Positions 1 to 64,000 of a stretch of 64,000 bases of DNA are shown here, piece after piece. The notes under the pieces are model-generated. The model was not told where the DNA came from, did not search any database, and was given only the letters and a program-made list of their open reading frames with translations. The DNA lies in NCBI GenBank assembly GCA_949710005.1, contig OX453273.1:35036750-35100749 (forward strand), in the 5' to 3' direction. A program made the position numbers and the translations under genes. Origin of the DNA: Ricordea florida. Its lineage: Eukaryota > Cnidaria > Anthozoa > Corallimorpharia > Ricordeidae. The stretch's first letter is position 1. The number at the start of each line of letters is the position of its first letter.

Positions 1-1661
1 TTTTTTATGTAATGACATTGTATCTCACACTTCTGTTGATATGGCATCTCTTTTGAGGGAAGAGGAATTTTCTTATCTACCACTGAGAGTACCATTGCAA
101 CTGAAGAGAGTGCACAAATTGAAACATGCACTATTCATAATGCTGTCAATTGTGGTTACCTAGGAATGAAATAATGACTGCAGTAGACAATAAAATATCT
201 AATCAGAAGATTCTTCTTACAATGAACCTCATCCAATTATAACCAAAAAACATAAACAAAAAATAATTGGAGCATTCAACTCATCCTCAGTGTAAGAACA
301 TATTGTGTTTAAAAGGGATGTACAACAAAGGAGACAAAGCAGTAGAGACTAAGAAAATAAAACTAAAAAAAACAGGTTTTTACATCATGGTAAACACAAG
401 CATTCATATCAACTCTTCAAGATTTCACCTGCAAAAGATTTACAATCATTTTCAGTTTGTGTTAAGTGAATATTATTGTGGTAATTCATCGACTCTGTAT
501 TCCCTGTGAAGATAATAAATAATTTTACTTCTATTCCCTCTGGTGCAATCTCAGTGGCAGTGAAAGAACTAAATGAAGGTCAATTTTTAAGCACTGTGTT
601 GACCGGTATACTGGTCATGTAATTTTCACCAGGTGTCACTAATTTTGTACCAAACATAGCATAACAAATAAAATAATGGGGATTACGCTGATATAAAAAA
701 TATAAAATAAAATATAAAAGCATTGTGACTTCTTCAAAAACTAGCTTCGCGAGGTTTTTGCGGGAGTCGTATTTCTAGTTATGATTCTTATTAAAACAAT
801 TAGATTATTCGCTCTCGATTTCTATGAGGTGATATTTCTTTCGGCCCTCGGCCTCATCATCAACTATCACTCCATGGAATTCTCGCCGCTCATAATCTAA
901 TTGTTAATTATTATATCTACAACACCTGGATATGAGCAAACGCGCCCTCTGATTGGTTATAGGCCTGTGATAAATATGGGATGAATTTATTCGACGGTAA
1001 GTGAGCAAATTATATCAGTGAAATTGACACGATATTTGAATTGTTTATTACGAACTTAAGTGAAACTCTCACAAACTGCCGCCATTTTGAAACATCCATG
1101 GAGCCCGTAAACTGAGTTTTTTTTCTCAATTCCGGCCACTATTTCCCCTTTTAATTATAAGAATGTTTCGCTAACGTAAAGAAATTTCACAAGTAAATAA
1201 AAGAGATGTTCAAGAACGAGCTGGACTCATGCGTTTGAAGTTTTTTTACACATCGGCTCGACAACAACATGGTTCTGTTTACATAACAATAGCAAAGTCA
1301 ATTCTTGTCATGCAAACTAGTTTCAATTTCTCATAATCGAAATATAATAAAACAATTATTACACTCAATCTCGACTTGATTTCGTGGAATAATTGCTAAA
1401 TATCCCTATGTCTTTACTGATCTATATATCATCTATGTCTAATCTATATCTTTATGTCTAGAAAAGACATTATCCAAATATTTACCACTTATCCAATCGT
1501 TTTTCTTAAATGGAAGATTTTGTTTTAAGCTTTTCTTAATAAAACGCAAGAAGAGTTGTCTACACTTTTACTTTGTTGTCTGCACCATGTACAAATAGAA
1601 AAATTCAATTGATTAATACAGGTACCCATTTACTTTGTATTTCTTATTATGTATGGTACAG
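1..1661. other. Non-coding flank or intron upstream of T-box exons
   Basis: AT-rich sequence with no exon I can recognise. The T-box exon at 1662 starts in the middle of the domain, so at least one upstream exon must exist. I did not find it here, so this stretch is probably intron. It contains one hairpin MITE (795-905). Confidence 0.5.
795..905. repeat. Hairpin MITE with AACAATTAGA ends
   Basis: The stretch starts AACAATTAGATT and ends AATCTAATTGTT, which are reverse complements. A second element with the same kind of ends lies at 11709-11801. Non-coding; probably a short non-autonomous DNA transposon. Confidence 0.55.
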
Positions 1662-1833
1662 GTACGCGTATCACAGCTCCAAGTGGGTAGTGGCGGGAAA
1701 CGCTGACGCGCCAATGCCTGGCCGCGTCTATATCCACCCAGATTCTCCTGCGCTTGGTGAAGAATGGATGAGACAAGTTGTGTCATTTGACAAGGTCAAA
1801 CTGACCGATAACGAACGAGATCAGCTGGGTCAT
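1662..1833 (+). CDS. T-box exon (middle of T-box)
   Basis: Acceptor CAG at 1659-1661; the exon begins with the last base of a split codon. It encodes [12 protein letters not shown] and continues through [14 protein letters not shown]. The donor gtgagt follows a complete codon at 1833. Confidence 0.85.
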
Positions 1834-4800
1834 GTGAGTATTCAAACTGGCTTATGTAGCTTGTCTTTGTATAAGCTGCTGTCTGAGTTTTTTAGAGTTA
1901 GGAATTTTTTCCTTGCATTCATAACGAATAGTATTAATGCCACAGGCCTAGATATTTTGAAATAGCTTATTCAAACGAGTGCATTTTTAGCCCTGGTGCC
2001 ATACTTGGAGTCGTTGTTAGGTTTCTTTTCAGCTGATTCTTTTTGAGTTGTTTATGAGTTTGCTATCGTTTATCGGCAAACCAGGTGACTTTCCAGTTGT
2101 AGTTTTCTAAAATTCTAATTTTATACCGGTGAAGGTACGCTTCTTTGCTGTACCTACCGATCCTCACCAGCTCTAGACCGCGAACAGTTTGTCTTTTAAC
2201 ATGTTTAGTCACAGATCTTCATCGCGAACGCTAACGAAATGATTATTCAAACGAGTTGAAAAAAGGGGCTGCGAATGGGAAGAGGGTGGGAAAAGACCCT
2301 TTTTCCCTTCCGCGCGCCCACGTTTTCATGTGCCTTAAAGATATCGGATCAATATCAGTTTCTGGGCAACTGTGCACCTACCCCTCCCCTAATCCAACAA
2401 GTTATAATGAGTTAAAAAGTTAGCGTTAATGTTGGATTAGGGGAGGGGTAGGTGCACGGTTGCCCAGAAACTGATATTGATCCAAGATATCAAACCCTAG
2501 TCCCCTCGCAGCCATTGTTTGGCCCGTCACGCAACGGCGAGCCAGACACCTGCTGTGAAGGAGCAAGTCAAACCTTCGCTTTTTCTCACTGTGCCAGATC
2601 ATTCTTCACTCCATGCACAAGTACCAGCCGAGGATTCATGTTATCAAAAAGAATGAGAGCACAGACGCAATGTCGCTTGATATGGAGAGACCCTCCGCCA
2701 TGAAGAAAACCTTCATTTTCCCTGATACAGTGTTTACAACAGTAACAGCGTACCAAAATCAACAGGTAAAGCATTCCCATATACAACGGTTACCCAACGG
2801 ACAAATAAGATATAAAGACTAATCTTAGTGCATAGATCGTTGATGTAATGAGGCTCAACAAAATATACTGGAGTATATTTAAGTTTCTTCATACTGTATC
2901 AGTCAAAAGAAAGAAGAAAAATTTGGCAGAGCTAACTAGGGTGAAACATTTTATCCTAAACAGCATACCAAACGGAAGCTCTGTAAAGCAAAGATTAAGA
3001 ATTTTTTTCGATGTAACGTTTTTTCGCCTGCTACACCAAGATACCCTACAGCCAGTTGTTAATACACGAGGCAATCATTCCATAGACATGTTTTTAAATA
3101 TGTCTCAATGATACTGTGTTCTTGTCTTCTAGCAAAGTTGGTCGCAGAACTGTCTTTTTCCCAGTAGACCACAGTGTCAATTATTACACCCTTAATAAAA
3201 AAATGTTCAACGCGCTGATTGGCTGAAAGCACGTCAGTTGATCCCAAATGTTGCAGAAAGTTAAATTCAAATCTTTGCATGTCTATTATTAACAAGTAAT
3301 CAAATGATTTCGAGTGCAATTTTCTATAAATAAGCATTAGTAAATTTTTCTAAGACTTACAACAAATTACGGGCTCGTGCAATTGTTTTAGTCTTTGAAA
3401 AATTTACTTGTGCTTATTTATACCAAACTGCACCCAAAACCATTTGATTACCTATACTAATTGGCCCAAATAGTTCAGGGTTGTGAGAAACTGCACGCCT
3501 GGTATATACATGACCATCGTTCCTTTCGAGCCACGAATATCTTCGAGTATTCATCTCTACATAAGCAAATCGTGATTATTTTTCTACAATACACTTCTAG
3601 AATAGTTACATTTCTGGCAGATTTCAAGCTTGTAGGGTTCTTTTCTTTCCTAAAGATAAATGGTATATTGCTCGGTTCGGTTCAGTGTTTTCCGTTAGCT
3701 TTTGTCTCACTAACCTCAAAACAGTCTGCTAGAATCACTTGCCCTAAGGGACAACTTTGTGCAATGAATGGTTTCCGTTTCTTGCAAATGCCTTTCGGGC
3801 ATGAAAGTTTTTGGGGGTGTCCGAGAAAGAAGTGCAAGCAAGTATGTCCACGTCAGCAGTCGTTTCCGTATACTTTGGGTTTTTTTGCGCGAGCTTTTAA
3901 TAGAGTATAAACAATGTGGATCAATGGAAGTATCTGGGCAATTGTGCACCTACCCCTCCCCTAACCCATCAAGGTATAATAAGTTTAAAAGTTAGCGTTA
4001 ATGTTGGGTTAGGGGAGGGGTAGGTGCACAGTTGCCCAGATACTTCCATTGATCTGTATTCCTGGTCAAAATCTCTGATGTTTCTTTTCTTCCTGACCTC
4101 GGACTCCGACGTTCTGTTTTGCAAAAGAAGAATTCAGCCTGACCTTGCATGAACATGGTATCGCAGGGTGAATGTTTATTTTGAGGAAGATTTCATGTAT
4201 TCTAACTGTTTGTCGAGTTTCATAGTTCGGGTCTGAAAAGAACTGTTGTTGACGACGCTGACTGACAAACAAGTTCCGAGACTTTTTAATCATTTATGAT
4301 ATTTTAAATGTAACGGACAGCGTACAATACTACGGAGAATGGAAGTTTGTAAATCAATGTTTTTCTTTTAATTCTCTTTTTAAAAAAGCTCTAAAAAGCG
4401 AGCAAAAAGGGGTTAAAGTTCTTGTGAGCTGCCCGCATGACAAATTGTCTGGTTTTGCAATCAGAGAAATTTAGTCTGCGTGAGGGCAGTTACAAAGTTG
4501 CGAAAACACCTGAGACTTTTCTTTTTACTGTGTTCTGTGTGCGATTTAAGTAACTTTAGGTCTGCAAGCATCTGGAAATGATGCTATCTGGAGAAGTGAG
4601 GGGCGTTATCACGCAATAGAACTGGCAATTAGATGTACTACTAAAACGTGTTGAAACCATTAAGACAACAACTCTTCGCTGGCCGCAAGAATAGGCATAG
4701 GGTAAAATATGGACTGGACCATTGGACCCTTGGACCATTGGACTATTTTTTGGACTATTTTTTGGACCATTTTTTGGACTATTTCATGGACTAAATTTTG

Positions 4801-7800
4801 AACTATTTTTTTAATCTTTTGATAAGGGGTGGGTACCTAGTTTTGTCAGGGGGTGGTTTATCGATGAGTATATTTACCAAACCAGCAATTGTTTTAGTTT
4901 CCAGCGTGTGACTCAATCGCTCGTTTTGTCCCACCTAAATAAATTATGCAAGAGAAAGGCTACAGGTCTCGATTCTGTGTCAGCAAGACTTCTAAAAGAT
5001 GGTCCGGATTTAATCTCCTGGTCACTCGCTTTGATATTCAATCAATCGATCGATACTGGTATTTTTCCTGATGAATGGAAAAATGCAAGAATCACGCCTC
5101 TTTTTAAGAAAGCAGGAAGTAGGAGTGATCCTTCTAATTATCGACCGATCTCGATTATCCCGGTTGTGGCCAAGGTTTTCGAGCGAATTATTTATGATCA
5201 GTTGTAGCGTTACCTAAATGAAAATAATCTTCTTAGTAGACACCAATCCGGTTTTCGCTCGCTGCATTCTACAGTTACTGCATTGATTGAAGCGACTGAT
5301 AATTGGTCTTTAAACATCGATCGTGGCTTTGTTAATGCCGTTGCATTTTTAGATCTTAAGAAGGCTTTCGATACTGTGGATCACTCTATTCTTCTCTCAA
5401 AATTACAAGCTTATGGTATTCAGGGTTCCACAAACCAATGGTTCTGCTCTTATTTAAAAGACCGAACCCAAACGTGTCTTGTAAACGGGAATAAATCGTC
5501 CAAAATGTTCCTTCGCTGTGGTGTTCCACATGGAATGATTCTTGGATCCCTTTTATTTCTATTGTATATAAATGACTTGCCTAATTGCCTCCAGCATTCC
5601 AAACCAAGGATGTACGCCGATGACACTAGTATTACTTTTGCTGGTAGTGACGTTGATGAAATAAGTAGTTGTATTAATCTTGATTTGGAGAGAATTCGTG
5701 TGTGGCTTGCAGCCAACAAACTAACTTTAAATATGACAAAGACAGAATTCCTTCTGATTGGTTCCAAGCAAAGGCTTTCAAATTTTACAGTGAATCCTAC
5801 TGATAATATCAACCAGTTTCCGATAAAACGGTTCTCGACTGTTAAATCCTTAGGTGTACACGTTGATGAAAATCTTACTTGGGAGTGTCATATCAATGAG
5901 CTTTCCAAAAAGATTGCTTCTGGCATTAGTGCCATTAAACGTATTAGGTATTCGGTCCCATATAAGACTATACTTTCCGTTTACAATTCATTAGTCCAAC
6001 CTCATCTCGATTACTGCAGTTCGGTCTGGGGATCCTGTTCTAAAACTCTTTCTTAAAAGTTACAGAAATTACAAAATCGGGCAGCACGCGTCATAACCTT
6101 TTCAAATTACGATCGTAATACCGATGAATTGTTGAGGATGGTCAACTGGGTTAAACTGGATCGTCAACGCCTTGTTAAAAATTTAGTCCATGAAATAGTC
6201 CAAAAAATGGTCCAAAAAATAGTCCAAAAAATAGTCAAATGGTCCAAGGGTCCAATGGTCCAGTCGATATTTTACCCTATGCCGCAACAATATTTTCCTT
6301 TGAGAAGGCGCTAAGAGCATGTTTTTATAATTTACTCAAGCTAAATGGTCAAGACCGGAATTGATAAAAATGGGGTCGGTGAATTATTGTATCACATTAA
6401 GCTTGATTACTTGATTAATGCGCCGCTAATGAGCACGTTTCGTTTGAGCTCGCCGACTTTCCCTATGGTTATAAATGACCGCCATTAGGAACTAGACTGA
6501 TTTTGTCTCCCCATCGGCTTGCTCAAGCAACAATCGATGTGATTTTATGAGCTTTATCTCATCAAATGTTTATTCGTTATATACATGCATTTAAAACAGA
6601 CCTTAAAGCCATTACCATATACAGTGTAGATAAAATCAGAGGCCATTCGGCGTTTTCGTCTCAAGTGGCGTTTATCCACCATTAGCCCTCTGTGTTGTTA
6701 TATTAAATGGATGGCGAATCGTTGCAGTTGCCACACAGAGTAGTTTACCGAGAAATGTATGTATTATAGCTAAAGACTGAAAACAAATTACTTACCCCCG
6801 CGCGAGCACCCCTGTTGTTTGATGTCGTCATCTTGCCATTGTTGCCAGGATCTGAGAAGTCATTGAAGTAAGTTCATAAACGGTCATCTCAAAATCCAAC
6901 AAAATCGCTCAAGAGTTTACATATGACGTAAAAAAGTGACACTGCAGAGCGGTTAAGGTAATTAAACGTTTATTTGAAATTGGGTACAGATGAATGGAGA
7001 CGTCGCTACATCACTATATATACACGACACATAATGATTTCCCATACATAACTGGGTTAGATTTCCCTCTATCCTCCATACTAAATTAGCACGTTGTAGG
7101 AAAAATTCTTACGGTAACAGACGTGCAAACATTCTCGTGCTCGAAGAAGGAGACAGTACGGCTACAGCATGTATTATGAAACATGTTGTGATAAGGGAAT
7201 TTAGCCCATAACTGTAAATAACATGACCACAAATGTATGGCTTGCGTTGATCTTTGTTAGTGCCTTAAGTAAAGATACAAGTACACGTATTTATAAAGAG
7301 ACTTCATTATATCTCTCAGTTAGTGAGCGCGTTGTGATTGGTCAATTTAGCGGGCCGTACTTCACCCGTACTTCACTGTACTGCCCGTTATATTCAAAAG
7401 TTCGTTTGAGTTATAATAAATATCTTACAAACCTCGTTTTCTTGGTCCGTACTGTAAATTACAGATCCTCGTTTTTTTCCGCTTGGATTTATGGCTCGCG
7501 CGCTTCGAAAAAACTCGGTCCGTAACTTACAGTACGGAACTCGAACTCGGTTAGTTAGAGGTATTTCTAAATTCGTTATGACGAAGGGCTAACGCTCGAA
7601 ACGTCAGCACGCCCCCTCCTCTTCTTTTACCTTATCATGGTATAACTTTACTTTTTTAACTTGCTTGATTATCCCAATTTCTTGTACACTATTTATGTCT
7701 GCCTAACTTGATTTATAATGAAAAGGAGTTGGCAAAGGAACAATAGGGTTTTTTCGCAGATCTGAGAGTAGGGAACTTCAACAAACATTGACAACGACGA

Positions 7801-10800
7801 CTTCTAAGCCGAGGACAACAAAGAAACCTAGCAGACTGCATTCCACGCGTGCTTTTGTTTGGTGCTGTCATGTCTAGGTGGTGCTTTGCTTTGCCTTAAG
7901 CTCCAAACGAGGGCCTGTTTGGGAGCTGATTTTATGCGAGCAGTAAGATTCTCTATCTGTAACGCGGATTGAGACTGCCCAAACACATCCGCTAGCAGGA
8001 TAAAAGCAGTTTTCCGAAAAAGCTTGAAGTTTTGCTTAGAATGGAAATATCATATATATTGGACACGAGGCACGGCAACCGTCGATTCGACCTGAAATGT
8101 TTCCTCTTTCTACAGATAACTCGTTTGAAAATTGACAGCAATCCCTTTGCGAAAGGCTTCAGAGATTCTGGTCGAGTAAGGTAAGTACTGAAAGAGTCAT
8201 TGATTCCTTCACTAATAAAAGCTTTTTCATCTTTTAGATCAGTTTGATCAATGGCATCCTTTTAATACTGAGCTTACAAATGATATGCTAACCACTGATT
8301 TATAAACGACGCCGTGAAAACGACGCTGTGCATGGATCGGTTCGAACGTAATTTGCCAATCTTGAGATCCTGATGGTTGCAAATTGGCCAAGTTCTTTCT
8401 TTGCGTTCACCGTCAAAGAAAGAACTTGGCCGATATCCAGTCGTTTTGACCAAGCAAGCTTGGTCAATAATGGATTTATGATATGGTGATTTTGTTTTGT
8501 TTTGTTTTGCGGGACGAAGCAAAAATGGCGACTGGGCAAAGTTAAGGGACCGTTCATTTTTTAAGGGAGGGGGGGCTGGTGGGATTTGGGGGAGTGTCAC
8601 TGGGAAATTGAGTGACCCCCCCCCCTCAGCTTGCCAATTTTTTCACATGACCCCCCCTCAAAAGGAATTTTTTTGGGATGACCCCCCCTGGCCACCTCGA
8701 AAAGATGTTTATATTTCGTGAATAAAGCAGGAGAATTTCTCATCAATTTATGAAAACTTCATACCACTTTTTCATCTGTTCATCGCTTTTTTTTCGCTTG
8801 ACCCCCCCTTTTTCTTCATTTTTTTGGGGTGGCCCCCCCTTGAAGCCATTTTTTTTCGCGTGCCCCCCCCCCCAAATCCCACCAGGTCCCCCTATCCCTT
8901 AAAAAATGAATGGTCCCTAAGGTCTGTCTTGCTCGCTCGGGTAGCCAATCAGAACTCAGGATTTGCCTCATCTTGCTCGCTCACAGAACCAGCCGTAGAA
9001 TAAAATGTTATTATAAAGCTGCAATCGTAAGTGGCCAAAATATTACGGATCCCTTCCACCTCTTGTAAGCCTCTCTTTGTATAATTCATTTAATTTGAAA
9101 CAAGTCAGTCATGTTTGTGCCTCTTCAGAAACTTGTTGCTAAATTAAGATACTAATGCTCGAACAGGAATCATGAAACGAACCTGTTGTTCACGAGTAGT
9201 TAGCAATAGTATAGGAGATCTTTGCAGCCATACTTTTCTAATGGAATTGAAGTTCCAATGAAGTTCCTGGTTAGGAAACTTTGGGCTTAGAGAGAATACT
9301 TTTGTGAATGAGTTTTCGTGTTTCGCGTTTCATCTTCAGTCGCGCGACTTTTCATGAGCAAAGTACAAATTTCACAGATTTCATTGCACAAAATGGTACA
9401 TTTTTTCCAACTCGTTACTAAAGGATATGTATAGCACTTGTAGAAATTTAATCATACAGGTGAGAATGTGGTTCATGATTTTTTGAATAAAATAAGAATC
9501 TTTGCTCGACCCAAAACATCGGTTCTCCCATAGGTTGAAAGAATTGAAAAGAAGTTAAAGAACCAGTCGGTTGCCCTCTCCTCGCTGGCAATCCACGTCT
9601 AGGATTGACTGCGCATGTACTGTTCAGCAAATACTTCAGGCCAGACTCTTGACAATCGCCATTCCCATATACCAATATGCTAGTCAGAATTTTGTGCGTT
9701 CAAGAGGGAGTTTATTGATTATGGGACTTTACGTGATGACTATCATGAAGATCACGCCATTTACTATGGGTAAAGCCTGGACTCCTATTCTGCTATTCCT
9801 TAGTGTACAACTGATTTAGATGGTTTCCACATTTTTTAAATAAACATTTCTTTACTTCTATGCGTGTTGTTGTTTTTTCGTAGGGATCCAATGGAGGAAA
9901 TAATGCAAGTCTACTCGTACTACAGACCACCCGGAAGAGGCGTGGTCTACCCAAGTTTTTGAAGAGATGAACAAAGAATCAATGGTAAGTCACGAAAGTC
10001 TGTCAGTTTGAGTGACAGTTGGATGCAGTGTTTTACCGCAGGTGAATTACTCTGGAGTCCGTTTTTATAGGGTCCTGAAAGGGGGGGGGGGGTGCCAAAC
10101 TCATTTTCCCAGCCTATTTTTCTTTTGAATTCCCAGTGCTCAAATCCCATTCCCACTGGCAGAATTCGGAAAGAAATTCACATTCCCAGAGACCGAATCC
10201 AAGCCCCGGTGACTTAAATCCCAATTTCCCATGGCAAAACCCTCCGGGCCAATCCGAACTCCCATTTCACCCTTTCAGGGCCCTCTTATTAGTCCTTGGG
10301 TAAGTGAGTTTGTACAAAGAAATGTTCTTGTTTTACCTGTTCTTCCTGTTATACCACTACTTAAGACTTACCAAAATTTGTACTGTGCGTATTCCTCACT
10401 CTTGTTCAGTTAGTTTTCAAAAGATGGTTACGCTGTCAAACAATTATCACACTGCATCGCTGGTCAGGAGGGGTCTAAAGTTGGTATCAGACTCCTGCGT
10501 AGACACCTCGAGAATTACAGTGGACTATCACACAGAGCAGTACACAAAACTGTTCAATAGCTTTTTTTGGAAGATTCGAAACAAGGTTTCTGCTTTACCA
10601 AGCAACTAAACATTAAACAAACAGCACCCTGTTATATAAATGACTTCTTAAAACCAAAATGTAGTACATCTCATAATGTCATTACTATTCTCTTTTCTTT
10701 ACATTTTTTTTTAAATTTACCTTCCCCTGTGTCGCATTTTTTGTTTTGTTTTTCCACAGATCAAGGCTCGTGCTCCCAGCACCCTACTGTAACACCAGTA

Positions 10801-11163
10801 GTATCATCTACTTATCAGTCAGTTCCAATGAGCACATCAATACCACCACTTCAAACACCGACTTGTCATTCAAACGCCGCTTTCACTGCCTTCAATGGCC
10901 ACGCCTGCTTACCATCCTTTCCACACGGAGCCATGTTACAGACACAGTATCACGTGACTCCGTACTGTACTGCCACTGAAACATACGGGACATTTGGTCA
11001 TGCGTTTCACTCATCGGTGTCACCGTTTACGCCATGCGCAGTCAATGGCGTGGTCAACCAATCAGAAGGCTTACCACTGAGCCCTTTACCCAATCATCAA
11101 GCGAGTGGATACCAAGGAAATAGCTACGCGCCAACGCACGCTTTCACAATGCATACAACATGA
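1662..11163 (+). CDS. T-box transcription factor, Tbx15/18/22-like (3' part of gene)
   Basis: DNA-binding transcription factor acting in the nucleus; T-box proteins bind TCACACCT-like sites. Five exons are visible: 1662-1833, 2598-2765, 8116-8180, 9884-9984 and 10760-11163. All junctions are GT-AG and their phases agree. The first three exons give the second half of the T-box ([57 protein letters not shown]). The fourth gives [13 protein letters not shown], which matches the segment following the T-box in Tbx15/18 proteins, and VAGN plus GEEWMRQ also favour that subfamily. The last exon is a Ser/Thr/Pro-rich tail. The N-terminal half of the T-box is outside the window. Oddity: the frame fixed by the splice phases has a TGA at 9960-9962. 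Subfamily assignment is from residues read by eye. Confidence 0.8.
2346..2483. repeat. Fold-back repeat, copy 1 (CTGGGCAA...TTGCCCAG)
   Basis: Nearly perfect palindrome with arms of about 45 bp: GGATCAAT, eight locus-specific bases, CTGGGCAA, then a CACCTACCCCTCCCC block, a short loop, and the mirrored arm. A sister copy lies at 3918-4055. I recall this word as a widespread repeat in marine invertebrates; that is memory, not a search. Confidence 0.85.
2598..2765 (+). CDS. T-box exon (DNA-contact segment)
   Basis: Acceptor gtgccag ends at 2597; donor gtaaag starts at 2766. Encodes [16 protein letters not shown] and then the conserved [16 protein letters not shown] segment in phase 0. The residues after HVIKK form the usual family-variable loop. 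Confidence 0.9.
3296..3451. repeat. Palindromic MITE, GTAATCAAATG family
   Basis: Starts GTAATCAAATGATTTCGAGTGCA and ends in the mirrored TGCACCCAAAACCATTTGATTAC. Internal words TAAATTTTTC and GAAAAATTTAC are also mirrored. Related copies flank the LINE at 12 kb and 17 kb and lie near 59.1 kb. Confidence 0.7.
3918..4055. repeat. Fold-back repeat, copy 2
   Basis: Same core as 2346-2483 and the same outer GGATCAAT. The eight bases between outer and inner arms differ (GGAAGTAT instead of ATCAGTTT) but are mirrored exactly on the other arm. Confidence 0.85.
4056..4684. other. Intron sequence without recognisable content
   Basis: Lies between T-box exons 2598-2765 and 8116-8180. I see no coding or repeat signature here. 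Confidence 0.4.
4694..6283 (+). mobile_element. TIR element carrying a captured RT fragment, copy A
   Basis: Bounded by inverted repeats of about 110 bp that begin GGCATAGGGTAAAATAT and contain repeated GGACTATTTTTT and GGACCATTGGAC blocks. Flanks are GCAAGAATA (4685-4693) and GCAACAATA (6284-6292), a 9-bp duplication with one mismatch. The inside is almost entirely a reverse-transcriptase fragment of a LINE. Copy B (23171-24766) has the same structure in the opposite orientation. A 9-bp TSD with long TIRs and captured sequence is the pattern of Mutator-like elements; no transposase is present, so the superfamily is inferred. Confidence 0.75.
4908..6180 (+). pseudogene. Non-LTR reverse transcriptase fragment inside TIR element A
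   Basis: Encodes the fingers ([18 protein letters not shown]), the palm block with first catalytic Asp ([13 protein letters not shown]), the block [20 protein letters not shown], and the catalytic MYADDTS, followed by the thumb and a [13 protein letters not shown] tail that reads into the right TIR. Stops at 5205-5207 (TAG) and 6054-6056 (TAA) break it. There is no endonuclease or ORF1, so this is a captured fragment and not a complete LINE. The TAG is shared with copy B, so the fragment was already dead when it was multiplied. Most like Jockey/CR1/RTE-type RTs by motif; clade uncertain. Confidence 0.8.
6293..8115. other. T-box intron, mostly unassigned
   Basis: No exon recognised. Around 7560-7690 lies a segment (GACGAAGGGCTAACGCTCGAAACGTCAGC...) that is mirrored, diverged, near 57790-57890, so it is a dispersed repeat. 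At 7380-7560 TACGGACC-like words recur in both orientations. Confidence 0.4.
8116..8180 (+). CDS. T-box exon (end of T-box)
   Basis: Acceptor tacag; encodes [20 protein letters not shown], the hallmark end of the T-box. Two donors overlap: gtaagg after 8175 and gtaagt after 8180. The second is the better match and keeps phase with the next exon. Confidence 0.85.
8386..8431. repeat. Perfect 18-bp-arm hairpin
   Basis: GGCCAAGTTCTTTCTTTG and its exact reverse complement are separated by 10 bases. The AGAACTTGGCC word and the following TTGGTCAATAA recur at 55220-55270, so this belongs to a dispersed family. Confidence 0.75.
8546..8917. mobile_element. PIF/Harbinger-like MITE, copy 1
   Basis: Ends GGGACCGTTCATTTTTTAAGG and the mirrored CCTTAAAAAATGAATGGTCCC, flanked on both sides by TAA (8543-8545 and 8918-8920). 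A 3-bp TAA duplication fits PIF/Harbinger. The inside is rich in C and G runs and non-coding. A second copy lies at 17344-17912. Confidence 0.75.
8921..9883. other. T-box intron, nothing recognised
   Basis: Intron between exons 8116-8180 and 9884-9984. Apart from the MITE just upstream I see no genes or clear repeats. Confidence 0.4.
9884..9984 (+). CDS. T-box gene exon after the T-box, with an in-frame TGA
   Basis: Acceptor tttcgtag and donor gtaagt. Upstream phase (two bases carried over) and downstream phase (one base passed on) fix one frame. It reads [16 protein letters not shown], a close match to the Tbx15/18 segment EAIMETYAFWRPP, and then meets TGA at 9960-9962, eight codons before the donor. 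A weak alternative donor (gtttttg, after 9954) would splice out the stop in the right phase. Confidence 0.7.
10070..10283. repeat. Inverted-repeat element with GGGTCCTGAAAGGG ends
   Basis: GGGTCCTGAAAGGG at the left is mirrored by CCCTTTCAGGGCCC at the right (13 of 14 bases match). It lies in the last T-box intron and contains a 13-base G run. Probably a MITE; no TSD was confirmed. Confidence 0.5.
10760..11163 (+). CDS. T-box gene last exon, C-terminal tail
   Basis: Pyrimidine tract and CAG acceptor at 10757-10759. The exon is open for about 134 codons, rich in Ser, Thr, Pro and His, and ends with TGA at 11161-11163. The low-complexity tail is typical of T-box activation or repression regions. 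Its starting phase matches the previous exon. Confidence 0.7.
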
Positions 11164-12000
11164 ACCTGTTTAATAGTACGTAATATATATTCATTGAACT
11201 TGAAAGAAGACTTAAGTGATCGTAGAGTTTAAATGAGTTTGATCATGGAAGAGGATCTAACGTTAGCTTAGCGATCGGGTCATGACATCACTCTTCACGG
11301 AATAAGATGTGGAATGCAACATACGTAACATAACAAAACATCCACGGAAGTCTATATGTAGGTTTTCATATCTCTCTCATTTGGACTTGATCGACTAGAT
11401 TGCGGGTATAATCTATCCATTAAGAATTGATCAGTTTCCAACAAATAATGGCCAATCAAGTTAGTGCTTATGACCACGAAACCCCCTGATTGCTGTGCAA
11501 TTTCGGGAAATCACTTATAGACGACTAAGAAAATGCCACAATGTGATTAGCTACGCTACCAGACATGCTAGAGGACTATAAGTAATAGTCCTCGAGTTGC
11601 GAAATTCGTGACGCTTTCTTTCGTTTTATTCCAAATTAATTATTTCTTCAAATGGCATTTGCTAACTTTCTTATTGCCTTTTCTGTCCGACTAGTTGGGT
11701 AACACTAAAACAATTAGACGCTTTGTCTTCAAGAGCCACGGGAATAGCCCATTCGGCTATGCCTCATGGGCTATTGACCTGTAGTTACGGGTCTAATTGT
11801 TATGTAAACGTGGTAGAGAATTACGTATCACAGTAACAACAAAGTGACGTGAAAAGTTACACCTAATTTACAATTTTTTTTTTACTCTGGATCGAGGTGA
11901 GAATACTAAAAAGAAAACCAACAGTGCAGAAAATTTAAATTGAGTGCAAAAAGTTGAAATTGAGTGCAGAAAGTTGAAATTAAATTTTTGCATGTATATG
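11164..12000. other. 3' flank of T-box gene
   Basis: No reading frame recognised. It holds the hairpin MITE at 11709-11801. The 3' end of the T-box transcript should fall here. Confidence 0.4.
11709..11801. repeat. Hairpin MITE with AACAATTAGA ends, copy 2
   Basis: Begins AACAATTAGAC and ends GTCTAATTGTT, exact reverse complements, like the element at 795-905. A nested palindrome around TAGCCCAT...ATGGGCTA lies inside. Confidence 0.6.
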
Positions 12001-12100
12001 ATTAACAAATTATCACATGATTTGTCTCGTGCAATTTGGGATAAATCAGCACTCGTAAATTTTTCAAAGACTACAAATTGCACTCGCCCTAAGGGCTCGT

Positions 12101-12117
12101 GCAATTTGGTTAACCTT
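12101..12117. repeat. LINE target-site duplication, 3' side
   Basis: GCAATTTGGTTAACCTT here recurs exactly at 17213-17229 on the other side of the LINE. The LINE poly-A tail (read as T on this strand) follows directly. Confidence 0.85.
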
Positions 12118-23170: not shown

Positions 23171-24766
23171 GGCATAGGGTAAAATATCGACTGGACCATT
23201 GGACCCTTGGACCATTTGACTATTTTTTGGACTATTTTTTGGACCATTTTTTGGACTATTTCATGGACTAAATTTTTAACAAGGCGTTGACGATCCAGTT
23301 TAACCCAGTTGACCATCCTCAACAATTCATCGGTATTACGATCGTAATTTGAAAAAGTTATGACGCGTGCTGCCCGATTTTGTAATTTCTGTAACTTTGA
23401 GAAAGAGTTTTAGAACAGGATCCCCAGACCGAACTGCAGTAATCGAGATGAGGTTGGACTAATGAATTGTAAACGGAAAGTATAGTCTTATATGGGACCG
23501 AATACCTAATACGTTTAATGGCACTAATGCCAGAAGCAATCTTTTTGGAAAGCTCATTGATATGACACTCCCAAGTAAGATTTTCATCAACGTGTACACC
23601 TAAGGATTTAACAGTCGAGAACCGTTTTATCGGAAACTGGTTGATATTAGCAGTAAGATTCACTGTAAAATTTGAAAGCCTTTGCTTGGAACCAATCAGA
23701 AGGAATTCTGTCTTTGTCATATTTAAAGTTAGTTTGTTGGCTGCAAGCCACACACGAATTCTCTCCAAATCAAGATTAATACAACTACTTATTTCATCAA
23801 CGTCACTACCAGCAAAAGTAATACTAGTGTCATCGGCGTACATCCTTGGTTTGGAATGCTGGAGGCAATTAGGCAAGTCATTTATATACAATAGAAATAA
23901 AAGGGATCCAAGAATCATTCCATGTGGAACACCACAGCGAAGGAACATTTTGGACGATTTATTCCCGTTTACAAGACACGTTTGGGTTCGGTCTTTTAAA
24001 TAAGAGCAGAACCATTGGTTTGTGGAACCCTGAATACCATAAGCTTGTAATTTTGAGAGAAGAATAGAGTGATCCACAGTATCGAAAACCTTCTTAAGAT
24101 CTAAAAATACAACGGCATTAACAAAGCCACGATCGATGTTTAAAGACCAATTATCAGTCGCTTCAATCAATGCAGTAACTGTAGAATGCAGCGAGCGAAA
24201 ACCGGATTGGTGTCTACTAAGAAGATTATTTTCATTTAGGTAACGCTACAACTGATCATAAATAATTCGCTCGAAAACCTTGGCCACAACCGGGATAATC
24301 GAGATCGGTCGATAATTAGAAGGATCACTCCTACTTCCTGCTTTCTTAAAAAGAGGCGTGATTCTTGCATTTTTCCATTCATCAGGAAAAATACCAGTAT
24401 CGATCGATTGATTGAATATCAAAGCGAGTGACCAGGAGATTAAATCCGGACATTCTTTTAGAAGTCTTGCTGACACAGAATCGAGACCTGTAGCCTTTCT
24501 CTTGCATAATTTATTTAGGTGGGACAAAACGAGCGATTGAGTCACACGCTGGAAACTAAAACAATTGCTGGTTTGGTAAATATACTCATCGATAAACCAC
24601 CCCCTGACAAAACTAGGTACCCACCCCTTACCAAAGATTCAAAAAATAGTTCAAAATTTAGTCCATGAAATAGTCCAAAAAATGGTCCAAAAAATAGTCC
24701 AAAAAATAGTCCAATGGTCCAAGGGTCCAATGGTCCAATGGTCCAGTCCATATTTTACCCTATGCC
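23171..24766 (-). mobile_element. TIR element carrying a captured RT fragment, copy B
   Basis: Same TIRs (GGCATAGGGTAAAATAT...) and same RT cargo as copy A, inverted relative to it. Flanked by a perfect 9-bp duplication, GGGGTGTTA, at 23162-23170 and 24767-24775. The TSD proves that TIRs plus RT cargo moved together as one DNA-transposon unit. Confidence 0.85.
23290..24545 (-). pseudogene. Non-LTR reverse transcriptase fragment inside TIR element B
   Basis: Nearly identical to the RT fragment of copy A, including the TAG after FERIIYDQL. It differs at few positions, for example LLKECPD where copy A has LLKDGPD. A one-base deletion near 23400 shifts the frame in the thumb, where copy A instead has a stop codon. 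Catalytic MYADDTS is present. It cannot work alone. Confidence 0.8.
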
Positions 24767-24775
24767 GGGGTGTTA

Positions 24776-25417
24776 AGCGGCAAAGTTTGTTTTTAATGGT
24801 ACGGAAATAGTTTAACAACGACATGCGGCAACGACAAGGCCACTTCATCACGTGGTGGTTTAAGATTTTTTTTTTACGAGAAGTTCAATGAGAATTTCAA
24901 TGTTTACTACAATTTTCCTTTGTCTAGTACCGATTCAACCCCTAAAACCTATAACCTGTTCTCTGATTCAGGGAAATATGACCTGTTTTTGTGTAATTTG
25001 ACACCGTGTCGATCTCATAAAGGAAACTGCGGCGAGATCAGAGTAATCGCAAGCTTTCATCAATAGATAGATGGACACCTTTTTTTACGGTAATCCCTTC
25101 AGGGAGCTTACAAAGCATCTCTGCTTTCAGCAAAAGCCCTGAGGTTATTACTTAACATAGAACATACAATATAAAAAGCCTAAATTTAGGCTCATTTACA
25201 ACGATTATTAAAAATCGTTCTATGATAATAGAAGGATCTCTTGGCTGTTTCCGTTCTTATTGCAGGCAGATTTTAAAGATTGCTCTGCCGGGTTGAGCGC
25301 GTACAGATGTACTTACTGAAAACAAAATAGTACAAAACGAACTGAGGACACCGACCATCTATGCATTTCCTTACAAGCTTAAGGACATGACCATCACGCT
25401 GGGTCCTCAGACTTGGC
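24776..25417. other. Unassigned stretch
   Basis: No coding or repeat signature recognised. Confidence 0.4.
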
Positions 25418-25424
25418 CATTGTA

Positions 25425-25646
25425 TCGGGGGTGGAAGCGGAATCATTTGACCTTCGCCGGATATTCATGATCCCTGCCCTTTTTTACCCTAATGATTCAC
25501 GATTCATTAGCAATAATTTTGTTTTGATATTCATGATTCATGATTTAACTATTTCTCGTGTTTCATGATTCTCAGGTTTTAACGCGAAAATTCATGATTC
25601 CTACTAATTTTACAGCCATGATTCATGATTCCGCTTCCACCCCCGA
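25425..25646. mobile_element. MITE with TCGGGGGTGGAAGCGGAATCAT ends
   Basis: Left end TCGGGGGTGGAAGCGGAATC is mirrored at the right end. Direct duplications CATTGTA flank it (25418-25424 and 25647-25653). The interior consists largely of repeated ATTCATGATTC words. Non-coding. Confidence 0.75.
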
Positions 25647-25659
25647 CATTGTAAGGCTT

Positions 25660-26620
25660 CCATTGCAGTGTCACTACTAGATGTCTTTTATACGCGCCTC
25701 TGTAATCTTCTAAAGTTCCGCTGTTAACTTCCGCACAACAAGCCCAAACCCCAGCACAACATTCTAATATCGGTCAAATCATTGAAATATAAATTGCATT
25801 TGCACTATGTGAGGTGATATATAACGGCGAATTAACAGGGCCCAGCATACCAACCCGCCTAACAGCCTTAGAAACAATAGCTTTAACATGTTTGTTCCAA
25901 CCGAGGTGTTCATCAAAGATAACACCCAGATTTAAACTCAGTCACGCGCTTTATGACAGACTAGGAGCCCATGGGCTCCTGGTCAGACCCATTGATAGCG
26001 ACCGAGAACTAATTTATCTTAGCAAGTTTCTATGAAGTTGCAAACAGGATTGCCTCAGTTAAGTTATGTTAATAGATAAAGTTGTTAAACGAAGCTAAAA
26101 CTCAATGGCTTGTAGTTCCCTCACTAAGGTAGCCTGGATGACAGATACTAGACACACCCTGAAGTCCTACAATTCGGGTGCGGTTCCACGGTAGGCTCTT
26201 TCTAAACCACTCATGTTCACTGTCCAACACTCCAAGACCCCGCAGTTTATTCAGCAGCTCTTCATGGTTGACGGTATCAAATGATTTCCGCAAGTCAAAA
26301 ACCCGCAGTCAACCAACCTTGGTCGATGTTCCTTCAGATAGTACCCGCGAAACACGTAGCGACCCATTTCGTGGAGTGGCATTTCCGGAAACCGTATTGA
26401 TACGGGCTAAGAACTTTGTGGCACTGAAGATAAGCATATTTATAATTGATGGTGTTCAGTCCTTTCTAGCACCTTGGAAACTGCGCGCAAAATGAAGATA
26501 GGACGATAGTTGTCCATATTATCATCAGATTTGCCTTTTTTGAACAAGGAGATGGCGCGCGCGGCTTTCCATTCCAAAGGCCGGACTACCCTAGACTTTC
26601 TCAAAGTCCTTTTAATTTTT
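25660..26620 (-). pseudogene. Decayed LINE reverse-transcriptase remnant
   Basis: Minus-strand fragments: fingers near 26460-26560 (NYRPI-like block), KSFDTVNHEELLNKLRGLGV at about 26230-26290 (first catalytic Asp region), and thumb/C-terminal residues near 25740-25930 (LGWNKHVKAIVSKAVRRVGML). The YADD segment was not seen and several frameshifts are present. A different LINE lineage from the other two by sequence. Confidence 0.6.
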
Positions 26621-26976
26621 TTTCTGGTTGGTTGGGCCTTTTAAAAAAGCATATGTCAATCATTTTTCGCGCGTGAATTTATAATGTGATTCAAATCTAT
26701 TCAGGCGAAACAAGTCGACCTCGCTCGCGACTGCGTCGCTCGGTAGGTGGCTTCGCGACCTTGCGCGCTCACGCTCAACACGGTTGCGAGAGGTCGACTT
26801 GGAGCAAGTCTAGGACTACCCCTGACTACAGAGATGTTAACATGTGCGTAATCGCAGTCAGGCGTTTGGCTACAATGTCTTGGGGATGAAAAGGCGGGTT
26901 GAGAACTCAACTTCCTTGCCAGGTTTTAATCCACGCAGTAGAGATCTCAAATGAGACCCAGATATATCGGCAAACT
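26621..26976. other. Unassigned stretch
   Basis: No gene recognised; GTCGACCTCG/CGAGGTCGAC-like words at 26713-26800 form an imperfect inverted repeat. Confidence 0.35.
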
Positions 26977-27215
26977 ACAATCCTGGCCAAAAATCCGCGG
27001 GACAGGACACAAAATAGCATTGTCAGTGAACATTTTATTCTGCATATCTTAAACCAGTCTCCTAAATTTTTATTAAGCTGTCTTTGCAATTTTAATAACC
27101 CCCCCCCCTCCCCCCAAACAATGTTGAGAGCAACTGGAATCATTCGGACTGTAGATAAACACAGCATCGTATCAACATTGCATGGGGGAGGGGGGCGTGC
27201 GAACAGTTCGTGATC
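26977..27215. repeat. 280-bp terminal-inverted repeat element, copy 1, left part
   Basis: Starts ACAATCCTGGCCAAAAAT. The element continues at 43799-43837, where it ends ATTTTTGGCCAGGATTGT, the mirrored terminus. The virus-like element 27216-43793 interrupts it. The unbroken sister is at 46835-47120. The ends resemble Tc1/mariner termini in general style (inference). Confidence 0.85.
27211..27215. repeat. Target-site duplication TGATC, left
   Basis: TGATC directly precedes the left TIR and recurs at 43794-43798. The uninterrupted sister repeat has it once, which proves the boundaries. Confidence 0.95.
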
Positions 27216-27555
27216 AGTAGTAGAATACTACCGATTCTAGCGCAATCTTAAAAAATTTAAAAAAAAAATCAATTTCAAAAAATAATCAGAAAAATTATCA
27301 GAAAATTAAAAGAGATTTTCACCAAGAAAAAATGAAATATTAGTTTAAAAGAATAGTTTATAGTATCAAAATGGAACAACTTGTAGAAAAGCTAAAACAA
27401 GCCATAAACGAAAATGATGAAAGTTTAAAAAGACTAATAGTAAATCAGATAAAAAAAATTATTAAAGAAAAAGGTAAAAAGTTGTCTAAAAATGAAATTA
27501 TCAAAGAGTTGCGTAAAATTCCGGAAATTTCTGTAGCTCTTGATAATATGACAGA
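27216..27555. repeat. Left terminal inverted repeat
   Basis: The outer 30 bp match the right end with three differences. Homology then continues through the leader (AGTTTAAAAGAATAGTTTATAGTATCAAA) into about 54 codons of the first gene. Confidence 0.9.
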
Positions 27556-28121
27556 AACACAAGAACAGGTAAAAAGTCAAGAAAGAAATTATGAAAAAGA
27601 GGGTGCAAAACCTAGAAAAAATAATGTTTATAATGAAATAAAAATTAAAAAACATTATTTTTATTACTGTATTCATGGAAGGTATAAATATCACTGTAAA
27701 AAGTGTGGTGGGTCTCAAATATGCGAACACGAACTATATAAGCCGAACTGTAAAAAGTGTGGAGGGTCTCAAATATGTGAACACAATAAGCAAAGATGTG
27801 TTTGCAAAAAGTGTGGGGGGGTCTCAAATATGCAAACATAATAAACAAAAACAACAATGTAAAGAGTGTCATGGTTCTAAAATATGCAAACACAACAGAT
27901 TTAAGGATTATTGTAAAGAGTGTGGAGGTAACCAGATATGTAAACATAAAAAAATTAAGGCGTTTTGTAAAGAGTGTGGAGGGTCTCAAATATGTGAACA
28001 TGATAGAATTAAGTATGCTTGCAAAGAATGTGGTGGATCACAAATATGCGAGCATGGAAAACAAAAACAACAATGTAAGGAATGTAGAATAAAAAAAAAA
28101 AAAAAAAAATATAAATATTAG
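27371..28121 (+). pseudogene. Cys-rich zinc-repeat protein, one frameshift
   Basis: First gene of the left arm. Residues 1-54 are almost identical to the start of the polymerase because both are encoded in the TIR. The rest is about eight repeats of 18 residues, each with the pattern C-x2-C-x6-C-x-H (for example CKKCGGSQICEH), likely small zinc-binding modules. The frame breaks in a 7-G run (27815-27821) between repeats 2 and 3; repeats continue in the next frame to 28121. Similar Cys repeats occur in proteins of large DNA viruses, as I recall. Function unknown; nucleic-acid binding is a guess. The break may be a sequencing error. Confidence 0.7.
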
Positions 28122-28147
28122 TTTAGAGACACAAACCATAAAATAAA

Positions 28148-28681
28148 ATGATGCAAATTGAACTAGAAGAAGTAGACCTGTGGGGGAAAACATCCATTAA
28201 TTTTGAATATTATAATGAAAAAAAAATTAGTGTTAATGATTTTATAGATTTAATTAAGGAAGATTTATTAAAACATATTGCAAAAAATCGTGGTTTTATT
28301 GATGAAGATGAAGAGATTATATTTACAATTTATCATGATAATAGAGAAAAGTGTTTCTTTTTTACTAATGATAGTATAATAGGATTATACTTAGATGGTA
28401 TATCTACTAATAAGTTTGTTAGTGATTTAATATATTATGCTAATGAAGAAGAAAAATATGTTTATGAAGATAAGATGGAATATAATATTAATAATTTTAT
28501 TATTGATATAATTATTATTTCTATAATTATAAATGTTAATAAGTTTGAACATAGAAGCAAATTCTATAAAAAATTGTATGATGAAATAATGGCAACAGCA
28601 TGGCACCCGGATAGATATTTAGATTGGTGTTATTCTAATGATGAGTTAAAACTTTTGAAAGAATTATGGGGCGAAGATTAA
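28148..28681 (+). CDS. Hypothetical viral-element protein, 177 aa
   Basis: Open ATG-to-stop frame preceded by an AT-rich leader (CATAAAATAAAATG). Acidic and Ile/Asn/Tyr-rich, without membrane segments of standard length, although a run of Ile/Val near residues 118-133 (INNFIIDIIIISIIIN) is strongly hydrophobic. Lies between the Cys-repeat gene and a 90-codon gene on the same strand, probably in one expression class. No family recognised. Confidence 0.65.
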   Translation: MMQIELEEVDLWGKTSINFEYYNEKKISVNDFIDLIKEDLLKHIAKNRGFIDEDEEIIFTIYHDNREKCFFFTNDSIIGLYLDGISTNKFVSDLIYYANEEEKYVYEDKMEYNINNFIIDIIIISIIINVNKFEHRSKFYKKLYDEIMATAWHPDRYLDWCYSNDELKLLKELWGED

Positions 28682-28777
28682 TAGAATAAAAAAAAAAAAA
28701 AAGCTTATCTTGTAAGGAATGTAGAATAAAATTAAAAATGAATTACAACTAAAAGATATAAAATATAAAATAAAAAG

Positions 28778-29050
28778 ATGAATAAAGAAGATCAAGAATA
28801 TAAAACTATTAAAATTAGTCCAAGTGATTTAGTAGATTATGCTAAAAAAATGGGAATAAATATGTCTTTTAAAGATGCTAATAACTTATTAAGTAAAACA
28901 AGTAAAGAAAGCAATTTAAAACCTTTAGACCTTGAATATAAAAGAGAAATGAGAGATAAAGCAACTAAATCATTGGGAATAGAAAATGATAATAAGATTA
29001 GTGATGAAGAAATGTTGAAAAAACTAAGTTCAAAAATGAATAAAAAATAA
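28778..29050 (+). CDS. Hypothetical small protein, 90 aa
   Basis: Lys-rich, helical, soluble (KISPSDLVDYAKKMG, later LSSKMNKK). Leader AAAATAAAAAGATG matches other plus-strand genes. A hairpin sequence follows its stop immediately (29051-29087) and separates it from the convergent gene. No family recognised. Confidence 0.6.
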   Translation: MNKEDQEYKTIKISPSDLVDYAKKMGINMSFKDANNLLSKTSKESNLKPLDLEYKREMRDKATKSLGIENDNKISDEEMLKKLSSKMNKK

Positions 29051-29087
29051 TTATGTTATATAACCCAAATAATGGTTACATAACAAA
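29051..29087. terminator. Hairpin between convergent genes, copy 1
   Basis: TTATGTTATATAACC...GGTTACATAA forms an imperfect hairpin directly after the stop of a plus-strand gene and faces a minus-strand gene. A near-identical copy sits in the equivalent place at 34378-34415. Likely a two-way transcript-end signal (inference). Confidence 0.6.
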
Positions 29088-29115
29088 AGACCTGGCGGAC
29101 CAGCTAAGCTGAAAT

Positions 29116-29753
29116 TTATCTGAATCTTAAACTAAAAGTTATGGGAGAACCCTTAAGATCAAGTTTTTTCCATTCATTATCTAATATGGTTAAATCAAAC
29201 TGGTTTATTAGGGTTTCATATTTTCGAACTGGAATTGTTGGATAATCCTTTGAGGGTATGTTTGCAAGTAGGTGAGATGGTGAGAGTTTTACAAGTTCTC
29301 CATTTTTAGTTTTATTAATATATGAAGATTTATTATCAACTATACTACACATAAGTCTAAGTGGTTCCTTAATCTGAATATTTATGGGGTATAATTTACC
29401 TGGATTTATGACTTCAGGAACTCCTAAACCAAACCCCAACCCTCTCGTAAGTTTAATTTTGAAGTTCTTATTTGAATATAGATAGTCAACAGTATCAGTC
29501 TCAATTATTGTTATCTTTTCCCCATCAGGATCATTAAGAAAGATTGATTGAATATTACGAAGAGAATATGTACCGGGTTGAATTATTATGAAGCCTTGAT
29601 TCTTATCATTGAATATTATCTGTTGGTCCTTGAAATTAATTAATCTTTTAGTTTTTATATTGCAATCCAGAAGCTGTATCTCCCGAAGATTTTTTTAAGA
29701 GGAGGATCTAAATAAATTCTAGTTTCTGAATCATACATGGTAATACTTAACAT
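29116..29753 (-). pseudogene. Beta-rich structural-type protein (possible minor capsid/penton), one frameshift
   Basis: ATG at 29753 starts about 20 codons, then the frame breaks in a 7-T run (29690-29696, plus strand); the remaining roughly 190 codons are open to 29116. The sequence is rich in alternating hydrophobic residues and ends with DLTILDNEWKKLDLKG followed by a short beta-type tail, a style I associate with beta-sandwich virion proteins. A single jelly-roll minor capsid protein is expected in this kind of element and has no other candidate, but this is inference. A GC-rich hairpin lies just past its stop. Confidence 0.5.
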
Positions 29754-29817
29754 TTTGTTTTGATTACATCATATTCATCTTTAAATCGGCTACACCATAA
29801 TTTCTATAATCAAAACA

Positions 29818-31368
29818 TTAAAGAAATAGGAACCAAGCTATTGCGCCGCCAAAAACCATAAATACTATCAGATTATCTTCATGTTGAGTTGATTTAATAT
29901 TATTTTCTGGTTTAATTGCATCTGTTTGTGTTTCTTCTTTTTTAATTATAGGTTTTGGTTTTGTTTCGGGTTTATGAGGTAAAGAAACCTTTGAAGATCC
30001 TAAATTATGGTTTATTCCAACAGTTTTTGTTTCGGTATTTAATGCATTATTTACCCCAAAATTCATATCTTCAGTGGCTTTCATGAGTTTGTTATTATAT
30101 CCAACCACGCTCTCTGTATTTATAATCATATTACTTGGCATCAACCAAACGCCAGGAGCGATAGCTAAATCAAGCCTTAATTTAGTTTCCTGAACAGATT
30201 GTTGGTAATTTTGAATAGATTTAGAAATATCATTTTCTATAACGCTACTTTCAAATAGGGCCAAGAATTCTTGTTGTGTTTCTATTGCGCCGCCTCCATT
30301 ACCATAAATTGAGTTTCTAGTATTAACTTGTGACCCCAATATGCAGTAAACAAAAGCTTCAGCGGATCGATTTAATCTACCAAGTCCGGCTTTAGTGAGG
30401 CCATGCCCACTTATTGGGATAAACCAAGCATATTTGAAATCAACAAAGTCATCATTACGGATAAATGAAATGAGATTACCCTTTTCTTTCTTACCACCTT
30501 CATCAGCGAATTTACCACCTTCACCAGGCCATTGATCTGCTTCATGATCATAATTCCTTATAATATGTACATTTTGATAACCGCCTCCTTTTCCATGATA
30601 TCCTGCGCCGTAATCAAGGAATATATCACCCAATCCTCCATTTCTTCCACCTTTCCATCTAAAGTCAGCCGAAGTACTAACACCAAATTCTGCACACAAT
30701 CGTTGATATGCAACTTTACTATATGGATTATTATTTATCACAAAAGGTTGTTCATCGGGTAAAGGTAGTTTCATTTCATATAATATTCGTCTTATTGTGA
30801 AATACACATGAAACTTTATAAAGCTATTAACTACTTTGGGATAATTTAGATTTTCAAAAGGACTTATACCACATCCAGATGTTGCACACCATACCGCAAA
30901 GTTAAGTTGCTGAGGCCAATAATTCATATTTGGTCCATTTAACCATTTTCTACTTTGCTTTCCAAATTTGAATGTTACAACTTGAGATGTAAATATGTTT
31001 CTCATCTTTGCGGTAAATTTCTTCGTATTTGAAACGTATATATCTAGAAAGGTTAGCATTTTTGTTAAATCAGTTGTAAAGTCATCAAAGTTAATAGCCG
31101 GTATAGGATAAGATTGATTGGTTATGGATAAACTCTTTGGAAACGAGCCAACTTTAGGTTTCTTTTCTAACCCTAAATCCCCCCATAATAATGTTTTCAA
31201 ATTAGTAGAAAGATCATCAGTCCATGTTTTTCCAGTAGGATCATCATTTGACATAACTGTTGCCCCATTAACTTTCCATTTAATATATCCCCCATATGAA
31301 TCATTCACAAATGTAAATTTATCAAGGTTGGCGTTTGGGTATTGGGTTTTGAAATCGTCTAATAACAT
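29818..31368 (-). CDS. 516-aa protein with C-terminal membrane anchor
   Basis: ATG at 31368. Large soluble part rich in aromatic residues (KWLNGPNMNYWPQQLNFAVW; SGHGLTKAGLGRLNRSAEAF), then a low-complexity Lys/Pro/Glu region (about residues 440-495) and a final hydrophobic segment, LIVFMVFGGAIAWFLFL, ending at the stop. This is a tail-anchored design. The gene follows capsid-type genes on the late-looking strand, so it may be a virion or membrane-remodelling protein. I recognise no named family. Length and full openness support a real gene. Confidence 0.7.
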   Translation of the reverse strand: MLLDDFKTQYPNANLDKFTFVNDSYGGYIKWKVNGATVMSNDDPTGKTWTDDLSTNLKTLLWGDLGLEKKPKVGSFPKSLSITNQSYPIPAINFDDFTTDLTKMLTFLDIYVSNTKKFTAKMRNIFTSQVVTFKFGKQSRKWLNGPNMNYWPQQLNFAVWCATSGCGISPFENLNYPKVVNSFIKFHVYFTIRRILYEMKLPLPDEQPFVINNNPYSKVAYQRLCAEFGVSTSADFRWKGGRNGGLGDIFLDYGAGYHGKGGGYQNVHIIRNYDHEADQWPGEGGKFADEGGKKEKGNLISFIRNDDFVDFKYAWFIPISGHGLTKAGLGRLNRSAEAFVYCILGSQVNTRNSIYGNGGGAIETQQEFLALFESSVIENDISKSIQNYQQSVQETKLRLDLAIAPGVWLMPSNMIINTESVVGYNNKLMKATEDMNFGVNNALNTETKTVGINHNLGSSKVSLPHKPETKPKPIIKKEETQTDAIKPENNIKSTQHEDNLIVFMVFGGAIAWFLFL

Positions 31369-31529
31369 ATTATTCTTTGTGTTTCAGATAATCTGGTCTT
31401 TAGATTAAGAATAAGATGTAAAGTATTAATATTCACTAGTATTTCTAATGCCTGCAAAACAATTACAACCAACATCAGTTCTCTCGTATGAAATTTTTAA
31501 TGTCCGGGATCGGGCGTAGCCCTCCCCAG

Positions 31530-32141
31530 CTAAGCTGGACCGGTTAATTCTTTTAATAGATCTGCGCGAACTTCTCTCCTTATCTGAGACATGTTTAAGT
31601 TTTTTTCTGTATCTTTCCTAAATTTTTGCCGGATTTCTAGTTTTAGTTTTTGAAACTTTTCCAACTCAACTAAAATTATAGAAAATTCTTGATCGGATAT
31701 AACATTCTCTTTCAAAGCTTTTGAAACCAAGTCGTTAATGGTGTTTAATTTTGATTTTGCAATTGCAGCGGTTTGTTCGTGTTTACTAACTTTATTTGAA
31801 AGTCTTTTTGTTGCATAACCAAATCCAACCGATAATCCTCCAAAAACTCCACCAACAACCCCTAAAGGAACACCAACAACAGCGCCAAAACCAGTAAGAG
31901 AAGTTCCAAGACCGCTTGCAGATAGAATAACTGAAATCAATCCACCACAAACACTTATTTTTGTAAATATTCCTCTAGCTCTATTGTATTTTTTCCTTAC
32001 ATCTTCGTAATGTTTAATTTCTCTCTCAAGATTTTGTAATACTTCGCTTGATTTTTGCAGTCTGAAATTAACCGTATGAAGGGAGGAACTTGGATCAACA
32101 TTATTAGGTAGTTGAGGATAAATTTTATTATAGTCATCCAT
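31530..32141 (-). CDS. 203-aa protein with hydrophobic Gly-rich core
   Basis: ATG at 32141. Helical charged N-terminus, then a Gly/Val/Ser-rich hydrophobic stretch (about residues 60-108, containing GLISVILSASGLG and GVPLGVVGGVFGGLSVGFG) that can form a membrane hairpin, then coiled-coil-prone C-terminus. Its stop codon lies in a GC-rich hairpin (31520-31545). AAAGAT motif upstream. I have the impression that relatives occur in cnidarian genomes. Function unknown; membrane insertion is likely. Confidence 0.65.
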   Translation of the reverse strand: MDDYNKIYPQLPNNVDPSSSLHTVNFRLQKSSEVLQNLEREIKHYEDVRKKYNRARGIFTKISVCGGLISVILSASGLGTSLTGFGAVVGVPLGVVGGVFGGLSVGFGYATKRLSNKVSKHEQTAAIAKSKLNTINDLVSKALKENVISDQEFSIILVELEKFQKLKLEIRQKFRKDTEKNLNMSQIRREVRADLLKELTGPA

Positions 32142-32176
32142 ATTGTATTTTACTGATCACCGTGATATCTTTAGAT

Positions 32177-33430
32177 CTACTTTCTCTTCTTTTTTATACT
32201 TTCCACAAAATATAGAACAACAGCCATTATCAAAAGCCAAGCATTCTTACCTAAAAATCCAATGACCTCGCCAGCTGTTTTGAAAAGAAAGCTAACTATT
32301 GCACCAACCATTCCAGGTAATATTTCGCCTAGTTTCTTGCCAATAGCTTTAAAACCATTACCAACTCCTTTTCCCAGTGTGGATAGACCTTTTGAAATAT
32401 TAGAAATGATAACTGAAATAACTGCGGCCACTGCACTTACAACAGCAAAGACTGTAAAACCATACTTTTTAAAGATGTACTTTATACGCTCTCGTAATGG
32501 TAGATTTTTAAGTATTTCATCTTTTCTTCTCTCAATATCTGATATTTTTTCTTCACTTAAGATTATATTCTTTCTCGATAGTTCTCTTAATTTTTCAACC
32601 TCAGATCTTAATCGTTCATTACTGCGTTCTAACATTGTTAAATTAGATTTACCACTTTTATATTTATCTATTTCCTCTTTGTATAATTTTGTTTCATCCA
32701 AAAGTTTCTCACTTTGTATTTTTAATTCTATATTCTGTTTAACTGTTTCATCAAAAAGACTTTTATTTTCAGCTTTTTCCACTTGTTGTTTCTCAATGAA
32801 TTCGCGAAGTTCTTTTTCTTTTTCTTGATATAGACCAATCTCCTGTTTATTTGCATCTAAGACGGTAAATAACCCTTTTAATGTATTTTCTAATTCCCTA
32901 TTTTTTTGACTTTCTTCATTTAATTGTTTTACAGATTCATTATATCTTTCCAACATGCTTTCATAATCAGCACCCAGTTCTTTTCTAAAGGTTATTGGTA
33001 ACTTATCAAGCAAAATTTTCCCATCTTTATCAACCAATATATGTGATACATTATCACTCCTACCAGTTAATTTTCCGATTAAACTACCATCTTCTCCAAA
33101 TGTTACATTAAATGTCCTATCATTGGGATTGTAATTTGGAAAATAACGTTTGAGCTGTTCCCCAGATTCTCTCCTTCTATCATATTCCCAATCTCTTTCC
33201 TTAGAAACATAACTCAGTTTACTACCTTCTTCAACCTGTTTAACCCATTCAGCCCGTCCCCTTACTTCATCTTTATATTCATCATAACCAGGATAATCTT
33301 GATCAATTAGACTAGTTGTGGATGATAATGGATTCATTTCCATATTTTCTCTATCAACATCACCATTATCTTTTGGTTCATTTAGTCCGGTTGGATCTAA
33401 ACCAGGTAATTCTTCTCCTCCTTCTGCCAT
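32177..33430 (-). CDS. 417-aa coiled-coil protein with C-terminal membrane segments
   Basis: ATG at 33430. Acidic N-terminus, long coiled coil (about residues 155-305, Glu/Lys-rich heptads), one hydrophobic segment (FAVVSAVAAVISVIIS), a Gly-rich amphipathic linker (KGVGNGFKAIGKKLGE) and two further hydrophobic segments ending LLIMAVVLYFVESIKKKRK. Preceded by CTAAAGATTTCTTACTGATG. Spaced 35 bp from the next gene. Could be an internal virion or membrane protein; no named family recognised. Confidence 0.7.
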   Translation of the reverse strand: MAEGGEELPGLDPTGLNEPKDNGDVDRENMEMNPLSSTTSLIDQDYPGYDEYKDEVRGRAEWVKQVEEGSKLSYVSKERDWEYDRRRESGEQLKRYFPNYNPNDRTFNVTFGEDGSLIGKLTGRSDNVSHILVDKDGKILLDKLPITFRKELGADYESMLERYNESVKQLNEESQKNRELENTLKGLFTVLDANKQEIGLYQEKEKELREFIEKQQVEKAENKSLFDETVKQNIELKIQSEKLLDETKLYKEEIDKYKSGKSNLTMLERSNERLRSEVEKLRELSRKNIILSEEKISDIERRKDEILKNLPLRERIKYIFKKYGFTVFAVVSAVAAVISVIISNISKGLSTLGKGVGNGFKAIGKKLGEILPGMVGAIVSFLFKTAGEVIGFLGKNAWLLIMAVVLYFVESIKKKRK

Positions 33431-33528
33431 GATTTTTTACTCATCAGTAAGAAATCTTTAGATCTAAAGTTATTTTGAAATTATAAAATTGATTTTAAAA
33501 AATAAAAAAACTAAAAAAATAAAATAAA

Positions 33529-34338
33529 ATGTCTAATGAAAACACACAATTAATAAATGTTAACAATTATAATCCCAAAGAACGCATGATTTTTTCTGAC
33601 CCAATTCCAGGGGAAATTCCCAATAGCAAACCAAAGATTGAATTCAAAAGAATAAACATTTTTACAAAAAATGAAGATGGAACCGAAGGAGAACTTGTTA
33701 TTCCAACCGGTCGTTTGTATTCGTATGGAGTTTATGAAAATCGAAGCCTAGAAACCAAAAAAATTATAGGATATAATTTTCCTTTGTGTTTATGGAGTAG
33801 AGATAAACCCACACCTGAAGAGGAAAAATGGATTGATACCTTTAACGAAATAGTTGAGTGCTGTATCAATCATCTGGTAGATAATCGAGAAGAAATTGAC
33901 AGATTTGAATTAGAGCGGACTGACCTTACTAAAACCAAGGGTGGTTTAAATCCACTGTATTGGAAAATGGAAAAAATTACAGATGAAAAAAACAAAACTT
34001 TTCTTCGGAGAGTTCCTGGCCGTGGTCCAACACTATATGCAAAATTAATTTTCTCCAAAAGACAAGACAAATTTCTTACCAAATTTTATAATATAAAAGA
34101 TGATGAATTAATAGAAATTGAAGATTTAATGAATAAAGGTTGCTATGCAAATTGTGCAATCAAAATTGAATCAATATTTATTGGAGCTTGTATTTCTCTT
34201 CAGGTAAAGCTTTATGAAGCGTATGTTGAACCAAATATTGAAATTAAAAAATTATTAACCCGCCCAAAATATAATCCTGAAGTAATTATTTCTAAGAGTA
34301 ATGCAGCTGCTTATTTTATGGAAGATGATCTAGATTAA
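33529..34338 (+). CDS. 269-aa protein, possible single-stranded DNA-binding protein
   Basis: The only plus-strand gene in the middle of the element; leader AAAATAAAATG like the left-arm genes. Well-mixed soluble sequence with conserved-looking blocks (YGVYENRSLETKKIIGYNF, PLCLWS, PTPEEEKWIDTF, then IKIESIFIGACISLQVKLYEA). The layout reminds me of SSB-like proteins of large DNA viruses, and the strand groups it with replication genes; both points are inference. A convergent hairpin (34378-34415) follows. Confidence 0.6.
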   Translation: MSNENTQLINVNNYNPKERMIFSDPIPGEIPNSKPKIEFKRINIFTKNEDGTEGELVIPTGRLYSYGVYENRSLETKKIIGYNFPLCLWSRDKPTPEEEKWIDTFNEIVECCINHLVDNREEIDRFELERTDLTKTKGGLNPLYWKMEKITDEKNKTFLRRVPGRGPTLYAKLIFSKRQDKFLTKFYNIKDDELIEIEDLMNKGCYANCAIKIESIFIGACISLQVKLYEAYVEPNIEIKKLLTRPKYNPEVIISKSNAAAYFMEDDLD

Positions 34339-34377
34339 GATTCTGGAAGCCTTATGTGAACTTAATAAGAAATGGAA

Positions 34378-34415
34378 TTATGTTATATAACCTAATTACT
34401 GGTTACATAACAAAA
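34378..34415. terminator. Hairpin between convergent genes, copy 2
   Basis: TTATGTTATATAACC...GGTTACATAA, differing from 29051-29087 at three loop positions. Lies between the plus-strand 269-aa gene and the minus-strand 130-aa gene. Confidence 0.6.
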
Positions 34416-34433
34416 TAATGTGATATTTATGAT

Positions 34434-34826
34434 TTAAAATAACTTACTAACCACATACCCCAACGCCAACATTCCTCCTCCCACATATGCCATTTCTCCT
34501 TTCTTTTGATTTTCGCTGGGCCTATAATAATCAGAGAATTTTGGTTCATGTATTTGTTCATATAATTCGAAAGCTTCATCTGTTTTTGAAATATTTTGCG
34601 ATGCTTGATATTTTTCATCTTTTTTCTTCATTTCCCAATCAATTATTTTCTGTCTATTTTCCTGATATTCAGCATAATCTTTTTGATATTTTTCTAATGC
34701 CTTATCGTGACGTATTTTTTCTGTATCTGTTTTATCTCCTGATATATATTTTGCAAGATATGATCCGCCAACAAATGTAGTCGCGTTCAAAATAGCTCCT
34801 CCAACCATCATTGCTATTGTTGCCAT
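34434..34826 (-). CDS. 130-aa two-segment membrane protein
   Basis: ATG at 34826. Hydrophobic start (MATIAMMVGGAILNATTFVGGSYLA), charged helical middle, and a Gly-rich hydrophobic end (VGGGMLALGYVVSKLF). Looks like a small virion membrane protein with both ends embedded. No family recognised. Confidence 0.6.
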   Translation of the reverse strand: MATIAMMVGGAILNATTFVGGSYLAKYISGDKTDTEKIRHDKALEKYQKDYAEYQENRQKIIDWEMKKKDEKYQASQNISKTDEAFELYEQIHEPKFSDYYRPSENQKKGEMAYVGGGMLALGYVVSKLF

Positions 34827-34831
34827 GTTTC

Positions 34832-34932
34832 TTCGCTTCGCTCAGGTCTATAAATCCTTAATTTGAGTTCCTCCTTCGCTTCGCTCAGTTCGGTAAAATC
34901 GATCGAAGATCGGGCCCGGCTACGCCGGTAAA
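34832..34932. repeat. GC-rich hairpin cluster
   Basis: Two CTTCGCTTCGCTCAG words (34832 and 34876 regions), then CCGGCTACGCCGG. Strong contrast with the AT-rich surroundings. Part of a hairpin family also at 29097, 31505-31545, 35290-35350, 35630-35700 and 36970-37030. Confidence 0.6.
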
Positions 34933-35138
34933 ATCTTTTGATTCTCTAAATATGTTTTTAGGTACATACTACCCGACAATACAGCTACCCATTTTGCATA
35001 ATTTGTAATACTTGAGGATGGGTCGTTCATAAATGATTCTTTCATAACCTTTTTAGCTACATAACCAACTCCAGCTGCTAATCCAATAAGTACTGCAGAA
35101 TCAGTAACAGTTTTCACAAGTTTGTTTTCGTTTGACAT
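34920..35138 (-). CDS. 72-aa small membrane protein
   Basis: ATG at 35138. One hydrophobic helix (DSAVLIGLAAGVGYVAKKV) and a second weaker one. Preceded by CTAAAGATTTCTTACTGATG, the same leader as the 417-aa gene. The stop codon falls in the CCGGCTACGCCGG hairpin. Confidence 0.6.
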   Translation of the reverse strand: MSNENKLVKTVTDSAVLIGLAAGVGYVAKKVMKESFMNDPSSSITNYAKWVAVLSGSMYLKTYLENQKILPA

Positions 35139-35195
35139 GATTTTTTACTACATCAGTAAGAAATCTTTAGACCCCTTTAGGGTTTAAAAATAAAA

Positions 35196-35705
35196 TTATA
35201 TCATTCCAATTTTTGGTCTATCTAGCGGTTGTGGTAATTGAGGAACTTGCGATACCGTAGGACAAGCAGGTATTCTGTTTTTATTATCCTCCTTTTCAGC
35301 GGATCGGACGAAGTCCTCCCCAGCAGGGCTGGAGCTGGTCCTGCGGATTTGTCGGTATCTCATAAACATATCAAATGCTGTAAACCCTATACCAACAATT
35401 GATAATACGGTTGTAAAAGATAGCTCTGGAAGCCATGCCCTATTAGACTCACTTTCTGTATTTTCATTTTGATCTTCTTCCCTCTTAATTTTTTCTTCTC
35501 GTTTCATCTCCCTAGCTAATGCTTCTTTTGCTTTTTTATTATATTCAGCTAATTTTTTACCAGCTGCTACTTTTTTTGGATCTTTCTCCCTCTTTTTTGA
35601 AGAACCAACCTCTTGCTCCGCGGCCCGTAGGGTCTCTTTTGGAGGATCTCTAGTAATTTGCTCAACTTCTGTTCCTCCTTCACTTCGTTCAGTTCGGTCA
35701 GACAT
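35196..35705 (-). CDS. Charged protein with one membrane helix, about 169 aa
   Basis: An ATG at 35720 also exists, but the one at 35705 (MSDRTERSEGG) gives a leader spacing like that of its neighbours. Highly charged N-terminal two thirds (KKREKDPKKVAAGKKLAEY, EEKIKREEDQ), then one hydrophobic helix (FTTVLSIVGIGFTAFDMF), then a tail. Two GC-rich hairpins (35630-35700 and 35290-35350) lie within the coding part and contribute residues such as TERSEGG and SPAGEDFVRS. No family recognised. Confidence 0.6.
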   Translation of the reverse strand: MSDRTERSEGGTEVEQITRDPPKETLRAAEQEVGSSKKREKDPKKVAAGKKLAEYNKKAKEALAREMKREEKIKREEDQNENTESESNRAWLPELSFTTVLSIVGIGFTAFDMFMRYRQIRRTSSSPAGEDFVRSAEKEDNKNRIPACPTVSQVPQLPQPLDRPKIGMI

Positions 35706-35741
35706 TATTTTACATATCATTAAGAAATCTTTAAATCATGC

Positions 35742-36308
35742 TCAGTAAACAGTATCAGTACCGCTAGCATCTTGCTTAGTAGTCTGCTCAGTTGTATTTG
35801 AAATCTCTTGATTTTTATGCTCAGTTGTACTTGTAAATTGTTGATTTTTGTTGAATTTAACGTGTTTAGCCACTTGAAATAGACCGCTAGCAAGTGCTGC
35901 CAATCTTCCTGCTTTCAATGCTAAGAGACCTACAATGTTTGTTAGTTCGCGATTAACCAAATCATCATTCTTCAAATCCTTACAAAGAGCTTCTATATCA
36001 TCCACAGGAACCACATAAGAAATTACTTTAGAAACTAATTGAAGAGATGAATCTACCAATCCTCCGCTAATTTTCTTACCTAATACAGCCTGATACCGAT
36101 TATAATATTTTTCAACATCTTTTACTGATAATTTTTTTATATCACCCAGACTCATATCAACTCCCAAATATTCCTTTGTGGTTCCGAGAGATGCTAGAAT
36201 GGCTAGCGATTCTTGTTTTATTTCAATATCCTCATTTTTTACTGTTCCTCCCTGCAGTCGGTCTGTCTTTTCTTCTTGTATATTGATATAATCTTCAACG
36301 TTTGTCAT
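35742..36308 (-). CDS. 188-aa helical protein, unassigned
   Basis: ATG at 36308. Acidic start, predicted helices (LAILASLGTTKEYLGVDM, VDSSLQLVSKVISYVVPV), a mildly hydrophobic Ala/Leu-rich helix (LLALKAGRLAALASGLFQV) and a Thr/Gln-rich tail. Sits between the packaging ATPase and small membrane proteins, so it is perhaps a virion component. Leader contains TTTAAAGCAA, a variant of the AAAGAT motif. Confidence 0.6.
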   Translation of the reverse strand: MTNVEDYINIQEEKTDRLQGGTVKNEDIEIKQESLAILASLGTTKEYLGVDMSLGDIKKLSVKDVEKYYNRYQAVLGKKISGGLVDSSLQLVSKVISYVVPVDDIEALCKDLKNDDLVNRELTNIVGLLALKAGRLAALASGLFQVAKHVKFNKNQQFTSTTEHKNQEISNTTEQTTKQDASGTDTVY

Positions 36309-36333
36309 CTTTTGTGATAATATATTGATTGCT

Positions 36334-36960
36334 TTAAACGACTTCAGGAATCTCTAAATAACATTGAAATGGAAATCTTAAACATAAACATAGTCTAGAA
36401 TATTTTTCTTTTTTCAATATTTCCACAAATTTTTTACTAGTTTCAGAGTCTAAATCTGCTCCATAATCTTCGAAAAACATCTTCATTCCTTTTTGCGATG
36501 GATTATGGAAAGTAACAACGCAGGCAACATTTTCACGGAATGGTTTTGCTATTGATGTTAATTGCTGAGTGAGAACCCACACTGATAAACCATGATGCCT
36601 TCCAGAAAATGCTAAATCTATAAACTTGTTTGATCTTTTCTTCAGGTCATTCGAAACAGCGCAATCATCTAAAATTATTAGTGTATTTGTTCCGGAGAAT
36701 AAAGTTTGACAATCAGTTAATAACTCATTAATCTCATCAACGTTACTAGCATCTGGTGATAATACATAGAAATGTTTATCTTTATTAGCAAAATTATGAT
36801 ATGTTTTATTTTTAGCATAAGTTGGACATATTAAAACAATGAATTCAAACAATTTTCGGAATGGCCCTCGGAGTTGATCAATTATGTACTTTGTCTTTCC
36901 ACAATTTGTTGGGCCTGTTATAATACAATGAAAAGGAATTTTATCTCGTAATTCTTCCAT
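36334..36960 (-). CDS. FtsK/HerA-type DNA-packaging ATPase (A32-like)
   Basis: Pumps viral DNA into preformed capsids using ATP. Walker A GPTNCGKT at residues 16-23; Walker B TLIILDDCA near residues 92-100; then FSGRHHGLSVWVLTQQ, the motif 3/sensor block typical of poxvirus A32-like ATPases. 208 residues is a usual length for Polinton ATPases. Its neighbour is the capsid gene, as in many such elements. Fully open, ATG at 36960. Confidence 0.9.
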   Translation of the reverse strand: MEELRDKIPFHCIITGPTNCGKTKYIIDQLRGPFRKLFEFIVLICPTYAKNKTYHNFANKDKHFYVLSPDASNVDEINELLTDCQTLFSGTNTLIILDDCAVSNDLKKRSNKFIDLAFSGRHHGLSVWVLTQQLTSIAKPFRENVACVVTFHNPSQKGMKMFFEDYGADLDSETSKKFVEILKKEKYSRLCLCLRFPFQCYLEIPEVV

Positions 36961-36969
36961 CTTTTTTCC

Positions 36970-37030
36970 TTCGGGTCTTTCTTTTAACTAAGTTCTTCCC
37001 TTTCCGGCTTCGCCGGGGAGAGCTTTGCTC
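36970..37030. terminator. GC-rich hairpin after the capsid gene
   Basis: CCGGCTTCGCCGG followed by GAGAGCTTTGCTC, directly downstream (on the minus strand) of the 417-aa capsid-type gene. A likely transcript-end hairpin. Confidence 0.5.
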
Positions 37031-37035
37031 GATGG

Positions 37036-38289
37036 TCAGTACATGATTGATCTTAAGTTTGAATTCATAACCTCCATTAATGCATCAGCTACAACAAACA
37101 TGTAACAAGTCATAATACCAGAACCAATAGCTATTCTTTTAATTTCTATTTTTATGCCGTCTTGTGCGTTGTTTAATGCCAGACCTCCTCCATGAATGCT
37201 ATTATCTGGGTGAGTTCTCAAATCGATCCACAGAGCAAACTTATTACTATAAAAATTCTTTTCCTTTACCGACCAGCGGGAGGAACCAGACCGGTGGGAA
37301 GAATCACTGAAACGTTTCTTTATTGATTCCCAAAGATCTGACGGCACCATTCCTTTTGAGTAGAAACGATTTGGAACACCATTAACATCGATATTGATTG
37401 AAGTGATACCTGGATTGAAAAAATTCTCAGAATCTCGTGCTCCACCGACGTATGGTAATATAAACAAACATAATATACCTGTAATTGACCTTCTCGGTAG
37501 ATTAATATGCTGGTTTATAACACTATCAGTAGGTCTGGATATGGTGAAAGTTTTGTGTAGAGTAACATTCTCATAAAAGAATCCTTTACCAACCTTATAA
37601 GCTGCTTGTGCCTCACGAGCTAAGTATTCGCTTGATATACAAGAATATTCCAACTCAAGGTTTGTGATTTTATAAGTTGGAGTCTTTGTTGTATCTGAAT
37701 AAACAACAATATCGTGAATTGGAGCTAGTGTAATCTCAAATATTAGTTGATGATCTAATGCCTTTGGGTAGAAAACCCCATGATCGTTTAGAATAGGATG
37801 GTTTAGTGGGATGTGGTACTTGGTGTTGTGTACTACTGCAAGTGCTACTTCCTTTGCATCTGTGTCTACTTTATCACCCGCATTTGTCCTGAGTTTCCTC
37901 ATGTTTACAGAAGAAATACCTTGCCTTAATCCATCCTCTCTTTCTTCATCTGTTAAGAATAAGTCGTGGTATGTTTGAAATAGATCGTATCTTTGTGTAT
38001 CCTGTAGTGTTTCACCTCCAAAAAGAACCCTGAGTCTGGAAACAAGGTTACTACCTACATTATTCACTAGGGTGTTATCTTCATGCCCCTCAACAGTCAA
38101 TTTAAATACTAGATATACACTTCCAGGAACAATCACTAAATTTTCAGAAAGTTTTGGAATATTTATGTATAGAGTTTCTCCAGGATTGGCTGATGACGGG
38201 TTTAGTGTAATTCTATTCAATGTTGATTCCGCTTTCAAACCTAGTGGTACTCTCGGAATCCTGTTTGGATTAATTTTTTCAGACGTCAT
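37036..38289 (-). CDS. Probable double jelly-roll major capsid protein
   Basis: 417 codons, ATG at 38289, fully open. Beta-rich throughout with the flow expected of a double jelly-roll: an N-terminal barrel (NIPKLSENLVIVPGSVYLVF, LVSRLRVLFGGE), a middle loop region, and a C-terminal barrel (ITSINIDVNGVPNRFYSKGM, FALWIDLRTHPDNSIHGGG, GIKIEIKRIA). The last pattern (acidic-Arg, then a His-Gly-Gly turn) resembles capsid C-termini of Polinton-like viruses. Neighbours (ATPase, small membrane proteins) fit a virion module. Shorter than typical Polinton capsid proteins. Leader TTTAAAGATTAACCAAAGT. Assignment rests on pattern and context, not on a search. Confidence 0.65.
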   Translation of the reverse strand: MTSEKINPNRIPRVPLGLKAESTLNRITLNPSSANPGETLYINIPKLSENLVIVPGSVYLVFKLTVEGHEDNTLVNNVGSNLVSRLRVLFGGETLQDTQRYDLFQTYHDLFLTDEEREDGLRQGISSVNMRKLRTNAGDKVDTDAKEVALAVVHNTKYHIPLNHPILNDHGVFYPKALDHQLIFEITLAPIHDIVVYSDTTKTPTYKITNLELEYSCISSEYLAREAQAAYKVGKGFFYENVTLHKTFTISRPTDSVINQHINLPRRSITGILCLFILPYVGGARDSENFFNPGITSINIDVNGVPNRFYSKGMVPSDLWESIKKRFSDSSHRSGSSRWSVKEKNFYSNKFALWIDLRTHPDNSIHGGGLALNNAQDGIKIEIKRIAIGSGIMTCYMFVVADALMEVMNSNLRSIMY

Positions 38290-38311
38290 ATTGATTTATA
38301 AGATACTTTGG

Positions 38312-38521
38312 TTAATCTTTAAACCTCTTAGGCGTCTGAATTGGTATTTTTTTATTCTCTAATTCTTCAATATCTTTTACTAAACTTTCTCTTACTCCTT
38401 CAATTACAAGCATAAGATTAAAAAGTTCATCGCCATCTTTCATATTGTTAATTTTTGAAATTATAATTTTTTTCATCATATTAATTTGATATTCACTAAA
38501 TTTTATTTTTTCTTCCCCCAT
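38312..38521 (-). CDS. Small helical protein, 69 aa
   Basis: ATG at 38521; helical and charged (QINMMKKIIISKINNMKDG). Shares a 34-bp intergenic region with the divergent integrase gene; the leader TTTAAAGATTAACCAAATT is almost the same as that of the capsid gene. No family recognised. Confidence 0.5.
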   Translation of the reverse strand: MGEEKIKFSEYQINMMKKIIISKINNMKDGDELFNLMLVIEGVRESLVKDIEELENKKIPIQTPKRFKD

Positions 38522-38556
38522 TTTTAATTTATAAGATAATTTGGTTAATCTTTAAA
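38522..38556. promoter_or_regulatory. Divergent leader between 69-aa gene and integrase
   Basis: Only about 34 bp separate two divergent start codons. On the minus strand it reads TTTAAAGATTAACCAAATTA, the same motif as upstream of the capsid gene at 38292-38325. Confidence 0.45.
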
Positions 38557-39548
38557 TGAGTAACGGAAACATACTTTCAAAGATATATTATTCAACTGAA
38601 GGATATTGGAAAGGATATTCTGCAATTCCTAAATTAGCTGAAAAGGCAAAGGTTAGTGAAAATGAGGCAAAACAATGGCTTCAGAAACAAGCAATATGGC
38701 AAATATATCTTCCATCTCCCAAATATATACCCAGGCCACACTGGACTGCGGATAAACCTAATCAGATTCACCAAGCAGATTTATTATTTTTACCGCATGA
38801 TAGAGTTGGAAGAAAAACATATAGATATGCATTAGTTGTGGTTGATGTTGCCTCGAGATATAAAGATGCAGAGCCATTAACCTCAAAAGAAAGTCGTGAG
38901 ATATCTAAAGCTTTTGAAAAAATATATTCGAGAAGAATGAAATATCCTAAAACATTAATGGTTGATCCGGGAAAAGAATTTATGGGCGAGGTTTCCAAAC
39001 TTATGAATTACCATAATGTTAGAATACAAAGAAGTGAAGCCGGTAATCATAGAGCTCAAGCATTTGTTGAAAGAGCAAATAGAATATTAGGCGAAAGATT
39101 ATTTAGTCATCAATATGCACAGGAAATGATCAGTTATGATCGATCGCGGGTATGGGTTAAAAGATTACCTAATATTCTAAAAACTTTGAATAATACACCA
39201 ACCAGATTAACTGATAAAGAGCCCGATAAGGCTATAAAAATGAAAGAGGTTGATATTGAAACTAAAAGGTATAACCGGGTTGTTGGTCTTGATGAGGTTA
39301 GATTACCTCCTAGTGTTAAAGTTAGATATCTATTATCTCCCGGTGAACTTGAAGGTGGTGAAAAAAGACGAGCTACTGATCCTATTTGGAGTATCAAAGT
39401 TTATGATATTTCTAGAAGTGTGATTTCACCCAATCAGCCAGTTTTATATTATTTAGTGGATGGACCTAGACGGAGTTTTGTAAGGGAAGAATTACAGATT
39501 ATTCCTTATGATACAGAACTTCCACCGGATTCTGTTTTGAAACGATAA
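38556..39548 (+). CDS. Retroviral-type DDE integrase
   Basis: Inserts the element DNA and generates the 5-bp TSD. Residues 1-65 form a helical N-terminal domain. The rve core has Asp75 (HQADLLFL), Asp137 (LMVDPGKEF) and Glu172 (AFVERANRI), i.e. an intact DDE triad with 34 residues between the last two. The C-terminal third (VKVRYLLSPGELE, then RRSFVREELQII) looks like an SH3-type DNA-binding tail; no chromodomain seen. 330 residues, within the range of Polinton integrases. Its 3' end overlaps the end of the polymerase gene on the other strand by 43 bp. Confidence 0.92.
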   Translation: MSNGNILSKIYYSTEGYWKGYSAIPKLAEKAKVSENEAKQWLQKQAIWQIYLPSPKYIPRPHWTADKPNQIHQADLLFLPHDRVGRKTYRYALVVVDVASRYKDAEPLTSKESREISKAFEKIYSRRMKYPKTLMVDPGKEFMGEVSKLMNYHNVRIQRSEAGNHRAQAFVERANRILGERLFSHQYAQEMISYDRSRVWVKRLPNILKTLNNTPTRLTDKEPDKAIKMKEVDIETKRYNRVVGLDEVRLPPSVKVRYLLSPGELEGGEKRRATDPIWSIKVYDISRSVISPNQPVLYYLVDGPRRSFVREELQIIPYDTELPPDSVLKR

Positions 39549-42500
39549 TGGCCCATTGCATAAGTATGTATTTTATCCTCATGAATAATTCTCTTATCAT
39601 CATCAGCAGATAGAGCAACTTTATTAACAGTTTCTGAAAAAACATCATGCTGATGACTTCTTAATACATTCATCGTCTTCATCTGTGGCTCTTTATTTAA
39701 TAAACAATCCTTATAATTATAAAAGCTTATTGTCTTTTCTACTACTGCCTTCTTAATTCCCTTACATTTCTTTTCTTCTTTACCTTCATCCATCCTGTAT
39801 GAATAAAGCTTGGCTCGCAGGCCCACAAATTCAGCTATCTGCTTACCGCCAGCTTCATCTTTAAACATATTGATGACTTTCTTATTCACACCAGTCTCGA
39901 TTCCAGATGGATGGTTTTTAGGATAATTACTGGTGTCAAACATTTCTCTCACATCAGGGCTTATATCTTTATAGAAATCTAGAGTTTCTATTTCATATGC
40001 AAGACTATCCGTATCTGTAAAAAGCAATTTAGCCATTTCACCATATTTTGGTTTGATATAGTTATAGTGAAATTTAAACATTGTTGTTTTACTTAGATCT
40101 AGAATGCACATGCCTAAATAAACGGGTTTATTGAATACTAACTTTGTTTTCTTCATGTGGATTGCTATAAGATTTTCACAAAAGATATTGCGATGATTAT
40201 AATTTGGTTTAGTTATTAATTTTTTAGCCTCTTTTTGATTTGTAACTAATCTAATGTCTACCCTATTTCTAATGTTTTCCATTGTTTTACCAAATACAGA
40301 GTTATTCATTAACTTGAAGAAATCTTTTTCAAAGTCGTTATTCGCTTTTGATCTTAGATTAGTATTCAAGTCAATATATGGTTTTAACCAAGCAGACTCT
40401 TTAAATGTAATACCCCTATGAATCTTTGTTATTTTTAATCCCAAACTTTCATAAAGTTTTAGTGTTTCATGATGAACAACATATTTTTCCTTATTGTTTA
40501 GGTTTGGGATTAATTTCTCCACCTTATTAACAACAAGCCTCTCTGGAGCTAGAGGATAATCATTATGTAAATCATGTAGGTGATGCGGATATTCTAAATC
40601 AACCTCTATTATACATGGTATATTTTTCCAGTCTGTAAGATCTTTATCAGACATCCATCTAAAATCATGAGTAGGTAGTGGGTTACTCATTGCTCCTCCA
40701 TATAAATTATTTGCGTCATGATATTGTATATACTTTATTGGTAGTTTTGGATCATATTTACTCATGTATGGATTGTTTGCTTCACCATATCTAGTAGAGA
40801 TCATAGATACACCACCTCTAATACCTTTCTCAAACATAAGCAGCATGTCGATGTCGGTTAGTAACTCCAAATTCACTTTCGTTAACTTTAATGTTGCATC
40901 CCAAGATAGTCCTGGTGCTGTATAATAGTGTGCGGGATCTAAACCATAATTCTTTTGACAAACATCTCTAAAGTTCTCGAATACATCCGCTAAAAGTAGT
41001 ACATCCGACTCAAGATATAGGTCGTGATATTCCCTCATTGTTTTCATATTGAAGGTTTCCCATACCTTTTCAGCGTGTTTATAATCATCATCAGAAATAT
41101 CTTTACCGTTAAGTTTTGAATAAAATGCATCCTTTGGCGGCAGTTGTGTTTCGTTGAGTTTATCTAATCCATCAAACCAATCATATGGATATACACCCTT
41201 TCTCAACAATAACTTTAATTCTTCACCTTTATAGAAAATATTTAAGTTTTTGAAAGATTCTTTTGGTAGATTAGTTACTAATTTATCCAGACTTGTTGAC
41301 ATAAATTTAAATGAATCTATGAATCTAATATCTCGCTTCACCTCAACCCGATTACCTTCTTTATTTATAAATGTATCAACCACAATCTGTTTTGTGAAAG
41401 AAATATACTTTTCCTCATTATTAGGTATACATTTTATTTTACCTTCTGTTGTTCCAAGATTCTTTATAAAAAGATGGGCGTCATATCCAGATAGGTTGTG
41501 AAATATTACAGGGAAGAACTTTGGAATCTTATAATTTAAGTTACATTCGTTATGAGACGCTCCTCTATACTTTCCTGTAAGGTGGCAGTGATCTATTACC
41601 TTATCTTCTCCCAATTCATATTCACAAATGTGGCAATGTGTAGCAAAATTATATCTTATTTTATCGTTTCTAGTCATATTAACTTTCTTTTTATATTTAA
41701 AATTATTGTAAATTTCCCTAATATCCGACTCTAAATTATTTATAAATATCTGTGGGATATCATCATCTGAGGATTTGGCTGTGTATTTTCTAATAACAGT
41801 TTCATAATTTTCATCAAAAAACTTTATTAAATAACAATAACCTGATGGTTTATGTTTCTGGTATTGATTAGTAGAGCTTTTACTTTTATCTGGAGAGCAG
41901 GTGTTTATTTTCTCTGTAATGCATTCAAAGTCTGCGTATACAACAAATGGTACTCGCATTTTTCTATTATAATTATTGAATTTAATATACTTAGGATTTC
42001 CATCTTTATCTTTTGGCATATCAATCTTGACTTCTTTGTTTGTGGCGCAATATTCAAGATGTTTTTCCAATGATTTTTCTGTTGGGAAAGAGTTGTAACA
42101 TCTACGACAAAATTCACGTTTGTGTTGATTATTATTTATTTGTGATGATACAAGTCTACTAAAATTCTTTATCCAACAGTAGTGGTGATTTCCTTCATCA
42201 TTCGATATTAGAATTAATTCAATCAAATAACCGTTTTGTTTATTACTTATTCTCAGAGGGTATACTTCGCCTTTATCTTTATCATATCCATGGACATTAA
42301 TCGTATAATAGGGATTTTGCTTTTCAAACTTATCAATATGTTTCCATTTAACTGGGAACTCCATTCCTGACCAGTCAAACTTCTCAGAGTTCTCTCTCAT
42401 TTGTTTATTTAGTCTTTGTGGATCTTTCTCTTTTGGAAACGCGGCGGAAGTTACTGCCCACTTGAAACATTCATTATCATTCATATTCTTAACGTTTATA

Positions 42501-43405
42501 ATTGCTTTCTTGGATTCTAATTTTAGTGGTAATGGAATATAGGAACTTCCAGAAATAGGTTCATAGGGATCGATGTTAATATCAAAGTATTCCACCCGGT
42601 CGAATTGCCATCCAGAACCTTGATTTTGAAACTGTTCAATCAATTCAAGTTGGCGATTTGTCATTATATTGAATAATTCAGAAAAATCAGTTGACTCTGT
42701 TATGATTTTCATATTTGAATGAAAGTATCCTGAATTTTCATCAATCAGACCAGTATCAGGATTCTTTTTTATGAATTTACAGGTAAAGATGAACTTGATT
42801 TTGATAGACTTCTTTTTCTGATTAATTAGATCTATAACTTTTGGTTTGATTTTATTGATAAATGTCTTTGGGTCGTACCCTTTTTGTCCATCTATCCTAT
42901 ATGTTTTCAGATATCCTCTCAATGCTGTTTGTTTTTCTTTTGGAGCGAGACGTTTGCTTGATATGCGTTTGGAAACCAGTCTTTTTAAAGTGAATATTCT
43001 GTTAACCTTTTCCTTCAAACCATCAACTCGTTTGTTTACAGTCTTTTTGATAGGTTCTGGGATATAAGATAGTATCCAATCTGCAAACTTGTTAATCTCT
43101 TTATTTATCGGTTTGACAACTTTTCTTGATAAATTTTTAAGTGATATGGGTTGGGAAGGTTTGATAATGGGAATATTAATCTCAGGAACTGGTTCATCTA
43201 TAATTAATCTTTTTGGTTTGTTTTTCATATTATCAAAAGCTTCAGCAATTTCCGGAATTTTACGCAACTCTTTGATAATTTCATTTTTAGACAATTTTTT
43301 ACCTTTTTCTTTAATAATTTTTTTTATCTGATTTACTATTAGTCTTTTTAAACTTTCGCCATTTTCGTTTATGGCTTGTTTTATCTGTTCTACAAGTTGT
43401 TCCAT
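39506..43405 (-). CDS. Family B DNA polymerase (protein-primed type)
   Basis: Replicates the element; 1299 residues, ATG at 43405, fully open. Residues 1-54 come from the TIR and are shared with the Cys-repeat gene. A C2H2-like motif (CRRCYNSFPTEKSLEKHLEY) precedes the exonuclease: ExoI YADFEC (about 490), ExoII NLSGYDAH (about 635), ExoIII YLESDVLLLAD. Between ExoI and ExoII is a CHICEYELG...HCHLTG...CNLNYK cluster like that of endonuclease VII zinc sites. Polymerase motifs: A DANNLYGG (about 900), B NNSVFGKT (about 1030), C FTDTDSLAYE (about 1130). Long insertions agree with protein-primed PolB. The gene occupies the right arm and starts inside the TIR. Confidence 0.95.
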   Translation of the reverse strand: MEQLVEQIKQAINENGESLKRLIVNQIKKIIKEKGKKLSKNEIIKELRKIPEIAEAFDNMKNKPKRLIIDEPVPEINIPIIKPSQPISLKNLSRKVVKPINKEINKFADWILSYIPEPIKKTVNKRVDGLKEKVNRIFTLKRLVSKRISSKRLAPKEKQTALRGYLKTYRIDGQKGYDPKTFINKIKPKVIDLINQKKKSIKIKFIFTCKFIKKNPDTGLIDENSGYFHSNMKIITESTDFSELFNIMTNRQLELIEQFQNQGSGWQFDRVEYFDINIDPYEPISGSSYIPLPLKLESKKAIINVKNMNDNECFKWAVTSAAFPKEKDPQRLNKQMRENSEKFDWSGMEFPVKWKHIDKFEKQNPYYTINVHGYDKDKGEVYPLRISNKQNGYLIELILISNDEGNHHYCWIKNFSRLVSSQINNNQHKREFCRRCYNSFPTEKSLEKHLEYCATNKEVKIDMPKDKDGNPKYIKFNNYNRKMRVPFVVYADFECITEKINTCSPDKSKSSTNQYQKHKPSGYCYLIKFFDENYETVIRKYTAKSSDDDIPQIFINNLESDIREIYNNFKYKKKVNMTRNDKIRYNFATHCHICEYELGEDKVIDHCHLTGKYRGASHNECNLNYKIPKFFPVIFHNLSGYDAHLFIKNLGTTEGKIKCIPNNEEKYISFTKQIVVDTFINKEGNRVEVKRDIRFIDSFKFMSTSLDKLVTNLPKESFKNLNIFYKGEELKLLLRKGVYPYDWFDGLDKLNETQLPPKDAFYSKLNGKDISDDDYKHAEKVWETFNMKTMREYHDLYLESDVLLLADVFENFRDVCQKNYGLDPAHYYTAPGLSWDATLKLTKVNLELLTDIDMLLMFEKGIRGGVSMISTRYGEANNPYMSKYDPKLPIKYIQYHDANNLYGGAMSNPLPTHDFRWMSDKDLTDWKNIPCIIEVDLEYPHHLHDLHNDYPLAPERLVVNKVEKLIPNLNNKEKYVVHHETLKLYESLGLKITKIHRGITFKESAWLKPYIDLNTNLRSKANNDFEKDFFKLMNNSVFGKTMENIRNRVDIRLVTNQKEAKKLITKPNYNHRNIFCENLIAIHMKKTKLVFNKPVYLGMCILDLSKTTMFKFHYNYIKPKYGEMAKLLFTDTDSLAYEIETLDFYKDISPDVREMFDTSNYPKNHPSGIETGVNKKVINMFKDEAGGKQIAEFVGLRAKLYSYRMDEGKEEKKCKGIKKAVVEKTISFYNYKDCLLNKEPQMKTMNVLRSHQHDVFSETVNKVALSADDDKRIIHEDKIHTYAMGHYRFKTESGGSSVS

Positions 43406-43793
43406 TTTGATACTATAAACTATTCTTTTAAACTAATATTTAATTTTTTTTTTTTCTTTAATTTTGAAAATTTCGCTAGAATCAACAATTTTTTTTTTCT
43501 TTAATTTTTTAAAATTGATTTTTTAAAATTTTTTTTAAAATTTCGCTAGAATCAACAATTTTTTTTTCTTTAATTTTTTAAAATTGATTTTTTTAAATTT
43601 TTTTTTAAAATTTTTTTAAAGTTGCGCTAGAATCAACAATTTTTTTTTTTCTTTAATTTTTTAAAATTGATTTTTTTAAAATTTTTTTTAAAATTTCGCT
43701 AGAATCAACAATTTTTTTTTTCTTTAATTTTTTAAAATTGATTTTTTTAAAATTTTTTTAAAGTTGCGCTAGAGTCGGTAATATTCTACTACT
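43245..43793. repeat. Right terminal inverted repeat, expanded
   Basis: Mirrors the left TIR but is about 200 bp longer because of 70-81-bp tandem repeats at 43455-43793. It includes the first 54 codons of the polymerase gene. Confidence 0.9.
43455..43793. repeat. Subterminal tandem repeat, 70-81-bp units
   Basis: CGCTAGA starts at 43474, 43544, 43625, 43697 and (terminal copy, CGCTAGAGTCGG) 43767, i.e. spacings of 70, 81, 72 and 70. Units contain poly-T tracts and TTTAAAATTGATT. The left end has only one unit. Confidence 0.85.
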
Positions 43794-43798
43794 TGATC
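43794..43798. repeat. Target-site duplication TGATC, right
   Basis: Second copy of the 5-bp duplication, directly after the right TIR (…CTACTACT). Confidence 0.95.
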
Positions 43799-43837
43799 AA
43801 ATTTGCAAATCGTCCCAGTATTTTTGGCCAGGATTGT
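43799..43837. repeat. 280-bp repeat, copy 1, right part
   Basis: Resumes the interrupted repeat with AAATTTGCAAATCGTCCC and ends ATTTTTGGCCAGGATTGT, the mirrored terminus of 26977. Confidence 0.85.
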
Positions 43838-44015
43838 CTGAATATGTGATTAACCATAAAAAGCAATTTAGGTCTTTAGAACTAAGGAGAACCTCTTTGA
43901 TATCGTTATAAATTGATGTAGGAAGTACAGTTGGGCGTGTCTAGGGTTATAGATATTTGTTTTTGGTTGTCGCGCGCTAAAAGCGGGATTCTTAAGGACA
44001 TTCTTTTTTTTAACT

Positions 44016-44560
44016 GTGACGTGCGTATTGAACATGAATGGGGATTTCTTCGCAACGTTCATTCGCAGTCATTTCAACTTAGCGTTTAGACAAGCTGGGC
44101 CAAAAGTGAATGGCAGAAGATTGTTTGTGATGGATAACGATCCCTCACAGCGAAGCAAGGTAGCCTCAAACGCTCTTAAGGATGTAGAAGCGGAACTTTT
44201 AGAGATCCCCCACGCTCACCTGATGTGGACTGCATAGAGAATGTGTTTCACCTCTTGAAACGGTACTTAGAAGAAGAAGCAATAGCTCTCAATATTACAA
44301 GAGAATCTTTTGTAGAATTTAAACAACGAGTGTTAAGAGCTTTTGATAACATGGCAGTAGAAGTCATAGATAATATCATTTCAAGTATGAAGAACAGAAT
44401 AAAAGCAATCCTGGCATCTAAGGGCAATAGAGCCAAGTATGAGTTAACAAAACTATGTAAAGCAACACCTTTTCTTTCATTTTTCTACGTTCAAACGCTT
44501 AAGTTATTTCAACAGAGATGTGAAATTACTCTATCTGTCTATACAAATCTGCTTATTTAA
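44016..44560 (+). pseudogene. Tc1/mariner-type transposase remnant
   Basis: The C-terminal half of a DDE transposase: LFVMDNDPSQRSKVA contains the second catalytic Asp; DCIENVFHLLKRYLEEEA contains the third acidic position (as Glu of ENVF); then the conserved FKQRVLRAF...ISSMKNRIKAILASKG. The two halves are in different frames with the shift near 44215-44225, and the usual Pro-Asp-Leu-Asn-Pro linker is damaged. The N-terminal DNA-binding domain and first Asp were not seen. Not functional. Confidence 0.75.
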
Positions 44561-44834
44561 TTTACTTTTAGCAGTTACCGAATAACAACAAAAAGGTATA
44601 GATCTGTTAGTTATGTCCCTAGTACGTACGTGACACTGACGTTCGTCAGTTAAAGTCGTTAAAACATGTCATGGAGACAACATAACCCAAAGAAATACGG
44701 TAAAAATTATCTACTTCTTACTAGCTTTGAAATAAGGCAAACTAACAATCATACTTAATACAAATATACGCTACGCTTTCCAAAAAACAATAACCCAATA
44801 CAGGCTTTATCACATGTTGCGTGACAATGGCTTT

Positions 44835-45224
44835 ACATTTCTCACTGAACATTACTCGCTGATCTAAACAATCCTGTCGAAACTACAATAAGTTGCTTTG
44901 AAATAAACGCTTTTGAGAAGAAAATGCTTTGTTGTTATCTATCAATTCCACCCCTATTTAACACCGAAAAAGGGGGTTTCCCTAGCTAGCCAACATTTCT
45001 CACCCATATTACAATAAAAACTATCTAACCAATTTGAACATATTTTTAGGTAAGGGGTGAGAAATGTTCAAAAGTGTATTTAGTGAGTGCATTGGGCTCA
45101 CTCTAGCATTTTAGAGGGAAGAAAAGATTGTATTGAAAGCATTTGGACGATCTAAAGGCTAACAACCTGCAAAAGAACATTATAAACTGGGTTTTGTGGG
45201 TTGAGAAATGTTGCTGAGAAATGT
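44835..45224. repeat. Iteron-like 10-mers downstream of Rep gene
   Basis: ACATTTCTCA at 44835-44844 and 44993-45002, and its reverse complement TGAGAAATGT at 45058-45067, 45202-45211 and 45215-45224. The middle pair extends to a 14-bp-arm inverted repeat (44992-45005 with 45055-45068). Five copies of a 10-mer in 390 bp is far above chance. Confidence 0.7.
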
Positions 45225-45251
45225 AAACAATACTTGTCGCCTGTGTCTATC

Positions 45252-46601
45252 TTAAGAAGTAACGCCATCGGCAGTGTTTTCCAATAAAAATCGACTGAAA
45301 CAATGACCACAGGGCACTAACTGTTGCTGCTTCTCTACTGGTATTTGACGCCAAAAATGGAAAAAGCGCCACCTCACGTTCATCATTTCTGTGTTTGTTT
45401 GGTCAATGCACGCTCCTTTGACTAAAACGATGGGAGCGTTTGAGGTTGCGAAAAAGGGGGTGTCCCTGTTTAATTCCACATCATGACTACTAATATTTTT
45501 CGGAGCAGGCAAATGAACTGTATCGCCCTCAAGAGCAAGTAAGAGATCTGCCCAAGATATTATCTTGGGATGCCATCTAAAATCATTGAGATAAATCATC
45601 TCAGCATCCTCTGCCCCTATCCATGCAAAAGACCCTGTGGCAGGGTTGCAGAAAGCTTTATAAATAACCTTTAACGGAGACAAGATAAACGACTTTCCAC
45701 AATTTGTTGGGCCATGAATGAAAACATTTTGATATTTTCCTCTACCCTTAGCTAAGGCGGTGTGTATTGCACTACAAAATTCTACTTTCCTTATTCCCTG
45801 GCTTGCTAATAACTGCGTGGCTGCTGTTTGCCAGTTGCCATCACAACCGGCCGCACATTCACCCGCGCGTTCTTCTTCTAACAGCTGAATTCGTGTTTTA
45901 CCTACGCGAAGATAAAGGGATTCAGCTTGCGAAAATTCGCGAGCCAATGAAATAGCCTCATCCACGGCCTTATTTCCCCGGTTTGCTATAAATTGGGCTA
46001 AAGAAGTTTTGCCTTCCCTTTTTTGTTGAACAGCCAAACAAACGAGTTGTAGACGCGACGTTATCCCCTTCGCTTGCACAATTTCACACACATCGTAAAC
46101 ACTAAGGTGTTCCGAGGACTTAGCTCTTCTTTTCCTTTTACCTTTCCCATTTTCTCTTGCCTTCTTTTTTCGGGAAGTTATAGCCTGTTCAGTTCGCGGA
46201 ACAGCATCCAAAAGATCTGGATGACCCCTGGAGTGTACGGCGTCCTTGTCCTGTTTAGTGACGTAACGATAAGCAGTGTAATAGGTGTTGTGGTTATCAC
46301 TGAAGTTCACTTGTATACCAAACTTCTCGTACAGATAGTTCTTAACCTGGAGCCATCGCGCTCTTTTGGCAAGTTTAAGAGCCATATGGAAATGATACAA
46401 ATTCATTTCATCGATGCTTTCACCAACGTTACTATGAGCCTCAATGCAAACTACCCACTGTACAACTCTAATTCCACAGCTATTCCAGGCATCTATAACT
46501 GCCGAGGAAAACGTTTCTCGGGAGGGAAACTTCGCCATGTCAGCACGACTATATGTAATAAGATAAACCGTCCTTTGCGCTGCATTTGGTAATGATTCCA
46601 T
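45252..46601 (-). CDS. Rep-like protein: HUH endonuclease + superfamily 3 helicase
   Basis: Predicted rolling-circle replication initiator: nicks DNA by a tyrosine and unwinds it. First ATG at 46601 gives 449 residues, fully open. Motif I-like VYLITYSRA; metal-binding HFH at residues 70-72 (YHFHMAL); motif III YVTK at 113-116 (catalytic Tyr and Lys). A basic linker (about 144-162) follows. The SF3 helicase has Walker A GPTNCGKS at 297-304, Walker B IYLNDF at 336-341 and motif C FFATSNAP at 383-390. This order is that of CRESS-DNA virus and parvovirus-type Reps. It lies next to iteron-like repeats and between two 280-bp direct repeats. It could be an endogenized virus gene or part of a HUH-type transposon; I cannot decide which. 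Confidence 0.85.
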   Translation of the reverse strand: MESLPNAAQRTVYLITYSRADMAKFPSRETFSSAVIDAWNSCGIRVVQWVVCIEAHSNVGESIDEMNLYHFHMALKLAKRARWLQVKNYLYEKFGIQVNFSDNHNTYYTAYRYVTKQDKDAVHSRGHPDLLDAVPRTEQAITSRKKKARENGKGKRKRRAKSSEHLSVYDVCEIVQAKGITSRLQLVCLAVQQKREGKTSLAQFIANRGNKAVDEAISLAREFSQAESLYLRVGKTRIQLLEEERAGECAAGCDGNWQTAATQLLASQGIRKVEFCSAIHTALAKGRGKYQNVFIHGPTNCGKSFILSPLKVIYKAFCNPATGSFAWIGAEDAEMIYLNDFRWHPKIISWADLLLALEGDTVHLPAPKNISSHDVELNRDTPFFATSNAPIVLVKGACIDQTNTEMMNVRWRFFHFWRQIPVEKQQQLVPCGHCFSRFLLENTADGVTS

Positions 46602-46834
46602 ACTTGCAACTGCACTCGGTGCCAAACTTGGGCATGCGCATATCAAATTAGCGTAATTGTATAACCATCACGACAACGTTTCTGTCCTAAAAAGTGCCAT
46701 TTAAAGGAAATATTACTTTTTAACACTCCCCCCAACAACACAGAGCCCTAAGAAAACTGTCCACAGCAAAAGGAACTTGCAGGAGTGCCTCATAACGCTG
46801 AAATAGACTCTTTTCATTACAAAGTCAAATTCAG

Positions 46835-47120
46835 ACAATCCTGGCCAAAAATCCGCGGGACAGGACACAAAATAGCATTGTCAGTGAACATTTTATTCTG
46901 CATATCTTAAACCAGTCTCCTAAATTTTTATTAAGCTGTCTTTGCAATTTTAATAACCCCCCCCCCCCCCCCCTTCCCCCCAAACAATGTTGAGAGCAAC
47001 TGGAATCATTCGGACAGTAGATAAACACAGCATCGTATCAACATTGCATGGGGGAGGGGGGCGTGCGAACAGTTCGTGATCAAATTTGCAAATCGTCCCA
47101 GTATTTTTGGCCAGGATTGT
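46835..47120. repeat. 280-bp repeat, copy 2 (uninterrupted sister)
   Basis: Same ends and same orientation as copy 1, about 99 percent alike apart from a longer C run. It reads GTTCGTGATCAAATTTGC through the position where the virus-like element sits in copy 1, so it represents the empty site. Confidence 0.9.
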
Positions 47121-48229
47121 AGAAGTCAGCGTCGTGGTGAGAAGGAACTGAATGAACTGGGACGGCCACCAGAACCACAGCAAGACCGCATAGACGCCAA
47201 CAACCGAGTAACAGAAGACGTAAAAACTTCTTGAAGGAATCGAACCAGCAATCAAGTTTTTATCAGAAGTCAGAATTCCGTCAATAGAAATGTTCGGTGA
47301 TGCAGTCTTTATTTCACCAAGTAAAATCTTCATCGTTCTCGAAAAAGCTTGTGATTATTCCCACTGTTATCAAGAAGGCGCCTATTACAGACCGCCTTTG
47401 CCTTCTTTATAGCGTTTGTCACACGATTGCTAAAGCGATAATTAGCCCTGTCCTCGAAAAGATTGGTTTTTAAATGACTCATAAAAAGGTAAAAGTTTTA
47501 CTGGACTTTTAGATCTACATAACATTTTCATTCTCGATTTCTAAACACCTAAACGCGGAAAAACTCTGTTTCTCTCAAGTTAGAAACCGTTTCGAATCCT
47601 GAATGAGAATTAAAGTGTGCCAGAATTATTATCAGCTTCTTTCGGCAACCTTTATCAATGGAGACTATGATTGGCCGTTTTGAAACAAGGAACGTATTGA
47701 CCTGCATTTCGGCGACCTTGCGCCAGCTTTTTTACTGCGTCTGATACGGGACAGACACATTCACCCCGTCCGGACAAATGATGTTTGTTGTGCGTCTTTG
47801 AAGGTGTATTTTCGAAAGGAGAAAAAGACATTTTTCTACACTGCATTTTTTGTTAAATGTGTTATATTTAACCATCGGCTTACTCAGAATTGAGGCGGCC
47901 ATTTTTGGCAGACTCCAAACCACAAGCACCGGTCATTCTTGTCAGCATTAAGACGAGTCTCTTCTTCTTAAACCACCGCAATTATATTGATTTTATTTAA
48001 AGCAACTTGTTTTAGATAAAGTACCTTACACCATGCAAGGAGCACATGCAAGCAAGACAGAAAACGCCATACTTTCTGAACACGCTATTTACAAAGTTAT
48101 AATGCAGGGAAGAGATATCGAAATAAAAATCGCACTACATTTGTACCTCTCTGGGCTTTTAGTTTTTGTCAGGGCAAAATAACGTAATGCAATGATATCC
48201 CACTACAGAGGGTGGCTCTTAACTTTTCA
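47121..48229. other. Unassigned stretch
   Basis: No gene or repeat recognised. A minus-strand frame at 47125-47333 has two hydrophobic segments, but its neighbours give no support and I do not call it a gene. Confidence 0.35.
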
Positions 48230-48610
48230 GGCGTTTATAAAACCATACAGTCTGAACACTCATTAGAAAGCCATTGAACAGTAGCGTTCTGAAGGGCGGT
48301 TTGTTTTACTGTACAGTGGCATTCTAACTCTCCACACTGCGGCAGTGTGACCGTTCTATGAAAAGCTGCTAAACAGTACTGTACCATGGTACTGTTTGTT
48401 TTACTGCTTACGACGTTCCCACGTTACCATGCTTCGATCAAACCATGCAGTGTGATTATTCTACAGGGAGCTACTGAAGAGCACTATATCGTGGTACTGT
48501 CTGTTTTACTCTACGGTTCTGTTCTAACGTTCTCATGTGTAGGTCAAACCATGCAGTGTGACCATTCTTTTGGGAAACTACAGAACAGTATTGTACTGTG
48601 GTACTGAGAA
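48230..48610 (+). repeat. 106-bp tandem repeat, cluster 1
   Basis: GGTACTGTTTGTTTTACT, TCTAACGTT, CCATGCAGTGTGACCATTCT recur with a spacing of about 105-107 bp over at least three units. Related to the clusters near 51.5 and 56.7 kb. Confidence 0.7.
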
Positions 48611-49028
48611 AGTACGCTTGGCAGAATCACTTAAACACTTCATATGATCGATGTATTTATACAGACATATAATGATGGTGCGTATTATGTAAATGAGAAT
48701 ATAAATTTTGGGAAACCTTTTAAAGGAGGTTGTTGGGTTAAGTTCCTCCCGGCGAGACATCTCTGAAATAGCGACATGAAGAAAATGACATGACGTTAAA
48801 TGGGAACAGCGTCGCGAATTGCGACACTGACTCGCAGTTGTTGAATAAACTTCGTGAGGGGACAAACTCTTCCAGTTGAAATTATGGGTCTACGCACTTG
48901 CACGTCTGGCAATGTAGGCTATTTGACTTCGCTTCCAACAAATTTCTGTGAACTTGAGATTGCCGTCAAAATAAAATGTCTTAAAAACCCTCAGTAATAA
49001 ATTTCTCGGGTATTCAGCGTATCGGTGA

Positions 49029-49089
49029 TCACTTCTTTCTCTTGTGTTTACGTGAGTCTTTTTTGCGAGAAGCTTGCCTCCTCTTGTGC
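49029..49089 (-). CDS. CWC22: CWC22 last coding exon
   Basis: Acceptor tgtatag; basic tail [19 protein letters not shown], then TGA at 49029-49031. Confidence 0.85.
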
Positions 49090-52000
49090 CTATACAATAA
49101 AGAAGAAGGTGAAGTTAGAACCACAAACCGAATAAGATATTCCGAATTTGCGAACAAAAACCATACCTCTTCTTTTTCCGATCGTCCTCCGAGGACTCTT
49201 CCGAGGATTCGTCGGACGATTCTTCCGAACTTGAACTATCTGCACGCGGAAAGCATGACATAATGTCAATATAAAACTACAGTTTTACCTTTTACTTCAG
49301 GCATCGAGCCGACTAAACCACTAAAACAATTGATTGCCAAGTAAACAAGTTCCAATGAGAGCACCTAGCGAGCGCAAAATCTATAGAAGCACGGGCGTGG
49401 GGTTGAGGAGAGAGCAAGGAAAAACGTTTCTTGTTTCTCCATTGACGCCCAACCCTTACTCTTTCACCCTTAGGTTTCGCGTTTGCCTGAATCTCGGCTT
49501 CACTGCTGTTTCCATTCGTGGGTGTTGAAATACTAAGTGGTAAAGCTGTAAAAAGTCTACCCGGGCTGGCGACACCATATAAGAAACATACCTTCGCTGC
49601 TGCTGTCACTGGACGAGTCTGAACTGATGTCGCTAGCCTCCAGTCTCTTCTGGGCCATGATCATTTTTGGCGCGTTCTTCAGATGCTCCCTAAGTTCATC
49701 GCTAAATAAAATAAAACAAACAGTCCACGGTTTAGTCAGAGAAACCGTGAAAAGTGAGGAGTTAAGTTCTTCATTAGGAATGAAAGAATTAAAAACGTCT
49801 CTTTACCCAAGTTTGATTATGTGCAACAGTTTGAAAGTAACAGTAAGAGAAGAAGAGATTGGGTCGAGTACTCGTCCAACTCTTCTAAACTACAAACAGT
49901 CTCACTTTCCCCAGGCTCCCGCTCATCAGCTAAAAGGAAAACTAAAGGAAAAGTAAAATGTAATTTGAGGCGCCCACGAGCCATGTGATCCACATCGCCA
50001 AGGTTTACCCCTGCTCCTATGACATGAAGCACATACTAGCATTGCTACAACCCACTCTGACAGCATATATTACTCCGCATTTGATAGGATCGATGCCAGT
50101 CCACGGCACATCTAACCCCAGCATTATGTTGGCAATAGACAATTATACAGGTGGGTTGAAAGCGTTTCCAGCCTAAGGAAACATCACAAGTTACCCCCAT
50201 CATTAGATCACGGGGCATGTGTATACACGTGGGCTGGGTTGTTCGAAGCAGGGTAAAGGTAACCAAGAGTTAGTGCGACATTTAAATGCAGATATGAGAG
50301 CTTCTAAAGCATATTCAGTATAATTCTTTTTGAATACAATTTCATGATTGTATACTTAAAAAAATAGAGAAAGTTATCGGAGAAAATGCTTTTTAACAAG
50401 AGGAAATAAATCCCAAGCCCTTGAGAAACATCAGATTGAAGGACAAGTGCGATGCCACTGCGCCATCAAGGCGTCAAGAATTCACGCGAGGCAAATTATG
50501 TTTTTAACCATTTGCACGATTTCCAAGCTGACTCTCACCTTTTCAGAGTTCAGACTCGACGCCAAGAAACAAACCTCAAGCTTGTTTTAGGAGGAAGGGA
50601 AAGGAATCCTTTTCAACCTACCGCATGGAACTCGGAGCGAAAGTGCAACATCAGCTGTGCTATGGCCCGGCGCGTGACTCGATCCTAAATTTTCATGACA
50701 TGGTTTTTATCTCTTATAAAGGAAGTACACTCTTTTAAGCTCACAATGGAAACAAATATTCCTGAAGAATAGCCTACCACCGAAAAAGAAGACATGGAGT
50801 CCTTAAAAGCAGCGAAAAGCCGTTTCGCGTTGCGATTTCTTCGATTTCACGGACACTACCTAAATAAGGCCCTATTAAAAACCGAACGTCGGGCTTCAAA
50901 ATGGCTTTTGCATGCAAATACAAGACCAGGGTAATCGCTTAAGCAAATTAAATGTTGTTTGCAAATGTTGATTTGCCTTTTGCCAACAATTTAAGTGATC
51001 ATTTGAACCAAAATCCAGTGATTTCTGTACTTTTCATCGCAATTTACTGCCAAGTGATCGCTTTGAACAAACACGAAATGTCTTTTGCGCGGACGCAATA
51101 TAATAGAAAGTTTTATGCCTCTAATAGCAACATGCCCTCATCTGTCTGGTGACTTTCGCCACTTCTTATATTTCACTTATGATTTCTTCTCCTGGTCGCA
51201 TTGACTAATGGCGCGTTACTGTAATTGGTCAATTCTTGTAAACTGATTGTGACCATGGGTAACTATAGGCCAGTGAATCTCACGAAAAAGCCCCTAGGCG
51301 TCTTGTTTACGGTAATTTACTATCGTTTTCAAACTTACGTTACACCACCCAAACCAATGGAGGTGAAGAAATTAATGGAGAATCGCGTGTTTCGTGGATT
51401 GTCCCGAGGAAAGATTCCTTCAAAGTACTCAGCCAGGAACCTTCGAGAAAATGAGGAAATGATAAACTAAAAAACAACAAACAAAAACGACAATGGACCA
51501 AAGAAAAACAAAACAAACAATACAACAGTACAGTACTGTTAAGTGGCTCTCCAACAAATGGTCAAGTTTCATGGTGCGATCCACAGATGAAAAAGACAGA
51601 ACCACTGCATGCAAAACAAACAGCACCACAGTAGACTCTATTTAGTAGCTTTCCAAAGTATGGTCAAACTGTATGGTCTCATTCGTTTCATCCACAGATA
51701 AAAAGGTTAGACACACAATATACAGTTAAGACAAACGGAGCGGGCATTTTGAAAAAGTTAGAACCACACTGTATAGAAAAACAAACAAAAATAAAAGTGC
51801 TTTCCAGTAGTTTTTCAAAGAATGGTCACATTGCATGGTTTGATCCTGAGACGAAAAATTTATAAATTTAACCTCAGTGCTCTAAAACTCTGCAAAGAAT
51901 GCAGATTAATTAAAGTTGGAACCGCACCCAAAGTAAAATCGAAGTAAAGAACCACGAGATAGTATTCTTTGGCAGCTATCCAAAGACTTAAAGGGGAACT

Positions 52001-55000
52001 CCGGGATAAAAATGGACTTATTTGAGATAAATGGGCTATCAATGAAGGTTCATTCTAATGTAGCTATTTTGTTCATCGATCTTTTGCCCCGAATATATTT
52101 AACCTAAAAGACTCAAAAAATTGCGATTAGATTTCCGCCATCTTGGAAGATTTTTGAGCCGCGTTACATCGGCCAGCAGTTGCCTGTGACGTCAGATCGT
52201 CAAACGCTTTAGCGTCGCTTTAGCGGGAGTTTTGTAAACAACTTCGCTTTGGCCAAGACATCTTCGTATTTTCTCACTTTCGAATTCGCTTGTTACTGTT
52301 ATTTTACAAAACGCTAGACAGTTAGCTCTAGTTAATATGGTTAACTGTTGTGTTCCTGGGTGTGTGAATTATTCAGCCAAAAGTAATGGCATTAGTTACC
52401 ATAAGATCCCACAGGATAATCAGCGCCGTAAAGCATGGCTTCAAAGAATCAGGCGGGCCAATATGCCTCCGCTTGAAAACAGTTATGTATGCAGTGAGCA
52501 CTTCTCAAAGGACAGTTTTGAGGTAAACCTTCGTGCTGAGGTCACTGGGCAAAAGTACAAACGGCGATTGAAGGAGGATGCTGTGCCATCAGAGTTTAGC
52601 TTTTGTCCAGCTGCAAAGCAGCAGCGGCTGTCGAGCGAAAATCGGCGCAGACGTCGAAGCCATCAAGAAGTTAGTGTTGTTCATTTGCTTGAACTGAAAT
52701 TTTAATCCCAGTTAAGTAACTATTCAGTATATAATTCAGAAACTCGAGACGTCCACGCTATTTGTTCAATATATCTAAGTTTACGCAAATAAAGATGATG
52801 TAAATTATGACTTTTTCACTCATCTTCCGGAAGCGCGGTTTTAAAAGCTCGTCTCACACGAAATTATCCCACTATCTTACCATACAAATAGTATCACGAA
52901 GAACCTTCACTAATTGTGTTGTTACTAACTCCGGTGAAAAATTTATTAAGGCATCATGCGTCGATAGCATTACTGCATTGCACCCATATTTCTGTTCAGT
53001 TCAGGGCCTTGAAGTCTTAGTGGGTCTCGCGTTTTGCAACTGTAAGCGCGCAATGTGAACTCCTCATTACATATCAAGTGGAAATAAGAACTGCAAAATT
53101 CAAAGTATAGCAACAGCAGGCTCCTTTTTCAAAAGATACCTTTGGAAAACAACACTACAGTACTTATAACTTCTAAAATTGCAAATTATGATGTTATTCA
53201 TCGGCATAACGAAAGCCTTCAAATACAAAGTCTTCCTCTTGACCTGGGGGAGGGAAAAATTCCGGATGCACATAACTGCACAGGCCGGAAGAACAACTCG
53301 AATTTCTTTCCCCAAAATACCCCAACACCATCGAGTGAACTGCCTATATGCTACGTGCCGGAAAAGCTTGTCTTCTCGACCTTCGTAGGCAACTTTATAC
53401 TGCTGTTTGTACTGGTACCAGGCAACTTGCAATACCCATCTATTTAAGCAAACTACATGAAACCCGGGATGTTGTGTGATACATTGGGGTGGGTCTTCAC
53501 ATTCACCGCTAGTAACAGCTTCGATGTTTTTGTTTTGTACCGCCTCTATTTCTCGGCAGCATACGCAAGCTTCCGCTCTTCCCATGACCTGACAATTGCC
53601 ACAGGTACACCTATTTTGTGACGAGGTAAATAAAACTGCCTTACGATCGGTTAAGTTTAGTAAAAAATAAGCTTGTACATGAATAATATCTGCTGCGAAA
53701 TGAAATGTAAATAAACTAATTTCCGACACATTGCATTCTATTTTCACTCAAGTTTTAATGGTTGCATAAAACCCAAATACAAAGAAAAGAACATCACTCA
53801 TTATCTCCGATTTCCTTTATTGAACTAAGGAATATCAGATTATTCAACGCAGCTTTAATAATCCTTACTCAGTTGCGGCTGATGACAATTTAACGCGAAC
53901 AGCTGAAGATCGGTAAACAAACATTTCAATGCACAAAATGGAAGTTTCTCAATTAGTTCAACAAACATTTCACAGACATAAAACACTCTCGATTGCAGTG
54001 TTAACCTTATATGTCAAGAGAAGGGTAATCGACGGCCAACGAAAAATCTTGCGCTAGTCAAAATCATACAAGACTTCGTCTACGTACCAGTCTTCTGAAT
54101 TTTCCAAACGAAGGTTTCTGTCATCGTCCCGATCACTATCTTCTTCGCCAGAAGAGCTTTGAGCTTCATTCGCTGCAATACGCGGTTCGAATCGATACAG
54201 CTGAATCCCACAGCTTTCGGCTTGGGTTTCTTCGAAATTATGGGAAGCTGAGCCAGTGTCGGAAGACGAAGAAGACATAATTTTAGCGAAGGCGTGCTGT
54301 TTTTTAAAGTACACAGCTAGAAGGACGCGCAAAGCTCTGACGATCTGACGTCATTCGCCATCCGCTGACCGATTTGTGAACATCCGATCAACATCAAAGA
54401 TGGCGGATTTCTAAACGAATTTCAAGCTCACTTCAACATGTAAATTCTGAGGTATCTTGTGCAATTTTACCTAAAAACTAAAAGAATTCAAAAGGAAAAT
54501 AGTAGGCCTTTTACATGAAAAAAGTCGATTTTTATCCCGGTGTTCCCCTTTAAAAAAACTAAGCTTTGATTAATACACCCAATCTCTGTGAGTTACAGTG
54601 AAATGCAAATTTAGCCATTTGGTCTACTTACGGATCTTTCAGTCGCTCGTTTAGCTTGGGTAGACCCATGTATTCAGCCAGCTCTTGGAACAAGATTTTG
54701 ATAAAAACACGACTAACAAAGAACATTAAGCAACATATCAGTTAGGAGTTCAAAAGAAATTAATAAGCTCAGTGAAAACTGGGACAGCATGGAAAAGTGG
54801 GATAATTGTAATTATTACATGGATAATAGTGTTTTACTGGAAGCTAAAACACTCGTATTTTCCATATTTTCACTCAGCGAAGATATGAAAAAGTTATGTA
54901 CCAAATGTCCCGGATGTAGGCGCGCGTCCCAACAAAATTTTCCCGCTAGTTTCTTGTCCATATCGTAAAAAGAACATTACACAATGGCTTGAAGAAATAA

Positions 55001-58000
55001 ATTTTATTTTCGAGTGGTGAAAACAACATTTCACTCGCTTGCTGCGCTCGCTCGTAAAATATTGTTTTCACCACTCGAAAATAAAATCCATATCTTTGCG
55101 CAATAGTTCAACAATGTATTCCAGAACGACACAATACAACACAATGCATTTCGATACAATGCTATGCATAAATTTGTCAGAGTATACCCTAACTACGTTT
55201 CAATAAAAACGCAAAAAAAAAGAACTTGGCCAATTCGCAGCCATCTTGATCTCATGTTTGGTCAATAACGCATATATCTTGACCTCATGCTTGGTCAATA
55301 ACGCATATATCTTGGCCTCACACTTGGTCAATAACGCATTTATCTTGACCTCATGCTTGGTCAAAGCACAGCAGCGCTTACCCACTTTCCCTTCGGAACG
55401 ATGCCACTTGATTTACAACGCGGTAATTGTGGAATAAATCTTATTAGCGAAAAAGCAACACAATAAATAGGAGTGGGAAGATACAACCGCGTTGTAAACA
55501 AGATTACGAAACGTGTCCAACCCGATTGACCAGAATTGTAGCTGGCTTAGTAAAGTCACCTTGAAGATGTGGTGTCATCTTCGTTTAACTTGATACAGGC
55601 CAGGACCTACAACATAACACAGAACAATGAAACGAGGGCGTTTTAGATTGACATCAAACTATGTTTCATGTGGCTTACAGAAGGTATAATCAAAGCCTTT
55701 GTTGATTTTCTTAAAACCTGAACCAGGGGTGCGTTTCTCGAAAAACCCGCTGCCTTACCGTGGCCGGTAAGTTTTAATGATCACAATGTTTACAACAGGG
55801 ATTACAATTTTGTTGCTTTTCAAGGTCAAGCAACACAATTCTGTCTTAAGTTTACAACGTGCCTGCTTTGTTTACTAAGAACTAGCAAAACATTCGTTAG
55901 ACTCCAACCTAATATCGCCCTCGGCATCGGGCCTGTTAAGCCAGCGGATCTTAGAGAAATGAGCATGCGTTCAACTATTTCATCAATCAAAATAGTCCAA
56001 TGAACAGGGTTTTCATTTGGTATCGGAGTTCGGAGAATTCTCCGGCAACAATAAAGAATTCTCCGGCCAAATTTAGCTGGCCTGAACTAATCTTAAATTT
56101 AGACATGGAGCGGTTTCAGAATATTCTCCTGTTACTTTACACAATTCTCCTGCTACTTCAATTCTTATTGAAAATCCTGAATGAACCAATCAGAACTCAG
56201 CAAATACATGACGTCAGTACTAAGGGCGGGATAGCGCGGCGCCTAGGTGGCGATTAGCTTTACTTCAACTCGGTTATTTCCGCGCGAAAATCTCAAAACC
56301 CATAAAACAATTTAAGAAGTCTTTGATAGGCTACGGATATATATTATGTTCTTATTTGTTACTCTGGGGACACGTTTACGCCAAACTACATTTACTGAGA
56401 TTCCCACCTTTTTGTACCAAACTTACCGTCCAGGGAATGGCGTCTGTGAAAAGCAGATGAGCAAAGAATTTGGCGACGTTTCTGAGTTTGTTCGTCTCAA
56501 GGCGATGGATTGTCTCGTACTAAAAACATCATACAAAAGAAATAAGATAAATGATTTAACAGACGTCCACGTCACTCAAACGAAAACAATAAGCCGTGCT
56601 TTCTTGTTTCTTGCGCTTCTGTTTTATGTTGTAGGTTGTTTTTGTACCTTGTGGGGTTCTTCTTTTCTCATTGCCGGCTGAGTGTGACCATTTCTGTAAA
56701 GCTACTGGCAGCTCCATACAGTGGTTCTGTTTATTTTACTACACAGTATGGTTCTAACTTTTTCATCTTTGGATCAAACCACACTTTGTGAAAATTCTCT
56801 GGATAACTTCTGAACAGTGCTATACTGTGGTACTGTTTGTTTTACTACACAGTGTGGTTCTAACGTTTTCATCTTTGGATCAAACAATGCAGTGTGGCCA
56901 TTCTTTGTAAAGCTACTGAATAATACCGTACTGTGGTACTGTTTGTTTTACTACACAGTGTTGTTCTAACTTTTTCATCTGTGGATCAAACCATGCAGTG
57001 TGACCATTCTTTGTAAAGCTACTGAACAGTACTGTATTGTGGTACTGTTTGTCTTACTATACAGTGTTGTTCTAACTTTTTCATTTGTGGATCAAACCAT
57101 GCAGTGTGACAATTATTTGTAAAGCTACTCAACAGGACTGTACTGTGGTACTGTTTGTTTTACAATACAGTGTGGTCCAGTCATCTGTGGCTCCTAACAA
57201 ACGGTGCGATCATTCTGAGGCTTTCGAAAGTTACTGAACATTTGTATATCATAGCGATAAGAAGGAAGGTTTTCTTCTAGTGTCACAAAGGCTACCTATA
57301 AGCAAAACTGAGACATTTAGTATGGCTAAGAACTTTGAAACATTTCACTCCCAAAGGTGATAAACCAGTAACTTCTTGTTACAACATTTATTACAGAGAA
57401 ACAGACCGATAACAAAAATTGAAAAAGGCCTTAAATCGAAGAAACACCACATTCTCGCCACTAACATATAAGTGCATGATACTCACAAAAGAGAATTACT
57501 ATTCAGATATTGGAAGCAAAACGGTTACGTCCAAATACAAACCTGTTCACCAAACAACTTGATGTATTCTTCCATGTACACTTTATTAATTTGACAAAAT
57601 CTCTGAATAAAATGAGACAATAACAGTTAGAACATCTGGAAAGAAGGGAACAATGTTAGTTAAGTCTGCACTCATTCCTAAGTCGAGGGAAGATACTGCG
57701 ACGAAACGAAACTATAAGTGGTCCTTGTGATATCCCAGCGTACGAGAAATACGACTTAAGAGACAGCTATACTTCTTTTACTATATATTGGGATAATCAA
57801 ACGAATTGATAAAGTGAGTTATATCACCGTAAGGTAAAAGGGAGGTGCTGACGTTTCGTGCGTTAGTACTTCGTCGGAGCGAATTTAAACTACTTTTACT
57901 TTCATCACGTTCAAACAAGTCTGTACTAAAAATTCTTCACTGTTACCGAAGTGTATTTTAATTCTTTCACGCCTGACTTCATCAGTAACGATTAGGAACC

Positions 58001-59629
58001 GACAAGAATGTATTACCAACAACATAAACTGACAAAACTAACATAAAACCTAACAGCACTACAATATAAAACTTTCTTAGAAGAAATACTACTCGGTCCT
58101 TTGGTGTGAAAAAATAAACTATAGTTCCCTCAGTTTACAAGCTAAAGTCTAGGCTGATTTAACACTTACCTGAGCTAAAAGACCGAAGAACTTCTCATAA
58201 GACCTTTGCTGCGCACAACAATCAACAACCATAGTGCAAAACTCCGGCTGAAAATCACAGAAACAGCAGTTAATACTACAGTACACAAATCAGCAGTGTA
58301 TTCAAGGAGAGCCGGCTTAAGATGTGTAAAGAGACATAAGCTTTCTTTATTTTTTTCTCAAGCATCGGAATCCTAAATCCTCGAATTTGATTGGCTAATC
58401 TCGCGGGCGTGACCGGTCCAGCTTTTTACGATACGGCCCACGGGCCGGATTTTTTCCCCCGCTGTAGCGATTACGACTCTCTTTTCCCACTTTAAAAAGA
58501 AGATATCCAAAAAAATAAATAAGTTATTTCCAGGACTAGATCGGTCCGTATGGGAAAAACCTGTGCCCTTGGTTCTGAGTGCGGCCCTCGGTCTTTGGCC
58601 GTACTCAAGACCTCGGGCACAGTTTTTTCCCTTACGGACCTCCCGCCCGGTAAATAACATATATAAACTTACCATCTGTTCAGGCTTTATTTGCATTTTG
58701 AGAAGTTTGTGCGCGCACTCTTCGAAGTCCAAACTGGAATGAGGAAGAAACAGCACATAAATGAATTGAAAAAGAAGAAGAAGAAGAAAAAAAAAAACAT
58801 TTGTGGTAAACATCATGCAAGGAATATGGACTACAAGAAATCAACTTGATATGAGTTCAACGCTGTATTGACGATAATCGTAAGTTTCATGACTTCTTAC
58901 ACGCTGAGGACAGTTGGCCATCGGCTTAAAAGGATTTTTTGCTCTAGTTTAAGCTAACAGGAAATTCCGAACGCTTAGCCAGTACACTGTATTTAGGTTT
59001 TCTTTGCTGATTGGGAACATTGTGAGTAATGGAAATCATACGTTTTCCAGTTCAATTTGTGATTCATTTGTAATGCACCAGTTGAAAAAGCTCAAAATGC
59101 ACGAGCCGCTTTCAGCATGTGCAATTTGAACTTTTTGAAAAACTCACGAGTACAAATAAATTACAAATTGAACGAGAAGGCCCTATGATTACCTATTAAT
59201 AACAATTAATGAATTAATTGATTCGTAATTTGCACTGGCATTAGACTTTTTACCCTGGTCTTACAATTGAAATGCACTGCACTTGGCCAACACAATCAAG
59301 CAAATTGTTCATGTATATTTTTAACATAGATTACACAAAAGCAACTTAAACTCGTTAAAGACTCTTAACTGGAGGGATGCTAACTTGTTCGCCAAATACA
59401 AGCGTGGCAGAAGTCTCGCCGCCTAAATCCTCTCACTCCCATGATTGGAGTAGTAATTCTCCATAGCAAGAGCTATACTTTTCCTTATAAATCTGGAGAA
59501 TTAGGTATTAGATCAATTCGTAAGTGATCCATGGGTTGAAAGTAAATTAAACTCTCATTTGTTTGCATGAAAAAGGATGATACTGTAAGGAGCTGTACGG
59601 AGAAATGCGTATTGATCATGTGTGTGTGT

Positions 59630-59660
<31 letters not shown>

Positions 59661-62600
59661 TGGGGTGAGCCGTTAAAGCGGATCCTACTGAAAAGCGTAC
59701 AACCTATAATATCACACTTTAAGACTGACTAATCCTACAGTCCCCAGCGCTTGAGGAATGAAACAAGATTTCCTCTGGGAACGACTGAGGAAGCAAGCTG
59801 TGCACAAAGAATACCCGAAATCGAAAAAAAGAACGAGGTTGTAGTAACAGTTACCTGGACTGAATGGTGAGGTATATAGCTCTTCTCAAAGCCACAAGGT
59901 TTGTTTCAGTATGGTCTATGATTTCCATTTTCTCTTCTGTTGAAATATAAGTAATGAACATGTAACATTAACATGCATGAGTATGTCAACCTGTTTATTG
60001 GGTCTTATGTTTAAACACAATTATAGCTTCTGGTTTAAAAAACAGCTTTAGGAAATTTTTGGTAATTTTTATGCCATCTTCGAAAAATTGTAATTGAGGA
60101 GGCCTAATTAACATAAGCTCTATAGTTTCTTTCAGGCCTCCTCGCCATTTCTTCCTACATTTTTTTGGGCATTTCTTTGTAATTATTGCAATCGTGTGGC
60201 AAATAAATAAATACAAAAACAAATATTTTCACAGTCAAAAAGTATTTGATGGTTTCAGAAAATGTTTTAGTATTTTCCTCCTGGGGATAAAATAGGTATC
60301 TTACAAACTGGTCAGCACAGTTAAAATCTTATATTTTTCACGCACATTTATGGCCTGCACGCTTCACGCTTGGACTTTTAAGCCCAATGGACAAAAAACT
60401 CGGTCCATCACTAACGGCACGGCCGTGAAACTTTGTTGGCAAGAGGTATGTATAAAGTTTATTTTAAAATCGCGAGTCATCAAACCTAATGCAAACTAAA
60501 CTGTACCTTGGTTTTCTTCTTCGTCTTCATCGTCATCGTCGTCATCTTCATCTTCCTCATCGTCTGAGGACTCGCCAGAATCACCTTCGCCCAGAATATC
60601 TAATCAACAATCATAAAAAACCTCTTGGTTAGCTCAACTTTCACTATGAAGATCTAAGTAAGAATTCTCATTAGAGAGTCTCATACACTTGTTTATTTGT
60701 TACTTTAGAGAATTCGATCCTAGACCAACTCAAGATCCTCAAGTTGACCAATTGATAACTTTTCCTCCCTCCTTTCCTAAACAATGTATCGATATTACCA
60801 AGAGAAGTTACATCTTGATCACTCATAGGAGAGAGGATTACATAACCTGATGATCCAGCTGCCACAGGCTATGGTGGTGACCTGGACCAGTAAAAGAAAG
60901 GGGAAGGGGGGGGGGGGGGGGAGAATAGGGGAGCAGCAGAATTTGAGGAGAAAATCTGTAGCCACCATACACGGTTCTTGCTCCGAAGCAGGTTTTCTTA
61001 AAATACCCACCTTTTCTGATTTCCTTGTACTTGTCTTCATTCTCCAAAAAATCAGGATCGACCTTGAAGATGTCTGCAGAAAAGGAGCAGATATTAACCA
61101 CTAACACACAACACACATTGTGTAAAATTAACAGCTTTGTATAGCAAAAACCCAATTTGCTTTTAGTTGTATATGTAAGGTGGAAAAAAACCCACAGAGA
61201 AACTTGCAGGTTTTTGCATAATAGATCCCACTTCGTATCAAATTCTACTCGTAAGGAGGACATACCCACTGTCAAATTAAAAGATTTTTGTTTCGTAAAA
61301 ACACAAAATTTTCTTGTTTAATTGTACATATAACGTGAAAAAACCGACGATAAAATCCAAATAGTAAATACCCCAGTCGTATTTAATTTATTTACAAGCA
61401 ATTTTATAAATTAATGTATTGAAAATATAATAATTATAACGATATCTCTTAAAAATTACGCGTCGACATGTAAAGCAACTTTCGACGCTGTCTTACTTAG
61501 AAGTTCCTCTCCATTGCCAGCTTCTTCCAGTCTCAACAAATGTGTTATCTGATCTTCTTCTTCCACAAGATCAAGTTCTTGGATAACTGCAGGGTGATCC
61601 TAAAAACAACCAAGGCCATGTGTATAAAGAGCACTCCGTTACTCTGTTTACTTGTATCGCTTACTAAGAGGCAAACCAATTGCAACATAATCTTCATCAA
61701 CAGTCGGATGTGAACAACTTGGTGCTGTCATACATGAAGATCTCAATGGGGTGATGACTTTTACGGCTAACAGTTGATATTTTTGACTGTTCTACGGCTA
61801 ACGGTTAATATTTTTAAGGCTAACGGCTAAAATTTTTCAATATTTACGCCTAACGGCTAATTTTTTTGCCCGTTTTACGGCTAACGGTTAACCCCATTGA
61901 GACCCTCATACATATCCTAAGATTCTTGCGTACTCGGGTCAGGAGCTTTGAGGTATGTGAGGGATTCAGTACATAATTATTATAGTGAAATACGTCTAGC
62001 AATATAAATGCCACACAAACGTTGGAAAAAGGGATTAACTCTGAGCGTAACTTAAATCTACAAGCCACTTCTTGTGATTCCCATTGAGCGCTGGGAATAA
62101 AACCACGTGGAAAAGTAAAATTTCTTTGATCTCGATGGCAATACAACCTCGTTCCAAGGGTCTCTCCTTTTCCCGCCCCTTGGAGCGGGAGGAAGAGAGA
62201 CCCTGGGAACGAGGTGGATGGCAATTGAGATCCACAAATTCCCGAACAGAGGAATCGTTGAAACCCGACTGAGCTACGAGGTCAGATGGAAGAGAGCCGT
62301 GGTTGACGATGGTGCTTACTCGCGGCGGAGAGAGTTAAGGGTACATATGTGTGCTACAAAAGTTCGTCCCGTAGCACCACACACATATCATACAATATTT
62401 TGACGAAACAGAGAATTCTAATTCTCTGAACGTAAATTCTATTGGCCATGTCTACAGTTCTACTCAAAGCGTTCCGCTTAACTATATGGTTAAAAAAACA
62501 GTCACTTAGCCTCCAAGATTTTAAACTACTTACCATCTATACAGTATTTTCATTTCGTTGCAGAGGTCTTAGGGATTATTATAACATTGAATTACAGTAC

Positions 62601-63443
62601 ATCATTAACAATGATACGACAGTGTAGACTGGCCAAATGAAACATATTGGAAAGTGTTTACGTAAGAGATACAGTAGCCACCTTGAAGCCATCTTTCCTT
62701 ATTGCAAACATCACTTCAATCATATACTGCACTCGCTTGTCAATCTCACCGCTGTGAAGAATGTTTCGGAGCCTCTCAAACACAGCTGTGGGAGAGAAAG
62801 TTAACTACAATGAAATCACTTATCAATAGTTGCCACGCTGTAACCAGTTTGGAAGCCCGCTTCAGGGAGTCTAGAAAAGCTGTATACTCATGCACAGAGA
62901 TGCCATAATGTTAGCTCTCTGACTCCCACAAGGGATAAGTAAACAGCATTTATCAACAATAACAACAACAATAATAACAACAACAACAAAGTCAAGTAAA
63001 CACATGACAAGAATTAAAAACCTTACCAAGTAAATGTTGGAAAGGTTTTCACTTCAAAAAAGCTTACACCCCTTTCTCAACAATAAACAGTATTGTAGAT
63101 CTAATACCAATACCCACTTGCTCGCACGCGTTTACTAGTGCTGGCGTCTGACGAAATAAGTTATTTTCGGCTTTAGATCCTACTATCTTACTGGATATCT
63201 GTTGCGATTGCCCACAGAAAAAGTCTTTCTTTAGAACCTGGAGTTACAACAGAAAGTCGCAGAAAGTTGAAAACTGCTCTCAGACTACTAAATTGGTATG
63301 ACTCACAACGCTCCCAAAAAGACACAAAGGAAGTATGTGGCGCTCACTATTAAAGAAGAACTGCTGTTCAGGCCGTACTTACCATGGATTCCTCTTGGAG
63401 ACACCTCTGTTAACTTCATACCAACTTCCTTTAAGAAACCAAT
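49029..63443 (-). CDS. CWC22: CWC22 pre-mRNA-splicing factor (3' half of gene)
   Basis: Spliceosome protein that recruits the exon-junction-complex helicase eIF4A3. Fourteen exons were recognised on the minus strand. They encode the end of the MIF4G domain ([34 protein letters not shown]), an acidic linker ([16 protein letters not shown]), the MA3 domain ([57 protein letters not shown]) and a Ser/Glu-rich tail ending KHKRKK. All adjacent phases agree. Two expected stretches were not found: the segment after FGEQ (usually containing LRNVAK and LLYTD) and the segment before DELREHL (usually FFEGLFPRD...GLGGLT). Both gaps are frame-neutral. N-terminal exons lie beyond 64000. Confidence 0.93.
49167..49239 (-). 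CDS. CWC22: CWC22 exon, Ser/Glu-rich
   Basis: Acceptor gtgcag, donor gtatgg; encodes [19 protein letters not shown] and a basic end. Phases agree with both neighbours. Confidence 0.85.
49592..49701 (-). CDS. CWC22: CWC22 exon, end of MA3
   Basis: Acceptor tatttag, donor gtatgt; encodes [19 protein letters not shown], then [11 protein letters not shown]. Confidence 0.9.
49702..51480. other. CWC22 intron, no further content recognised
   Basis: One expected CWC22 exon (before DELREHL) should lie between here and 54631, but I could not find it. Confidence 0.4.
51490..51860 (-). repeat. 106-bp tandem repeat, cluster 2 (inverted)
   Basis: Contains ACAGTACAGTACTG, TGGTCAAACTGTATGG and AATGGTCACATTGCATGGTTTGATCC, the reverse complement of the words in clusters 1 and 3. 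Diverged, about three units. Confidence 0.65.
52187..52194. promoter_or_regulatory. CRE-like palindrome, left promoter
   Basis: TGACGTCA followed by GATCGTC, 195 bp from the left end of the transposon; GCCATCTT lies about 50 bp before it. Mirrored at 54346-54353. Confidence 0.6.
52337..52705 (+). CDS. THAP zinc-finger protein (transposon-encoded)
   Basis: ATG at 52337 starts a complete THAP domain, which binds DNA, usually the transposon ends. C2CH residues: Cys5 and Cys10 (CCVPGC), then CSEHF supplying the third Cys and the His; conserved Trp in KAWLQRI; conserved Pro in the final AVPSEF box. A basic tail (ENRRRRRSH) follows. The frame runs to 52705, but a possible donor (GAA|gttagt, near 52670) suggests splicing to a C-terminal part that I could not find. 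If this is the transposase start, the catalytic domain is lost or unrecognised. Confidence 0.85.
   Translation: MVNCCVPGCVNYSAKSNGISYHKIPQDNQRRKAWLQRIRRANMPPLENSYVCSEHFSKDSFEVNLRAEVTGQKYKRRLKEDAVPSEFSFCPAAKQQRLSSENRRRRRSHQEVSVVHLLELKF
53100..54278 (-). CDS. P2X7 C-terminal-like (P2RX7_C) protein, two exons
   Basis: Exon 1 at 54088-54278 (ATG at 54278) encodes an acidic Ser-rich head, then QLYRFEPR and ENSEDW; donor gtacgt. Exon 2 starts at 53610 (acceptor aaaatag) and completes the split Trp codon, giving W-CTCGNC. It then has [53 protein letters not shown] and [16 protein letters not shown], the Cys-rich pattern of the P2X7 receptor cytosolic ballast domain. The frame stays open to 53100, but a donor-like CAG|gtcaag at 53244 may end the exon. 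No receptor membrane part is present. In invertebrates the domain occurs alone in large numbers; here it is clearly carried by a transposon. Confidence 0.8.
54346..54353. promoter_or_regulatory. CRE-like palindrome, right promoter
   Basis: TGACGTCA, preceded (plus strand) by GACGATC, 196 bp from the right end of the transposon; the GCCATCTT word is mirrored at about 54400. Confidence 0.6.
54632..54712 (-). CDS. CWC22: CWC22 exon, MA3
   Basis: Acceptor tgttag, donor gtaagt; encodes [19 protein letters not shown] and LNERLKDP. Confidence 0.92.
55001..55087. repeat. Hairpin MITE, TTTTCGAGTGGTGAAAACAA arms
   Basis: ATTTTATTTTCGAGTGGTGA and the following bases are mirrored at the right, with GCTTGCTGCGCTCGCTC between the arms. 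About 30-bp arms. Confidence 0.75.
55243..55366. repeat. 33-bp tandem repeat, nearly four units
   Basis: ATCTTGACCTCATGCTTGGT-type unit of exactly 33 bp, starting at 55243, 55276, 55309 and 55342. Because 33 is a multiple of three, both strands stay open through it. Lies in a CWC22 intron next to its 47-bp exon. Confidence 0.85.
55560..55606 (-). CDS. CWC22: CWC22 short exon, MA3
   Basis: 47-bp exon, acceptor gttgtag, donor gtgact; encodes [15 protein letters not shown], matching the VLECIKLSEE segment. Confidence 0.8.
55607..57542. other. CWC22 intron including satellite cluster 3
   Basis: The MA3 exon expected between LFGEQ and VLACIKL should be here; none was recognised. Apart from the tandem array at 56690-57235 I see no further content. 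Confidence 0.4.
56690..57235 (+). repeat. 106-bp tandem repeat, cluster 3
   Basis: GTGGTACTG begins at 56827, 56933, 57039 and 57145, exactly 106 bp apart. Each unit holds TGTTTGTTTTACTACACAG, TCTAACTTTTTCAT, TGGATCAAACCATGCAGTGT and CTTTGTAAAGCTACTG. About five units. Confidence 0.9.
57543..57602 (-). CDS. CWC22: CWC22 exon, MA3
   Basis: Acceptor tattcag, donor gtttgt; encodes [20 protein letters not shown] in phase 0 at both ends. Confidence 0.85.
58170..58247 (-). CDS. CWC22: CWC22 exon, MA3
   Basis: Acceptor ttttcag, donor gtaagt; encodes [20 protein letters not shown] and FGLLAQ. Confidence 0.92.
58543..58640. repeat. Hairpin MITE, GGTCCGTATGGGAAAAAC arms
   Basis: GGTCCGTATGGGAAAAACCT and GTGCCC at the left are mirrored by GGGCACAGTTTTTTCCCTTA and CGGACC at the right. 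It borders the CWC22 exon at 58673. Confidence 0.7.
58673..58733 (-). CDS. CWC22: CWC22 exon, MA3
   Basis: Acceptor attccag, donor gtaagt; encodes [20 protein letters not shown]. Confidence 0.93.
59085..59210. repeat. Diverged palindromic MITE
   Basis: TGCAATTTGAACTTTTTGAAAA and ACAAATTGAACGAG-type words in both orientations, ending GATTACCTATTAATA. Related to the 3296-3451 family. Confidence 0.45.
59621..59660. repeat. TG microsatellite followed by G run
   Basis: TGTGTG... repeats pass directly into about 18 G bases. Confidence 0.9.
59855..59936 (-). CDS. CWC22: CWC22 exon, start of MA3
   Basis: Acceptor caacag, donor gtaact; encodes [20 protein letters not shown] and YLTIQS. Confidence 0.9.
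60507..60599 (-). CDS. CWC22: CWC22 exon, acidic linker
   Basis: Acceptor gattag, donor gtacag; encodes [18 protein letters not shown] and a run of Asp and Glu. Confidence 0.88.
61011..61073 (-). CDS. CWC22: CWC22 exon, end of MIF4G
   Basis: Acceptor ctgcag, donor gtgggt; encodes [20 protein letters not shown]. Confidence 0.92.
61497..61599 (-). CDS. CWC22: CWC22 exon, MIF4G
   Basis: Acceptor tttttag, donor gtaaga; encodes [20 protein letters not shown] and [14 protein letters not shown]. Confidence 0.9.
61741..61902. repeat. MITE-like element with TCTCAATGGGGT ends
   Basis: TCTCAATGGGGT and mirrored ACCCCATTGAGA enclose repeated TACGGCTAACGGTTAA words. In a CWC22 intron. Confidence 0.65.
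62146..62215. repeat. Hairpin repeat ACCTCGTTCC...GGAACGAGGT
   Basis: 70-bp hairpin, arms of about 30 bp containing AAGGGTCTCTC and its mirror. In a CWC22 intron. Confidence 0.75.
62682..62785 (-). CDS. CWC22: CWC22 exon, MIF4G
   Basis: Acceptor cccacag, donor gtggct; encodes [20 protein letters not shown] and [14 protein letters not shown]. Confidence 0.93.
62950..62992. repeat. AAC microsatellite
   Basis: Imperfect AAC/AAT triplet run. Confidence 0.8.
63383..63443 (-). CDS. CWC22: CWC22 exon, MIF4G
   Basis: Acceptor ggcttag, donor gtaagt; encodes [20 protein letters not shown]. The most upstream exon in the window. Confidence 0.9.
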
Positions 63444-63585
63444 CTAAGCCAACAAACAAAGACCATTGTATGATTATTAGTCGGGCAACCGACTATAGGT
63501 TTACCCTCGAGTTTCATCGCAAATCGCAGTCACGTGCAATGGCGAATACCGCAGACACATAATACGGGCGCAAACTTCTTTCTAC

Positions 63586-63927
63586 ATGTCGAAGTCGATG
63601 GCGAATATGTTGAAAACAAATGGTGTCATCTTTTCTACGCTCAAACATACAGACCCACAAACCGTTCGCGGTAGACCCACTCTAAAAGATGGCGTGTGTA
63701 ATGAGCGTATATTTCGAAACGGGTCGTCCCGCGAACTGAAAATAGCAAAAGAATCAAATGATTTAGCGAATGTCTCACTGGAATCAAACCAGAAATCAAA
63801 CGAGTTACCAGTGAACAGAAAATGTGGAAAGAGTGACAGAAGAGCATTTGCTGATAAAGACAAGGTGCCTCGCGATGAAACGACAACAAAGATGCCACGT
63901 TGGAAACCAGGACCTTGGTACCCTTAG
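63586..63927 (+). CDS. Unassigned open frame, 113 codons
   Basis: ATG-to-stop frame, hydrophilic, Lys/Arg/Ser/Asn-rich (for example SSRELKIAKESNDLANVSLE). No recognised domain and no clear splice context. It lies upstream of the CWC22 exon at 63443, on the other strand. It may be chance or a small gene; low confidence. Confidence 0.25.
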   Translation: MSKSMANMLKTNGVIFSTLKHTDPQTVRGRPTLKDGVCNERIFRNGSSRELKIAKESNDLANVSLESNQKSNELPVNRKCGKSDRRAFADKDKVPRDETTTKMPRWKPGPWYP

Positions 63928-64000
63928 CATTTCAGTCCTGCAGTCCCGCAGTGGGAAAGAAAAGAAATTTTAGAAGGGTATAGACCTCGGCACATGGATT

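What the first reader, a model, noticed from the sequence alone, without database searches (positions are those of the whole stretch)
27211..43798. Nearly intact Polinton-like virus with proven boundaries and its own empty site 3 kb away
Seen: TIRs AGTAGTAGAATA..., a TGATC duplication, and an unbroken sister repeat (46835-47120) that reads GTTCGTGATCAAATTTGC straight through the insertion point. This fixes the element to the base (27216-43793). Known: PolB + DDE integrase + A32-like ATPase + jelly-roll capsid define Polintons/adintoviruses. Inference: with most frames open and only two homopolymer breaks, the element may be young and possibly still able to move or form particles. It carries a set of proteins I cannot assign and lacks a recognisable protease.
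Basis: partly seen in the sequence, partly recalled or inferred. Interest (0 to 1): 0.9.

Follow-up and report, generated by a model that had tools for sequence, protein, structure and literature searches.

The report
Nearly intact Polinton virus in genome
A 16.6-kb virus-like element of the Polinton/Maverick kind sits in this eukaryotic-looking DNA with its two ends and its target site readable to the base; such elements are known, so this is a well-preserved new example rather than a new kind of thing.

Summary
Bases 27216-43793 (16,578 bp) are one inserted element. Its ends read (AGT)2//(ACT)2, it is flanked by a 5-bp TGATC duplication, and a second, unbroken copy of the repeat it landed in (46835-47120) has a single TGATC at that point. 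By gene content it is a Polinton/Maverick: protein-primed-type PolB with vOTU-like, exonuclease and polymerase motifs, RVE integrase, A32-type packaging ATPase and a capsid protein matching Pfam Capsid_N exactly at its cut-off. No adenain-type protease was found. I add four things. (1) One unassigned protein is DUF2738 (E 5e-61), possibly a single-strand-binding protein. (2) A minor-capsid candidate is frame-broken at 29690-29696, a Cys-repeat gene at 27815-27821; 15 of the 17 genes on my list are open. (3) The terminal repeats carry a shared promoter region and about 53 first codons of both terminal genes. (4) The two host repeats differ by 1 substitution in 278 columns, so the insertion is probably recent although its own terminal repeats differ by 3-15%. 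The 'empty site' is a sister copy, not the allele. Host, copy number and activity could not be tested: the homology database was off and the genome server did not complete.

The parts
27216..43793 (.). whole inserted element, 16,578 bp
   Evidence: junctions, TSD and unbroken sister repeat
27211..27215 (+). left target-site duplication TGATC
43794..43798 (+). right target-site duplication TGATC
27216..27551 (+). left terminal inverted repeat (about 336 nt), ending inside the first gene
   Evidence: blastn against the reverse complement of the right end, 84.8% (outer) and 85.5% (inner) identity
43225..43793 (-). right terminal inverted repeat (about 569 nt, longer by an array of about 4.3 copies of a 70-nt unit at 43462-43773)
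27371..28121 (+). Cys-rich repeat gene (CxxCxG..xxCxH units), frame-broken at the G-run 27815-27821; ORFs 27371-27841 and 27675-28121
   Evidence: no Pfam family above cut-off for either piece
28148..28681 (+). 177-aa protein, unassigned
28778..29050 (+). 90-aa ORF, unassigned (not scanned against families)
29116..29768 (-). candidate minor capsid protein (penton), frame-broken at the T-run 29690-29696; pieces 29116-29694 and 29655-29768
   Evidence: ORFs; no convincing Pfam hit for either piece; assignment by size and end motif only, inference
29818..31368 (-). 516-aa protein with a C-terminal hydrophobic segment; perhaps a virion protein, unassigned
31530..32141 (-). 203-aa protein with a Gly-rich hydrophobic segment, unassigned
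32177..33430 (-). 417-aa protein, coiled-coil-like by eye, with C-terminal hydrophobic segments, unassigned
33529..34338 (+). DUF2738 protein (269 aa, acidic C terminus); possible single-strand DNA-binding protein
   Evidence: PF10927 E 5.2e-61, 206 bits; function inferred; AlphaFold model unusable
34434..34826 (-). 130-aa protein, unassigned
34920..35138 (-). 72-aa ORF, unassigned
35196..35720 (-). 174-aa protein with a hydrophobic segment, unassigned
35742..36308 (-). 188-aa protein, unassigned
36334..36960 (-). A32/FtsK-type genome-packaging ATPase (208 aa)
   Evidence: Pox_A32 E 5.5e-12; PRD1 P9 is the best of 9 phage proteins for the window+L003 pair, E 1.7e-5
37036..38289 (-). major capsid protein (417 aa)
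   Evidence: Pfam Capsid_N 24.0 bits, cut-off 24, E 3.4e-5; N-terminal piece alone 25.1 bits
38312..38521 (-). 69-aa ORF, unassigned
38556..39548 (+). RVE (DDE) integrase, 330 aa; likely triad D75, D137, E172
   Evidence: rve E 1.4e-9; motif positions, triad by eye
39506..43405 (-). protein-primed-type PolB, 1299 aa, with putative N-terminal terminal-protein region, vOTU-like pair (C313/H408), endonuclease VII-like zinc insert, exonuclease and polymerase motifs
26977..27215 (+). left part of host repeat R1, the target
43794..43837 (+). right part of host repeat R1
46835..47120 (+). uninterrupted sister repeat R2 (286 bp, 18-nt perfect inverted ends)

Best explanation
An endogenous Polinton/Maverick (class Polintoviricetes). 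SHOWN: one 16.6-kb linear insert with Maverick-type ends, a 5-bp duplication, and genes matching PolB, RVE integrase, packaging ATPase and (at the cut-off) a capsid protein, most of them open. INFERRED from these families: the linear genome is copied by protein priming. The N-terminal region of PolB supplies the terminal protein that primes at the (AGT)2 ends, whose repeated triplet would let the primer jump back (analogy with adenovirus, recalled). The vOTU-like domain (C313/H408) then frees the primer protein, and DUF2738 may coat the displaced strand. The integrase joins the ends to host DNA 5 bp apart. The MCP, a minor capsid protein and the ATPase would build and fill a virion; without an adenain-type protease the particle would mature without that cleavage. 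The terminal repeats reach into both terminal genes, so PolB and the Cys-repeat protein would be made from the same promoter and share their first ~53 residues. The copy landed in a repeat that may belong to an older Rep-encoding element.
For: Junctions and sister repeat. End motif equals the commonest one of vertebrate Mavericks (PMC8097293 section 7); length 16,578 bp against a published mean of 16,862 for intact vertebrate ones (same section). rve, Pox_A32 and Capsid_N profiles. PolB is 38% identical over residues 113-1287 to that of an environmental contig, with exonuclease and polymerase motifs, the vOTU-like Cys/His and the zinc ligands kept. For the exonuclease+polymerase part of that pair, the two best of 9 phage proteins are the protein-primed polymerases of PRD1 and phi29, with polymerase motifs B and C aligned to phi29. 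PolB and INT are convergent and overlapping here and in L003. Shared leader: 43 of 45 nt upstream identical, 5 differences in 159 nt of coding.
Against: Capsid_N score sits exactly on its cut-off (L003's MCP is below it, 14.4 bits) and the structure prediction failed (mean pLDDT 35). No Pfam DNA polymerase B family matched PolB, whole or in four pieces; hhalign scores to PRD1/phi29 are weak on their own (E 0.0011 and 0.014; probability 20.6 and 3.1). The minor capsid assignment is by inspection only, and it lies about 7 kb from the MCP, whereas Polinton pentons are typically next to it or one gene away (PMC4028283 section 5). Two genes are broken. No test of expression, copy number or virions was possible.
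Confidence: 0.9

Rival explanations
1. It is no longer a virus but a decaying or transposon-like form: PolB and integrase move it, and the capsid module is a relic, as indicated by the broken minor-capsid candidate and the missing protease.
For: Frame break in the only minor-capsid candidate; no protease hit; terminal repeats 3-15% different. Polintons span a continuum from virus to transposon (PMC4028283 section 4).
Against: MCP, ATPase and 8 other minus-strand ORFs are open, including 516 and 417 aa. Both breaks sit in homopolymer runs, which sequencing errors or very recent mutations also hit. The host repeat pair is nearly identical, leaving little time for decay.
Confidence: 0.25
2. It is a chimera: Polinton replication/integration genes joined to a capsid module of the giant-virus/PLV side (NCLDV-type MCP, DUF2738, Cys-rich repeats), as in the 'meldvirus' mixtures.
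For: Against L003 the PolB, INT and ATPase are clearly homologous (hhalign E 2e-140, 4.7e-9, 1.2e-8) while MCP, minor capsid and the rest are not (MCP E 0.011). Cnidarian MCPs were the only metazoan ones outside the Maverick-Polinton cluster (PMC10120064 section 9; that the host here is cnidarian is untested). PolB/Integrase paired with larger-virus-like virion genes has been described (PMC11071296 passages).
Against: Polinton MCPs diverge strongly, so lack of detectable similarity is weak evidence. No capsid tree could be made because the protein database was off. L003 is one contig of unknown host.
Confidence: 0.35
3. The frame break in the minor-capsid candidate is programmed ribosomal slippage rather than damage.
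For: The break lies in a run of seven A on the coding strand. Possible slippery sites near the 3' end of adintovirus penton genes have been noted (PMC11071296 passages).
Against: The site is near the 5' end, not the 3' end; no downstream structure was tested; indels in homopolymers are common sequencing and replication errors.
Confidence: 0.1

Closest known systems
Polintons/Mavericks (Polintoviricetes), incl. cnidarian Polintons (Hydra, Nematostella) and stony-coral polintoviruses
   Same: PolB with vOTU-like motifs, RVE integrase, A32/FtsK ATPase, candidate MCP, TIRs with (AGT)2//(ACT)2 ends, about 17 kb, duplication within the 5-6-bp range
   Different: no adenain-type protease recognised (PRO was identifiable in 74% of 72 Polintons, PMC4028283 section 4); 5-bp duplication where intact vertebrate Mavericks have 6 bp; carries DUF2738 and a Cys-repeat gene sharing promoter region and leader with PolB (whether other Polintons do was not tested)
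Adintoviruses (alpha/beta)
   Same: PolB with OTU-like motifs and RVE integrase
   Different: hexon not comparable here; no Pfam chromodomain on the integrase; no adenain found
Polinton-like viruses (PLV, sensu Yutin et al. 2015)
   Same: no protease; MCP candidate and A32-like ATPase; the environmental relative L003 shares PolB/INT/ATPase
   Different: PLVs mostly lack pPolB and RVE integrase; this has both
Mavirus-type virophages
   Same: pPolB plus RVE integrase
   Different: mavirus pPolB lost most of its exonuclease domain (PMC11071308 passages); here exonuclease motifs are present

Membership tests
Polinton/Maverick | protein-primed PolB with vOTU, exonuclease and palm motifs | tested here: met
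   motifs and 38% identity to L003 PolB; PRD1 and phi29 polymerases rank first and second of 9; but no Pfam PolB hit
Polinton/Maverick | RVE-type integrase | tested here: met
   rve E 1.4e-9 above cut-off; D75/D137/E172 by eye (positions)
Polinton/Maverick | terminal inverted repeats with conserved end motif | tested here: met
   (AGT)2//(ACT)2 (motif from PMC8097293 section 7)
Polinton/Maverick | 6-bp target-site duplication (intact vertebrate Mavericks) | tested here: not met
   5 bp if the ends are symmetrical; 5-6 bp is the range given for Maverick-Polinton elements in PMC8547959 (passage), so not disqualifying
Polinton/Maverick | packaging ATPase | tested here: met
   Pox_A32 E 5.5e-12; PRD1 P9 best of 9
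Polinton/Maverick | double jelly-roll major capsid protein | tested here: inconclusive
   Capsid_N at its cut-off, E 3.4e-5, N-terminal piece 25.1 bits; AlphaFold failed
Polinton/Maverick | single jelly-roll minor capsid protein | tested here: inconclusive
   candidate 29116-29768, no profile hit
Polinton/Maverick | adenain-type protease (frequent, not universal) | tested here: not met
   no such hit in Pfam scans of 16 translations; the ORFs of 90, 72 and 69 aa were not scanned in Pfam
Adintovirus | hexon recognisable by BLASTP to adintovirus hexons | not testable with these tools
   no reference hexons at hand; homology database off
Adintovirus | integrase with C-terminal chromodomain | tested here: not met
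   no chromodomain in Pfam scan of the integrase; a divergent one is not excluded
PLV (Yutin 2015) | lacks the pPolB + RVE integrase pair | tested here: not met
   both present

The most novel reading that the evidence does not exclude
A protease-free Polinton lineage in which an NCLDV/PLV-type capsid module with its own SSB-like DUF2738 protein is driven by Maverick PolB/integrase, and in which the terminal repeats work as a mirrored expression cassette: both terminal genes (DNA polymerase and a Cys-repeat zinc protein) get the same promoter and the same ~53-residue leader. The terminal repeats were already unequal in the virus before integration, and the element is a recent arrival nested in the end of a Rep element.
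Probability: 0.25. Interest if true: 0.5.

Novelty: new member of a known kind. Interest (0 to 1): 0.35.

Why it matters
Nearly intact endogenous Polintons with base-exact ends are good material for asking whether these 'transposons' still make virions. This copy adds a case with no recognised maturation protease, a likely recent insertion dated by a repeat pair, and a simple testable idea: that terminal repeats hand one promoter and one leader peptide to two genes. Polintons in animals, cnidarians included, are already described in print, so it extends rather than opens the subject.

Tried and rejected
Homology search of the large protein database with the MCP and the 516-aa protein: switched off. 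Scans of IMG/VR with MCP, DUF2738, PolB and ATPase single sequences: no relatives. A degenerate PolB motif B pattern: 0 matches; a motif A pattern: 2 contigs, of which L001 shows no PolB match and looks phage-like by eye, and L002/L003 is a real relative. tblastn in phage records with MCP, DUF2738 and PolB: no match. PDB sequence search: nothing convincing for MCP, 516-aa protein, PolB, integrase, DUF2738 or ATPase. PHROGs (10 proteins) and NCBIfam (9 proteins): no informative family except IS481/IS3-type transposase similarity of the integrase, below cut-off. AlphaFold of DUF2738 (pLDDT 31) and of the MCP with the L003 MCP (pLDDT 35) failed, so no fold search was run. Rfam: 0 matches. hhalign of the MCP pair against 9 phage proteins (PRD1 P3 was cut and not included): nothing.

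Considered and rejected: that the repeat pair is chance; that the long ORFs are chance; that it is a PLV in the strict sense (PolB and RVE integrase present); that the Cys-repeat protein has a relative in the flanks (one match at 12653-12958, E 0.003, 27%, overlaps the zinc region of a reverse-transcriptase frame and is taken as compositional). Against the idea that R1 and R2 are the two ends of one Rep element: a local alignment of their 120-nt inner flanks scored no better than shuffles (246 of 300 shuffles reached it), only the first 9 nt match (8 of 9), no duplication is seen outside R1 and R2, and the hairpin fold of R2 (-48.2 kcal/mol) had no shuffled control.
Full report
CHECK OF THE OBSERVATION. 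The junctions are as stated. On the left, host ...GTTCGTGATC is followed by AGTAGTAGAATACTACC; on the right...GGTAATATTCTACTACT is followed by TGATCAAATTTGC. The uninterrupted repeat at 46835-47120 carries GTTCGTGATCAAATTTGC once. Joining the flanks and aligning them with the sister copy gives a full-length match with one substitution and a length difference in a C/T run; blastn counts 1 mismatch and 8 gaps in 248 columns on the left and 44 of 44 identical on the right. The element is therefore 27216-43793, 16,578 bp, with a TGATC duplication. GC is 0.26-0.35 in 2-kb windows inside it and 0.39-0.43 in the few kb next to it, although other parts of the window fall to 0.32. Seventeen listed ORFs (the two pieces of the Cys-repeat gene counted apart, the minor-capsid candidate not included) cover 87.0% of it. 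As genes I count 17 (Cys-repeat gene as one, minor-capsid candidate added); 15 are open and 2 are broken.

ENDS. The termini are (AGT)2//(ACT)2, the commonest end motif of intact vertebrate Mavericks, whose mean length is 16,862 bp and mean TIR 402 bp (PMC8097293, section 7 read). Those Mavericks have 6-bp duplications (passage); this one has 5 bp if the ends are symmetrical, within the 5-6 bp given for Maverick-Polinton elements in PMC8547959 (passage). The left repeat is about 336 nt, the right about 569 nt; the right is longer because of about 4.3 copies of a 70-nt unit.

A SHARED PROMOTER REGION AND LEADER. The terminal repeats run past the start codons of both terminal genes. The 45 nt before the two ATGs match at 43 positions, and the first 53 codons differ at 5 of 159 nt (4 codons, 3 of them amino-acid changes). 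So the DNA polymerase (right end) and the Cys-repeat protein (left end) begin with nearly the same ~53 residues and should have the same promoter; no promoter was tested. The environmental relative's PolB is mostly gapped against this stretch. I found no account of such an arrangement, but only one search was aimed at it (0 papers holding all five terms).

GENES. PolB, 1299 aa (39506-43405, -): exonuclease motifs YADFE and HNLSGYDAH, polymerase motifs DANNLYG, KLMNNSVFGK and TDTDS, and a putative vOTU pair C313/H408 are conserved with the PolB of contig L003 but for single residues; the names of these motifs are recalled, and the vOTU idea follows PMC11071308 (section 9 read). An endonuclease VII-like zinc stretch at 577-623 passes its Pfam cut-off (23.7 against 23.6 bits) and is also seen, below cut-off, in L003. 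Against the PolB reading, no Pfam polymerase family matched, whole or in four pieces. With the pair of PolBs as query, PRD1 and phi29 polymerases rank first and second of 9 phage proteins, weakly (E 0.0011 and 0.014). Integrase: rve E 1.4e-9, likely triad D75/D137/E172 (positions). ATPase: Pox_A32 E 5.5e-12; PRD1 P9 first of 9 (E 1.7e-5). MCP: Capsid_N 24.0 bits at a cut-off of 24, 25.1 with the N-terminal piece. DUF2738: E 5.2e-61.

MINOR CAPSID AND PROTEASE. Between 29116 and 29768 on the minus strand two overlapping open pieces (192 and 37 codons) meet at a run of seven T (plus strand) at 29690-29696. By its size and its ends I take this for the minor capsid gene; neither piece gave a convincing Pfam match, the longer piece does not match the 280-aa candidate of L003, and its distance from the MCP is unlike most Polintons (PMC4028283 section 5), so this is inference. 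No adenain-type protease was seen in Pfam scans of the 16 translations given (the 90-, 72- and 69-aa ORFs were not scanned there). Protease was identifiable in 74% of 72 Polintons (PMC4028283 section 4), so its absence is unusual but known. The vOTU domain in PolB is a different protease, thought to free the terminal protein.

DUF2738. This family is enriched in two Hydra genomes (21 and 12 against 0-1 in the other five species of that table row; PMC7642931 passage), which would fit carriage by mobile elements in cnidarians. Its acidic C terminus (...MEDDLD) and the presence of T7-type single-strand-binding proteins in several Nucleocytoviricota families (PMC11253617 passage) make a single-strand-binding role plausible for a strand-displacing replicon; that DUF2738 equals that family is a guess, and the model I ran was unusable (mean pLDDT 31).

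RELATIVE. L003 (IMG/VR 3300028392_002905; 15,936 of 17,398 bases held; no host name) has PolB 38% identical over residues 113-1287, integrase 24% and ATPase 21%, with PolB and integrase convergent and overlapping as here. Of the pairwise profile comparisons of 19 window proteins or pieces with 11 L003 proteins, only those three are clear; MCP against MCP is fourth (E 0.011). So the replication-integration block and the ATPase are shared while the capsid genes have diverged beyond detection or differ in origin.

AGE. The target repeat R1 and its sister R2 are the only two copies in the window apart from a 22-nt match of the C-run, lie in the same orientation, have 18-nt perfect inverted ends and bracket 3.0 kb holding a 471-codon open frame similar to papillomavirus E1 and parvovirus NS1 helicases (23.4 and 18.5 bits, both below cut-off). 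Their inner flanks start with the same CTGAATNTG in inverted orientation (8 of 9 nt), but beyond that a 120-nt comparison is no better than shuffles (246 of 300 reach its score), and no duplication flanks the pair outside. R1 and R2 may be the ends of one Rep-encoding element or two copies of a small repeat family; both are inference. They differ by 1 of 278 compared columns, less than the Polinton's own repeats (5 of 159 in the shared codons, p 0.026; 10 of 77 in the outer part, p 1.3e-6; Fisher tests, uncorrected). Since the Polinton entered after R1 existed, the insertion is probably recent and much of the terminal-repeat difference was probably present in the virus before integration. Caveats: gene conversion between R1 and R2, and fast change in AT-rich tracts (the comparison counted substitutions only).

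HOST. Not established. The flanks contain reverse transcriptases, a THAP domain and a possible DDE remnant. My impression that several proteins resemble unnamed proteins of corals and Hydra is recalled and comes from no call.

WHAT IS KNOWN. Polinton MCPs and pentons were described in 2014, including Hydra and Nematostella elements (PMC4028283, passages, sections 4-5). In a network of MCPs the cnidarian ones were the only metazoan ones outside the Maverick-Polinton cluster (PMC10120064 section 9). PLVs differ by mostly lacking pPolB and RVE integrase (PMC4642659 passages). [quoted passage not shown] the paper is not held. The element is therefore a new member of a known kind. Its special points are the missing protease, the shared leader and the nearly identical repeat pair that dates the insertion.

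Noticed in passing
45252-46667 (-), between repeats 26977-43837 and 46835-47120: A 471-codon frame with SF3-helicase similarity (PPV_E1_C, Parvo_NS1, both below cut-off) and, by eye, an HUH-like N terminus, bracketed by two 286-bp repeats with inverted ends: possibly an integrated Rep-encoding element whose left end is the Polinton's target; the evidence for that is mixed.
   Followed up: partly
44180-44560 (+): Possible remnant of a DDE transposase (DDE_3, below cut-off) inside the same 3.0-kb segment.
   Followed up: no
5208-6056 (+) and 23358-24245 (-): Two reverse-transcriptase frames, nearly identical by eye, in opposite orientation about 18 kb apart.
   Followed up: no
12386-17237 (-): A LINE-like element: an ORF1-like frame (296 codons) and endonuclease/RT/zinc frames of 868 and 392 codons.
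   Followed up: no
52238-52705 (+): THAP-domain frame (E 8.9e-21).
   Followed up: no
43462-43773: Array of about 4.3 copies of a 70-nt AT-rich unit with GCTAGAATCAAC cores in the right terminal repeat; the left repeat aligns to about one such unit.
   Followed up: partly
L003:5165-6934: The environmental relative encodes a 589-aa protein with tandem TYTxxxTDTxLxxK-type repeats (by eye), fibre-like, next to its MCP.
   Followed up: no
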